DNA of 64,000 nt from Spinacia oleracea. Taxonomy: Eukaryota > Streptophyta > Magnoliopsida > Caryophyllales > Amaranthaceae. Below, piece after piece: positions 1 through 64,000 of the stretch. The translations under genes were made by a program, and so were the position numbers. The notes beneath the pieces are model-generated. The model did not search any database. It saw only the letters and a program-made list of their open reading frames with translations, and had not been told where the DNA came from. How positions within the stretch are numbered: position 1 is the stretch's first letter; every line of letters begins with the position of its first letter. Where the stretch lies: contig NC_079492.1 of NCBI RefSeq assembly GCF_020520425.1, positions 138,326,361 through 138,390,360 of the forward strand. Direction: 5' to 3'.

Positions 1-223
1 CACAGTGGTGACATGACACGTCTATGTGTCATAAATGTATTTGGAAACTAAAAAATTTAGATTATGTAACCTATTATACATGTTACAAAAATGTAGGAAA
101 ATATTAATATTCTAACTTACAAATTGAATACGGAGTAATTGTTTCAGAAAAATAATTCTAATTTTTATAGGAAATTAGAAAAAATATTTTTAATTATTTA
201 TATGATATAGGAAATTAAAATAC

Positions 224-843
224 AGAACTAAACCAAATAAAAGTACATAAATACATTATCACTTACGAGCTTCTCCCCTCTCTCCCTCTTTTCTCTCTCT
301 CATTTTAGGGTTTACAAAAATTAGGATTTTCTAGGGCGGAAATAGCCAATTTTCTTCGGAAATTTGGTTATTTTCGCCCCTTCTCTTTCAATTCTGTTGT
401 GTTTTTACGTTAGATCTCAATAAAACTACATAGTTTCAGTGTAGTAAGTACCCCTATGGTGGGTTTGATTGATTCGGTGTAGTAAGTACCCCTATGGTTG
501 TTTTTAGTTAAGTTTGTGTGTTTAGTTTAGTTCAGGTTGTTTCTTTGGTAAAGATTTATGCGGGATCGAAGAGGATGTCAATCTTTCGACTACAATCAGA
601 CGAATCAGACGGAAATCATATTTGTCACGGCTACAACAGATCTATAAACCCCCTCGTCAATGAAGACTGTAAATCACAGCGATATAAAACAGGGTATACA
701 GAATGTTTGATATACTACGATCATAGTTATGGTGAAAGGAAGTTTTTATTTGATTCGATTGTTATGTATTTGTTAGATTTAAATCTTTATGTAGATGTCG
801 TATGACTTTTTATCAATGAATTAATTTGTTTATCAAAAAAAAA
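224..843 (+). repeat. Retroposed element with poly(A) tail and 18-bp target duplication (copy 1)
   Basis: A 620-bp insert is bounded by a perfect 18-bp direct repeat at 206-223 and 844-861 (starting ATATAGGAAATT) and ends in an A-run. That is the signature of target-primed retroposition. The 5' part holds a CT-rich stretch followed by a TTTAGGGTTTAC-like leader. Positions 438-498 contain a 21-bp motif (GTGTAGTAAGTACCCCTATGG) twice. A small open frame at 518-805 has no recognisable family. The 3' half matches a second copy near 17,700-18,113. It may be a SINE, a LINE deletion derivative or a retroposed transcript; the class is undecided. Confidence 0.75.
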
Positions 844-861
844 ATATAGGAAATTAAAATA

Positions 862-1678
862 AAAAATACATTTACTAATCTATACTTAGAAAATAAAAAA
901 TGCAGTACATTAGAAAATGTAAAATTAGGATTATTTCTTCTTTACTGGTTTATTGGGTTTGTTTTTCACCTTGATCTTTCATGTCTGGCGCGCCCCTCCC
1001 CCAAAAGACAAATTGTATAAGAAGATGAAGAAAATCACAAAAGTGTCCTAAACACATCTTCATTAGTCCAGACGGAACAAGGCCGGGAACATATCATTAT
1101 AAAATTTGTTCTTCAATGGAAGACCGGCCATGGTCTGAAATTCAACAGCGTGACTGCGAGTAGTGGAGATGAACAACCCTTTTACTACGAAAAAGACTTA
1201 AAACTAACTTAATTATTAAAATTAAAATAATATTTTAAACTAATGTATAATTATGAATATTTATTTGCATAAAATATATTATTAGATTATAAATTATTGT
1301 ATATTTTAAATTAAATTGATGTATTTTTTTAATTGCACAAAAATATATTATTAGATTATAATTTTTATTTTTATTTTAATTTGTAATTTGGAGTATAAGA
1401 TAAAAAGGAAATATATATTTAATATAAATATAATAAATATTTGTTTCCTTCTTTGTATTGATTGCCTTATTTATATACTTTCATAGTAAAAATATTGAAT
1501 TGATAGTAAAAAAAATTGATGCGCGTAGCCTATGTGACGCCTATATGTACCAATGAAACGCCAACACGTAAGATTGCGACAATATTTTGTTGTCACAACT
1601 TGCGGCCTATATCATCGCCCCTTTTTAAGAAGAAACTTTTCTCATGTATAAGCATTTTATAAGAAGTGGATGATATTG
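862..1678. other. AT-rich intergenic stretch
   Basis: I see no gene, RNA or clear transposon end here. The interval around 1200-1470 is almost pure A/T with a repeated ATATATTATTAGATTATAA-type phrase at about 1266 and 1346, probably decayed repeat sequence. Confidence 0.5.
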
Positions 1679-1813
1679 TTTGGTTAAACATGGGAAGTAA
1701 ATTCCCTTGGGAAGTTTCACTTATCTAGTGGAACCTAGGTAAGTAACTTCCTCCATTTTGTAGGAAGTAGAACTTCCTCGTAAGTGTGACTTCCCGTATT
1801 TTTGTCAACCAAA
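1679..1813. mobile_element. Possible short inverted-repeat element
   Basis: The two ends are loosely inverted (TTTGGTTAAACATGGGAAGT on the left, GGGAAGT/TTTGGTT complemented on the right) and the interior repeats AAGT/CTTCC words. No clean target duplication could be fixed, so the superfamily is unknown. Confidence 0.3.
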
Positions 1814-2023
1814 TAGTACTCTAATCTTCCACTTTCTATGGTTTTTCTTGTCAACCAAACATCACATATATCCACCATTTACGTGTGTCAATAAAATGCA
1901 TTACATTAGAATATTTATAAAAATAGTTGTGAAAACATGAGTGCTCGGTGTTAAAACAGAAAAAAGTTAATTCAATTAACCAGTTAGTTAAATCGACTAC
2001 TCCGTAAAATGAAAAAACACTTA

Positions 2024-2365
2024 GGCTCCGTTTGGTAGGGCGTAAAACGTTTTCATGGAAAACGATTTTTCCCTTTTCAACCATTTTACGTTGTTTGGTT
2101 GGGTAAGGGATGGAAAACAATTTTCCATGACTCCCTCCAAGGTGGAAAACCCTTTTCCATTTGAAAGGGAGGGAAACCACTTTTCCTTCTTTCCTTCTTA
2201 CCTCCCTCTCCTTTTTCCCCCTCAATCTTCACCATCTTCTCTCATTTTCCTTTAAGGTACCAAACAAAGGAAAACTAGTTTGAAATTGTGTTTTCCCTTG
2301 AAAATTGTTTTCCATGGAAAATCATTTTTACAATGAAAACGTTTTACGCCCTACCAAACGGAGCC
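2024..2365. mobile_element. Tourist/PIF-Harbinger-like MITE, 342 bp
   Basis: Long near-perfect terminal inverted repeats begin GGCTCCGTTTGGTAGGGCG and extend about 45 bp. Both ends are flanked by the trinucleotide TTA (2021-2023 and 2366-2368), the usual Harbinger target duplication. There is no transposase, so it is non-autonomous. Near-identical arms suggest a fairly recent insertion. Confidence 0.9.
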
Positions 2366-2536
2366 TTAACCAGTTAGTTAAATCGTTTCCATTGTGTTTT
2401 TTGGTGGGAGTGTAAAATGAGGATATGTTTGGATATTATCAATGTAGGCTTCAATGATTTTATTCCTTGCGAAGAAGTGAGAATTGAGAAAATACAAAAT
2501 GTTAAATTCTCCGAGATGGTTACGCTATTACATACT

Positions 2537-5057
2537 ACAAACTTTTGTAAAAGACAGTCTTACAGAAAAGACCGCCTTGATGGCAACCAATATGCCACGT
2601 AATTGCTGACATCAGCATGACCCAACAACTTTTTCCAATGAAAGTATGTATCAAAATTTTCTTTTAATTTTCATTTCAAAACCCTAATGCATTTCTCTCT
2701 CCTCAACCACTCTGCCCCTCTTCTCTCTCTCCTTCAAATCGCCGCCCCCTCTCATCGAAATTGTTGTCGGAGATGACGAAGCAGGCGAGGGAGATCACGA
2801 AGACGACGACGGAGGTAACTCTTCCATCCCTCTCTCCTCCAATTTTCTTCAATGGTTTAAGGTTTTTCATGTTTCAATTTTCGTTGATCGAAGGTGTGAG
2901 GGAGCTAGGCGGCGATGGTTGTGGCTTCCTAAGAAGTTGAGGTTGTCTCTACGAGCAACAGAAGCAGCGACAACGGCGGTGGCGCCTGAGGGGAGGAAAA
3001 GAGGAGAGAGAAAGAGTGGATTACGAGGTTGAGTCTCAAACCCTAATTTAATGGTTTTTACACTGATTCTTGTCTGCGATCTCTATTCCAGCGATCTTTC
3101 TCGGTTGACGTTATCATCGGCTATAGCTTCTGGCTGCTGCGGTGGATTGATTTGGTGTCTTGCACTCGATTTTTGATCTCGCGCTTGATGGTGGCGAAGG
3201 TGAGATTTGGTTTGGTTTTGAGCCGGCTGTGGTCTCGGCGTTACGGTGGTACTTCCTTCATCACTCCTTTATTCTAGCTTCTAATTTAGTTAGGTTTTTA
3301 TTTTTCAATTCATGTGATTTGTATTTCGATCGACTTTCTATTGATTTTTTATGTGTCTACTTCCCGTCGTCGGTTGACTTGTCGGAGACCAATTCACCCC
3401 GATCTGTTGAGTGTTGATGCTAGCTTGGCCCGATATGTTCACCCTGATATAGTGATGATTTCGATTAGGTTTTTGTTGCAATTAGAGTGAATTCGATTAG
3501 TTTTTTGTTGTACAGGTATGTGGTACTATAGATCTCCACTTCGGTTGACAATCCGACCTCTTGTACAAATGAAATGTTGTTTCTGACAGGAGGAGGATTT
3601 GCGGTGGTGGCGGTCGGTGACAGACTGAGGATTCGTAGCTGGAAGCACTGTGACAGTTGTTGATGTTGGTGGTGTTTTGTTGTTTTAGTTTCGTTTTATT
3701 TTTAGTTATGAATTGTAATGTTTTAGTTACACTTTTTTGTATTTAGTAAAGAATAATTATGTTTTAGTTTTAGTTATAATTCTGAAATAATGGTCTTCTC
3801 AGTGGAATGGCTGGACTGATTTTCTATGTTTTAGTTATGAATTTTTAAGTTTTAGTCACGATTTTTTTTGTTTTAGTTAAGGTTTTTTGAGTTTTAGTTA
3901 CGTATTTTGAGTTTTCATTCAGGGCTTTAGTTATGATTTTCCGAGTTTTAGTTATGATTTTACCAGTTTAAGTTACGATTTTCTTGGTTTTAGTTAAGAT
4001 TTTTTTATTTTTAGTTATGTATTTTTGTTTCAGATAACGCATTTTAGAGTTTTATTTAAGATACAACATTTTAAGCATTGAAACTAATTAGTTAAGAAAT
4101 TGAATCAATTAGTTAAAAATGAAACTAATAAGTTAAGATTCAGAACCAATAAGTTAAGCAATGTAATAAATTAGTTAAGTGATGTAACATATTAGTTAAA
4201 GCATGCAACCAATTAGTGAAGCACTAAAACTAATTAGTGAAGCACTGGAAGCAATTACTTAGCAATTAGTTATCCACTGGATTTAATTAAGTATTCAATT
4301 AGTTAAGCAACGAAGTTAATTAGTTATGCAACAAAACCAATTAGTTAAGCAATGAACCAATTAGTTTAGTTAAGCAATGAAATCAATTAGTTAAGCATTG
4401 CAACTAATTAGGTAAGATTTTATGAGTTTTAGTTAATAATAAGTTTGTTTTAAATTAATAACTATTCGACTCATAAGTTTAACTATTTGTTTTTATACCT
4501 TAACTATTTTGTTATTCAATTAGTTATGATTTTATTATTTTTAGCTATGTTTTATACTAGTTTAGTTAGTAACCAAAAAAATTGAAAATTTTTAGTTCGA
4601 AAAAAAAAAATTCGAATCAAAAAATAATAATTTAAGCCTAAAATCAAATTAGTTAATCTTGAAGTCCAATTAGTTAAGCATAAAGTCCAATTAGTTAAGC
4701 ATGAAATCAAATTAGTTAAGCCTGGAAAAAAAATACAAAAAAAAAATCGAAAAAAATAAAATAATTTAAGCCTGAAATCAAATTAGTTAAGCCTGAAATC
4801 CAATTAGTTAAGTTTGAAGTCCAATTAGTTAAGCCTGAAGTCCAATTAGTTAAGCCTGGAAAAAAATCAAAAAAAAAAATTCGAAAATAAAATAAAATTA
4901 AAAGATTTTGAAAAAAAAAATTAAAAAAATTTACATGCTGACGTCAGCACATGCACCATCATGGCTGCCAACGGGGCTGTCAGCAAGACTGCCAACAAGG
5001 CGGTCTTTCATGTGAGGCGGTCTTTCATGTGAGGCGGTCTCACACAAAAGTTTCTCA
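2537..5057. mobile_element. Non-autonomous MULE, 2.5 kb, with gene-like interior and tandem repeats
   Basis: Perfect 9-bp duplications TTACATACT flank the element (2528-2536 and 5058-5066). Inverted termini read AAACTTTTGT...AGAC and continue about 80 bp through GACCGCCTTG to a GCTGACRTCAGCA word. Inside, in order: a GC-richer, gene-like stretch at about 2690-3680 (CT-rich leader, GCCGCC words, possible exon/intron pieces, the longest frame 3160-3417); a degenerate array of TTTTAGTTATGATTTT units at about 3680-4060; and a degenerate array of AATTAGTTAAGCAATGAA units at about 4080-4880. No MURA-type transposase is visible. The gene-like part could be a captured host fragment (Pack-MULE), but I cannot name a donor. 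It is close kin to the element at 9271-13979. Confidence 0.85.
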
Positions 5058-5107
5058 TTACATACTGCGTACATTTATATAAAAGAAAGAGCATTCAAAC
5101 GTATATA

Positions 5108-5255
5108 AGGTCACAAGTCCGAGCCCCATCAATTGCAAATGCTTGGGAGTGGCTCAAGCGATGACCTGTGGAGCTTGGCTGGTTAACCTGTGCTAGGTGC
5201 TAGTTCAGTTAGGATCCCTTCTTCTTACCTATTAAAAATAAAAAAAATAAAAAAA
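5108..5255 (+). mobile_element. 5'-truncated tRNA-derived SINE
   Basis: A 148-bp insert ends in an A-rich tail and has perfect 15-bp flanking duplications (ATTCAAACGTATATA at 5093-5107 and 5256-5270). It opens with a B-box-like word (AAGTCCGAGCCCC) and lacks an A box, so the 5' end appears truncated. It sits about 50 bp beyond the right end of the preceding MULE. Confidence 0.8.
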
Positions 5256-5270
5256 ATTCAAACGTATATA

Positions 5271-6086
5271 CAAAATACATGAGACGAAATTAACCTTACT
5301 ACGAGATTACCATCTCTCTTCACATGAGACGGATCAAAAAAAGATGAGACCAAACAAGAGAAGTAAAGCAAGTAGTAAGAACTACTAATAGTAGCCGTTA
5401 TATCCTCTAAAACACTATCAACCAAAGAAAAGTGAAAAAACTATTGTGGCCTATCTTAGTCGATCGCGTTGTTTAGACCATGCGCCATTGCTTGTTTAAG
5501 ACCGAATAGGGATGCTCTACACTCCGCAACTAGAGGTTCCAACTTAGCTCACACACAACGGGATGCTAGCTATATCATTACCTCTAATGTTATATTAGAG
5601 ACTCGTTTGGTAACTGATTATAAAAAGTGTCAATGAGAATGAATTTGCACGTAAATTTATAAAGAAAATCAATAGACATTCCCACGGTAATGTTAGTACA
5701 CTCAAAAGTATACAATACTTCTATATGTTTGATTGTTTTCTTCATACATTTTCATTACATTCATTCTCGTTTTATGAGTGGTATTGGGTGATAATGCAAA
5801 TTTATGATGAAAAACACCATGTTTGAGATAAATTTCATTACCATAGACACTATGATTTATTTATTTTTGTTAAATAACACTTAGATTTATTTATTTTTGT
5901 TAAATAGCACTTAGATTTATTCTTATTCCCATCATAATTCCGGCTACTAATCGGACTGTTAATAAAATGCATACTGGCTACTACGTAGTACTACGTACTT
6001 CGTAAGTTGGTAGTAGCTAGATCGTGATTGATAAAAGGATGAGTTAAAAAGGAAAGGCAAAAGCAGTATCCTGATAATGGGCCTAA
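5271..6086. other. Intergenic DNA without a recognised gene
   Basis: There is no supported coding region. A short duplicated phrase (CTTAGATTTATTTATTTTTG, then TTAAATARCAC) occurs twice near 5878-5925. The remainder is ordinary AT-rich sequence. Confidence 0.5.
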
Positions 6087-6949
6087 GACCATGTGCATCC
6101 TTGACTCTCAGTCAAGTGTAAAACAATTGCTCTCTCATCCTTCTCCTTCTCCCACCTCATTTTCCATTAACTTGACATTTCTCTTATCCTAACCCTTCAT
6201 TTTCACCTACAATCTTGACCTTAGGTCACCACTTTTTCTCACCTACATTTAACAATTCTAACATCAAATTTTCTCTCCTTCAAAATTGATAATTTTTAAC
6301 AACTATTGTAATAATATTATGATTGGTAAATTTATCAACTTCTTTTTATTATTGCTAATATTTATCAAAATTATTTATTTATTATTGGTATAAAATAATT
6401 ATAGGATGATTCTTCTTATTCAAGATTTATCCATATCATATAAAGGGCTAATAGAGTTGCAGAGCGACCTCGTCTTGCTTGCTTCTGGCGAAAGGTCTCC
6501 CTCTCCCAGAATACTCGGGAATGCAGTTGGACTCGTGCTGCTAATAAAAACCTTTCATTCACTTCGAAACCAAGCATAACTTTAGCTATTACAAATCCAA
6601 AAACTTTGCTTTAGCGATTTTTTTTGACAAAAATATAAAATAATTATTAATAAAAATCAATTACATGCAGTATATGAACAAATAAGGCTATTTGCAAAGT
6701 TGGATGAGCAAGTTTATTAGAAGATAGTATATGTTTTGTTCATTAAGCCAGTGAATAACAAAATAGAACAATAAAAAAAGTTACCCACTCCACCAAAATT
6801 CCATTGCTTGAAGCCTTGACCTGGGGGCAGGTTTCTGACCCATGTCAAGTGAACCAAAAACTTGACAGCAATTAACAGTCACCATTGAAGGACTTGACTT
6901 GGGTCAAGTTGTACTTGACATTGGTGTAATGTCAAGGTTGCTCATGCTC
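6087..6949. mobile_element. Harbinger-like element with TAA target duplications, 863 bp
   Basis: The left end GACCATGTGCATCCTTGAC is inverted at the right end (GTCAAGGTTGCTCATGCTC). TAA flanks both ends (6084-6086, 6950-6952). Subterminal regions repeat TGACTTGGGTCAAG-like words in both orientations. The middle (about 6430-6610) is less AT-rich and unlike the arms, so it may be a captured or secondarily inserted piece. No transposase is seen. Confidence 0.65.
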
Positions 6950-7082
6950 TAATTATGCATTTAAGAAGACTGTGCAACCCCACGCTGACCCAAATTACAA
7001 CAGTTTACAGATGTGTGTTCTTTCAAACATTTTAATTAAGCCTATTTTTTATTTTATTAAGCCTATGCCTTTGCCTATCCAT

Positions 7083-7107
7083 AATTAATTAATTAATTAA
7101 TTAATTA
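7083..7107. repeat. (AATT)n microsatellite
   Basis: About six consecutive AATT units. Confidence 0.9.
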
Positions 7108-7241
7108 ACTAATTGCTTTCCAAATATTGGACTATTTACAACATCTATACTACTGTATTAAAATCCGCATGTGTTCCACATGGAACCCTCTAATCACTAT
7201 AACATGTTACGTTATCTCTTTAGCAAAAAATATACTCCATA

Positions 7242-7550
7242 CTACCTCCATTTAAAAATAATTTTTACACTTTTCATTTTAATCCGTTTTATAATATTTT
7301 TTACATTATGTTTTACACTTTGTATTATTTTTTGACATAAAAATTTACTATATTAATCCACTTACCCCACAACATTTACACCTTTCCATTCACTTTCCTT
7401 TATTTTTTCCTACACCCATCGAACTTTTTACACATATATCTTAATTCATCAATATTTTATTATATTCTCTCATATTTTACCACATTCTCCCTTTTTTGTC
7501 TTAATATTGTGCAAACAATAATCATAAAAATCATTAGAAAACGGAGGTAG
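7242..7550. mobile_element. Stowaway-like MITE, 309 bp
   Basis: Inverted ends CTACCTCCATTT and (complement) CTACCTCCGTTT are each flanked by TA (7240-7241, 7551-7552), the Tc1/mariner target duplication. The interior is AT-rich and non-coding. Confidence 0.85.
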
Positions 7551-7657
7551 TACATATGATGTTCATCAAATTAAATAACTATTGAAACAAATTTCGAACA
7601 ATGGACATATCGCACAAAATAAGTTAATTTCTTATCATTTTAGTCAACTATGAGATA

Positions 7658-8011
7658 CTCCCTCCGTTCCTAAATAAATGTCGCATTTGGGCTCCGGTGC
7701 GGTAATTAATAAAATTGTAAAGTGTGTAAGAGTTAATGATTGGGAATGTTTTTTTTTGGGAAAATGATAAAGTAGATAATTGTTTAATTGAATAAAGTAC
7801 AAATAAAAGTGGATGTAGGGATTGAAAGTGGAAAAGTATAGAATGTGTAAGTAAAAGTAATCGTGATTTATAGAAAAGTGGGAAAAGTGTATGGAAAATT
7901 GTGAAAAGTGTATGGAAAAGTGGGAAAAGTATATGTTCAAAAATAGAAATGTGACACTTATAAGGAAACGCCAAAAAAGGAAATGTGACACTTATTTAGA
8001 AACAGAGGGAG
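7658..8011. mobile_element. Stowaway-like MITE, 354 bp
   Basis: Inverted ends begin CTCCCTCCGTTCCTAAATAA (left) and CTCCCTCTGTTTCTAAATAA (right, complemented), each flanked by TA. The interior carries repeated GTGTATGGAAAA and GGGAAAAGTG words. Open frames crossing this element on the minus strand are low-complexity (Phe/His/Ser-rich) and not genes. Confidence 0.9.
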
Positions 8012-8013
8012 TA

Positions 8014-8560
8014 TGATTTTATTGTACATAAATATATATAACTCGAAACATTCAAATGTATACAAGTATACAACGTCACAAACTCACAATCATAATACTT
8101 CGTATTCGTATGATATTTAAAGTAGTAATCCGGTAGTGTCCGAGTCAAGCACTAAATTGTCATTGAAGGTCAGGACGAAAATAAGAAAGGTGATTAGGAC
8201 ATTAAATTTTGCTAGCTTGTTACCCGACATGCATTCATTATGTGATTCAATCCAAATTAATTTTGGATTATACACTCTATTAATTCTCTAACCCCACCCC
8301 CACCCCCACCTTAAGGGGTCTGCAACTCTGCATCACACGGAACATACCTTTGCTTAACCTTTTTAGCCAACTGTCAACTCTTGATTGGATGGATCTAATG
8401 CTGGAGATGGTGACATGTGTTATACTGTTATTGTTCTTCCTACCAACTCAAAATTATTTACGATTATTATTTCGATTCTTTCCTTAAGTCTAGCCACAAG
8501 ATCGATTTTTTTTTTAATAATTTCTTTATGACCTACTTTGTGTTCTTTCCTCAAGTATTT
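8014..8560. other. Intergenic DNA without a recognised gene
   Basis: Nothing gene-like is present. A short CCCCAC repeat lies near 8293-8310. Confidence 0.5.
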
Positions 8561-8569
8561 AATTTATAA

Positions 8570-9140
8570 CAGCGCGTCTCCTGTGAGACCAGTCACACCA
8601 TCAACTTGATGGTGTGACGAACGCGAAACCAATAGCGTACCTCCCTTAAAACTATAAAAACAAAGTAACAGATCTAAACTATAGAAGTAACATACTTAAA
8701 CTAAAAAAGTACCTCCTCTAAAGTTATATATATAAAAAAAAGTAACATGTCTAAACTATAGAAGTAACATACCTAAACTAAAAATGTACCTCCCCTAAAA
8801 CTATTCCGTATAAAAAAAAGTAACATGTCTAAACTATAGAAGTAACATACCTAAACTAAAAAAGTACCTCATCTAAAATTATAAAAAAAAGTAACATGTC
8901 TAAACTATAGAAGTAACATACATAAACTAAGAAGATATCTCTCCTAAAACTACTCCGTATAAAAAAAGTAACATGTATAAACTATAGAAGTAACATACTT
9001 AAACTAAAAAAAGTACCTCCTCTAAAATTATAAAAAAAAGTAACATGTCTAAACTATAGAAGTAACATACCTAAATTCGCAAGTGTGAACTGGTCTCACC
9101 ATCAGTTGATGGTGAGGACAGTCTCATATAAGAATTTGGG
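8570..9140. mobile_element. MULE-like MITE built around a 71-78 bp minisatellite
   Basis: Perfect 9-bp duplications AATTTATAA occur at 8561-8569 and 9141-9149. Imperfect inverted termini share TGAGACC and the hairpin-like word CACCATCAA..TTGATGGTG. The interior (about 8650-9080) is about 5.5 copies of a 71-78 bp unit opening AAAAAAAGTAACATGTCTAA. Alternate copies end in AAAATTAT or in ACTAYTCCGTAT, so the array has a two-unit higher-order pattern. There is no coding content. Confidence 0.85.
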
Positions 9141-9270
9141 AATTTATAAATATACCATACGGACTTACGGATTATTAAGAAATTAATCCGTACTTTTTAA
9201 TACTAATTTGACTATCTTTATATTTTCTATAATTATATTCTACTATGATTAATTCAATAGTTATATTGAA

Positions 9271-12200
9271 CAGTAGCTTTTCCGTAAGACGGCCTTACAG
9301 GCGGGTCGCTGTAAGACCAGTGGTCTAACCCACGCGCGCGTGGGCTTACGCGCCCTATAAAGGGTTTTTTTTTCTTTTCATTCCATTTCATTTCTCTCTC
9401 CTCCGTTACCCATTCTGATTCTCTCCCCTCTCTCTCAACTCAAGATTCATGCTTCTTAGAAACCCTATTCTTCAAATATCAGCCACCTTCATTCTTTCTT
9501 CTCCTTCCTCAATCTCTCCTCCTCGCCGCCGTTGCAAGGTACGAGACCATGGATTCCGAATGTTCCTTGCCTCGTTGTCTCTGCTGCCAATGTCTTTGAG
9601 GTAAAATTTTTAGGTTTTTGATTTTTCGGTTTTTTTTTCCTTCGATTTTGTTGAATTTGCGTTTTAAGTTTTTGAAACTCGGCAATCTCCCTCCTTAACC
9701 TCGGCGGTTTTTGCGTTTTAAGTCTCTCTTCCTTTTGTAGATCGAAGAATAGGGACGTCACCTCCTCGTCGCCGCCCCTCCTAAACCCTAGCAACCTTTA
9801 TTCTCGAAGAAGTGAAGGAGGAGATCCGGATTTCCACTAGTATCGACGTTTTTCAACACCGTCAAGAAAGGCGATTGAAGATGCGAGGCCGTTGAAGTTC
9901 TGGTGTGTAATCAGGGGGTTTCAACACCACATGTCTCATGTTCTTATTCCTATTGCGTTGATTAGAACTTATACCCCGTTGTTTTGTTTTATTTAGTTAA
10001 AAATTGTATTGATTTAGTTATAGTTTTGTTTTATTTAGTTAAAAATGGTATTCATTTAGTTATAGTTTTGTTATAGTTTAGCTAAAAAATGTATTGATTT
10101 TGTTATAGTTTAACATGGAAGCTCTCCTGTCAAAGGATGCAAGTCCATATAACCCGAATTGAGCTTTTGTCAAATTTTCGAGTTTTGCAGTTATTTTTGG
10201 CAAAATTTCTGATCAATTTGTGTTGAAATAAACCCGAATTCAATACTTATGTTGAACTTTTGAGTAGTTTGCGTTTTTTGGGCAATTGTTTTCCCAATGA
10301 ATTGGGTTGTTTCAGTAGTTTGCTTAGCTTTTGTTTATATATTAACTAAATTATTCAACAACATAAGTTTGAATTATAAGGTAAATAGTTGAGGTTTTAT
10401 ATGAATTAGTTTGAGGTTTTAAATGAATTAGTCGAGGTTTTTTTTTATTTTGGGTACTAATTAAACAGTGTGAAACATAACTAAAAATAATAAAATCATA
10501 ACTAATTGAATAACAAAATAGTTAAGGTATAAAGACAAATAGTTATGAATTTTAAACAAAATTATTAGTAACTAAAACTCATATAATCTTAACTAATTAG
10601 TGTCATTGCTTAACTATTTGGTGTCATTGCTTAACTATTTGGTTTCATTGCTTAACAAATTGGTTACATTGCTTAACTAATTGATTTCACTGCTTAACTA
10701 ATTGATTTCGCTGCTTAACTATTTGATTCCATTGCTTAACTAATTGAAATTCAAGCTTCACTAATTGGTTTCATTGCGTAACTAATTGGTTTTATTGCTC
10801 AACTAATTGATTCCATAGCTTAACTAATTGATTCCAGTACTTAACTAATTGGTTTTATTGTTTAACTAATTGCCTTCATTGCTGAACTAATTGAATTTCA
10901 AGCTTAACTAATTGGTTCAATTGTGACTAATTGAATTTTAGGGTTAACTAATTGAATTTCAAGCTTAACTAATTGATTTCATTGCTTAACTAATTGATTT
11001 CATTGCTTGACTAATTGATTCTCTTGTTTAACTAATTGAATTTCAGGCTTAACTAATTGAATTTCAAGCTTAACTAATTGATTTCATTGCTTGACTAATT
11101 GATTCTGTTGCTTAACTAATTGAATTTCAGGCTTAGCTAATTGAATTTCAAGCTTAACTAATTGATTTCATTGCTTAACTAATTTATTTCATTGCTTGAC
11201 TAATTGATTATGTTGCTTAACTAATTGAATTTCAGGCTTAACTAATTGAATTTCAAGTTTAACTAATTAATTTAATTGTTTAACTAATTGATTTCATTGC
11301 TTGACTAATTGATTCTGTTGCTCAACTAATTAAATTTCAGGCTTAACTAATTGAATTTTAGGCTTAACTAAATCACGACAATTGAAAATCTTAACCAAAG
11401 ATTTAATCGTAATTAAACCAAAATTATTCTTAACTAAAACAACACTATTCTTAACTAAATATAACTAAAATCTAACTAAAATAAAAAATGACTTAAATGC
11501 AAAAACATAACCAAATCATTATATTTCTACTAAATATAAAAAAAGTACACCTTAAACTAATTGATTATATTACTTAATTAATAGAATTTTAGGCTTAACA
11601 AATACTTATTTAAATCTATAAAATTTTTAGTTTAATTGCTTAACTAAGTTATCATATTTCATAACTAAATATATCAAAAGTGTAACTTAAAACCGATATT
11701 TGTTAACTAAAACAATGAATAACGAAAACAAAATTATCATAACTAAAAGGTAAAAATTCTTAACTAAAACGAATTTCACCTTAACTAAAACTGATTTATT
11801 CTCGACTAAAACAAATTACTCATAACTAAAACAACATTATTCTTAACTAAATATAACAAATGTGAAACTAAAATAAAAAACGACTTAAATCCAAAAAAAG
11901 TCTAACTAAATCATCCTATTTCATAACTAAATATAATAAAATATAACTAAAATCACAATATACTTGACTAAAACAATGAATAGTTAAATTAATCATAATT
12001 ACTGCCAAATTATTCTTAACGACATAACAGCCAATCAAACTAAATAGTTCTATTCTTGGTGGAATGATGCTGAAATTGCTAAAAATTGCGATCCTGTAGC
12101 TGTTTGGTGGTAGTCAATTGAAGATGGCATCTGCAGCAGTATATCCATATGCTATCTCCTCGTGGATTAAGGTATAAAGACAAATAGTTAAACTTTTGAG

Positions 12201-13979
12201 TAAAATAGTTATTAATTTTAAACAAACTTATCATTAACTAAAACTCATGAAATCTTAACTAATTAGTTGCAATGCTTAACTAATTGATTTCATTGCTTAA
12301 CTAATTGGTTTCAGTGCTTAACTAATTAGTTCCGTTGCATAACTAATTGATTTCGTTATTTAACTAATTGAATTTCAAACTTTACTAATTGGCTCTAGTG
12401 TCTCACTAATTGATTTCAGTGCTTCACTAATTGGTTTCATTGCTTCACTAAGTGGTTGTATGGGTTAACTAATTTATTACATTGCTTAACTAATTGGTTC
12501 CAAAACTTAACTTATTAGTTTTATTTTATAACTAATTGATTCAATTGCTTATCTAATTGGTTTCAATGCTTAAAATTTTGTATCTTAACTAAAATTCAGA
12601 AATTCGTTATCTGAAACTCAAAAAATCTTAACTAAAACCAAGAAAATCGTAACTTAAACTCGTGAAATCATAACTAAAACTCGAAATGTCGTAACTAAAG
12701 CACTGAATTGAAAACTCAAAATACGTAACTAAAGCTCAAAAAAACTTAACTAAAACCAAGAAAATCATAACTAAAACTTAAAAAATATTAACTAAAACTT
12801 ATACAATTAAAACCCATAAAATTGTAACTAAATATAACAAAAATGTAACTAAAATGAAATTATTCTTGACTAAATGAAAATTTTTATTTACATCTACAAT
12901 ATAGATTTAAACTAAATTACAATTCTTTGCATTTTGCCTGCTGCCTGTCTCACTCCTCTCCATGCCGCCCAGCAACACGGCAGCAGAAGCACCAACAAAG
13001 CAGCCACGGGAAAGACAAGCCTAGCGCCACAAGCAGCAACAACAACAACAACCACCAAACAATCACCAGTTCAACCGCTGCTCCACCACCATCTCCACCG
13101 TCAACCGCTTGCAATCCTCCAACATTGCAGCCACCGTCACCAACGCAACAAAATCAAAAACAAAAACAAAAATCAAAATCAAAAGAATTAATTTAAAAAA
13201 AAGAAAACAAAGAAACAGTAAACATTACCTAAACTTACAATTTCAGATAAATCAAATTAAAAGGACAAACTCAAACGATTAACCTTAATTTGACATAAAA
13301 AATCATGCGTTCGACCATACTTAGGGTTTGAGATAGAAATCAATACCTCAGATAAATTACAAACTAAATTATAAAAACTAATTAAAAAAAACTGATTCAT
13401 TACCTCACTACAAAGACCGCCGCCGTCGATTCATGAACACCTACGAAAACCTCCGCCGATTCCACATTTCGACCACCGCCTTCACCGCGACTAATATCGA
13501 CCGTAATTTGTGCTAGTTCTTCTGAATGATCGCGGCTCTTCAACTCCGACATAAATCATTCTCTATGACCGCCGCCGCCACCACTTTTTCGGTTTCTAAA
13601 TCATCAACAACTTAGGTTTTCGGAAATAAAAATTAGAAAGTGAAGATATTCAGAGGAGATGAGTACCAGAGGAGAGCAACGACGACAGTGAGAAGTTGCC
13701 GGCATCAAATGCTCAACGACGGCGACGAGAAGTTGCTGGTGGTAGATGATAAACGACGGCGGCGAAGAGAGAGAATGGAAAACCCTAATCTAATGAAGGA
13801 GGAAGAGAGAGAAATTTTTTGGAAGAAATGAAAGTGAAAATGAAAATAAATCATAAAATTGTTATATATATTTTCTTTTATTAATGCTGACGTCAGCAAT
13901 TTACATGGCAGCTTGTGTGGCAGTCTAGTTGACAACAAGGCGGTCTTTCCCGTAAGACCGTCTTTTACAAAAGTTTGTA
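9271..13979. mobile_element. Large non-autonomous MULE, 4.7 kb, with internal repeat arrays
   Basis: Perfect 9-bp duplications TATATTGAA occur at 9262-9270 and 13980-13988. The right terminus (complement: ACAAACTTTTGTAAAAGACG) matches the left terminus of the element at 2537 for about 80 bp; the left terminus is a diverged inverted version (CTTTTCCGTAAGACGGCCTTAC). GC-richer, gene-like arms lie at about 9370-9900 and, in opposite orientation, at about 13400-13830. Between them are B-type arrays (CTTAACTAATTGATTTCATTG) at about 10560-11390 and 12240-12590, and A-type arrays (TAACTAAAACTC) at about 11400-12010 and 12590-12850. No transposase frame is visible. Small frames at 12927-13196 are Asn/Gln/Thr-rich low complexity. 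Confidence 0.85.
9329..9344. repeat. 16-bp perfect palindrome CCCACGCGCGCGTGGG
   Basis: It lies just inside the left end of the 4.7-kb MULE and is unusually CpG-rich for this window. It could form a hairpin; function unknown. Confidence 0.8.
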
Positions 13980-13988
13980 TATATTGAA

Positions 13989-15069
13989 ATCCCAAAATAA
14001 AAAAAATCTTGGCAAGTTGGTAATCCATATTCTGTATTATTTTTGAAAAAGCAGAACAATCAAGTATTGTCGTCATTAGAAGATAGCCTGAGAATAATTA
14101 ATTCAAATAACGTGTTACATCGTAATAAATTTAAAGTACTGTCACTTTAATTAAAAATATATTATGGGGCATTCTTTTCCACTTTTCCCCAACTTGTTTT
14201 GAATCCTTTAGCAAATTAATATTGTATGAATTGAATTACTCTAATTAAGAGAGACAATGGGTTACATAGTTATATAACACCGTCACCCACCAAACACAAG
14301 ACAGAAAGCCATGTTTTATTTAAACCGAAAAGGCTAAGCATAAAATGAGCATACGCCATATTCGTTGTAACATGCCTACATGTTTTCAGGGCTTCTTTTT
14401 TCTATTCGCAGAATCGCAGGGGTTGTTGAGCTTGTGCAACCGGCCTGTTAGCTTTCTTAAGCTTTTTTTTACGGCCTTTTTTAAGTTATACTTTATCTGA
14501 TCTTATTTACATGATACAATATATCGAGTTTTTGACACTATTCATACAAACTCATTTCACTTCCTGTTGTGATTTATACATAAGAAAAAACATATTCATA
14601 TAAAGTCTTATTAGATTTGTCTTAATATATGTTTTTTAAATATCAACTTTTTATAATTTTTTCTTATCTCTATTGGAAGATATTAATGTTTAAATTGTGT
14701 ATTAACAAACGTACCTAAATAATTGTGTCATTTAGAAAAGAACAGAGGAAGTATATATATATATATATATATATCAACGACCTAACTGTCAAAGAAAACT
14801 CTTGTCCTACTATGTCGTTATGGTTTTCGTCTTTTAATAATTTCAGATGAGTTAGGTTTCACTTATTAAAGGGGTTAACCTGATTTTTTTTTCCTTATCA
14901 AAATAAAATAAAATTGGTCTATTCGAAGTTATTTTTAAAAATGTATCTTGTTAAACTCACCCGACCTTACACGAAGTTGTACAAGAGAAGAGATTGACAA
15001 CACATAAGTCTGACGGAGTTCTATCAAAAAATCAATTAGTGATAGACAGAGTAGTCCACCAATCTTATA
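13989..15069. other. Intergenic DNA with a decayed Stowaway-like end and a TA microsatellite
   Basis: No gene is seen. Around 14560-14750 the sequence resembles the interior of the MITE at 15070-15328 and ends in GAACAGAGGAAGTA, so it is probably an old relative that lost its left end. A (TA)n tract follows at 14752-14774. Confidence 0.5.
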
Positions 15070-15328
15070 CTTCCTCCGTTCTTTATTAGATGACGCAAAT
15101 CTTTTTGCCATATTTCTCAATGCAATGTTTCAACGAATAATATATTTAATTATTAATGAGTAAAAATGATAAAAACTTGATATTATAAAATTATGCGATT
15201 AGATGTTTATAACAAGATTCCACATGACTAAATTTTTTCTTAAACATAAATCACAATCGATAATAAAAGTTTATTATATGAATAGTGTCAAAAGTACAAT
15301 TGTATCATCTAAAAAAGAATGGAGGAAG
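15070..15328. mobile_element. Stowaway-like MITE, 259 bp
   Basis: Inverted ends CTTCCTCCGTTCTTTATTAG and (complement) CTTCCTCCATTCTTTTTTAG are flanked by TA at 15068-15069 and 15329-15330. The interior is non-coding. Confidence 0.9.
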
Positions 15329-15459
15329 TATGTTATTCAATCTCTCTCTATTTCTTCCTTGTGAGATAACCAGTCCAGTACTCATATATGAAATTTCTGA
15401 TATTGGAAAATGAGAAAATTTTAATGTCCTAATGGAAAAGTGTGAGAGATTAAGTGACT

Positions 15460-15607
15460 CAATGAATTTAATTGGTTAAAATAATAATTGGCACAAATTT
15501 TGATAGAATACTAAGACATTTATGTGATAATATAAAAGGAAATGTAAAGAACATTTTGAAATACCAAAAAAGGAAAACGTAAAAAACAAAAAGAGACGGA
15601 TGGAGTA
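15460..15607 (+). repeat. Fragment of a Stowaway-type family also found in the F-box gene intron
   Basis: It ends GAGACGGATGGAGTAA like a Stowaway right end. It closely matches 50067-50205 over the phrases AATTTAATTGGTTAAAATAA and AAATTTTGATA. The left terminus is missing or too diverged to place. Confidence 0.6.
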
Positions 15608-15833
15608 ATATTTTAAAAAAGAAAAATTCACATGACGCGTGTCACACCCTTAAAATCCCTTTTTACTTTTATTTTTTAAAATAATAAAATCTTTCACAAT
15701 CTTCTCTGAATTTGTAACTATAAATCATATAACATTCTTAACCTCCCGATTAATCAATAATCCATAATTTAGTAAACTGTCCCTTAAACTTCTACATATC
15801 AACATCCAGTTAATTAATTTATTAAAAAATAAG

Positions 15834-15862
15834 ATCCGTGCATCGCATGGGCCAAAGCTAGT
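15834..15862 (+). repeat. Palindromic CCGTGCATCGCATGG repeat end
   Basis: A near-palindromic CCGTGCATCGCATGG word is followed by CTAGTT. The opposite-strand counterpart is at 19133-19160. I remember such words at one end of dispersed plant repeats but cannot assign the class from sequence alone. Confidence 0.35.
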
Positions 15863-15979
15863 TCTTATCAATTTTATTTGATTGACAAGCTTAAAACAGA
15901 TGAATATAACCATTGTTTGAATTAGTTGTTTGAGTAAACTAAGATACAGCTGACTAAATATATAGTGCAGATCTAACAA

Positions 15980-17411
15980 TTGAATTGAATGAGTTCAAGT
16001 ATTAGATCAATTGCCACGGAAAAATTAAGATGCCGTTAAACAACTATGATCAATTAAGCAACTTGGTAAAATACCAATTATCAAATACGACCGTTATTGT
16101 ATCCATTTATGAAATGTTATCCGCTAAATCAATTGTTATCTATGTTTGTATAAGGTTTGGATCCCCGGCCTTGAATTTAAACAATATAGATGTTACCACT
16201 ATGACATGTCATCTTTCATGTTATCATTGAAAAAACAATCTAATTAAATGTGAATGTTATTAATATAGTAATCCGGGACATCTCTCGAGCTTAAAAACTA
16301 GTTATAGACTTATAATACGCGATAATCACATGTTACTAAGGTGGTAGGCATGGGCCATTTTAGGTATAGCATGATTAAGATTAAAGGCACGCTTGAGAGG
16401 TGTGGGAGGAAGCAAAAATGAGTGGCATAGTAGCATTCGATGTATGTTACTCCGTACTCCGTAATAGTATAGCAATAGGTTTCACAATTTCACATGCATG
16501 CATGTGCGAGGAAGATATAAAACCAAATTACAAAACTAGATTGGACCGTTGTTTGATATTTGGAAGATATAATACCAAATTCAAGTGTCACATTAAGTCA
16601 ACACCAAAACAGTATTTTTACAATGCTAAATACATTTATGGAATGTGGGATACATACATTTCCATACCATCAATAATGATTTTTGACAAGTGTGAGTTGA
16701 TGAATTTCCATTAATTGTTTTGGTTATGCTTTGTTTTTCCCCCAAAATAAACTGTGAGAGCGATACAAATTACTTGCTCTGTTGTAAGTACACAATTTTT
16801 TAATTAACATCGTTTTATAAGTATAAGACTACAATTACACTTTATGATCAAATAGTTATACTCCTTATTAAAAAGGTACACTCTTATTATCATAGAGTAA
16901 TGCTTGTTTTATTTTTATTATTTTTATTTTATGAATAGTTATGCTTTGTTAGTTTTCTTTTCTACTAGGTAATACTTGGTGAAAAATATGTTAGCATTAG
17001 ATTTTCGTTTTAATAGTTACGGTTTTGTGTTAACAGTTATGATTTTTTTAAAATATAGTTAAATGATGTTAGGCTAACATTAACGGTATTATGAGTATAC
17101 GACAGTCTCATACAAAATATACTCGTCATTCGTAATATGATTGTGACATTTTATATGAAAAATTGGAAAGATGAGTGATGCAAAGGTAAATAGAAATATT
17201 TTAATTTTTTATTATCTTTACACAAAGATAGATGAATTATTTTCATTTAAACAAATATTTATGATAGTAATTTCAAAAGGGACACGTCTGTCCTGTTCAC
17301 CTTATATTTAATTATTTTAGAAAAAAAGATCATGTAAGTTCAGATAAATTTTAGAAAAATAATGGTTGGCTAAGGACATTTATCTTAAAATAAGTTTTGT
17401 TAAGTTAAGAT
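15980..17411. other. Intergenic DNA; includes one copy of a short dispersed repeat
   Basis: Positions about 16600-16716 (phrases TTATGGAATGTGG and GTGAGTTGATGAATTTCC) match about 18180-18275 in the same orientation. The 104-codon frame at 16400-16714 covers this repeat and has no recognisable domain. Nothing else is supported. Confidence 0.45.
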
Positions 17412-18113
17412 AAAACGAGTTCACAAAAGATAACTCTCTCCCTCTTCTCTCTCAAACCTTAACCTCCATTATTGATTTTTGAAGGGTTTCCATCGATTTT
17501 TCCTGTGGCCTAAAAGCTAAATCTTTATTTTTTGTTGTTTTTCCTTCTGTCTTGTTTCTTTGTTTTTAGGTTTACAATAACGCTTCCTCCTTTTGCGATG
17601 ATCTTTTCTCTCTTGATTCACACGTTTTTTCTTCTCCTCCTTTTGAGGGAGACTTTTTTTTGTGTTTTTTTTATTGTCCATGATCACAGATCTAATGTGA
17701 ACTTGGTTTATTGGTAGGGAATTATGCGGGATCGCAAAAGTTTTCAATTTATCGAATACAGTCAGATGAAAACCATCCTCGCGACTACAACAAATCGTTA
17801 GATACTTAGAGTGCGATCTATTCACCTGATTTTCACTTATTTTTCCTGAACTTATCTTATGTGAACTTATTTTTCTTGAAATAAGTGGAAATAAGATGAA
17901 CAGAACAGAGTCTTAGATCATCCATCTGAAAAGGTTGTATATTCATGTGATATGTGCGAGAGATGTCCCACAATGCAAGATTTACTCAACGATTGTAGTT
18001 TGAAGAAGAAATCTTTATTTATTTCTACTTGTTATGCATTTCTTAGATTCAAATTTCTTTTGTAGATGTCCAAAGACTTTTTATTAATAAGTTACTTTTA
18101 CCATTTAAAAAAA
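17412..18113 (+). repeat. Retroposed element with poly(A) tail (copy 2), interrupted by a MITE
   Basis: It shares with copy 1 (224-843) the CT-rich leader, the phrase ATTATGCGGGATCG, the interior phrases around CGACTACAACA, and the 3' end TAGATGTC...GACTTTTTAT ending in an A-run. Possible 11-bp flanking duplications (ACAAAAGATAA / ACAAAAAATAA, one mismatch) are tentative. It is older or more diverged than copy 1. Confidence 0.6.
17809..17912. mobile_element. Small Harbinger-like MITE nested in retroposed copy 2
   Basis: It is flanked by TTA on both sides (17806-17808, 17913-17915). Loosely inverted ends are GAGTGCGATCTATTCA and (complement) GACTCTGTTCTGTTCA. The interior has ACTTATTTTTC repeated in both orientations, like the element at 57309-57551. 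Confidence 0.65.
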
Positions 18114-18800
18114 AAATTACAAAAAATAAGTGAAAATGAGGTTAAACCCAAATATTGAAGTCTAACACAGTAACACCCAACAAGGTTTTTGCAATGATGC
18201 GGCACTTATGGAATGTGGAATAGTCCCATACCACCAATTATTTTTGGCAAATGTGAGATGATGAATTTCCACTACTCCGTATTTGATTTGATTTTTGCTC
18301 ATTATAATTAATATATTATATACATGTATACAGATCATATGATAATTGATTAGACTAGCTAGTTGGCATAATTTTTCTTGATAATAAATCTTGATCAATT
18401 ATCATGCAAGCAAATCCAAGCCATTCTTTTATGTGTTTGGTTTTATGCATACATGAGCATCCCTTGCTACCAATAATGCAATCATTAATTAATTCATTAC
18501 AATTATTTTACACGAATGCAATTATTCTTACTTCATCATAAAAGGTAGTCCAATATCCACTATGATTCATGTAAGTCAAACAACTTAATTTTCTCAATGG
18601 ATAATGTCTTGAGATAGACCAAAAACATGTAGAAGAGATAAAAGTTCAGTGATTAAGAGACAGGAGTCACATAAGTTAAAGAGATACTTGTAATACATGC
18701 CATCTTACGTGAAAATTAAGCTTGAATTATTTGATGGATTGAGTTATTATTCTTACTTCTTTTTTCATGGAATAATTAGCTTAATAATAATTAATTTCAT

Positions 18801-18915
18801 GAGGCCTCTATACAATATGTAATATATATATAATATACACCTTCTTAAACCTAAAATTATGAGGCCTCTATACAATATGTAATCTATACACTATATTTCC
18901 TTAAACCTAATAGGC
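18801..18915 (+). repeat. 60-bp tandem duplication
   Basis: Two head-to-tail copies open with GAGGCCTCTATACAATATGT (18801 and 18861) and each closes with CCTTAAACCTAA-like sequence. Confidence 0.8.
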
Positions 18916-19495
18916 TAAAACATACGTTGTACAAATTACTATCTCGTCACGTGTGCGTAGGTGGTTGTCTTGCTTGATTACATGTGTTTTCCCAAACAAT
19001 GACATATGCTATATAATATGGTATATGTGACATCTCAAACGTTATTCCTCGTATGAAAAGGGTCAAGTCACTCAATTAAATTGGACACAAGTAACTAAAT
19101 GCAGTCATGACTCGCACATTGACACTAACTAGTAACTAGTATTCGTGCAATGCACGGATGCATTTTGTAAAGTTTTATAAGAACTTACATAGTTATGTTG
19201 CTCGACATAGAATAACTTAGATACTATTAAATTTTAAATTATTTATATCCAGGCATTCGTAAATTTTTGCTTAGTGTAAGTTATAAATATATAAATAAAT
19301 AGAACCACGTTATGTATGTATTAAAGTTATTACTAACTTAATCTAACAACATTTAGTGAGAACAATCGGTCAAAGGTGATGATAATATAACATATAATTG
19401 GTGTTAGCACCCGGTGATTATAATTGGTGTAACATATAATGTAACATATAATCTTACGTCAATAGAAAAGTAAACGGTTATTAAAATAATCATAA
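18916..19495. other. Intergenic DNA with an inverted copy of the GTGCATTGCAC repeat end
   Basis: ACTAGTATTCGTGCAATGCACGGATG at about 19135-19160 is the reverse-strand counterpart of the word at 15834. No gene is visible. Confidence 0.4.
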
Positions 19496-19657
19496 GAGCA
19501 AGATTAGCGCTGGTCTGAGCAATAGTCTGAGCAATAGTCTTATTGAGTATTAACTTAAAACCTCCCATTTAAGTGGAAGAGTATGACAAAAGTCTGAGCA
19601 AGAGTCTTGGAATTCCAAGACTCTACTTAAGACGTTTAAATTGTAAATTCAATCTCA

Positions 19658-19699
<42 letters not shown>

Positions 19700-19861
19700 T
19701 TTTTTTTTTTTAAATTTTTTTTTTCATAAATTTTAGGAGTCTTGAATGAGTACGAGGGGTGAAGTGGAAAAATTAAGTAAATCTGAAAGGGTCTCGACAA
19801 GAATCTGATTAATAAAAAGATGATGTGGAAGTTTTAGCTTATACTAGCGCTAATCTTGCTC
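19496..19861. mobile_element. Harbinger-like MITE, 366 bp, containing an (ATT)n tract
   Basis: Inverted termini GAGCAAGATTAGCGCT occur at both ends with TAA duplications (19493-19495, 19862-19864). An (ATT)n microsatellite at about 19658-19699, running into poly(T), lies inside. Non-coding. Confidence 0.85.
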
Positions 19862-20519
19862 TAATAATTAATATGACGAAAATTGATATTTAGCCATACA
19901 AAAAAATAGACATATAAAGTAAAACATACATTACCTTTGAAAATGTGTGATTATATATAGTTATTGTGCAAATGATGTAACGAAAATGATTGTTAGTCTT
20001 TATTTATAAGGAGTGCATTGAAGATGAGAAGTTGAGAATTCATCCTGATAGATGTTTAGCTTCTTATGCCTTCTTTTTATTAAGAACTAATGTTTATTAA
20101 TGTTATTGTTATAGTTATGAAATATTAATAACAATTTAACTTAGCTTATTAAGTTATGATAATTTATTAATGTGAATGTCTTTTAGTTTTTTTTTTTGTT
20201 TTTTTGGGAGGGGAAGTCTCTTGAGTTTTCCCTCTTTAAACACAAGGACATGTACATTAATAATGATGTCTTTTGATTTTTGTCCATTTTAATTTATTTT
20301 TTTCTAAAAGAGAAGATTGATGATGTGAAGACACATGTCACATTATAACATATGGTTACATGTCACATTCTAACCTATGGTTTCAGTTTTTAAATACTAG
20401 GTATAGACTAGGTATAGATTAGTAACATATTTGTATACCTACAACATACGTAGTACTAATTAGTATCAGTATGAGTTACTTGCGTCCATCTTAGGCACAA
20501 GCAATTTTTAATGTAAACT

Positions 20520-20830
20520 TCCGGCCTCCACAATATTAAAGATGGTTGTGGGTCGGGACGGGACGGGCATCGACCCTGACTGGCCCGACCCACACCAGCC
20601 TACTATGTATCGGGCCGAGTCAAGCTGTGCCAAAATTTTAAAATAGGGCTCAGGACCACGGGGCGCCATACCTAAGCTTAATTGTACTAAATTTAGCGTA
20701 ACTAATGCTTTTTTCAAAAAAAAAAAACGGCCTAGGCCCAACATAGGGTCACGACTTTGTGCTTGTGCCAGGCCAGACTCTATGTGGCGCCGTGGCGGGT
20801 CGGGACAGGCCTCGAGCCAGCCCAACATTA
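20520..20830. repeat. GC-rich GGGTCGGGAC-type repeat island
   Basis: This is an isolated GC-rich block with recurrent GGGTCGGGACGGGAC and CCCGACCC words and near-inverted ends, in AT-rich surroundings. The frame on the minus strand (20508-20828) is Gly/Pro/Arg low complexity. It is probably a transposon fragment of unknown class. Confidence 0.4.
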
Positions 20831-21392
20831 CATGGAGTTTATCCTTTTTTGTTACCTTATCTCGAATCCATACAAGTACAGAAGATTAGCAGTGATATCT
20901 ATAGAAAAACAAAACATTTAGCACTAGACTTAAATTCAAAATTGTACTAGACTCTACAGAGCTAGTCCCCACTGGGTGATAGTTAGCCACCGTCACAGAT
21001 TCAGAGGGGATAAAATGTGAAACCAAGAAACTGGAATCCACAAAAAAGCAACTGTACGTTTTCAGATCTTACTGCCATTTTTTAAATTAGTCCAGACCCG
21101 GCCCACCACATTTTACCTGTACTTGTATTATTTTTGCTACTAGAATTACCTAATAATAATACGTTAATTAAAATGTGAGTATATACTAATGATGCATGAT
21201 TACGAGGAAAAGATGTTTATGGACTATTATGGTCACTTCTATCTGTTTTTGTATAACAAAGGTCGAAAGATAAATAATTTTGAAAAAAAATAGAAAGGTA
21301 ATGCGTAATATTTTATAGAATAAGCAAAAATCATATATTTTCCGTATAAATTTGATGAGTTAAGTTTTGTTCTTCTGATCTTTGTTTGGCTG

Positions 21393-21480
21393 AACTGAAT
21401 TAAACTGAACTGAATTGAATGAAGTTGAACTGAACTGAATTGAACTGAACTGAATGGAGCTGAACTGAACTGAATGAATA
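21393..21480. repeat. (TGAACTGAAC)n minisatellite
   Basis: Repeated CTGAACTGAA/TTGAA units run into AATAAATAATAG repeats. The same GAACTGAA word fills the Harbinger-like MITE at 52498-52614. Confidence 0.75.
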
Positions 21481-21542
21481 ATAAATAATAGATAATAAAT
21501 AATAAACAATAAATAATAAGTATTAAAATTCGCCATTGTCAT

Positions 21543-22500
21543 ATATTAATTTAATGATTTGTGACTATTTTCACTGTAGACAATCTTATAACATTATGTT
21601 TCGTAATACTCCATAACTCATACACATGTAAATCATAAAGCCGTCCAAACATCTCAAAAAATATTGGCCTGTAATTTACACACAAAATTACTCGTAATTA
21701 ATACTCCACTATAGCAATTCGATTTATATACATAACATATACTCCGTTTTTTTTTTTTGAAATAGTAGTACACTTTTACTTATCATTTACTATAAGATTG
21801 CCGTTTATGTATGATAAGTTCATGACTTGTTCGTATTCCCACCCGTATTATGCTATGTGTAATTTGTACTTCCTCCGTTTAGAAATAGTTGAACCACTTT
21901 GTATTACTTAAATATACGGAGTACTAAAACATGCATCCCAAAAAAAAAAAAAGTTTAGTACTAAAACACTATCAATGTTTTTTATGCTCCACAAAAAACC
22001 TTATTAGCAGCAATATTATCTCCAGTCAGATCGGGCATTGGCCCCATACCCTGCTCAAACGGTTTGTGTCTCGTCCTATCAACCAATTTTCAATTCTTTC
22101 AGTCCAACAAAATAACAACAAAATAACCAAAAAATAAAATAAAACTAAAACTTTTTGGTTTTTTTTAGAGAGAAAAAAGGGGAAGCTATTTCTAGAGAAG
22201 CAAAACTCAAAAAAGGTTTGAACTTTGAAGTTGTAAAACCTCTGAACATTTTGGCAAAAAGGGCAAGTCAATTTTAATCTATAAATCTACCCCATCTCTA
22301 TCGAATGTAATTTCAAAACTTTATTATATACACATTTTTTGATTATTTTCATTCTCATGAATGGGTCATTTTCAAATCTGTCTTTTTTATCCATCTTAAT
22401 CATTACTAAATAGAAACCCCATCAATCAATTTTCTCTCTACTTTTCACAGATTAATGGGGTTTTGTTAGTTTTCCAGATTATTACGAAATAATTAAATGC
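21543..22500. other. Intergenic DNA upstream of the TIR/NB gene
   Basis: No gene is seen. Short Stowaway-like ends (ACTTCCTCCGTTTAG near 21870; TACGGAGTA near 21915) suggest a tiny or decayed MITE. The promoter of the gene that follows must lie here or just downstream, but no TATA box stands out. Confidence 0.4.
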
Positions 22501-22609
22501 CCATTTTTCTTATTTTTTTTTCAGGTTTGCTAATATTGCAGTAAAACTCTGCTCTACTTATATAGTGAAACTGTGATTGAAGTTTCTGGGTTGCTTAAGT
22601 TTGATTGAA

Positions 22610-22636
22610 ATGAGCAAGGAAATGCCAAATCTTTGA
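22610..22636 (+). promoter_or_regulatory. Upstream ORF 1 (8 codons) in the leader of the TIR/NB gene
   Basis: ATG AGC AAG GAA ATG CCA AAT CTT TGA in the inferred 5' exon encodes MSKEMPNL. It lies upstream of the main start and could reduce its translation; whether the transcript begins far enough upstream is unknown. Confidence 0.45.
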
Positions 22637-22640
22637 GGCA

Positions 22641-23373
22641 ATGTTTCGGGTTTTGAACCAAGTAAGTTTTTTCCAGATCTAATATTTGAATTTTCTAATG
22701 TTGATATTTGTTCAATACCTGTGATTGAACACTTGATTGTTTGTTTTACTTCAATCCTATACTATTTTTTTGGATCTACGGTTTTTTTGGTTTCCATTAT
22801 TAGTGAAAAATGCACTTAATTATTATTAATTTTTTTTTTTTGAGGGAGGTGTTTATTTAGAATGTGTGACTAAGTCAGTCCAATCATAAGATGTAAAATT
22901 TGGGTTTGAAAAATGGGGATAAATTAATGCTAAAATGGAGTCAAATGATGCCAATATATGCTAATCCACTTGGGGACGACATGGTCATGTATTAGGTGAT
23001 GATATCTTTTCATAATGCTGCCCCACTTATAGTTCATATGTAAGCAATTGAGAATATAAAGTTTCTGTTTTCTAGTTTTTGTTGGTTTTATGCACATAAA
23101 TTTCGTTCCATTTGTTTATGCAAAGTAGTTTGTGAAATGTGTGGCCAAAAGTCTTTGTCCTTGAAGAGCTTCGAGTTTCATGATTTTACGTACATTTTGC
23201 TTAGAACAACTGTTTTTTTTCTTCTACCCCTAGTGTTGGATATGGGTATTGTCTGAGATTCAAGTTTCTGTTTGGAATTTCAGGAAAACGGTTTACTTGT
23301 ACATATATGGCACAGGAAATCTTCCAAGAGGGAAATAGTTAACAAGTATGGATCTTCGAGAAGAGTCCTCTAA
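22641..23373 (+). promoter_or_regulatory. Upstream ORF 2 (36 codons, spliced) overlapping the main start
   Basis: The ATG at 22641 reads seven codons to the donor after 22661 (AACCAA|GTAAGT). It continues from the acceptor at 23284 and stops at 23371-23373. It therefore overlaps the main ATG (23348) in another frame. The 5' UTR intron 22662-23283 (622 bp) has good GTAAGT and TTTCAG signals. Confidence 0.45.
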
Positions 23374-26314
23374 ATTAGAGTCTTTAGCAGGAACTACATC
23401 AAGAAGGCTTTCATCTGCATCTTCTGTGTTTTACTCAGCTAATCCCTCTCCGTTCTTTTCACCAAGCTCACCAAAGTCTCAGTTTTCAGAGTCTAATCGC
23501 ACTGACGTACCACTCGAAGATGTCAACATTTCCAGTAAAGAAATTCCAGACCCTGAGCCAGAGATGAATGTAAGGCTTCCTTCATCAGACATTCCAGGTT
23601 CCCAACTGGCAGATGATCTGCAATTGCTCGAACGTGTTTCTTCCTCAATGGGAATATCCAATGAAACGGCCTCCACTCATAGCCAAGGTCGATGGATTGA
23701 ATACTCGAGGCCTAGAGGGAGACATAAGAAAGTCGTGAGACACTTTGGAGTGCCGTGTCCTCCAAATGCGGCTTCTCTGTCCACCAGTAGAATTAAAAAC
23801 AGTGATGTGTATATTGGTTTGTATGGAAGAAAACCTCCACTTTTGAGATTTGTTAATTGGTTGCGTGCTGAGCTGGAAGTTCAAGGGGTCAGTTGCTTTG
23901 CTTGTGATAGGGCTCGGTGCAGGAACACGAGGAAGCAGAAAATTGTGGAGCGAGCAATGGATATTTGCAGCTATGGAGTGGTGATCATAACAAAGAAGTC
24001 ATTTAAGAATCCATACACTATTGAGGAGCTGAGATTTTTCTCAAGTAAGAAGAACCTTGTTCCTGTTTTCTTTGATGTTGCTCCTAGTGATTGCCTTGTT
24101 AGGGATATAATTGAGAGAAGGGGAGAACTCTGGGAGAAACACGGGGGAGACTTATGGAACTTATATGGCGGGTTAGAGAAGGAATGGAAAGAAGCCATTT
24201 ATGGTCTGTCTCGAATTGATGAGTGGAAATTGGAGGCACATGATGGTAACTGGAGAGAATGCATATTAAGGGCTGTCACTCTGTTAGCGATGAGATTAGG
24301 AAGGAGAAGTGTGGTGGAGAGATTGAGCAGATGGAAGGAGAAGGTAGAGAAAGAGGAGTTCCCTTTGCCTCGAAATGAGAACTTCACTGGTAGGAAAAAG
24401 GAGTTGTCAGAGATTGAGTTTATGCTGTTTGGAGATGTTACTGGTGATTCAGAAAGAGACTATTTTGAGATCAAGACTAAGCCCAAAAGGAGGAATGTGA
24501 CTATTAGTTGGAGTAGGAGTAATTCAATGGAGAGGCAGAGAGAGGGTGGTAAGAAAAAAGGTAAAGATCCTGTCATATGGAAAGAATCGGAGAAAGAGAT
24601 TGAGATGCAAAGTGCCAGTTTCCCTCAACAGCAGCCTCCTAATATACCAAAACCAAAGATTGGCAGAAAATATGCTAGAAGAAAAAGATCGATGAAAATT
24701 GTATACGGCAAAGGTATAGCAGTTGTGGCTGGGGAATCTGGGATTGGAAAGACGGAGCTCCTTCTTGAGTATGCATACAAGTACCATCAAAGATATAAGA
24801 TGGTGTTGTGGATAGGAGGGGAGAGTAGATATATTAGGCAAAACTATTTAAACCTCTGGCAGTTTTTAGAAGTTGATGTAGGAATTGAAACCTGTGCTGG
24901 AAAGAGTAGAATAAGAAGTTTTGAAGAGCAAGAAGAGACGGCTATGTTCAGAGTACGCAGAGAACTGATGAGGAACTTGCCGTACCTGGTGATTATAGAT
25001 AATTTGGAGAATGAAAAAGACTGGTGGGACCACCGGCTCATAATGGAGCTTCTTCCTAGGTTTGGTGGTGAAACCCATTTCATAATATCCACACGCCTGC
25101 CTCGTGTAATGAACCTCGAGCCCATGAAACTCTCCTACCTGTCTGGGGTGGAGGCTCTCTCTTTGATGATGCAGGGAAGTACGTCATCAGACTTTCCACT
25201 CACGGAAATTGATGCTCTTCGTGTCATTGAGGAGAAACTTGGAAGGATAACGTTAGGCCTTTCTGTTGTCGGAGCAATTCTGTCAGAGCTTCCTATTAAT
25301 CCCACTAGGCTTTTAGATACTATCAACAGGATGCCTTTAAGGGATTTCTCATGGAACGGTAAAGAAGGTAATGCACTGAGGAAAAACACCTTCCTTTTGC
25401 AATTGTTAGAGGTTTGCTTCTCAATATTCGACCATGCTGATGGACCCAGAAGTTTGGCAACAAGGATGATTCAGGCAAGTGGCTGGTTTGCACCAGCTGC
25501 AGTTCCAGTCTCTCTTCTAGCAGCAGCTGCTCACAAAATGCCAGAAAAGCACAAAGGAACTCGGCTATGGAAAAAAATCCTGCGTTCTTTGCCTTGTGGG
25601 TTTACTTCCTACACCAAGAGATCTGAAGCAGAAGCGGCTTCCATGTTGTTGAGGTTTAATATTGCAAGGAGTAGCACCAAGGAGGGATATATTTATTTGA
25701 ATGAAATTGTCAAGCTTTATGCCCGTAGAAGAGGGGTTACCGGTGTTGCTCACGCAATGGTGCAAGCTGTTATTGGTCGGGCATCTGTAGTTCATCATCC
25801 CGAACATTTATGGGCGGCATGTTTTTTGATATTTGGGTTTGGAAATGATCCTATAGTTGTGGAACTCAAGGTCTCTGACTTACTTGTTCTGGTAAAAGAA
25901 GTTGTTTTACCGCTTGCTATAAGGGCATTTATCACATACTCACGGTGCAATGCAGCTCTTGAGCTCCTCCGTTTGTGCACGAATGCACTTGAGACGGCTG
26001 ATCAGGCATTTGTGACTCCAGTTGATAAATGGTTGGACAAGTCCCTTTGTTGGAAACCGGTTCACACCAACGCGCAGTTAAATCCCTCTTTATGGCAGGA
26101 TATGGCATTAGCAAGAGCTACTGTATTAGAGACAAGGGCCAAGCTTATGCTGAGAGGAGGACAGTTTGACATTGCTGATGATCTGGTTAGGAAGGCTATT
26201 TTTATTAGGACTTCAATATCTGGTGAAAATCATTCTGATACTCTTTCTGCTAAGGAAACCTTGGCCAAAATTAGCAGGCTTTTAGCAAATGTTCAAGCAC
26301 ATACCTCACCATAG
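23348..26314 (+). CDS. XTNX-type TIR / NB-ARC-like / TPR protein, 988 aa
   Basis: Single-exon CDS for a non-canonical NLR-like protein. Residues 1-150 are Ser-rich with no known fold. A TIR domain starts near 152 (DVYIGLYGRK) and keeps the IEEL motif with glutamates 226/227 where TIR NADases carry the catalytic Glu. A basic linker follows. The nucleotide-binding domain has a P-loop GESGIGKT (Lys468), a kinase-2 motif YLVIIDNLEN near 546-555 and an RNBS-B-like FIISTR near 578. In place of LRRs, the C-terminus (about 905-985) has a TPR-like helix pair (GQFDIADDLVRKAIFI). This layout, and the WIGGESRYIRQNYLN stretch after the P-loop, fit the XTNX family conserved across land plants. Its role is unclear; a function in immunity is inferred only. 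An in-frame start upstream is not needed, and the leader has a spliced intron. The neighbouring CNL gene is convergent. Confidence 0.93.
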   Translation: MDLREESSKLESLAGTTSRRLSSASSVFYSANPSPFFSPSSPKSQFSESNRTDVPLEDVNISSKEIPDPEPEMNVRLPSSDIPGSQLADDLQLLERVSSSMGISNETASTHSQGRWIEYSRPRGRHKKVVRHFGVPCPPNAASLSTSRIKNSDVYIGLYGRKPPLLRFVNWLRAELEVQGVSCFACDRARCRNTRKQKIVERAMDICSYGVVIITKKSFKNPYTIEELRFFSSKKNLVPVFFDVAPSDCLVRDIIERRGELWEKHGGDLWNLYGGLEKEWKEAIYGLSRIDEWKLEAHDGNWRECILRAVTLLAMRLGRRSVVERLSRWKEKVEKEEFPLPRNENFTGRKKELSEIEFMLFGDVTGDSERDYFEIKTKPKRRNVTISWSRSNSMERQREGGKKKGKDPVIWKESEKEIEMQSASFPQQQPPNIPKPKIGRKYARRKRSMKIVYGKGIAVVAGESGIGKTELLLEYAYKYHQRYKMVLWIGGESRYIRQNYLNLWQFLEVDVGIETCAGKSRIRSFEEQEETAMFRVRRELMRNLPYLVIIDNLENEKDWWDHRLIMELLPRFGGETHFIISTRLPRVMNLEPMKLSYLSGVEALSLMMQGSTSSDFPLTEIDALRVIEEKLGRITLGLSVVGAILSELPINPTRLLDTINRMPLRDFSWNGKEGNALRKNTFLLQLLEVCFSIFDHADGPRSLATRMIQASGWFAPAAVPVSLLAAAAHKMPEKHKGTRLWKKILRSLPCGFTSYTKRSEAEAASMLLRFNIARSSTKEGYIYLNEIVKLYARRRGVTGVAHAMVQAVIGRASVVHHPEHLWAACFLIFGFGNDPIVVELKVSDLLVLVKEVVLPLAIRAFITYSRCNAALELLRLCTNALETADQAFVTPVDKWLDKSLCWKPVHTNAQLNPSLWQDMALARATVLETRAKLMLRGGQFDIADDLVRKAIFIRTSISGENHSDTLSAKETLAKISRLLANVQAHTSP

Positions 26315-26735
26315 TTTTTCATTCTTTTTTGTAACCAGAAAATTTACATTAGGAGTATACATAGTGTTCCAAATAATGTCATGTTTAACATCTCAGGGAA
26401 TTTATCTTACACCATTTTAATACTCATTGAGATGCCATTCTACACTTCCGTTACTCGTTTTCCGTCACTTCCAGTTTGCACCAGATTGCCTACTCTGTTT
26501 TCTGTATGACAGGAGATTGCATACAGCCCTTTAGAAGTTAGTTATGTGAGATTGCAACAAGGAAGTCTGGTTAGATTTTATAGAAACCAAATGCCAAAAA
26601 CATGTCCAATAAATTAAAGGCGATCTTAAACATACAGTTTTGCAGAGGGTAAAATACAAGACTTGGATTGTTCTTCGTACTTTTTAAAAATAAATTATTG
26701 TAAACTAGAAAACTTTCCAAATGCAGTCGGTGAGA
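26315..26735. other. 421-bp gap between two convergent NLR genes
   Basis: It must contain both 3' UTRs. No third gene, transposon end or strong hairpin was noticed. Confidence 0.5.
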
Positions 26736-29700
26736 TCAAATAATATTGAGTACAAAGTCTTTAATGTTGGAAATCTTGTGATGCTCTGTCCCGTTAACCT
26801 TGACGGCTTTCTCCAGCAGGGGGCAGTCTTGAATTAGCAAATAGCTTAATTTAGTGAGTCGCTTGATGGCATCCTCTGTCGGTAGTTTCTTCAAATTCTT
26901 GCACCGGGCAGGATACAATGAATCAAGAGATGAAAGGTTTCCGAGCCAATCGGGGAGATATTCCATACTCTCAAAGTCACAAATTACCAGTCCTTTCAGC
27001 GTTGTAAATTGTTGGAGTTGTTCTGGAAGACTCTGCAACTTTTCCCAACCATACAAATGCAAAGTTTTGAGAGAAGTGATTTTCGAGAGGAAGCTCATAT
27101 CTGGAAATTCATCTAGTTCATAATAACTTCCGATGTGCAAAGTAGTAAGGCATGGGAGGTGGTATAACCAATCAGGTGGGTGACTTATCATCTTTGTCAT
27201 ACTCGTAATGCTGAGATTACAAAGACGACTTAATCCTGTCAGGTCTGGAAGTTTCTTTACCTTTGGACAATTACTGAACCACAATCTCTCCAGCGACTTG
27301 CAATCTAGTAATCCCTCTGGAAAATTTGTTAAACCTCTAATATCGAAAATGTCAACTTGACGCAACAAGCCAAGACAGCTGAGGTTGGATAGAGACACCA
27401 GGTTGGGGCAGTAGTTTATTTGCAACAGCTCAAGGGAAATCAACTTCGATAGGCTCTCTGGCAAATAACTCAGATTCTGGCATCTTTTTATTCTCAATGT
27501 TTGGAGAGATGTACAATATTCAGCCAACTCCTCTGGCAAATGTGTGATTTCTGTTATCCCATCAATTTGAACAACTTTTAGACAAGTGAGAGAACCTTTG
27601 TTGGATAGTATCTTTGACAAGAGAAGACTGCTAGTGGTGATGTTTGTAACAGTCAGCTGTTCAAGAGAGGGGAATTTATATGGAGTTGTTTTCAATTCAG
27701 GACAGTCTTCTATTTTTAATTCCTCCAACAAAGGAAAAATAGTCCACTCCCCCGAACTTGGCTCAACCCATTCTGTTAATTTGTCAAGCCCTAATAATTC
27801 AACTTGTTTCAAGCTTGGAAAATACATCACCCCAGAACTGGAACTACTGCTTGCACCATACAACTCAACACCTATACACTCCAAGCTTTCCATATTTTTA
27901 ATCTTCAGTTTTTCAAGAAAAGGCAAGTGCCCTAATGTTGGCAACTTTCGGCACCTCCTACAATTAACAAGCTCTATTATCTTTATCACATCCATTCTCA
28001 TCAACCAGGATGGAAAGTTTTCACCCCCATATCTTTGAATGGTCAGAAGTCTCAAGTTACGGTTTGGCTCCAACCCATCTAACACCTCCTCATGTTTTAC
28101 CCAGTCGTTGTCGTTATTCCAGAATAGCCTCAACTTCTTAACTCTTGACTTCTCTGATAAACTGGCACTTTCAGCATCTTGTTTACTTTTGATCAGTTCA
28201 AGACCTCGAATTTCTAATTTGTCACTTATGTGAGGCAAACCTCCCAATTCAGAAATCTGGAATCCCCCTTCACGCACCCCTAAAATTGGAAGAGTTTGCA
28301 AACACGTCAACTGCCCAATCATCCCTGCTGGTAAACTGATTAATCTGTCAATATAAAGATGCCTCAGATTAACCAAGTTACTTAATCCTCCAGGTACCTC
28401 CTCTAGTAGATCACATCCCAAAAGATTCAAAGTTTGCAAGTTGTACCATTTAGTAATAAATTCAGGCAATACCTTTATTGGGTTATATACCAAACTGAGT
28501 ACCTTTAAACACTTCAATCCAGCAATAGATTCTGGAACCTCTTTTAGACCCGTGTCTTGTAAATTTAATACACGCAGGTACTTTACATGCTTCAACAATC
28601 CTCCAGGTGAATTCTTATATATGACTAGTGTACGTAAATTTTTAACTGCCACTTTGTCTTTGTCCCAACATTCAGTTTTCAGTTCCTTACGTTCATAGAT
28701 TGCCAAATGTCGAACATCAGATATGGCTGTCACTGGGTTACCTGCCTCCAATATTAACACTTGGTGCTTCGAAACTGAAGTTGCTAGGTCATGCACTAGG
28801 TCATGCATACCATACCGAACTATTTCTCCAATTTCATCCCTTAGTGCTACATGTAAGAAGGAAATACTTAACAATGCATTAATATAACCTTCAGCAATAT
28901 CCTCCATCAAGTCTCTACTTTCAGATTGTTGGACAAGGCCTAAAGCCATCCACTTCCATATCAGCCAGTTTTTATCCATGTGATAACTTTTAAGACTAGT
29001 AGCACAGAAACAAAAACATTTCTGCAAGAGTGGAGATGACAAATGCTTGTAGCTGAGCATCAAGGATGGTAATATCCCAGTTCCATCCTGCGGTAAGTCC
29101 CATATCTCACTTTGTTCAATTTTCTCCCACTCGTATGGATCACTTTTTGTTTGCAGCATTCCTCCAATGCTCTTGATTGCAAGTGGAACTCCCTTACATT
29201 TCTCAACAATATTTTTACCAGTGGTTTCAAATATAGAAATATACTCCGGGGACATATTTGCGAAGGCAACTTCCTTGAACAAAGACCAACTATCATCTGC
29301 CAAGAGTTTCGGCAGGTGATGGACAAAAGCATGCATTTTATGTGCTACATCAGTAGCTCTAGTTGTCACCAAAATCATGCTTTCATGAGAACCACCAATA
29401 CTTTCAAGTGAACTTCTCGTTGCATCCCACATCTCTTGATCTTCATCCCAAACATCATCAACAACAAGTAAGTACTTTTTTCCATCTAGTTTATTCTTGA
29501 GTTTCCGTACTGCTATTTCGCTGCTGCTGACAGTCTCACTACTACTCATATAAATGTACTCCACCATTTTGTTTAATATCCCTTCTGTGGTGAAAACTGT
29601 TGGTGCGACAACCCAAATTCTTTCTGTGAAATTATCCGTCACTCGTTTATCCTCAAATACCTTTTTCGCTAGGACTGTTTTTCCAATACCTGTCACATGC

Positions 29701-30978
29701 ATAAGTACCAACTACCTTAATTATGTGCAATAAACTATGTTAACTTACTAATTATCCAAAATAAATTACATGCTATCTGTAATATGTACTGCAATACGGA
29801 GTACTACGTACATTGTGTTAACACAAATTCTTATTTACAAGTGGTGTACAATAAATATTGTATACCGGAGTAAAAGTTAAATCAAAATGCTTAAAAGTTA
29901 AATCAAAATGCTTAAAAGTTAACTCAAAATGCTTAAAAGTTACCCTTATGTATGTAAAAGTAATGTATTGTTTAATGATAAAAGTTTTTATTTTATTTTT
30001 TCAAAATCACTAATAATGTGTAAAATTAATCATTTAACCCTTTAAAAGATTTATCTATCAACTTTTTTTATAATAATATAAAAGTTAATTAAAACTATGT
30101 TAAAGTTACAAAAAAAAAAACTGGTTAAAAGTTATCTTAGTGTACAATAAATTTATTATACACCTTTGTATCAACTACCTTATTTACATATTTTCATATT
30201 AAAATTATTTTGATGACGCATTCCTACGCGTCGCCCATATGTACCATTTAAAATCAGACACTTAGGATTGCGACTTTTATCATCACCTGTAAAGTAAAAT
30301 CATATGAAGAATCTTAATACCTCCAATTCCCATGATGGCAATTACAGAGAGGCGGTTACTGCTGACATTGTAGGAATCCTGTGAAGGGTTGCACAGTTTG
30401 TCCACCACGGAATCAACATCAGAATCTCTGCCAACAATCAGGGACATATCTACATTTCGTCGAAGATGCTGTAGACGATCCTCTGCAGCCGCGCCTTGGC
30501 TGGTAATAATGTTTGTTGCAGCTGGCAGTGGGGAGTGCATTAGACCCCTGAGCTGAGAAATGGTTTGAGCCTCTTTCAAGGCTTCGTCAATGTTGGTATT
30601 GATCCTACTAATCCAGTTGCCAATCTTACGGCGATAGTAAAGCCGTTTCAAAGGCCAGAGCAAGTGCCTTGTCTTCCCAGTTTTGGGCCTTGTCTTCATG
30701 ACAAAGTCGCGCTGCTTCTCATAGGCCAACACATCCAGCATGTCCTCCACATTGTATAAAATGCTGACTACATTTCTAAGCCATGATTCCACTGTTTTGT
30801 CTGCATCATTCATCTTAAGCACAATGCTTTCAATTGGCTGAATCTTGCGCTGGAGCTTCTTGAGTTCTTTTCTGAAGCCCCAGACGACGAGGTTGATCTC
30901 ATCTGTGAACCAATTTTGAAATGCGTTAACCATGGGTTTCGCAGTCTCCACCAAAAGCGGCAGAACTACAGATTCCAT
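26736..30978 (-). CDS. CC-NB-LRR (RGA-like) disease-resistance protein, 1203 aa
   Basis: Two exons: 30978-30321 and 29689-26736, with a 631-bp intron (GGAG|GTATTA ... GACAG|GTATTGG). The join restores the P-loop GIGGIGKTVLAK (Lys223), so the intron splits that motif. An Rx-type coiled coil fills residues 1-190, with an EDVID-like YNVEDMLDVLAYE. Then come kinase-2 LLVVDDVW (about 293-300), RNBS-B MILVTTR, GLPL as GVPLAIKS and MHD as GMHDLVHDLA (about 513). About 20 irregular LRRs run from residue 560 to the end. All switch motifs are intact, so it looks functional: an intracellular pathogen sensor or helper of the RGA class. A MULE-like MITE occupies over half of the intron. The codon just after the exon-1 donor runs on only 11 codons, so unspliced RNA would give a truncated coiled-coil protein. 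Confidence 0.93.
29840..30178. mobile_element. MULE-like MITE inside the CNL intron, 339 bp
   Basis: It is flanked by 10-bp duplications CTTATTTACA (29830-29839, 30179-30188). Imperfect inverted ends share GGTGTACAATAAAT / TTATTGTACAC. The interior repeats AAAAGTTAAATCAAAATGCTT about three times. Confidence 0.75.
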
Positions 30979-31193
30979 TTTTTTTTCTTAATTTTTGTTT
31001 TAGTTCTGGATGGAATTAACAGATGAAAAGGGTGATGTTTATTTCAGAATGAACAAAATGCACTCAGTTCGTTCCTAATTAATATTAAGTTAAAGACTTA
31101 AAGCAGTGCACTCGTTCCTTATCCAAATATCGTCCACGAATGTTATTTTCCAAGTGGGAGGGAACGAAGGAAGCCTACCCCAACAGTCAGGTA

Positions 31194-31530
31194 CACAGCT
31201 CACACTGACTGATACACGCATTGTATATAGACTTTTCTACGCCTCCACCCTTTTCATCTATCTAAGACAAAGAAAATTGACAAGTGCTTTTACCATAGGT
31301 ATTAGTTCTTGTTTTTTTATGATCTACAAACAGAGATACTAAAATATTCTAGCAAGCGAAAAAGGTAGCTTGGTTAATTGGTTGATAAAATCATAATATG
31401 GGAAGTTGAATGCAGCTCACACTGCAGTGACTAACTGACTACTCACGCATTGTAGACTTTTGTACGCCCTTTTCATGATTTCATCTAAGACGGAAAGGAA
31501 AATGACAAAGTGTTTTTACCGGGCAATTAC
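31194..31530 (+). repeat. Local duplication of about 110 bp upstream of the CNL gene
   Basis: Positions 31194-31303 and 31412-31522 match over CAGCTCACACTG, CACGCATTGTA, AGACTTTT.TACGCC, CCCTTTTCAT and AAGTG.TTTTACC. It probably lies in the promoter or leader side of the minus-strand CNL gene. Confidence 0.65.
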
Positions 31531-31531
31531 T

Positions 31532-32025
31532 GAGGTTGGCGTAGCGGCAGTCTGTGAGGTATTTCATAATACCTCACAGGGTTATTTTCGTAAATTTACA
31601 CCAATATCAAACAAATTAGGAATATGACAAAATGAGTAGCACAATAGGAAAAGGACAAAATTAATAAATAAAAGAGAAGAGAATGACAGAAAAAGAGGAG
31701 AGAGAAAGTGACATGAAGTACCATTTCTCTTTTACAATGTACCATTCTTTAAAAAACAAGTACCATTTTATTTTAAAATGTACCATTCTTTAAAAAACAA
31801 GTATCATTTTTTAACAAAACACCATTTGTTTTTTACAAAATGTCATTCTTACTTAAAAAATACCATTTCATTTCATTTCATTTTTTGTACCATTACATCA
31901 TTTGTTCGATCCATAATCGGTCTAAAAAAATATGACAGCAAACAGTTTTGTCTTTTCTCTATTTTGTCTCTTTGTTGGTGTTATGTTTTTGGTGATACAT
32001 CACAGCATGGGATTTTTACTTCCTC
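31532..32025. mobile_element. MULE-like element with poor termini and internal TACCATTTTT repeats, 494 bp
   Basis: Perfect 10-bp duplications GGCAATTACT occur at 31522-31531 and 32026-32035. The ends are only weakly inverted (GAGG...CTGTGAGGTAT versus GAGG...CTGTGATGTAT). The interior has repeated TACCATTTTTTAAAAAACAAG units. A strong hairpin TGAGGTATTTCATAATACCTCA lies near the left end. Confidence 0.6.
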
Positions 32026-32227
32026 GGCAATTACTAGCTACGGAGTAGTTTGAAAAGGAAATTATACAGTAAAAAACAATTCTCTATCAGTCCTTTAATT
32101 TAGCTCCGTGTAGGACCTTACAATTTGTCCATTTTGAAAATCGCAAAACTTATTACAGCAAGCTTTGCAGCAGAGAAGTGTTATATGTCCCTCCCACTTT
32201 TTGCCAGCCTTAAAAGGCACGGACTAT

Positions 32228-32318
32228 TGCACTTTGAACTTAATTGGCTCAACACATTCTATTAATTTGTGAAGCCCCCATAATTGAAGTTGTTTCAAGC
32301 TTGGAACTTGGAAGACCC
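32228..32318 (-). pseudogene. LRR scrap of an RGA-like resistance gene
   Basis: About 80 bp on the minus strand encode VPSLKQLQLWGLHKLIECVE. This parallels FPSLKQVELLGLDKLTEWVE in the intact neighbour (DNA around 27762-27822). Nothing else of a gene surrounds it. It is a decayed duplicate, which suggests the CNL once had a tandem relative. Confidence 0.75.
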
Positions 32319-32578
32319 TAGGAGAGTAGGAGACCCTCACATTAATTGAATTATTTGCCTAATTTAAACCACAAAATGAGAAATTTCAGATTCAAACATT
32401 AAGACCCACAATTTCTCATCATATCTATTATCATATCAACAAAACATAACTTCTGGGATAATATCAGAATTTGCTACTTTAATAAGCATAAACGGTAACA
32501 AATTCACTCCACTAATCCATTTGCATAAATAACTTAATACAAGTAATTAAAAAATAACTTTAAAAATAGAATTACTTG

Positions 32579-32828
32579 CCTGAGTATCTCTGGCATGAAT
32601 TTTGTCATCAGAATCAATATGGGCGCCAAAAGGGTGATTAACCCACTTCTGGGATTCCGCCGAAACGACGTCGGTGTGAGAAACTGAGAATTCAGGAGAA
32701 TTGAGGGCAATGGTTTTTTCCAGGCCATTTGAGCAAAATTAAGGGTTTGTTTTTCACAAATTCAATGGTCTGGGATTCAACGGATAAAGATTCGGCTTTG
32801 AGAAAGGATGAAATCAGCAGCTTCATAG
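32579..32828 (-). pseudogene. Aminoacylase-1 (M20 peptidase family) gene fragment
   Basis: Minus-strand frames give SQTIEFVKNKPLILLKWPGK, then ILLNS, then SHTDVVSAESQKWVNHPFGA and IHARDTQ. This is the N-terminal half of plant aminoacylase-1, with the metal-binding HTDVV motif. A small insertion between LLNS and HTDVV shifts the frame. The fragment ends at a plausible exon edge (CAG followed by GCAAGT, a possible GC donor), so it probably arose by DNA duplication. Part of it (CCAGGCCATTTGAGCAAAATT onwards) is repeated at about 32857-32920. Confidence 0.8.
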
Positions 32829-32984
32829 TAATTGGGGTTCGGTTCAGCAGTGTTATTTCCAGGCCATTTGAGCAAAATTCAATGGTCCGGGATTAGGGAT
32901 AAAGATTCGGCTTTCATAGTAACTTACTTATTTGTGCTGAAAATATTTGAAAAAACTTATTAGTGTGTGAATTTATATTATCTG

Positions 32985-33253
32985 ACTTATCTGAACTTAT
33001 TTTGTCTAAAATAAGTTAAAATAAGTCAAATAGAATAGGGCTAGATTATTCAATATTCTATGAGACACTAATAAATAAGAACGGAAGGAATAATAAAAAT
33101 AATAATAGTAGTAAGTAAAGATGGACATTACAATATAATTAATAGTAATATTTAATATTATAATAATAAAATAAAATCATTAAAGAATAAGATGAATATA
33201 ATACTGTTTTTTGAACTGAATTGCACCGCAATTCAGCCCAAAAGAACATAGCC
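32985..33253. repeat. Remnants of Harbinger-like MITEs
   Basis: TCTGACTTATCTGAACTTAT ... AATAGAATAGGGCTA near 32985-33048 resembles the element at 57309-57551. TTGAACTGAATTGCACC ... CCAAAAGAACATAGCC near 33209-33251 resembles the one at 52498-52614. Both lack complete ends. Confidence 0.45.
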
Positions 33254-33354
33254 TTTATCCATGTCTTATTAATTGTCACAAGTTATATAACTTTTTTTAA
33301 TTTTTGTGCCTAGGTAAACCATGAAAATAAAAGGGAAAACGAGGGAGTATGTTG

Positions 33355-33842
33355 GGGCCTTTCCGAGTTAATCTCATTGATTGGAAAAAAAATTCCAATC
33401 AAATGACATTTTCGTAAATAATTGATGATTTTATTATGAAAATGCCATTAAATGTGGGTTAAAGTACAGTGACATGTCATCAAACGTGGACCACATGTAC
33501 GGTCATTATTGTATTTTCATAACACATCAACAACTATATAATATACAGTCAACAACTCACAATATAAATAAGTTTCTACTAATAAACAATCTACAACTAT
33601 AAATATACAGTCAATCATTTACCAATAAACAATATTGCATTTTAGTAATTCATCAACAATCATAAAATATACGGTTAACGACAAGTGGTATACAATCAAC
33701 ATGAGTAATATGCAGTCAATAACTACAAATATACAGTCAAAACTTAACATTATACCATATACAATTTTCGGATAAAATATTTAAGAAAATGCCATTGGAT
33801 TGGAAATTTTTTCCAATCACAGAGATTAACTCGGAATTTCTC
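33355..33842. mobile_element. MULE-like MITE, 488 bp, next to the FYR/WD40 gene promoter
   Basis: Perfect 9-bp duplications AGTATGTTG occur at 33346-33354 and 33843-33851. Inverted termini share CCGAGTTAATCTC..TGATTGGAA for about 35 bp. The interior repeats ATACAGTCAACAACT-like units. It ends about 210 bp upstream of the next gene's start codon. Confidence 0.88.
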
Positions 33843-34051
33843 AGTATGTTGAATCTTAAACAAAAATAAAAGCAAATAAAATAAAATAAAATGGAGGGAG
33901 AACCTTTTTCATTCCCGCCATCACAAAACCCCCAAATTCAAGGTCACTATCCTCTCTTCTAAGTTCTAACTCAACCCTCCCTCTCCCAAAATTCTCCATC
34001 TTCCTCCATTTCTCGAAGCGCTCGAGTTTGTTGTTGAATGCAGCAACTTCA

Positions 34052-37000
34052 ATGGCGAATCCAGACGACGAATCAAAATCAGACAGCATCGAAATCCTCT
34101 CCATTGGAGCTCTATACACCGGACCTTGGGACAAGAAGTACTGGAGCTCATCTAGGGTTTGTTCCTCTCTCCTCTTTGTTATGAATTCAGAGATGCCGTA
34201 AAATTTTCGAACTCATTCAGAAATATGTTAGGTTATCTCAATCGATTTCCATTTTGTATTTTATCAAAATGAATTTCTCCAGTCGCGGTGTAGAATATGG
34301 AATTTTTTCAGAGTTTCATTCAAATTTGGACATGCGATCATTGAATAGGCATCGCCATTGGTTTTCTTTAGCTTAACTAGGTTGTATGATTTTTTTTGCG
34401 GATTATGTCTAATTTGATAGTGAAGGTTTGATTTGATAGTGAAGGATGTGAAAAGAATTAACCTAGTTTTGAGCTTAAACTGCGTGATTCCTGCAACTCT
34501 CAGGAATTTATGCGTTTCCTGCTTGAGTGATAGTTAGAATTAGCCTCAAAACTTTTAAGTGGCGGTGATGGTTGAAATGGTTTGATATTTTGTTAGTAGG
34601 TTGTAGCAGATGGAATTGATTTTTGAACTTAAAAAAAATGTTATGTTAATTAGGTTAAGCAATGATGCCTGTACTGACCTGAGATGGATACATAGTTTAT
34701 AGATAAAAAGGCTTGTCGTAAGTTTCAGTTTGTGACAGTGAGCCGGTGCCATTGCTAGCAATTCATGTCCTCTTTGGATTGGTTCCACAAAAGACCGATT
34801 TTTTTTATTTTATTGCACCTTGCCTTTGTATTTCACAGGATTTGTTGAGTTCTTTGGAGTTTGGAAGCGCTGAGCTTTATAGATATGATGTAAGGTGCTA
34901 AAGTTTATGCGAATGGCATTATGCTTTACTATACATGTAATATGTAACCCTATAGAGGTGGAAGCCTCATGGATGGGATAGGTTTAACTGAATGGTAATG
35001 TCTTTTTGAGCAACTTAATGTTCCTGGATTGGTGAACTTTTTTATGTAGTTTTTGACACTAGTAAGTGGATACCTGTGCGGAGGTAATAATTGTAGCTCA
35101 AAACTTCGTCCATTGGTATCCTTCATGATTAACCTATACAGTTACAGAATATCTATGATTCTCCAATGTTGTTTGGGAAAGGAAAAGTTGGTAAAATATT
35201 TTCCTTGTTTTCTTCATTAAGTCTGACTTGCAGGTTGGGGTAGGGAAGGAATTCAAGAAAGCAGGTTATTGAAGAGCTTTAGTTAATTGATGTTTTTGTG
35301 GTCAATTACTTTGTATACAATATGCTACTACTGTGAGTCTGTGACTGGTATTTCCTATTTGCCAACTCTTATGCACAGAATAAATTTCTGTCAGGGGAAA
35401 GACCGATATCCTTATCCAGTTGGTTACCAAGCCCTTCGGACCCACAAAGGGCTCGCTTATAAGATGGAAATTCACGAGGGTTCAAAAGGGCCCTTATTTC
35501 AAGTCAGTTAGTGCTCACTTTCTGATTCATTTTTTAAGATAGTGAGATTGAGGTTTGGGGTACCTATATTTGTTTTCCTTTTGTTTTGGTAGATTACCTC
35601 TAATGACAAACAACTTGGTTCTGGAGAAACACCGGACAGGGCATGGGACAACTTTCAGAAGAAATGCTTGTCTCGTGTCAAGCTTTGGCATGGGAAGAGA
35701 TCTTCTGGAAAAATTGATGGTGTGGAGGTAAATCTTTACTCTTCTGGTGTACGGAGTATAATACATCTTACTTGTTGAAGCAGCCTTGAAAGATGCATTT
35801 CCTAGTCTAGTAAACATCATTATTCAGCTTTGAAATTGAATTATTGAAAGCTTTGTAACATAAAGTTTAATTCAATAAAATTTTTTAGCTTGCTAAACGG
35901 GAAAAGATTTTCAAGATAAACAAATCTTGTATTATTTCAGATTATAAGATTTTAATTATACCTTTTAGAATCTTTAGCTTTCTATAACGTCAGATATATC
36001 CACGGGAGTCCTGCGAATACTTTCTTCGGCAAAGAGTTAGTTTGTTGTTTAGCATGCCATTTCTACATGCCCTGTCAATTGTGTTTCACTGTTTATGTAC
36101 AATATGCAGTTTTTCGGGTTCAAAAATGCATTGGTCCAGAGATTACTTCGGGAGCTGGTAGCCACTGTAAATGATGCCTCTGATCGGAGTTCAGTTTTTA
36201 CCAACTGTAAAGAAGCTTCTTTGATAGGTCATGATGCAGGGCACCTTATTACACAAAAAAAGCCTGATTTAAGGTCCTGTCTTGAGAAACCTACTGTAAA
36301 AGGTAAGAGAAGCAGATCCTCCAGAGGTACAGATATAAAGTCAACTTGTAACAGTATCCAAGGAAGATGCCAATCTCCACAAGGTAATAATTCCAAGGTT
36401 CTATATGCTGCTCCTGTGAAGACGGAATCAAACATGGAGCTTGGAGAAAATGTTTCGTTATCAGCTCATGTGTTGCCTGTAAAGCCCAATGGAGTTCCTG
36501 GTGATCCAATAGAAGAACATTGTTTGATCCAAGTGCAGAGTGAGCTTCCTAGTATGAAAACATGCGCAGCGGCTTCCTCGCAAGATATAGACATGTGTCC
36601 AGATGGTAAACCTGTAAGTTGACTGTAGTCTCTTTGAAATCCTTTACTAGCAATTTGTAATTATTTAAGTAGATAGGTCTCTTTTATTTTCTTTTGTTCT
36701 CCACATGTCGCATCAAATAGTTTTTATTATGTAACCTAACTTTTTTAAATGGCAGTGTAGACTGTAGAGCCGTAAAGGTTATACATGGAATGATGGATTT
36801 CTTCAGCGAAAGTTGTCTGACATTTATTTAGTTTTCATTGCTTACTTTACTAGGAGGAGTTCCTTAATGTTCCACAGCTTGACAGACAATGTATTGAACT
36901 CCAAGGAGTTTGTTTACCTGTAGCAACTGAAGAAGGAAGTCAGAAGATTCAAAATTCACCTGAATTGTTAGAGTCAAGGTCTCCACTTCTGAGGGATTCC

Positions 37001-40000
37001 CAAGCGAATCATGTTGGTGATCTTTTTGCACCTGATACCTTTGAAACTCAGGAAGGTATTCATAGTTTTCAAGCTTGTTTACAAGTAATTTTGTCAGAGA
37101 CACAAAGACTTCTCATTTCTCCAAAAACAAGCCTAATCGCCTGGGTGGGAGGGAATATAACCTAGTTATATCAATTTCTTGCACTAAAAATGTGCATGTG
37201 TTAAAGCTATGATTTAGGAATTCACAAGGTTCCTCTTATGTCAATTTCTTGCAATAAAAATGTGCATGTATTAAAGCTATGATTTAGGAATTGATTATCT
37301 ACACAAAATTCCTCCTTCAATTGATTGTCACAAGAATCCCAGATTCCCAGGGTAAAGAACGAGTTGAGTATCAAATATACTTTTGAATTGTTACTTTTCA
37401 CATGGTAATACAGTTGTTTTCTATGCAGAAATTACCCGTGCTCCAAATTCTGGCAGCTGCGTGGGAGAACAGGTCACAATAGCAAATGAACCAGTTGCTG
37501 ATTTGGTCATTTCCGAGGAGAAAAGAACAAAATCACATTCAGAGGAAGGAGATTATTACTGGAATGACAATTCTGAAAAAAGTGATTTTGATTCTGTTGA
37601 TGAAGATATAACTAAGTCAATGATGGCACTTCTACTACCGCTATCAGTTCCACTTCTTACATATACATCACGAAAAAAGAGGAGAAAAACCAAGTCCGTC
37701 AAAGATTTATCTTGTGTGCCAAAACAAGAAAGTAATTTGAATGGACCCATCTCATCCGCTGATGTCATATCCCCGGGTATTGTTCATTATTTTAGCTGCT
37801 TTATTGTAGATTTGATTCTGGCACTTCTGTTGAATAAATTTGAAACATCAATTGGGCCTGTTGTACTTTTTGTTCTGGACAAAGGATGACGATCTTGTTA
37901 TTTTGCAGGCGGAATTCTTGCTTGTTCTGGTTCGGATGGACAAATCGAGGCACATCTGCCGAGTGTCTCAATTGATTCGGATCTGTCGATGATGGAAAAT
38001 CTCAGATATGTTGTTCCAGACAGTTTAGATACTGACCAATATGTAGATCATGTAACCAAAAATCTACCACCTTCTGATAATGCTGACGCAGTTCCAGCCA
38101 ATTTACAGGAGGAGAAGCATGAACCTGATAAAAAAGGGTCATCTCCTGCCCCTAATACAACCAAGTTGTCTCATCAAAATGAAACCACTGGATTCAAAGA
38201 AAATCTTTACTACGTTGTTCCAGAAAGTTCAGATAATGACCGATATGAAGACTTTGTAGCCAAAGAGCTACCACCTTTTGATAATGTTGAAGCAGTTGCA
38301 GCCAATTTGCTAAAGGAGAAGCATGAACCAGATAAAAAAATGTCATCTCCTGTACTTGATGCAACCGAGTCGTTCTCTCATCAAAATAAGGCCACTGGAT
38401 CCAAAGAAATTCTCAGATACTTTCTTCCTGACAGTTTAGATGCTGACCAATGTGAAGGTCGTGTAGTCAATGAGCTACCACCTTCTTATAACGCCGAAGC
38501 AGTTGCACCCAATTTGCAGATGAAGCATGAACCTGATGAAAAAGGTAAGTGAATTCCCAATTACCCCCCTTCCATTTTCTCCTTGAAAATGTAATATCTA
38601 TACCCTTACTAATTCCAACATATTCAGTGTTCTATGGCTAAGTTTTTATATAGGAACAGTGACTGTTTAAATATTTTGGTGCAATATAGAAAGTCTAACT
38701 CCAGTCTTGCCAACTGAAAACTCTTTTAACGTTCATAGATGAAAGATCTATATGACGATATTGGACAAACGTTTATTCTGACTGAATTGCTACAAGTATA
38801 GATAAGGTCAACTGTGGTTTTACAGGGCCTAGGTTTATCTCTTTACCTGGAAAGCAACAATGTTCTCCTGCCAATACACTTCCAAAGATGGGAAAATGTG
38901 GTGCTCCTCTGTCAGAGAGCATAATTTGCAGGGATATTCAGGACAACTGTATTCCTGAAATACATATCAGTCCTGGGAACTTGGTGTCAGCCAATTCTTG
39001 CCAAGATAGTGCATTCGGTAATAGAGACAACAGTAAAGCTTCATTCAGTGGAGTTGGGCCTGGAGGACCAATTTCCAATTTGCAGAATGATGATGTGGAA
39101 GATGCTTTGGCTCAGAACGGTGTACTGCAAGACCAAGCATCAAGTTTTACCTTCAATAAGAATCAATTCAGTGATGGTTGCCATTTCCATGTGGAAAATT
39201 CCAAGGCATACATAAACAAGGATAAGATTGGAAGCCAAAATTCTGATTCAGTGTACCAGTCACCAGACCAAGGAAGAGGTTCTTCCCAAAATTTTGCATC
39301 GCATATCAAGGAAGATAAAGCAGAAATCCATCCCAGTTGCCTGGATAAACAAGAGTTGAATGACGAGATAGAAGGCAATATGAAGCTTATTGGTCGTTAC
39401 TCTCATCCAATGCGTATTTCATCAGTAATGTTGATAAGAAAATCACATGAGATCTACATTTGTGTTTCATGTGGTCTTCTGGAAGAAAGAAAAAGGGATT
39501 TGTTTCTTTACAAGCTATCAACTACAGAACCTAGTCTGTGGAGACCTTGTATGATAGGTTATACTTCTATGAGCCTGCCATCCCTGAAAGATGAATTTTT
39601 CAGAGAAGTAAGTAATCAAATATGTATCAGTCCTTTAAATCCTTTCTATTTGTATGAGCCAGCAGGGTAAGTTGCCTTTTTCTTCCATCATCTTTTTCAG
39701 ATTGCAGTTGATAAATCTGGATTGCAGTTTATACCAGATGGCAGAGGCCTGGTTTTAGCAGATTCCATCAGGATGCCTTATTGCAGGTTTAAATCCATTC
39801 ACACTCCCCTCCCCCCCCCCCCCCCCCCCCCCCCCCTGCAAAACTGCAAAGGAATATCAATATAATTCAAGTTACATTTGTTCAGGGAGAAGAATCTTCA
39901 TTGTTTGTGTCCAAAGTGTGAATCTTGCTGCTTCGAGGAGAATGCTGTAAAGATTGTACAAATCAAACTTGGCTACATCTCCCTTGTGGTGAAGCTAAAA

Positions 40001-43000
40001 ACAATTTTCCCTGTTCATTATGTATTAGTCTGTGAACCTGATCACCTGATTGCTGTGGATGAGAGTGGAAGAATCTACGTGTGGATTATGAATTCAAACT
40101 GGAGGTGAGTTCTTTTATCTCCCTTATCCTGCTTTAATATCAGAAAATCTAGGGTTCATACTTCCAGAGTATTATTATCATTACCCCATTGCCTCAAAGA
40201 GGCTCCCGCAAGTAGGGGGAAAGGGGGGGTCGGACGTACGCAACCTTACCCCTGCAATTGCAGAGAGGTTGTTTCCAATTGACCCAAAAGCAATAACGGG
40301 ACGGCCATCTTCTACTTCATGGAAAGGAAGCGAAGAGGTTTTAAGAGCCATTTTGATTTAGTCCATTACATCCGAGAGTATTTAAGAAAAATAACGACTC
40401 GAGCTGAAAGTACTAGGATGATAAAATTTATGTTGTTGATGGACTCAAACCTGGGCTTAGGATGAGATTATGCCTAGCTCAATAACTCAACTATCTATTA
40501 TATCCACCCCCCCCCACACAAGTACTATTTGTATTATTCTCTAGTTGCTAAGTTCTCATAGAAATCTAGCTATGTAAATCTAGCTATGTGTTACTACTCC
40601 TTGATCTTGGGAGTAGATTGATAGAATATATGTAAATGAGTATAGTCAATATTATCTTTGATAGAGTATATGTAAATTAGTATAGTCAATATTCTCTTAA
40701 TTAGTCTCCTAACTGATAGCCGTAGATTGCGTTAGTTTACGTTACTCAAATATGTATATATTGACAACTAACTCAATAATACTCAAGGGATTATATTCTA
40801 ATATCCTAACATATACATATTGACAACTAACAACTCAATAATACTCAAGGGATTATATTCTAATATCCTAACATAGATTTTAAAAAACCTTCTCAGATCT
40901 TACCCAACACACTACTTAGAATTGAAATGTGTTCACATATCATGTTGATCCACTGTATGTGGACCATCTTAGAATTTTCATCCCAACTTAATCTTCCTGC
41001 TAAGTTTTGGGGTGGGTATTAAGGAAAATTAACAGCGGTGAGCCATTTGCATGCTAGATGTGAATAAAATATTTGAAAGTGAATAGAGTGACAAAGTAGT
41101 AGGAGAAAACATTGGAATTGTGAGAGAAAAGGGTTGACGGAAAAGGTGTCAGCTGGATCAATTTAGAACAAGAAGGCTAGTATGGATATCAAAGGACCTA
41201 TTAGGAGTCTCCATCTGGGTGTCAGCTGGATCATTTTAGAAACAACAAATTGGTTTTGAACAGATATATATTTCTTTTACCTTTGTTTGAATGCAAATAT
41301 TAGTTTTATGCCTGCATTTCAATTCATTTTATAGATTATATGCCAAAGATGTTAACAATTCTAACAGTTGTTGACTTGCGAGTCTGTGTATTGTGTTTTC
41401 TTTCAAATTATTGCCGTCTCTTTTACTGTGATTTGAGAAGTTTTATTTGCATTAACAATTTCATATTATCATCTTCAATCATTTGCAGTGTACAAACAGA
41501 GGAGTATGTTATACCAAGCAACGACCTTCTTCCATCTCGCATTGTAGAGTTGAAGAAAATTCCTAAATCAGCTTCTATGGTGGTTGGGCATAATGGTTAT
41601 GGAGAATTTAGTCTGTGGTATGAAATTTTTACTGAATAAGAAATTTCATTGCATGCTGCGTCAAGTGCATTTTTGTTTAGCCACAAAGTTGGAAACTTTA
41701 TTGAGCCCTTAAAATGACTCTTCACTTTTTTCTGTTTTTGTTTTGAATTAGGGACATAATCAATCGCACTCTTGTATCGCGTTTTTCTGCTCCAGCAAGT
41801 TCAGTTTTTGATTTTCTACCTGTAAGTTTGTTTAAGTGGTCAAGTAAGGGCCTGTCTCATGACAAAGTTATCATGGAGGAATGTGTGAGGAAACTTGAGG
41901 AAGCAACTATGTCGTGGTTTTCAAGGCACAGTGGAATAAGTATCCCATGCCCAATGGATGGGGAGGATATTGCTGTCTGGCTTCTTATATTCACTTCATC
42001 AGAGTCTCATGCCGAATCAGCTTTCCACTCAAGAAATTACCATTTGAATTCAGATGGGTGTTGGAGGCTTGGTTTATTGATTAAAGATCTGGTGATATTG
42101 GGAGCCGCTCTAGATTCAAGGTGATTTGTGGATTTATAGTCTTAGTAATATTATTATGCTTCATATAATATGTTTCTTTGACGTTCATTTTCAAATCACA
42201 ACTGAACTCCAGTTCTCAGACTGGGCCGTGGACCATTTGCATTCACTTCTATTTATTCTCTTATCCGTTTTCTACTTAGTTGGAAGAGTTCTTAAAGCCA
42301 ACTCAACTTTGGATTACAATAAACTAGATCAAATACACTGCAAACTGGCTTTATTATTTCTTATAGAGGTGAAGTTGTTGGCCAATCAGTTGTTATTTCT
42401 GATAAGGGTCTATATAAAATAGCTTCTTTGCATTTTTGGGTTAAGGCTCAAGGAGACTCGATGATATTTTATGGGTAAGGCGCATATCTGCGCCCTTTCC
42501 CCCTGCATTGCCGCAGTCTTCCATTGGGGAAATGCCGAAATGGTATAATAATGTATTCCATTGTTGTGTTGCTCTTTTAATTAAGCTGAATTGTGTTGCT
42601 AAACGGGTCTCCTAAATTAGTTTTTGATTCATGAGATGATCCTTTCCCAACCTGATATATCATTTATTGTTTCTATGATTTTTGTGAATCTGCTCGGTTG
42701 TGTAAAACAAAACTTAAATAAGAAGAAACTAGAAAATTGTTTGCATGGAACCCTATTTTTGACAGACCTCTAATTTCATTTTACTGTGATGATTAAGTTT
42801 CTATTTCAAAATCAAAGTTCATTATTATGTTTCAGCACTACTGCAATTGATACATCATCTGGCACTGGGATCATTGGAACCCATGGAGGACAAGTGTATG
42901 TTTGGGAGTTGGCCACAGGAAGCAAACTGGAAACCTTGCATGACCTTGAAGGTAAGTTTCTTATAGACACCAGTTTATATCAATAGCAACGCATCTGAAT

Positions 43001-44346
43001 CATGGTATCTCTCACCAGATTGCTATTGTATAGTACATATAATTCACTTTGTCCTGATAAATCATCTAGCACACTTATTCCCCCCTTCCTTTTCCAAGTC
43101 CACTTTCACACTCTTTCCGTATTCAAGGAAGTCCCGTGGAATCCCTAAAGGCTATTCCTAATAATTAAATATATTTAGCCTTCTAGGTCCCCAATCCCCA
43201 TATACCTTTGCCATTTCTTTCAGTGTAACATAAGGTAGATAGCAAATAATGAGCTGTGTGTAGTTGTGTACTCTTGATACTTTGGTGAGGGAAATTTGTT
43301 TGTTGCTTGAGGAGTTAAGGATGTAACATTTAGTGACTTTGATATATTCTTAGGAACTTCTGTGTAGGATCTATCATCATCATCCCTAAGGCATTGCATC
43401 CTTCACCTTAATGAAAGTTTCTGGCCTGAAAAAGTGCTTAACTGTGCTGTTCGTCATCTAGTTAGTATGGTTGTACCTGTCAGCTGAATGAGAAACACTC
43501 ATTTCTACCTAGTTGCTCTTCATAGTGAAAAGGACTTCATCATCAACACACAGATGTAGTCGCGTGCTGCAGACTTGCACACAAACTAAGGTTTAGTGAG
43601 ACTATCATCTAGTCGAATTGGTATGTATTATGTAATGTTGAATTGAATAGAAGAGTTCTAATCATCTCATGGCATAACCTCTTCGCCATAATAACTTCCG
43701 TGGAATTGAAAATTAGTTGAATCAGTGTGATAGATTCCCTAGGTCCTTCCCCTCCCTTTTTCTCTTTTGTATTTTAAGATGCAAAATACCATAGAGAAAA
43801 ACGAGGTGAATCGGATTCTCATGGGTATTTTATTGCCAGTATATTTTAACTTTTTAAGTATATTCCGAAAATTGTATAAGAAGACCGAACTATTAAATTA
43901 TGATAATAAAGTGGAAAAATTCCAGTTTGCTAAATCACTCTGCAATGGCCATGAAGCACAAAGTAATTCTCGGCTTCCCTCGAGATTCCCACTTGACAGT
44001 TGACACTTGATGATCATGATCCTGACCACACCCGTGATTTTTTTTTTCCCGCAGTTGGCATATGTCTTGATATTGGTATCTATGTAAACTATAGTTAAGA
44101 TTGTTAGAAATTAGACACCAGTCTCCCCAGCCTCAAGCAATTGACTGTTTGATAGGAAATTTGGTTGCTTTTCTGAGTTAACCTTGCATTTTTTCTTCTT
44201 CCTGGATGATTCGTTTTGTTACTTATTTGCTCTCTCTCTATCTCTCAGGCAATGGAGTCTTGCATATTGCTACTGATGACTCAACCTCATCTGCTGTGGC
44301 CATAGCCGGGGAAGGTGGTCAGCTGTGTATTTATCTCCGCACTTGA
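34052..44346 (+). CDS. FY-rich (FYRN/FYRC) and WD40-repeat protein, about 1295 aa, 15 exons
   Basis: Exons I can join in frame: 34052-34156, 34839-34889, 35395-35502, 35593-35727, 36110-36613, 36854-37055, 37429-37776, 37909-38544, 38826-39607, 39701-39786, 39886-40104, 41489-41617, 41752-42120, 42836-42951, 44249-44346. All have GT-AG introns and the sum is 3,888 nt. Residues 53-150 form an FY-rich domain (DRYPYPVGYQALRTH, then FFGFKNALVQRLLREL). A basic patch near 449-460 (SRKKRRKTKS) is a likely nuclear signal. Residues about 513-697 are three tandem copies of a roughly 65-aa unit. The C-terminal 400 residues hold WD40-like blades (DESGRIYVWIMN, YGEFSLWDIINRTL, GGQVYVWELATG). FY-rich modules occur in chromatin proteins and TBRG1, so a nuclear chromatin-linked role is inferred. 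No Arabidopsis symbol is recalled with confidence. Confidence 0.87.
37171..37300 (+). repeat. 70-bp tandem duplication in intron 6 of the FYR/WD40 gene
   Basis: TCAATTTCTTGCAMTAAAAA starts at 37171 and again at 37241, each followed by GTGCATGT.TTAAAGCTATG. Confidence 0.85.
37992..38544 (+). repeat. Threefold coding repeat in exon 8 of the FYR/WD40 gene
   Basis: Three units of about 65 residues start ENLRYVVPDSLD, ENLYYVVPESSD and EILRYFLPDSLD. Each continues with LPPxxN(A/V)(D/E)AV and KHEPD(K/E)K. The units differ enough that the duplication is not recent. The repeat is acidic and probably disordered. Confidence 0.9.
39811..39836 (+). repeat. C26 homopolymer in intron 10
   Basis: Twenty-six consecutive C, preceded by CTCCCCT. 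Such a tract is very rare in plant introns and hard to sequence, so its length may be inexact. Confidence 0.9.
40160..40372 (+). mobile_element. SINE-like dispersed element in intron 11
   Basis: It contains the phrases GGTCGGACGTACGCAACCTT and ACCCCTGCAATTGCAGAGAG, then GGTTGTTTCC, which I associate with a widespread plant short interspersed repeat. An AGAGTATT word occurs on both sides (about 40167 and 40375) and could be a target duplication. No poly(A) tail is visible, so the class is tentative. Confidence 0.45.
40615..40880 (+). repeat. Two tandem duplications in intron 11
   Basis: A unit of about 50 bp (GTAAAT.AGTATAGTCAATATT) is doubled near 40629-40695. A unit of about 65 bp (TATTGACAACTAAC ... 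CTAATATCCTAACATA) is doubled near 40750-40875. Confidence 0.75.
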
Positions 44347-45171
44347 AATCTTGTCAAGAGTAATGACATCTTGTCTGTGCTACATCAGCATCCCACGTGC
44401 TACAAATGTATTGTATTTGTAACGTGATTATGACAACTGGTTCTTCTATCCCGACTGATGGTGGATAATAACACTCCTGTACGTGCATCTGTGATGGCTG
44501 TCCATAGTGGAAGGTTTACTAATTATGGCTGCTCGCTGCTCAACTGCTAAAACAGAAACTGCATCGATTTCAAACACTTATGAATTTTGTGCAGCTTAAG
44601 GAAGATTGGAACAGAGACTGCTTTTGACTGTATGAGTAGCCAACTAAATTTGGTAATCTGAAGTAAATGACAGGAATTGGCTTTTTGCCCAGTGTATGGA
44701 TGGAGGGAGAGCACTTATACGGAGTACATTTTGGATGGGCTTATAAGCTGATAATGGACATGGTTTCCTGTGCATTAGAAGCAGAAACATCTCATAATGT
44801 AAATTCTTTCTTTGTAAACGTGGCGGTTAGTTTTGGTATATGATTGTTGGAAAAGTAGAGAAGATCTGTGTAGTTTCTCGCAGTAAACGCGAATTACTCC
44901 GTTCTTACTTTAGTCTTTGATTCAATAATAGATAAATACTTCGTATTAAACATGATGTTACTATTATTAGTGAATACCTTGTCAAAAGTACAACCAGACT
45001 CAGATTACATGACTGAGGTAAACAGTTAAAGCTCAGTTAAGCTACCCAACAGTGTTCCAAAATGGAAATAAGTATTTATACATCTAAACTCAACTGCTGA
45101 TATCAAGCTTCAAAAATCCTTCGACTCATCCTCCCATAATTAATTAATTACGGATGTCTTCTAACTAGTAA
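44347..45171. other. Convergent 3' regions of the FYR/WD40 and PI-PLC X genes
   Basis: No further gene is seen. The sequence up to about 44,900 is less AT-rich and is probably the 3' UTR of the upstream gene. Confidence 0.5.
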
Positions 45172-45505
45172 TTACAAGGCCTTGATCACCTTGGTGGTTT
45201 TGCCTGTGAGACAAAAAAGACATGGTCAGAAATTCTGAATGAAATGCAACTCCGACAGACTCTGAATTAGTTGCCATATCTTCAGTTTTTCACACCCCGT
45301 ATTTAAAGAAAAGATATGATTTTACAAAGACATGACTATGGATTCCAAACATAGTAGTATGTAGCTCGGACTGAAGCTGAAGTTAGTCCGTGTTTGATAG
45401 AAGCAACAAACCATTTGTTTGAAATCCACGGGTTTATGAATCAGCAGTATAGGGTTAAGTTTCTGAAACTTTTAAAAAATCATAAGCAATATGATCAATT
45501 ATCAG

Positions 45506-47803
45506 TCATATTACCACACACGAATGAATGTTAGGGGAACCACATAGCAGCTCTCCATTCAGGACATCAACCGCTTCAAACACCCCTCCGCCAGCACTCC
45601 TCTGTAGACATGTTTCTATTAGTCACACATGCAGTTGAACAGCATAATCTATGGTAACATACTAACATCTAAATCATATTTTGGATTATATCGAACTAAT
45701 TTAGCCTCCCGTTAATTACCTTGTAGTAGTCGACAGCTACAAAGTTAGCCCAACGGTTACCAGCAGCAGCATAGCAAGTTTTTAGCATCTCAACCAGTTC
45801 TCTGGAGTTGTGCTCACATGCTGTTAGCTTCAAGGGAACTGTTTTGAAGTGATTTACTAATACCAAAGATTTAGAATGATCATTCAATGGAGACGACTCC
45901 TTACGCTTTGGACACCTTCCCGGTTCCATTCCCGTACTTCCAACTGCAAAGGAATTAATTTAAATTAAGGACAAAAATAATAAGATTAGACTCAAGAGAA
46001 AAAGATGATGAATGTCATTCATATCCTCACATTGGTTCTCAACCATGTAATTCCACTGGTAAGCAATGCCCTCGCTTGCTTCCTTGGTCCTATCGGAGGT
46101 GAATACAACAAGTCTCTGATTTTTGGCAATCATATGGCTAACCAAGGGCCAATCATTGCCATTCTTGGGCATATTTGAGGCAGGGAACCAATACTTCCTT
46201 AAGCCTGATTCCTCGAATTTTTTTGTCAAACCCTTTGGTGTCTTAACATAGTCTTCTAAGATAAGTGTTATAATTTCTAATGGATTTGATGTCATGAATG
46301 CTGAAATCTCCTTGAATGTATAGATGGCACGTTCCTTCAACCACGAAAACAAATTTATACACTTGATTATCAACATTTCAATCATATTGATTCTGCACTT
46401 TTCTTATCCTGAATTCCTGATACCTTATATCCTAATACCATTCATAGTAAAATCAGTGTAGTTCTTACAAATGCTGTATAGGAGTGGCATCGGCCTTTAA
46501 AAGAATGACACAACCATACATCTCCTTTATAGTCATACGTATCCAGCATCAGGGCTCGAACACCATTCTGCATACAAGTTCTCAACAATTTGTCATAACA
46601 AAATATTTCTATACAAAACACGAAAAAAGAAAGAAGAAAGCTCACATGTAGTTGTGCTGTGATGCTATCTTCTTGATTCCTGAAGGTTACTCTAGGAGCT
46701 TTGGTGTTGTGGCGCTCTCCATCAATGGCAAAGGAGTTGTGAGTAGTTAAAAATGCATATTTGTTGAAAGGCATAGAGTTATTCTGAAAGTAGGACGAAA
46801 GGAAAAGGTCATATAACAACTAATCCTAAATATAAACTACACTTGAAATTATAGAAATATGTAATTCTGAAAAACCAATTAATTTCCAATAGAACCAACT
46901 TTTTTTTACTGCAATTTTGTATATCAATCATTCAATCCTTCTTTAAGGGAGCTTGTAAGTTGTAACCCTCCCTTTTCTTTTCCCTCTATTTCTCTCCATT
47001 TTCTGTTATCCAAACAATGTGTAACTCAGTTGGCCAACTAGCTTTAGCTCTTTAGTTGCCACTTGGAATAGCTAAGGTAGAAAGCTAAACCTTTACATTA
47101 AAATCTAAACACATTCTTGTCAAATTAGAAGCTACATTGGTGGAACTCTTGACCAATTTCCGGGATAGGACCAAACGACTCTCTAGGTTTTTTCTTTCCA
47201 AAAACGCCCTCATATTTATAGTTGGTAAAATCTTACGAGGTTACCAGGTAGTGGACAAAAACATTTTGTCCGATCTCAGAAATTGGACACATTAACACGT
47301 ACCCGTAACATTCAATTGTGAATAATCAAATGTAACATTTTAGAGTTTTGGGCATTCAAAACCAATTAAAACCTATCATGCAATTTATGATAACAACATT
47401 AACAAGAATCAAAACACAAGAAATAAAGTTGAGTACCACTAGTTTGAATTGATTAGTGGCAGTTGATCTAACACATTTTGAACCACTGAATCTTGGCCTT
47501 GGATATCGACATTGGGAACAGTACAATCCAGCACCACAATCTGAATTTCTAGAGCAACTTTCCAGCACCTGCCAATTCCAAACACAATTTACTAAAATTA
47601 ATGCAATTATTAGTAGAATTAACCAAAAATAAAATTATATACGCATTTTACTTTGAAGAACATGCACAGAAAAAAGAAATAAAAAGAAGTAAATTAACCT
47701 TGCATTGTTTATTATAGCAAGAAGCAGAGATAAGAGCAGCATTGTGTAAGATGATTGATAACAGAGTGACTAATGAAAGCAAATTATTTGGAATAATCAT
47801 CAT
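45506..47803 (-). CDS. Secreted PI-PLC X-domain protein, about 365 aa
   Basis: Seven exons join in frame: 47803-47699, 47568-47437, 46783-46646, 46567-46469, 46334-46031, 45943-45720 and 45601-45506. Exon 1 encodes a hydrophobic signal peptide (NNLLSLVTLLSIILHNAALI). A Cys-rich stretch follows (CSRNSDCGAGLYCSQC). The PI-PLC X fold starts at NNSMPFNKYAFLTTHNSFAI with catalytic-type His94. The second histidine is His146 in DVWLCHS, after ALMLDTYDY. The C-terminal part has GGGVFEAVDVLNGELLCG. Plant proteins of this group are extracellular or cell-surface, with unproven lipase activity. The end is uncertain: reading on gives a stop at 45506-45508, but a splice to a tiny exon at 45203 (stop near 45186 or 45172) is also possible. 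Confidence 0.88.
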
Positions 47804-48362
47804 ATTTGTTTAAGGATTAAGGAATTTATATGAGATTTAGAAAAAAAATCTCTGGTTTAAATGAAAATTAGAAGATGAATGAAGTAGAGATATCTTTAGT
47901 GGGGAAAGTACAGAGTTTCACTTTCAAGTTTCAACAGTTGGATGGCTGAGATTATTGAAGCTGACGGTTACTTCTTACTAGGTGCTTTTTTTTGTGGGGG
48001 AAAAACGGGCAACTATTTTTGTGCAAGTTGAGGGTATGGAGGGCCATGGTTGTTTTTTGTTGCGTAAGGTGCGTTTATTCACATAATTCGGATAATTAAG
48101 GAAAATAAATAGTTATATGAGATAAAGTAATAATGTACATAGAGTGATTATGGTTGTTAATTTGTCTACCAAAACCGGAAGTAGTGGTGAAAAGAGATTG
48201 ACATAAACTTTGGAAGGTCCTTATCTGCATCATTAATAATATTGAGAATTGCCCCAGAGATTTTCTATTGCTGATTACGGTGTTGATGACGCAAATTAAT
48301 AATTATCATCTTTAACAACAACATATACTTCGTATATTTAATCCCTTAGAAAGAATATTCAT
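47804..48362. other. Intergenic region upstream of the PI-PLC X gene
   Basis: It holds the promoter side of the minus-strand PLC gene. No TATA box was convincingly placed and no transposon was recognised. Confidence 0.4.
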
Positions 48363-48585
48363 TTGATAATGGTACATTTTCTAAGTGCCAAATTAGTACT
48401 TTTACAAGTAATATGTCCGAGTTTGATCCAACGTGATATATTTATTATAATATTTCATGTTCCTTATATTGTTGAAGTATGAAAATGTATTCATAAGAAT
48501 CCATGAGAGAACGATGTTTTTGTACCAAAAGTTAGGTTGTTTAGTCAGTATCCTGTTCGAATATGAGCCTAATTTAGAATCCATG
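48363..48585 (+). repeat. Dispersed repeat, copy 1 of a pair flanking the F-box gene
   Basis: It matches 52652-52856 in the same orientation over CTAAGTGCCAAATTAGTACT, GAGTTTGATCCAAC, ATGAGAGAACGAT and TTAG.CTGTTTAGTCAGT. The spacing is about 4.29 kb. Confidence 0.85.
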
Positions 48586-48689
48586 GGATATTGATTTTCC
48601 TTACAAATTTACATACAAATTCATTCCCATTGACACCATTTATGGCCGACTATCAAACATGTCGTTGATGTTATAGGCAAAGTGCTTTA

Positions 48690-48800
48690 ACAATGGGTGA
48701 TGGAATCAAGGAAGGCGAGCCAGGGCTAGTAGGGGAGGTTTAGCTGATGTATTACTTGTATGCACAATGCCCCACGTTCAAACCTCAGATCATAAGCATT
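48690..48800 (+). repeat. Possible tRNA-related SINE fragment
   Basis: It has a B-box-like word (CACGTTCAAACCTCAG) about 45 bp after a weak A-box-like TTTAGCTGATGTATT. No tail or target duplication was found. Confidence 0.25.
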
Positions 48801-49663
48801 TGTTAGTTTTTTAACTATGGTTCAGATGGTTGTTTCCATGGGTTGTGGCCACAACCACCTTCAATTTTTCCACAAATCAAATCACAAAGGATGATTGCTA
48901 GGTATGACCTCGACCAAACCCAATGGCTAACATTCTGGCTTGTAGCAAGAACAAATTAAGCTAGGATAGTTGGGCTTTGTGGCACATAGCTAAATTTTGA
49001 TATACTCACCACGTCTCCAAATAATATTTCTTTTTGATGCAAATGAGCCACAATGGCGGGATGAGAACAGGATCAGCTGAAAACGAGAGGGAACCAACTG
49101 AGCACCCACTCTTACTACGTCTCCAAATATCAGTGTTCTTTAATTGTGCATAGCTTAAAATTACACCCCCTCCCCCATAATTTATAATTGTATAACATCC
49201 TACATGTCTTGTAAATTAGCACCCCGTATTATAACATGTTTACAATTACACAAAACACTTAAATTCGCCATCAATTCATACACCAAATTGAAACAAATTA
49301 GTAAACACAAACTGATAATCAATCATTAAAAAAAACACCCAGAAAACAATAACCCATAAATAAAATTACAGACCTTTTTGTAAACAAACAATAACGATAG
49401 AATAACATAAAACTATATAGTATGAATTACAAACCTAGTCCAACTCGAATTCATATATTTTAATAAAATTGTGCGGTAATTAACATGAGTTAAGATTCCC
49501 GAAGACGTTGATCAGTACTTAACTACCTAATTTGATTATATAGAGATTTAGAGATATTGTTAGATAAGATTATACTTCGTATTAGGTTGCAGTAAGTTTA
49601 CAAAACATGTAAGTTTCCTAATTGTTATATAATCTCAAAAGTAATTAATTTGTATTCACCTCC
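48801..49663. other. Intergenic region upstream of the F-box/PP2 gene
   Basis: Nothing gene-like is present. The AT-rich sequence contains no transposon ends I could pair. Confidence 0.4.
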
Positions 49664-49670
49664 TATAAAA
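49664..49670 (+). promoter_or_regulatory. TATA box of the F-box/PP2 gene
   Basis: TATAAAA in CCTCCTATAAAACC lies 55 bp before the start codon. That implies a 5' leader of only about 20-30 nt. Confidence 0.6.
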
Positions 49671-49718
49671 CCATCCACTAATCACCTTAACAAATAACAA
49701 AACTCATTATTGTCCAAA

Positions 49719-51899
49719 ATGGACGGGCTACCGGTAGAATGTATTGCAACCATAATTTCCTTGACAAATCCTCGTGATGCTTGCTGCTTTGCTTCCATAT
49801 CTAGAACCTTTAATTCTGCTGCTAATTCCGATCTTGTATGGGACCGTTTTCTGCCGTCCGATTACAGAAACATACTCGCCCAATTTGACGGTGGTGATCA
49901 TCATCAGTCACTATTAGATTCATCTACCTCCAAGAAGCACCTCTATATGAATCTCGTTGATACTCCTCTCCTCATCGACGGGGGTATGATGGTAATTTCT
50001 TCTTGTTGTTCTGGCTCTTTCAATTCAACCCTTCATATTTACGAGTATTTCTTTCAAATTGTGAATCAACGAATTTAATTGGTTAAAATAATAATTTAAT
50101 ATAAATTTTGATAAAATATTAAAGTATATATGTGAAATATAAAAGAAAAGATAAAGAATATTTTGAGACATCCAAAAGAAAAACTTAAAGAAACAAGAGA
50201 CGGACAATCATATACTGTATTTCATAAACCATCCACTAATTAATCACTTCAACCTCCAATCCGTGGACTATGGACCATGGTGCACATAGAGCAAAACAAA
50301 AGAACATGCAATAAAATGTTTTACATGTTTGTTATAAAAAATCACAATTTATTAAAAATATAAAAAAAATATATGTCAATGTTCTTTTCACGTAACCAGA
50401 TGTTCTTTTAATTATATACTAATGTTCTTAAAGTGCACCATACTCTATGACGTGTGCACCATGGTCCATCTTTTAAATTGCGCTTCAACCTCATAAAAGA
50501 ATATTTTCAATATAAAGATTAAAACGGAACATTTTAAATAAATAAATAAATATATAAAGAGGGGCGGAGGGAGTAGATATTATTATTACTATGTGATAAT
50601 CGAAATTTTCATCTATCTTTGTTTCAGATCTTTTGGGTGGAGAAATCAACGGGTAAAAAATGTTACACTATTTCTGCAATGAAGTTACATATACATTGTT
50701 CTTCACGATATAACTGCCGAGTGGAGTCGAATTATGTGCCCAAGTCGAGGTTTTGATCTCTTACACTATTATCCTCTATGCTATATTCTGATTTGTGTGG
50801 ATGGTAGTTATCATTAATAGAAATATCACAAGAGATTGATCGAGTTACGTTTATAGAATATAATACCATAAGGAAAGTTATGTTATGCAAAGTCCTATTG
50901 AGAAGTAATTTAGGACGTAGTTTTTATTGTAACAGAATCAAAATATCACAATAGATCGATCGAGTTATCTTTAATATCATAAGAGATTAATTCGAAATAT
51001 GTTAATACAATATCACATGAAATTGATCGAGTTATGTTAATACAATATCACTTTGTAGGTTTTCTAGTTCTCATAGATTTCTATCAATATAGTGTAACAT
51101 AACTCATATCGCTAAGGTATAATATACTCGTAGTAATTCTATTTCATGTGATATTCTATTAATTGGGTTATCGTCAACCTGATTCTTCATCGTTGTTTTA
51201 ATTAGAGTTTAAAATTTTCTTTCTTTGTCAATAAAAATTGCGTTGTTATTGTAATTTTTACCTGTAAACCTCAAGTCAACTCAACTCAACAGGTTTTCCG
51301 AAGTAGTAAGGGTTATGAATGTTCAGCGGATAAATGAATTGGGAGAGAGAATAAGAACGTCCATGTTATCTCCAAACACAAAATACACCGTTTACTTTGT
51401 CTTCCGGGTTGAAAATTATAGTTGGAACCCGAGATTCCAAGATCCGTTACGGGTTAAAGTTGAAAAATTCAGTCCATACGAAATCAAAGCGGTGAGGGGG
51501 AAGGTGTATGTTGACCGTCCTGATCCCAAGCGTGCGGCTATGTTGAAGAAAAACGTGGTGACGTGTTATTCTTATTTGGATAAAATGGGGGCAGAAGAAG
51601 AAGAAGAAGATAGTGTAAAGCTTCCAGAGAAGCGGCGAGATGGGTGGATGGAGGTGGAAATGGGGGAAGTAATTATTAACGAAGAAGAAGAAGAAGAAGA
51701 AGAAAATTATGTCTTGTTTTCAATTTCGACTAATCCAATCTATTCGAGGAATGAAAGTCATTTGGTTGTTCAAGGAATTGAGATTAGGCCGACTAATCGC
51801 AGGTGTAACCAAAGTAAAAGTTCTGTCGGACAACGGTGGTTATGCGACACTAATTTACTACTCTCTTACATGCTAGACAAAATAGGAAACTTTTTCTAA
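49719..51899 (+). CDS. F-box protein with PP2-like lectin domain, 333 aa
   Basis: Exons 49719-49991, 50628-50749 and 51293-51899 join in frame. The F-box is at the extreme N-terminus (LPVECIATIISLTNPRDACC, then FNSAANSDLVWDRFLP), as in PP2-B proteins. The phloem-protein-2 domain follows (FWVEKSTGKKCYTISA, TSMLSPNTKYTVYFVFRV, SHLVVQGIEIRP). Proteins of this family act as SCF ubiquitin-ligase substrate adaptors that may bind N-glycans. Odd points: the middle of the PP2 domain (HCSSRYNCRVESNYVPKSR) is diverged from the usual WxW region. Two GAA-repeat stretches encode runs of Glu near residues 228 and 257. There is a 30-residue tail after EIRP. A MITE fragment lies in intron 1. The frame is fully open, so I treat it as functional. 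Confidence 0.87.
50067..50212 (+). repeat. Stowaway-type fragment in intron 1 of the F-box gene
   Basis: It is collinear with 15460-15607 and ends GAGACGGA. The left terminus is missing. Confidence 0.6.
50815..51060 (+). repeat. Degenerate tandem repeat in intron 2 of the F-box gene
   Basis: About four units resemble AATATCACAAGAGATTGATCGAGTTA. Confidence 0.65.
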
Positions 51900-52497
51900 T
51901 TGGTTCAGAAATGTTTATTGTACGTACCATTTTGACATTTACCGTACAATGATGGTAGGGTAATTTTTCTGATAGAAAAGAAGCAATCAAATTTATTATA
52001 GAGGAGTCTTTATGTCGCGTTACTGAGGGCCTCGTTTCAAAAAAAATATGTCGTGTCTAGGGGCTTTACCTGGACTAACTAATAAAAGGCCTAGAGCCAA
52101 AAGTGATTATAGAAACCAATCACGTTCACAGAAAAAAAAAAAAAAAAAAAAATCGTATTCATCTAGAAGAAAAATAAAAATTGTGTTTTCATTATGGTAT
52201 TAAAGAACGACAATTACTTAAATACGTTCACATCGCCAAAAAAGCCAAAGGGTGAACAGATCAGGTTTTACTACAATAACTTGAATAGAATACGCGACAC
52301 CACCCTGTTTCCAGTTATGATGCACAAAAGCAGGCTTCAACAAATCCCTTATCTTACACACATTTTTCCAGCTCCAACTAGCATTCATAGGCGGGTTATA
52401 ATTAATCCCAACAGTTAGTGTCCTTAAGATAAACACAATGGACACATTTTACCCAAAGAACATCACTTTTGAGATCTCTGAACCACCTTTAGCCTTA
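51900..52497. other. Region downstream of the F-box gene
   Basis: There is a poly(A) run at about 52131-52151. Frames here are short and unsupported. Confidence 0.4.
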
Positions 52498-52614
52498 GGC
52501 CCTGTTCTTTTCTGAACTGAACTGAACTGAACTGAATGCTCCTGAACTGAACTGAATTGAACTGAACTGCCAAATAAGTCCTGAAACTGAAATTAAGCCA
52601 AAAAGAACAGGGCC
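52498..52614. mobile_element. Tiny Harbinger-like MITE, 117 bp
   Basis: Inverted ends GGCCCTGTTCTTTT / AAAAGAACAGGGCC are perfect over 14 bp and flanked by TTA at 52495-52497 and 52615-52617. The interior is (GAACTGAACT)n. Confidence 0.9.
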
Positions 52615-52651
52615 TTAAGCCACTGAAGGAGGTTTAGCCTTAATTCATTTG

Positions 52652-52856
52652 ATAAAGATACATTTCTAAGTGCCAAATTAGTACTTTTACAATAATATGG
52701 CCGAGTTTGATCCAACATGATTTATTATATCTTTCATGTTTCATATATGGTTGAAATATGAAAATGTTTTCATAAGAATTCATGAGAGAACGATCTTTGT
52801 AGCAAGAGTTAGGCTGTTTAGTCAGTCTCCGGTTCGAATTGAAGCCTAATTTAGTC
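52652..52856 (+). repeat. Dispersed repeat, copy 2 of the pair flanking the F-box gene
   Basis: Counterpart of 48363-48585, same orientation. Confidence 0.85.
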
Positions 52857-52970
52857 AAATATGACATTAAATCAGGTTTTGACATGTTGTTTGAACTTCC
52901 ATGATATCCAATTTGTTTGTTTTAATCCAACTTAGGATTTGGTAGTCTGTATGACTATATCTCTCTGATA

Positions 52971-53226
52971 CTCCATCCGTTTTGAAATAATGGGATAATT
53001 TACCTTTTTACGCTTGACAATGTAAATGTTTGGACATTAATATCTCTAATTTTGTATTCCTGAAATTATAAAAAGTTGATATTCTAAACGTACATATCGA
53101 GACAAATTAAACAAGACCCTACACGACTATGTTTTTCCTTACCTATAAATCACATATGATAGCCAAAATTGATTATAAATAGTGTTAAAACTTAAAAGTT
53201 CATATTTATTTTTAAAAAGAAAGGAG
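52971..53226. mobile_element. Stowaway-like MITE, 256 bp
   Basis: CTCCATCCGTTTTGAAATAA on the left pairs loosely with the complement CTCCTTTCTTTTTAAAAATA on the right. TA flanks both ends. Confidence 0.7.
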
Positions 53227-53437
53227 TATATAATTTATTTTTTGGACCAGATGGTATGAGGTATGATCCGGTAATAAATGGAATCCGAGATAATAATCTC
53301 GACCCGACACGTATAAGTGGGCAGCCCAAGTCCAATAGAATGAATATGAATTAGCAGTTGAATCTTGAATGAAAGCAGTTGAATCTTGATAAGCAATAAT
53401 TCAGAAAGGTTTAAGGTTTAAGGAGGGAGAGAGAGAG

Positions 53438-56177
53438 ATGCCAACTCTGACGAAACTCTTCAGTATGGAAGAAGCTGCTCAGCACAACACCAAAGATGAT
53501 TGTTGGGTAGTCATTGATGGCAAGGTAGCTTCCCTTTTACCCTTTCTCTTTCACATTCAAACTCCAGATTTTCTACTTGTTAATCTGCTATATTTGAGGG
53601 GGTTTTTTGGGTGTTAATTGATGCTCATTTTGTTCAATTACTTGTTTATTGCATCTCGGATTTTGCTTAAGTTTAATACTTCATCTCCTTTGAATTTATA
53701 ATTATTGCACTACTTGATTGCATTTTTATCTGGGTTTATATCTTTGATTTCACGAGGATTTGATTAATTGGTTATATTGTTTGGTGACTACTGTACTGAT
53801 TAGTGTTTAAAATCTTCACTGTTGTTGAGTTATTGCGTGTTAATCCAATGCCTCATTTCGTTCTTGTTCGTGCTATAACCTCGACCTAGCTTTGGACTCC
53901 AATGCCCCAATTTGGTCTCCGCGTAGCTGTGGACATAGATTGGACATAATTGTCAACTATGGGTTCAAATTTGGTGTTGTTTGTGCTCGTTGCTCGACAT
54001 ATCTGTGGATTCCAATGCCCCAGTTTCGTATTCTTTGTGCTCGAGCTACTTGTTTTAATGGCTTTGTGTTTATATTTTCCTAATTTCATTTGTAAAATTG
54101 AGATTCTTGTTGTGCTGTGAACATAGAGGATGTACTTATGGTACCTAGCTAGTTGTTGGACCTTTTAGGAGAATTTACACACTGAATTGCCCCATGCTCA
54201 TGTAATTTTTATTGGTTGTTCTTTCCTTTCCTTTATCTGCATTTACTTGGCCTTGGTTTTGGTCATTGTTTGAACTGTTTTATAGTTTTGGTTGAAAATT
54301 CTCTAAGCTCTCCTCAACATCACAACAAAAAATATTTTGCTCCTCCTTAAGGAACTAAAAACCAAAATGTGATAACCACAAAAAGTAGTTTTCAGTTTTC
54401 AAAACCAATATGATTACTATAGGTACGACTGTTTTTTTGTTCATTCAATCTAAATCATATGACTACTAAAACCAAAAAACCAAAAACAGGACACCGACAA
54501 TGATAACGAACGAGCCATTAGTTCCTGGCTACATTGCTATTTTTCAGCTTTTAAGCACAAACCATTATATATGCTGGATTATGGAGTTTGAATGTCAATA
54601 GATTATGCTTAGATTAACCATAAAGGAGTAAGAGTACGATATGAGACAAATGCAGCTTAGGTATTCTTGTTAGTGATTGGTGAAAAATGATACACTTAGA
54701 TGTTTGGAAGAATCTTATCGGAGATGTAACTGCTGGTAACTGCTATGCCTAATTTTGAAGATGTGTGGTTTATTGAGAGGCTCTTCTGCCATGACATATC
54801 AATCTGCAGCATTTTGTTATATGTATTTCGACTCTCCAATGTAGAGAGTATAGACTCAAGCATTTTATGTATCTGTATGGCTTATATGTTTGCACCTCAA
54901 AGTGTGTACCATTGGCTGGATGCTTCCATTATTAACCAGTCATCCCTCTCACAAGTTTTTTTTTTTATGGTGAGGTGGGGTGGGGGACAGAGGAATTAAT
55001 TTCAATGCTTGAGTTTCTCAATGTCTCAGATTGCTATCGTCTCATCAATATAGTTGTGTAATTGTGTGTTTTAATCAATTACAGCCCATGTCCAATAAGT
55101 CTATAGAATTTGTATCCATCTCAATCCTCCTGTATTCACTTTGGGTTTTGGTATGGCAAAAAATATGTCTCTTTGAATTGAAACAGTGGTGTTGAAACTT
55201 GAAACTCGGAACTGTATATCAGTGGTTATATTTTCTTGTTTGCTCAAATAATTCCATGTTGTAAGCTCAGCATTCATGTTAAGTCAAATATTCTAATGTC
55301 TTCTAATGGATGGAAGGATTATCATTAGTATTTTAGTAATGATTATTCTAAGCTAATGTCTACTTTTTCAGTCTTGCTGGCTTTGTCTTCTCAGTACGTT
55401 TGTTCTTCTGCTCAGTACAGCTTAATGTACCATGTTTTGTGCTACAGTCTTTAATGATTATCAGTCCAAACTTTGGTGATTGTGTGTTTTAAGTGAAGTC
55501 AGTCAGCATTTGGCTACTTGTCACACAGATCTTTTTTAATTTCATCAAATCTTTCCGTAACCTGCGGGAGATTTGGGCTGTGAATTAAATCATAATCCGT
55601 TTAATAGGAAAGTACTAGTATATGATTCTGAAGTTAACGCGCTTAAGTTTTGAAACTCAATAACTGTTTACCTTTTCAGGTGTATGACGTGTCATCTTAT
55701 CTCGACGATCATCCCGGTGGAGATGACGTGCTTCTATCTGCAACTGGTATGTCCATTATCTCAGTATATCCTATGGATTGTGGTTGCTTGTTTATGTAAC
55801 ACTAGACATCTCATTTACATCCTGTATACTAATGAGTTACTAGTATAAAACAATTTATTTTTTTAGAGAAAAGGTTAATGAAAAATACTTCGATCTAAAA
55901 TTATTGAATTAGCTTCATGTCTGACATTGACTGTGAAGGGAAAGACGCAAAAGAAGAATTTGAAGATGCTGGACATAGTCAAGATGCGAGGGATGAAATG
56001 GAGAAGTATTTTGTTGGGGAACTAATCCCATCTGATGAAACTACTCCTGAACCTGTGCAAGAAAAAGTGGGTACCATTCAGAAGATCAAGGATTTGTCTC
56101 TGCAATACTGGGCAGCTCCTGTTGCAATCATTGGCATCTCCATTGTAGTTGGCTTCCTTTACTTGCGTAAGAAGTAG
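53438..56177 (+). CDS. Cytochrome b5, about 130 aa, tail-anchored
   Basis: Exons 53438-53524, 55680-55746 and 55939-56177 join in frame. The haem-binding core has HPGG with axial His40 and a second axial His64 in EDAGHS, after [18 protein letters not shown] hydrophobic anchor ([19 protein letters not shown]) and a short basic tail RKK mark a C-terminal ER membrane anchor. It donates electrons to ER desaturases, hydroxylases and related enzymes. Length is close to the usual 130-140 residues. Intron 1 is long (2,155 bp) and intron 2 short. The acceptor of exon 3 (GTGAAG) has a weak pyrimidine tract, but phase and homology require it. The start codon follows a GAGAGAGAG tract. Confidence 0.93.
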
Positions 56178-57308
56178 GGGGGGAACTCATAGAAGAAGGC
56201 GGGGGCAAATAGAACAAGCATCGTTCATCAAACAACTCAAAACTACCTTTACAAACAATGAGTGAGGAGGATAGCTTAGCAATTTTGACACATAATTTAA
56301 GCACTTGGAATTGTAGTTTTTTCATTCATGGACAATAGTAAATCCTGATATATTTCTGGAAACAGGATTTTCTGTCCGAGCTACAGATTACTCTTATAGA
56401 GTATGTCTGGAGAAATGATTATTCCAATGAGATTTCAATTATCTTGCACTATTTTAATGTTTGTAATTTCAGCAACAGGGTTCTTATCAAATTTAATCAC
56501 AATTGAGAGGGAGATTTAGCTAATGATAGTTGAGCCAAAATATTGCTCATGGAGTCATGGTAAAATAATTTGCACCAGTTTTTAGTACTCCCTCTTTTAA
56601 AGTCTTGCAATAATGTCTTTGAATGAATGAAGTAAGACGGGGAAGATTTTCCTACCGGTTCCTTTTTATTCCCACCAACTTTCCTACCGGTTCCTTTTTA
56701 TTCTCACCAACATGAATCGTATACTAGAAATTCGTACTCAACTTTATTAAACCTATTAAACCTAGTTGTATGAACATCTGTGTTTAATACTCTGTACTAA
56801 CTTGTTGCATTTGTAGTAGTGATTTTCATAGAAATGCTTAAAGGTGCCAAAATTCACAAAATATATCCTTCAATACGAATTCGGTTATTTTGGAAAAGAA
56901 AAAGAAAAAAAATTCTCGCTTCACCAATCTACCGATTTCGTTCATCACAGGATTTGCTATATACTAAAAGATCCTTAAAATATAAACCGTCACTCAACGA
57001 TTTACCTTAATTAATGGCCAATTAAGTTGGGTTTTTTTTGTGTTGACTTGTAAGAAAAAATTAGACTAGATTCAGTACTGAGGTGGGTGGTAGATTGATA
57101 ATTTTATTAAAAAGAGATGGATTTTGGAATTTTAACATATGTTTAAGCATTATCTATAGAAATAGCTCTGTTTCTGTTCAACTATTTTTACATCAATAGT
57201 ATTCAAAAAATAAAGTAAAATTCCAACAAATTATCCATGATGCCGACTTGGACTCTGACTCTCTGAACAGTCGAAAAATAAGTAATTTGACATGAGCAAA
57301 AAAATTAA
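56178..57308. other. Intergenic; contains a 32-bp tandem duplication
   Basis: TTTCCTACCGGTTCCTTTTT plus ATTCYCACCAAC is doubled at about 56648-56711. The 63-codon frame at 56819-57010 is Lys/Arg-rich and unsupported. Confidence 0.5.
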
Positions 57309-57551
57309 GGCCCTGTTCTATTCAACTTATTTTGACTTATTTCAGACAAAGTAAGTTCAGATAAGTTCAGATAATATAAGTTCAGCAAAAATAAGTTTTT
57401 TTATTTATTTTCACACACAAATAAGTCTATTTCAGACAAAATAAGTTTTTTTCAGATAAAATAAGTTCAGATAATTTCAATTAAGTTCAGATAAGTTCAA
57501 ATATGTTCAGATAATATAAGTTCAGTTAAAATAATGTCCAATAGAACGGGC
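57309..57551. mobile_element. Harbinger-like MITE, 243 bp
   Basis: GGCCCTGTTCTATT on the left and GCCCGTTCTATT (complement) on the right are flanked by TAA (57306-57308, 57552-57554). The interior repeats AGATAAGTTCAGATAATATA. It ends about 170 bp before the RRM gene start. Confidence 0.8.
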
Positions 57552-57722
57552 TAATTAACCCGACCTAACTCACTCAATTATGACCCGGCCCAAACCAGAC
57601 TTAACTGAGTACCCAAAACGACCGCTCGAGTTAACAGCTCTAATTAATTCACCCCCGGAAAAACAAACTGTTCAGAAGAAAGAAGAGAGGGAAAAAGCTT
57701 AATTTGGGGATTTGATTCAACA

Positions 57723-60231
57723 ATGATGAATCAACCAGGAATGCAGAAGAACACACTATACGTAGGAGGATTAGCAGAGGAAGTTAATGAAGGAATCCTT
57801 CATGCTGCATTCATTCCTTTTGGGGAAATCAAAGATGTGAAAACCCCACTTGACCAAGCTACTCAGAAGCACAGATCCTTCGGTTTCGTCACTTTTTTGG
57901 AGAGAGAAGATGCTGCTGCTGCCATGGATAATATGGATGGTGCTGAACTTTATGGCCGTGTTCTCACTGTTAATTACGCTCTTCCTGAGAAAATTAAGGG
58001 TGGTGAACAAGGCTGGGCTGCTCAACCTAGTATGTCCTTTCCCTTTAAAACCCTAATTTTGATCCTAATTTCGTTTGTTTTTTTCTGGGTTTTGTTCTTT
58101 TTGTTGAATATATGTTGTTGAATTTTGTGTGTTAATGTTTATTTTTCGATTATGGGGTTTACGAGGGTTACCTAATTCGCTATTCCCCACGAACCACGAC
58201 CCTGAATGTGCAAATTGGTTTGTGCTACATGGTAAAGACGTGAAATGTTACAATGTACACTCTTAGAATGGCAAAATTAGGTAGAGAATTGCGTACCGGA
58301 TTTGTGTAACATGAGGTCTAAGTAACACTAAGTTTATTGATTTGGTGGTGGTCTCACTGGTTTGTGATTAGGATTACAACCCTTGAGGAGGGTTGGGATA
58401 AACTTTGTGTCTCGGTTATTATGAGAAAGAGAAAGATTTGTCTTATAGTTAGTAAGAGGAAAATGCTGACAAACACAGCTAGTTTGCTGCCATGATCAAT
58501 CTGCAATCTTGTTCTAGGATGTGTAATTTGTTCTCAGCTTGAATATCCGAAAAAAAGCATATCCAGAACTTGTGAGATGTTTGGAAATAGGTGTATTGGT
58601 TCGTTTTCTAGGTTTGAGATTTGAGAACAGTGCATGGTTCTATGGCTTTGTTAAATCTTGATAGGTATATGTGGGGAACTTCGTATGAATTGTTGTCATC
58701 TTTGGCAAACTATGTGCGAGGATTATTGGATAAGATCTGCGGGACGTGTAGTACCTATGGTGCCCTGGAACAGAAACAGGATAGCTGGTAAACACATTTT
58801 TTGAGAAATAGGAAATGTAGTCCATGTTGAAATGCACGAACTGAAATCAATTACCTTGGCCAACATTTGGGAACGGGGGAATATTCTAGTAGTACGGAGT
58901 TCTTTGGTCTGTTCGCGACAATAATACTCTTATATAAATAAAGAAGGTATCATGGTTAGTTTAAGTCCATTTAAAATAGATTATTGTAAAAGAACATTTT
59001 GAGACTTCATAAATCTATGAAGGGGAAGTTTTGTTATTCTAAAGAAGAGGTTTCCCTTGAATTTCCTCCACGCACAATTTTCTGAACGTGAAACGTGACA
59101 GTTCCTGTGTGTCTAAGTGTAGAACTATGTATAGAGTTTAGAGATTTATATTTGAGGAAACAGCTTTACCCTTCACCAGCTATGAAAAGACACATTGATC
59201 GTTATATCTTATGGAGTATATCACAAACAACATTTGTCATGATGCTGCGTGACCCATTTTTGCTGCAGTAATAAGTTTCTGTCATTTAGATTTTAGAACT
59301 TCAGAATAGAAGCAGTAAATGAAAGTAAAAAGAAAAGCAGATGAATCATCCTGGAGAAGATCAGTTAATAAAGTACAAAGGTTCAGATTTTGGAACCTGA
59401 GCCCTTTATTCTATAGGAAGGGAGTTTTAACTTGGTGTTTAGGTAATTAGCTAGCTATTACAATGGTTACATCATGTATGAACTTCAGCCTTCAAGTTTG
59501 ATGACAGTCGAATCACAGAAATTTGGATAAGAACAGAAAAAGATCCTTCCTTACTTGTAGGAATTAGGAATTAGGAACTGGAACTTTGATGGATATTAGG
59601 AGTACGAAGTATCTGATATAACATTCAAATAGTAGGGGTTTGCTTGCCAAAACATAAAATAAGTTAGGGATTTGTTAAGGTATATGCATTGACCTGAAAC
59701 CTGATTGTGTCCACTGTCCACTGTCCACTTGTCCAGTATGCTATTATACTGACATCTTACCTAAGTCATTTAGTGCATTAAGATATTGTGTTATAATGAC
59801 TACCCGATGAGAGAGTTGGAGGAGGGGATTAAGCAGTGTATCAAATGCTTTTCAGTGCTATAGTTTCTTCTTTTTATACTGACAACTGATATCACTTACC
59901 TCAACTTTTGTATCAGCTGTGAGTCATTGGAAGTGCTAGTTATGTGCACTATCTTATTGTTTTATTTCCTACTGTTTTGCGGATCTTCTTTCTCTACTGC
60001 TTATGACTAACTTGTGCAAATTTGTCTGCAGTTTGGGCGGATGCTGATACATGGTTTGAGAGGCAGCAGATGGAAGAAGAAATGCAGCGTCTCCAAGCTG
60101 AAAATCTAGCTTCAGCAGAAGCAGCTGAAGAGTTGCACAGAAAGAAAATGGCCGAGGAGCGTGAAGGGGAAAAAGATGATGACCCCATGGCTAAGGCTGA
60201 AGCAGAGGTTCTACAACAAAATCAGAGCTGA
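57723..60231 (+). CDS. RRM protein of the PPIE / ATE1 kind, 168 aa
   Basis: Two exons, 57723-58029 and 60032-60231, join in frame across a 2-kb intron (CCTA|GTATGT ... CTGCAG|TTTGGG). An RNA-recognition motif fills residues 10-85 with RNP2 LYVGGL and RNP1 RSFGFVTF. It is followed by [20 protein letters not shown] and an acidic, charged helix to the end. The RRM is the type found at the N-terminus of spliceosomal cyclophilin E, but no isomerase domain is present, matching plant ATE1-like proteins. A role in pre-mRNA splicing is inferred from the family. The start could be either of two adjacent ATG codons (57723 or 57726). Confidence 0.9.
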
Positions 60232-61150
60232 TTCGTCACAACCTTTTTTGAACCTGGATAAAACAAGGGAGACGTGTTTTAGGACATCTTTGTCAAATAC
60301 ACTTGTATTACTTTAGATTTACTTCTAGATATTGCCTGCTTAGATGTATAAACAACAGATTAGTAATGAATCATACCATTTTGCACCAAAAAAAGTATAC
60401 GTGTCTGGATATCTAATGTGCCTTGCGCGTGAAATCTTTTTTCCAGCATTTGTTGTTATTTTCAATTTGACTGGCAGAAAGGTATTTTTCCCATGGTTGA
60501 AAACTTTCCTTTAAGAACCACTTAGCTATTAATCTGTTAGACTTTCAGCTTATAAACAAAGCAATACAAGCAACAACACAAGTTGAATGACATGAAGCAT
60601 CAAAACTATTTGAATTTCGACCTTGTAAAAATCTCAGCATATATTACTATCTAGTATTGAGACACAAATCTAAAAACACAAAATTGACAAGAAATTATCC
60701 AATTTCATGCAGGAGATTGCCCAATAATTTGCATATGTAACCCTAGAGCTCAACTATGAAGCAACCTGCTCACGAAGATCATCTCCTTATATGCAAAGCT
60801 GTATGAGGCAACCTTCACGCGTACAACAATGTTGAATATCTGTGAATCCAACTTTCACAAAAACATCATTGATAATGCCTGTGTGCAACTAAAATGAAGT
60901 GAATTACATGGTTGTTAAAATTGCTCGAGTTCCTTGCCATCAGAATCTGTTCGAACACCGGCAAACTAAGCTCTCAGGTCATGAATCAATCAAAATTCAT
61001 GCCTGGGATGATCATTCAAAAAAAAATTAGTTTTCAGTATTTAAATACTTATCTTGAAACACTTTTCCTGTCCTCAAAAATACAGAGGACTAGCACTGTA
61101 TTACAATTATTCATCAAGTACATGTTCTGCCTAAATTTCTAATAATTATC
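60232..61150. other. Convergent 3' regions of the RRM gene and the coiled-coil gene
   Basis: Only 3' UTR-like sequence; no further gene is supported. Confidence 0.5.
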
Positions 61151-63941
61151 TTATTGACTTTGTTGAGAAAGAGAGTCTGATTTTGTTTGTTTTTGTGAGG
61201 AGTTCATTTCGGCGGCCACCTCTGCCTCAGCTTTCTCAAGCAGAGCCTGTTTGAAGATGGCACTCAATGTCTCCTTATTAGCTTGGTTGGCACTGTTTAC
61301 ATCTCCACCTTCCTGTGTTTCAGCTTTATCAATCAGCGCCTGTTTATACACGGAACCCATCATTTCCATCTTTGCTTTCTCTTTTTCCATCTGCATATCC
61401 ATAATAACCCCCACTTCCTTGTCGATTGGCTTGAAATACTCATTTATATCAGCTTCCTGCACAAATATATCATTGAACTCACTTAGGGTCAAACCGGACT
61501 GAAGATTGCAGAAGAAACAAGGATGAAAAGGGGTACACCGTACACATGATTATCTACATCCCAAGTCATCTTTCAACTCATGCAAGATCAAAAGCAACAA
61601 ATCTAGATCTAAGAGAGTGGCAAGTTACAATCAATGATGGTCATTTTAGAAAAATGAGTTTATCAAGAGGGTGAAAGAAGGTGCTAGGTGTCGTAATGTT
61701 GATGGAGTAAGAATTTTGTGATGGAAAAGTCTTTCTTACATGAATTGCAAAGAGGTATGAAATCAACTAAAAAGAATCAAGAATGAAAAGCAAGAACTAG
61801 CAGGATAGAAAAATGATGCAAGTTCGATAAAGAGAGAAGTTGAGTTACTTCAGACTGGGAGAGTATGTTTATATATAGAGAGAGAGGGGTTGAGACTTTT
61901 TTTTCTTTGAAGGGACTTTTTTTGAGGATAGAGAATTTCAAAAGATTGGAGGAGGGTTTATTTTTAACCAGTTTGAATAAACGTGACAAAAAAATTGATC
62001 CGCATCTAATTACTTGATCCGAAATACTAACCAGAGACTTAGACTCTATTGAAAAACTGAAATCTATCATAAGCCTATTGGAATGAAGCAGGATATGAGC
62101 TGACCCAGTTACCAATGTGTCTAATAGTGATTGTTTCATCAAGTTGCACCCAACTAATTTTCAGCTTACACGGGATCAAAAACAACAAGAGCAAGATGCT
62201 CCTCTAAAGTGGTACTCCAAATACGATGCCTTTCAAGCAACATCAATTTTATTTGTATTTGGCAGTCTATTATAGAGACCATGGCCCCAAATGAAAAAAA
62301 ATAGTAGTAGTTCTGCCCAAACAGACCAAATATGTTATTCGATAAGACGTGCACAAATATCATATATTTGCTTCTGGGTCAGGGGTAAAGGCTTCCCTAA
62401 CAACTCCCTAGGTAGCTGGATCGATTCCCTTTCACTAGAATTTTTCTTTTGCTTTTAGCGAAAAAACAAAATGCATTACTCCATATTAAAGTACATAGTT
62501 ACTTACAACTTCAATTACAGACATACTATTCATATTATATCACACGTACTATTACTTACAACTTCAACTACAGACATACTATTCATATTATATCACACGT
62601 ACTAAATATACTATTTAGCGTTACTAATCATATTATATAGAACAAGGCCTCCAAAATTCCGGAGACGGCCTTACGGCTTGTATTAAGAGAAATCTCCTAA
62701 AAGTGGGGTATGTTGTGAAATCTAAGTCCATATACTTAAATTCTTTCTGCACATCCTAGAGTAGTATACATGACTATTTTTCTAAACAAAGGAAATTTTT
62801 ATCTCAATAGTTTAGTTGCAAGATACACATTTCAAGTTCTTGAGAGAGTAGAAATCATGTAGAACATAACAACATGGAACAAGTACAAGTCCTGAGTAAC
62901 ACATTTTAACACACTAACACCGCACCTGCCACACAATAAACTAGAAAAAGGTTGTCCAAATAACAGAACGCATATTTAAGCGGTAGTCAAACTCACCATC
63001 TCTTCCAACCTCTTATTCACATTTTGCATTTCTTCTACCATTCTTCGGACTTCGGACAACATAATTTGTTCGGGAATCTTTCTTGCAGCCTCTTTCTTTT
63101 CTTGTGCCTAAATAGAGAACACCCATGAAAGAGAATGTCAATATCACTAATCAATATAGAGACTATGAAGAAAAGGGACGAATGGAAGCCAATAAGCCAA
63201 CATAAAATACAGCAAGTATAACATGATTCATGTGAACTATATCAAAATTCTGTATCTCCAAACAAAAGTGTAGGATCAGAGTTCACACAGCCCTCAAGCT
63301 CCAACTTAAGCAATAGTAGTCATTTCTAAGCATCTCCCTTATCATCTACACTGTGCATGTTCAACAATGTAAACATTCCTTCCCCAGCAACCCCTCACCC
63401 CAGGCTTTATCCTCCGCAAGGTTAGCTAATCTCCAAGCCTTACCGTGGATGACCTCTCTTTCTCACGCACAAATTTGCTAACATATGCACAAATCTTTAC
63501 GCATCTAATTCTTTGCACTCACTAGTTTGTTCTTCTATTTCGTTGGAGATAATTCAAGTTTCAAACTCACTAATATCAGAGCGAGAAAACATCTAAATTC
63601 CCTATGGTACCTCACTAACAACACACATTTGAGGATACCGTTTCACTCAGGCGGTTGCTAGGGTCAGAGCGGTGGAAATCCTCTTTCTTAATTATCAAAA
63701 TTAGGTATTTGCTACAATTGATAGGGTCAAATGTAAAAAAAAATCAACAAAAAACCTAATATAGAAGCAGCGACTGAAATCCAAATCAAAAGCAGAAATT
63801 AAAAGGGGGGAGAGAGAAATATACAGATCGAAGACGTTGCTCAAGCTGCAATCTGAAAGATCGAATGCGACGCTCTTCATAACCAGAGAGAACTCGAACA
63901 TAGAACATTGCTAATTTCCCGTATTCCAATAGCCTCTTCAT
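61151..63941 (-). CDS. Small charged coiled-coil protein of unknown function, 177 aa
   Basis: Exons 63941-63825, 63107-62997 and 61456-61151 join in frame, each with GT-AG signals in phase 0. The N-terminus is conserved-looking (MKRLLEYGKLAMFYVRVLSG, then YEERRIRSFRLQLEQRL). A long charged helix follows (IPEQIMLSEVRRMVEEMQNV), then EADINEYFKPIDKE and MDMQMEKEKAKMEMM. The C-terminus has two similar segments, VYKQALIDKAETQE and IFKQALLEKAEAEV, and a Gln/Ser-rich end. It looks like a plant-wide short coiled-coil protein, but I cannot name it or its role. The start is the first ATG of the inferred leader. Intron 2 (1,540 bp) contains a 53-bp tandem duplication. Confidence 0.82.
62385..62445 (+). 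repeat. tRNA-like SINE fragment in intron 2 of the coiled-coil gene
   Basis: GGGTAAAGGCTTCCCTAAC ... GCTGGATCGATTCCC resembles spaced A and B boxes. No tail or duplication was found. Confidence 0.3.
62501..62606 (+). repeat. 53-bp tandem duplication
   Basis: ACTTACAACTTCAAYTACAG begins at 62501 and 62554. The units are nearly identical, so this is a recent duplication. Confidence 0.9.
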
Positions 63942-64000
63942 CACACCTCTCTCTTGCAATTTTAAGATTTTTTCAATCGGTAATTTTTGTCTGATTCTAA

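Follow-up and report, generated by a model that had tools for sequence, protein, structure and literature searches.

In the VANDAL MULEs of Arabidopsis, short motifs are repeated in tandem within the noncoding parts of the element, and the arrays diverge between related families (Hosaka 2017, PMC5735166; Sasaki 2023, PMC10398659). Sequence-specific anti-silencing via these arrays is already known, since binding of the protein and a drop in methylation have both been demonstrated in Arabidopsis, and the VANC-target motif is also found in the non-VANDAL element AT9TSD1 (PMC5735166; PMC10398659). Galileo/Foldback elements, which use a THAP transposase of the P-element superfamily, carry their transposase-binding sites in the tandem repeats of long terminal inverted repeats (TIRs) (PMC3688188). 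Tm1, a Mutator/Foldback element of root-knot nematodes, combines target site duplications (TSDs) of 8-10 bp with MITE-like members and a variable number of tandem units (PMC3169594). Two further systems resemble such arrays in part: the BvMSat05 minisatellite of sugar beet, whose 21-bp monomers are 38-100% identical and arranged head-to-head (PMC2820488), and the SIRC cassettes of Arabidopsis, in which short direct repeats alternate with diverse spacers and are tied to MITEs and MuDR (PMC10342631).

Boundaries and copies of the elements

The window analysed here is a stretch of 64,000 nt of Spinacia oleracea, whose 894-Mb genome has six large contigs. It contains the following elements and arrays.

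E1, 2537..5056, plus strand: 2520-bp non-autonomous MULE-like element, TSD ATTACATACT at 2527-2536 and 5057-5066
E1 arrays, 3818-4026, 4071-4416 and 4632-4857 (span 3818..4857), plus strand: 21-bp units, core TAGTTA, two spacer kinds
E2, 8570..9140, plus strand: 571-bp MITE with palindromic ends, TSD AATTTATAA
E2 array, 8653..9075, plus strand: pairs of AAGTAACAT, 22 bp within a pair and 50-56 bp between pairs
E3, 9271..13979, minus strand: 4709-bp relative of E1, TSD TATATTGAA
E4, 29822..30185, plus strand: 21-bp units, core AAAAGTTA (corrected ends; 29840-30178 in the earlier note)
E5, 31532..32025, plus strand: 494-bp element, TSD GGCAATTACT, ends GAGG, weak TIRs
E5 array, 31716..31890, plus strand: core (G)TACCATT, consensus spacings 21, 21, 20, 21, 18, 21, 20, 22
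E6, 33355..33842, plus strand: 488-bp MITE, TSD AGTATGTTG, TIR of about 60 bp with a palindrome
E7, 50257..50482, plus strand: 226-bp MITE, TSD CTTCAACCTC; absent from the earlier note

The earlier note had described E1 to E6 as elements with flanking duplications of 9-10 bp and internal arrays, an observation that is partly confirmed. Exact 9-10 bp repeats lie on both sides of all six intervals in the window, and five of them stand as duplications, that of E3 by its window copy. The exception is E4, where the left repeat CTTATTTACA is part of the element itself and the duplication as first given is rejected. With the original ends a TSD is found in none of 20 family copies. Relative to the inner palindromes, the ends of the family are displaced outwards by 23 bp on the left and 22 bp on the right, and with these corrected ends a TSD of 9-10 bp flanks 13 of the 20 copies. 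The window copy, which has a frame of an NLR-like gene on either side, has a damaged right end; its position is counted from the family and no TSD is shown for it.

In the genome, TSDs were counted as duplications of 8-11 bp with one mismatch tolerated, the copies being the best-scoring matches. They flank 18/20 copies of E2, 20/20 of E5 (exactly 10 bp in 11), 25/30 of E6 and 23/30 of E7, the last two counts including the window copies. In E1 the window copy and one of two other copies are flanked (L128 by the 10-bp TATGAATAAT, L129 by none), and for E3 the window copy alone was examined. Copies of E2, E4 (corrected ends), E5, E6 and E7, and the flanked copies of E1 and E3, have TSDs within the 8-11 bp given for the MULE superfamily (PMC6446971). 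The TIRs are strong in E6, clear in E1, E7 and E4, weaker in E2 and E3 and weak in E5; those of E2, E3 and E5 fall below the cut of the TIR scans, and non-TIR MULEs may have none. E7 came from a scan that looked for inverted ends flanked by duplications and made no use of the period, in a region that the lag analysis had already flagged for lag 21. Two more 9-bp pairs scoring at least 28 occur in the window, at 830-1375 and 2013-2411.

Internal arrays and their period

Arrays called by TRF (unit at least 15 bp, score at least 50) cover 36.3% of the six elements versus 3.1% of the sequence outside them (random placement p=0.0014), and are present in five of the six against a random mean of 2.1 (p=0.013). 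The clustering of arrays in elements with 9-10 bp TSDs, claimed in the earlier note, is real. A minisatellite in each of the six was also claimed; TRF reports one in five, and E6 has no TRF row, yet its family consensus has a period of 21 (z=5.9). Its cryptic array consists of ATACAGTCA and variants spaced by 20, 42, 21, 22, 42, 21, 21 and 21 bp.

The units are unrelated by sequence, as had been stated for all but the two large elements, but a shared period of 20-22 bp was overlooked, as were the common TAGTTA core of the E1/E3 arrays, E7 and the true ends of E4. Five of the six independent families have their strongest lag at 20-22 bp (E1 by its window copy; E2, E4, E5 and E6 by consensus). 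A rough base rate, taken from 7 of the 75 strongly periodic windows that lie elsewhere, 12 deriving from these families having been removed, gives P of about 3e-5. In E7 the strongest lag is 54 and 21 ranks third. Following the left end, its 278-bp family consensus has three copies of AAAAGAACA at steps of 22 and 21 bp; preceding the right end, it has three of TGTTCTT at steps of 21 and 22 bp, inverted relative to the first three. E3 contains 66 TAACTA, with 36 gaps of exactly 21 and 11 gaps of 42, plus 9 TAGTTA, and so its arrays run in both directions.

Arrays also occur outside MULE-like elements. The window has 13 further stretches that are MITE-like or have inverted ends, and four of them exceed z 3.2 at lag 20-22. 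Three of the four consist of 5- or 10-bp repeats, while the fourth, at 7655-8014, is Stowaway-like with a genuine period of 21/42 bp. When all lags are considered, the same value is exceeded by 5 of the 11 stretches that have a usable null. Several candidates were rejected as 21-bp array elements of MULE type. A 21-bp lag is absent from two TSD/TIR elements with subterminal repeats (L012 and L007), the arrays of L024 and L002/L003 have 65- and 41-bp units in ends that by eye are CACTA-like, and the inverted ends of 52498-52632 by eye better fit a 3-bp TTA duplication.

Putative binding platforms and competing explanations

The arrays look like landing strips for proteins rather than slippage debris. 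Judged from their sequence, they are somewhat more probably than otherwise platforms of putative protein-binding sites with family-specific cores, inherited from MULEs. Each MULE lineage would have its own core, namely TAGTTA (E1/E3), AAGTAACAT (E2), AAAAGTTA (E4), GTACCATT (E5), ATACAGTCA (E6) and AAAAGAACAT (E7), repeated about every 21-22 bp or multiples thereof. This step corresponds to two helical turns and would therefore place neighbouring sites on the same face of the helix. The arrays would have passed from MULEs to the small copies, and the predicted binder is a MULE-encoded protein, either a FAR1-type transposase or a VANC-like accessory protein, whose binding might help to recognise the ends, activate a promoter or evade silencing.

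GTACCA, the core of E5, is clustered beside the genes of two FAR1-type MULE transposase families (402-aa and 550-aa), either on both sides of the gene or downstream. In the 402-aa MULE it is the top enriched 6-mer of the noncoding flanks, with 13 occurrences versus 0.32 expected on the 5' side and 5 versus 0.16 on the 3' side. PF10551 matches are plentiful in the genome, and flanks of this type lie next to them at 19 of 25 places, and at 28 of 33 for the 550-aa family. The 402-aa family also begins with GAGG and has GTACCATT in common with E5, with no longer homology between the ends. Distances between GTACC motifs across the whole 402-aa MULE do not support a 21-bp phase, which is rejected (p=.73), and are not clearly 10.5-phased (p=.09). 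Since GTACCA clusters also occur in two transposase-bearing families, the E5 array seems to have been inherited, not acquired. The suggestion in the earlier note that arrays are good non-autonomous cargo comes nearer to the evidence than its repair hypothesis, but must be modified in this respect. No autonomous partner for E1-E4, E6 or E7 was found among the four transposase loci examined of 150 listed. AAGAACA clusters upstream of one MULE (L125) were rejected as part of it, as the corresponding stretch of two other copies lacks a match.

These clusters would also fit an alternative in which the arrays are subterminal repeats serving synapsis and specificity of the transposase alone, with no role in silencing, as proposed for Galileo, where THAP domains bind sites within the tandem repeats of long TIRs (PMC3688188). 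The three cores inside each end of E7, in inverted orientation, fit this explanation. It is nonetheless rather unlikely, as the arrays of E1, E2, E4, E5 and E6 are one-directional and internal rather than symmetric at the ends, and array size seems too variable for strict end recognition. A more specific form of the binding-platform reading is tentative and less likely again: the core array of each MULE family would be an "address" that its FAR1-type transposase recognises through a DNA-binding domain, and small non-autonomous families would keep this address for mobilisation or unsilencing. This would be convergent with VANC, with the transposase as reader, and the degenerate 21-bp minisatellites of beet would be remains of such arrays.

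The earlier note had proposed that MULE transposition or repair creates the arrays. If they were by-products of slippage, gap repair or unequal exchange that later drifted without function, all positions of the unit should erode equally, and slippage is disfavoured because a short core is kept in most arrays. Of 13 array tests against an even-decay null, 10 yield a best 8-bp core that is kept better than the null predicts at p<0.05, contrary to the even spread of mutations along the unit expected of a neutral minisatellite; the null assumes independent units, an assumption that higher-order repeats violate. The exceptions are E2 (p=.06), where a different octamer, CTAAACTA, a neighbour of AAGTAACAT, is best kept, E3e (p=.06) and the short window array of E4 (p=.80). 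In E6 the best-kept octamer is AATATACA.

Mutation is also uneven between copies in E1, E2 and E7, the cores for E2, E5, E6 and E7 having been picked by hand. Divergence of core versus spacer is.012 versus.030 in E2 (p=.002) and.006 versus.021 in E7 (0/177 shifts as low). TAGTTA is the least diverged of the 21 unit offsets, with 10/514 differences versus 108/2365 for the zone (equal ascertainment; three sequences only). E5 and E6 disagree: there is no core conservation in E5 (.017 versus.014, p=.72), and in E6 it falls short of significance (p=.15). TAGTTA is common to all eight E1/E3 arrays tested and recurs about every 21 bp across four unrelated spacer kinds. An AGT core uniting all families with the VANC motifs was rejected, as it is absent from E7 and the match was post hoc.

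A search of the genome with E1 gave 2426 first-look candidates, of which 40 were scored. In 29 of these 40 the main alignment starts at or beyond q1077 and centres on the array zone, and most end pieces have lower identity or no match, except for the last 29-42 bases. The by-product explanation can draw on the variable length of E2 copies (563-951 bp, n=20, six chosen for length), the different number of arrays in E1 and E3, the minisatellites in other mobile elements of the window and the lack of core constraint between E5 copies. It is unlikely all the same, given the uneven decay, a core and step that persist despite unrelated spacers, and the focus of the E1 matches on the arrays. The earlier interpretation is thus only partly supported.

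Coincidence in a repeat-rich stretch, already disfavoured, could appeal to the post hoc choice of the six elements and to the repeats in other MITEs of the window, but is very improbable in view of the placement test, the lag shared by five of six families and the 21-22 bp core steps of E7, which was found from ends and duplication alone. Common plant siRNAs are 21-22 nt in size. The least probable reading is that the step reflects siRNA size, or DNA curvature or nucleosome phasing, with no binding protein: the periods match and the sequences are A/T-rich, yet no element has lags of 10-11, wanted by simple A-tract phasing, in its list of eight top lags, and short cores with divergent spacers would yield heterogeneous siRNAs.

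Comparison with described systems

A direct VANC system is rejected on the literal motifs in the window copies and on two DUF1985 loci. Exact matches to the VANC21 and VANC6 target motifs YAGTATTAY and AGTTGTMC number 1 and 5 over the whole window, and all of them fall outside E1-E7. The genome has 149 matches to DUF1985, the domain of VANC proteins, and the two loci examined better fit the plant mobile domain PF10536; a scan of six frames at these loci gave no PF10551 match, and no VANC gene was found there.

In the Foldback type, tandem repeats lie in long TIRs. The arrays of E1, E2, E4, E5 and E6 are internal and one-directional, with E7 symmetric and E3 in both directions. The repeated motif within the element, bound by transposase in Galileo and putatively in spinach, is shared, whereas Galileo sites lie in long inverted repeats and are read by a THAP transposase. 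Tm1 resembles the spinach elements in its TSDs of 8-10 bp, MITE-like members and variable unit numbers, but has units of about 14 bp within the TIRs and a Phantom-type transposase (PMC3169594). The 21-bp units of BvMSat05 adjoin a conserved 50-bp motif with two palindromes, similar to the spinach element ends, although the sections of that report drawn on here present it as a minisatellite and not as part of a transposon (PMC2820488). SIRC cassettes share short direct repeats, diverse spacers and the association with MITEs and MuDR, but the corresponding sections of their description report no fixed step (PMC10342631). Among the titles listed in the literature searched, mostly outside subscription journals, none dealt with 21-bp core arrays in the MULE-type MITEs of either spinach or beet.

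The best reading is that the spinach arrays work like the VANC-target arrays of VANDALs. Both are tandem, noncoding and family-specific arrays of a short motif, with a binding protein predicted in spinach; the spinach elements differ in being non-autonomous, in the palindromic ends of most of them and in the 21-22 bp step. The comparison yields a concrete prediction, that GTACCA is bound by FAR1-type MULE proteins, and could explain why certain 21-bp minisatellites are dispersed, if they belong to transposons. The same array architecture in independent families of another plant lineage would allow a test of whether plant MULEs generally use motif arrays with a fixed helical step.

Element ends and target duplications

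The exact 9-10 bp flanking repeats that the earlier note claimed for six MULE-like intervals are present at all six. An end scan of the window added a new element, E7:

2537-5057, E1
8570-9140, E2
9271-13979, E3, a relative of E1
29840-30178, E4 as first delimited
31532-32025, E5
33355-33842, E6
50257-50482, E7, a 226-bp MITE

The scan scored the inverted ends of 3413 exact 9-11 bp direct-repeat pairs lying 120-6000 bases apart and ignored period; E7's window had already been flagged for lag 21 by a prior period analysis. E6 and E1 top the ranking and E7 comes next once a pair within E1's own array is excluded, with E4 high too and E2, E3 and E5 below the score cut. Outside arrays, four of 327 10-bp pairs score at least 28 against 0.26 expected (E1, E7, 52498-52632 and E4, the last with a duplication that turned out to be false), as do five of 1168 9-bp pairs against 0.92 expected (E6, two nested within E6 and two further pairs). 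The stretch 52498-52632 was rejected as a 10-bp-duplication element and reads better as a TTA-duplicating one. At 10 of the 14 ends tested, namely those of E2, E3 (right), E4, E5 (left), E6 and E7, a palindrome in the outermost 65 bp or less is equalled by no more than 2.1% of random stretches from the window (by 1% or less at eight ends); both E1 ends, E3 left and E5 right are not outstanding by this comparison.

A search of 894 Mb in six large contigs returned first-look candidates for E1 (2426), E2 (1019), E4 (3514), E5 (237), E6 (277) and E7 (753). Scoring was limited to 40 candidates per family, from which 30 copies each were drawn for E6 and E7 (both including the window copy), 20 each for E2, E4 and E5, and two for E1. 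Duplications of 8-11 bp, with one mismatch allowed, flank 25/30 copies of E6, 23/30 of E7, 18/20 of E2 and 20/20 of E5. The duplication first read for E4 fails: the procedure applied to E2 and E5 finds one at those ends in 0/20 family copies. The true ends are 23 and 22 bp farther out than the inner palindromes, with a duplication there in 13/20 copies, and CTTATTTACA, taken for the left duplication of the window E4, belongs to the family's real end. E4 lies between the two frames of an NLR-like gene and is probably intronic. Neighbouring features, with domains read by eye from translation, are:

23339-26314, + strand, 991-aa open frame, TIR-like at the N terminus and with a portion resembling a P-loop ATPase
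26736-30987, - strand, NLR-like resistance gene
26736-29711, - strand, its frame with leucine-rich repeats and an NB-ARC-like part
30283-30987, - strand, its other frame

Arrays and a 20-22 bp period

TRF arrays with units of at least 15 bp account for 3315 of the 9121 bases within the six elements and for 1704 of the 54,879 outside them, a coverage matched in 0.14% of random placements of the same intervals. An internal array had been reported in each of the six; five hold a TRF array, and that of E6, which has no TRF row, is cryptic. Among 13 other inverted-end or MITE-like window stretches serving as controls, four have z >3.2 at lag 20-22, three being 5- or 10-bp repeats and the fourth a Stowaway-like element (7655-8014) whose two leading lags are 42 and 21. 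When all lags are considered, five of the 11 controls that have a usable null rise above it. Since controls carry arrays too, array presence alone is not special to the MULE-like class. The pattern first described is real, with a common period and a kept core that had gone unnoticed, and is qualified by the wrong E4 ends, the cryptic E6 array and the arrays of other MITEs. Further repeats in the window are:

21390-21527, 52512-52569 and 57361-57515, MITE-like CTGAA/ATAAGTTCAG stretches with 5-, 10- and 20-bp repeats
37995-38543, + strand, 204-bp tandem repeat (2.7 copies) in an open frame, giving a protein repeat of 68 residues

Measured against dinucleotide shuffles, the strongest lag of the window copies is 21 in E1 (z 19.1), E3 (z 27.1) and E4 (z 5.1) and 22 in E2 (z 7.3); in E5 lag 41 (z 5.1) precedes 21 (z 4.7), and in E6 lag 62 precedes 21, both under the 95% null of the maximum. 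Family consensuses are strongest at 22 (E2) and 21 (E4, E5 and E6), and the top lags of E7 are 54, 8 and 21 in order. Lag 20-22 is therefore strongest in five of six independent families (E1/E3, E2, E4, E5, E6 and E7). In other DNA taken from the genome, 87 of 1255 overlapping windows are strongly periodic, 19 of them at lag 20-22; twelve of these are E1-, E4- or E2-family copies, leaving 7/75, about 9%. By this base rate, a rough one from a different window size and null, at least five of six families would fall at lag 20-22 with P about 3e-5.

Elsewhere in the genome, CACTA-like ends (by eye) accompany long subterminal arrays whose units measure 41 bp or 65 bp (L002:2412-3251, L003:148-1062, L024:380-687), and L012:2742-3131 and L007:754-1434 combine 9-10 bp TSDs, inverted ends and subterminal repeats without a 21-bp step.

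Spacing and conservation of the cores

Each array carries a short family-specific core, such as TAGTTA (reverse TAACTA) in E1/E3 and GTACCA in E5. Among the 66 TAACTA of E3, 36 steps measure 21 and 11 measure 42; among the 32 TAGTTA of E1, 15 measure 21 and four 42. Core steps in the consensuses of other families are:

E2: 22, 52, 22, 56, 22, 51, 22, 55, 22, 50, 22
E5: 21, 21, 20, 21, 18, 21, 20, 22
E6: 20, 42, 21, 22, 42, 21, 21, 21
E7: 22, 21 and 21, 22

The steps observed in E1-E3 and E5-E7 are thus mostly close to multiples of 10.5.

Wrap-around alignments of array units were tested 13 times, and in 10 of these the best 8-bp core is kept better than under a null spreading the same mismatches evenly (p<.05); E2 (.06), E3e (.06) and the short window E4 copy (.80) fall short. 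The best octamers of E2 (CTAAACTA) and E6 (AATATACA) adjoin or overlap the cores used for spacing. Because this null assumes independent units, which higher-order repeats violate, more weight is given to spacer kinds and to between-copy tests. The eight E1/E3 arrays represent four spacer kinds, yet TAGTTA and the 21-bp step are common to every one of their unit consensuses. Between E1 and two copies (three sequences, few events), change is lowest at TAGTTA among 21 unit offsets, each ascertained alike: pairwise differences are 10/514 there, compared with 108/2365 over the zone as a whole and as many as 8/72 at other offsets. With cores picked by hand, core/spacer divergence is.012/.030 in E2 (circular-shift p=.002),.006/.021 in E7 (0/177 shifts as low) and.037/.052 in E6 (p=.15); in E5, at.017/.014 (p=.72), the core is not slower. 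The between-copy divergences thus back core constraint in three families, with one leaning that way and one giving no support.

Transposase genes and candidate readers of the cores

The MULE transposase domain PF10551 has 1960 genome candidates; four transposase loci were examined, and proximity counts use 150 listed matches. GTACCA occurs 13 times in one noncoding flank of a 402-aa FAR1-type family (0.32 expected; 6-mer rank 1/739) and five times in the other (0.16 expected; rank 1/460). GAGG opens the left end of this family, like E5's ends, and GTACCATT is the first core in both; the two share no longer end homology. Its 3' cluster is found at 25 places (30 matches minus five short pieces), and at 19 of these a listed PF10551 match lies no more than 5 kb away. 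The 3' flank of a 550-aa family holds six GTACCA in a 1-kb window (0.23 expected) and occurs at 33 full-length places, 28 near a listed match, and a 586-aa locus has four within 1 kb (p=1e-4, uncorrected for the number of windows and cores). At the fourth locus, L123, GTACCA is not enriched, and an E1-family element adjoins the transposase gene. The same scan of L122, a locus without a MULE, finds CAGTCA enriched (5 vs 0.33) through a 27-bp array. The spacing of GTACC sites in the 402-aa family shows no significant phasing at 21 (p=.73) or 10.5 bp (p=.09).

A 1.15-kb noncoding stretch at L125:7102-8255 holds 12 AAGAACA in both orientations, resembling E7's core, several spaced 21 or 42 bp from a neighbour on the same strand; two further copies of the adjacent MULE lack a match to this cluster, which lies upstream of the L125 gene.

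A family-specific DNA-binding protein probably lands on the phased cores, and their reader would most simply be a FAR1-type transposase or an accessory protein. VANC, the anti-silencing proteins of Arabidopsis VANDAL MULEs, bind tandem motif arrays in noncoding parts of these elements and remove methylation (PMC5735166; PMC10398659), and the Galileo transposase binds sites within tandem repeats through its THAP domain (PMC3688188). None of the elements in the window contains a literal VANC motif, and two examined loci among 149 genome matches to DUF1985 fit plant-mobile-domain genes better; for these reasons the elements are not classed as a VANC system. In beet, BvMSat07 units (GATCA/AAGTTCAG) are related to the window's CTGAA/ATAAGTTCAG repeats, and BvMSat05 arrays are flanked by a palindromic 50-bp motif similar to the E-element ends (PMC2820488).
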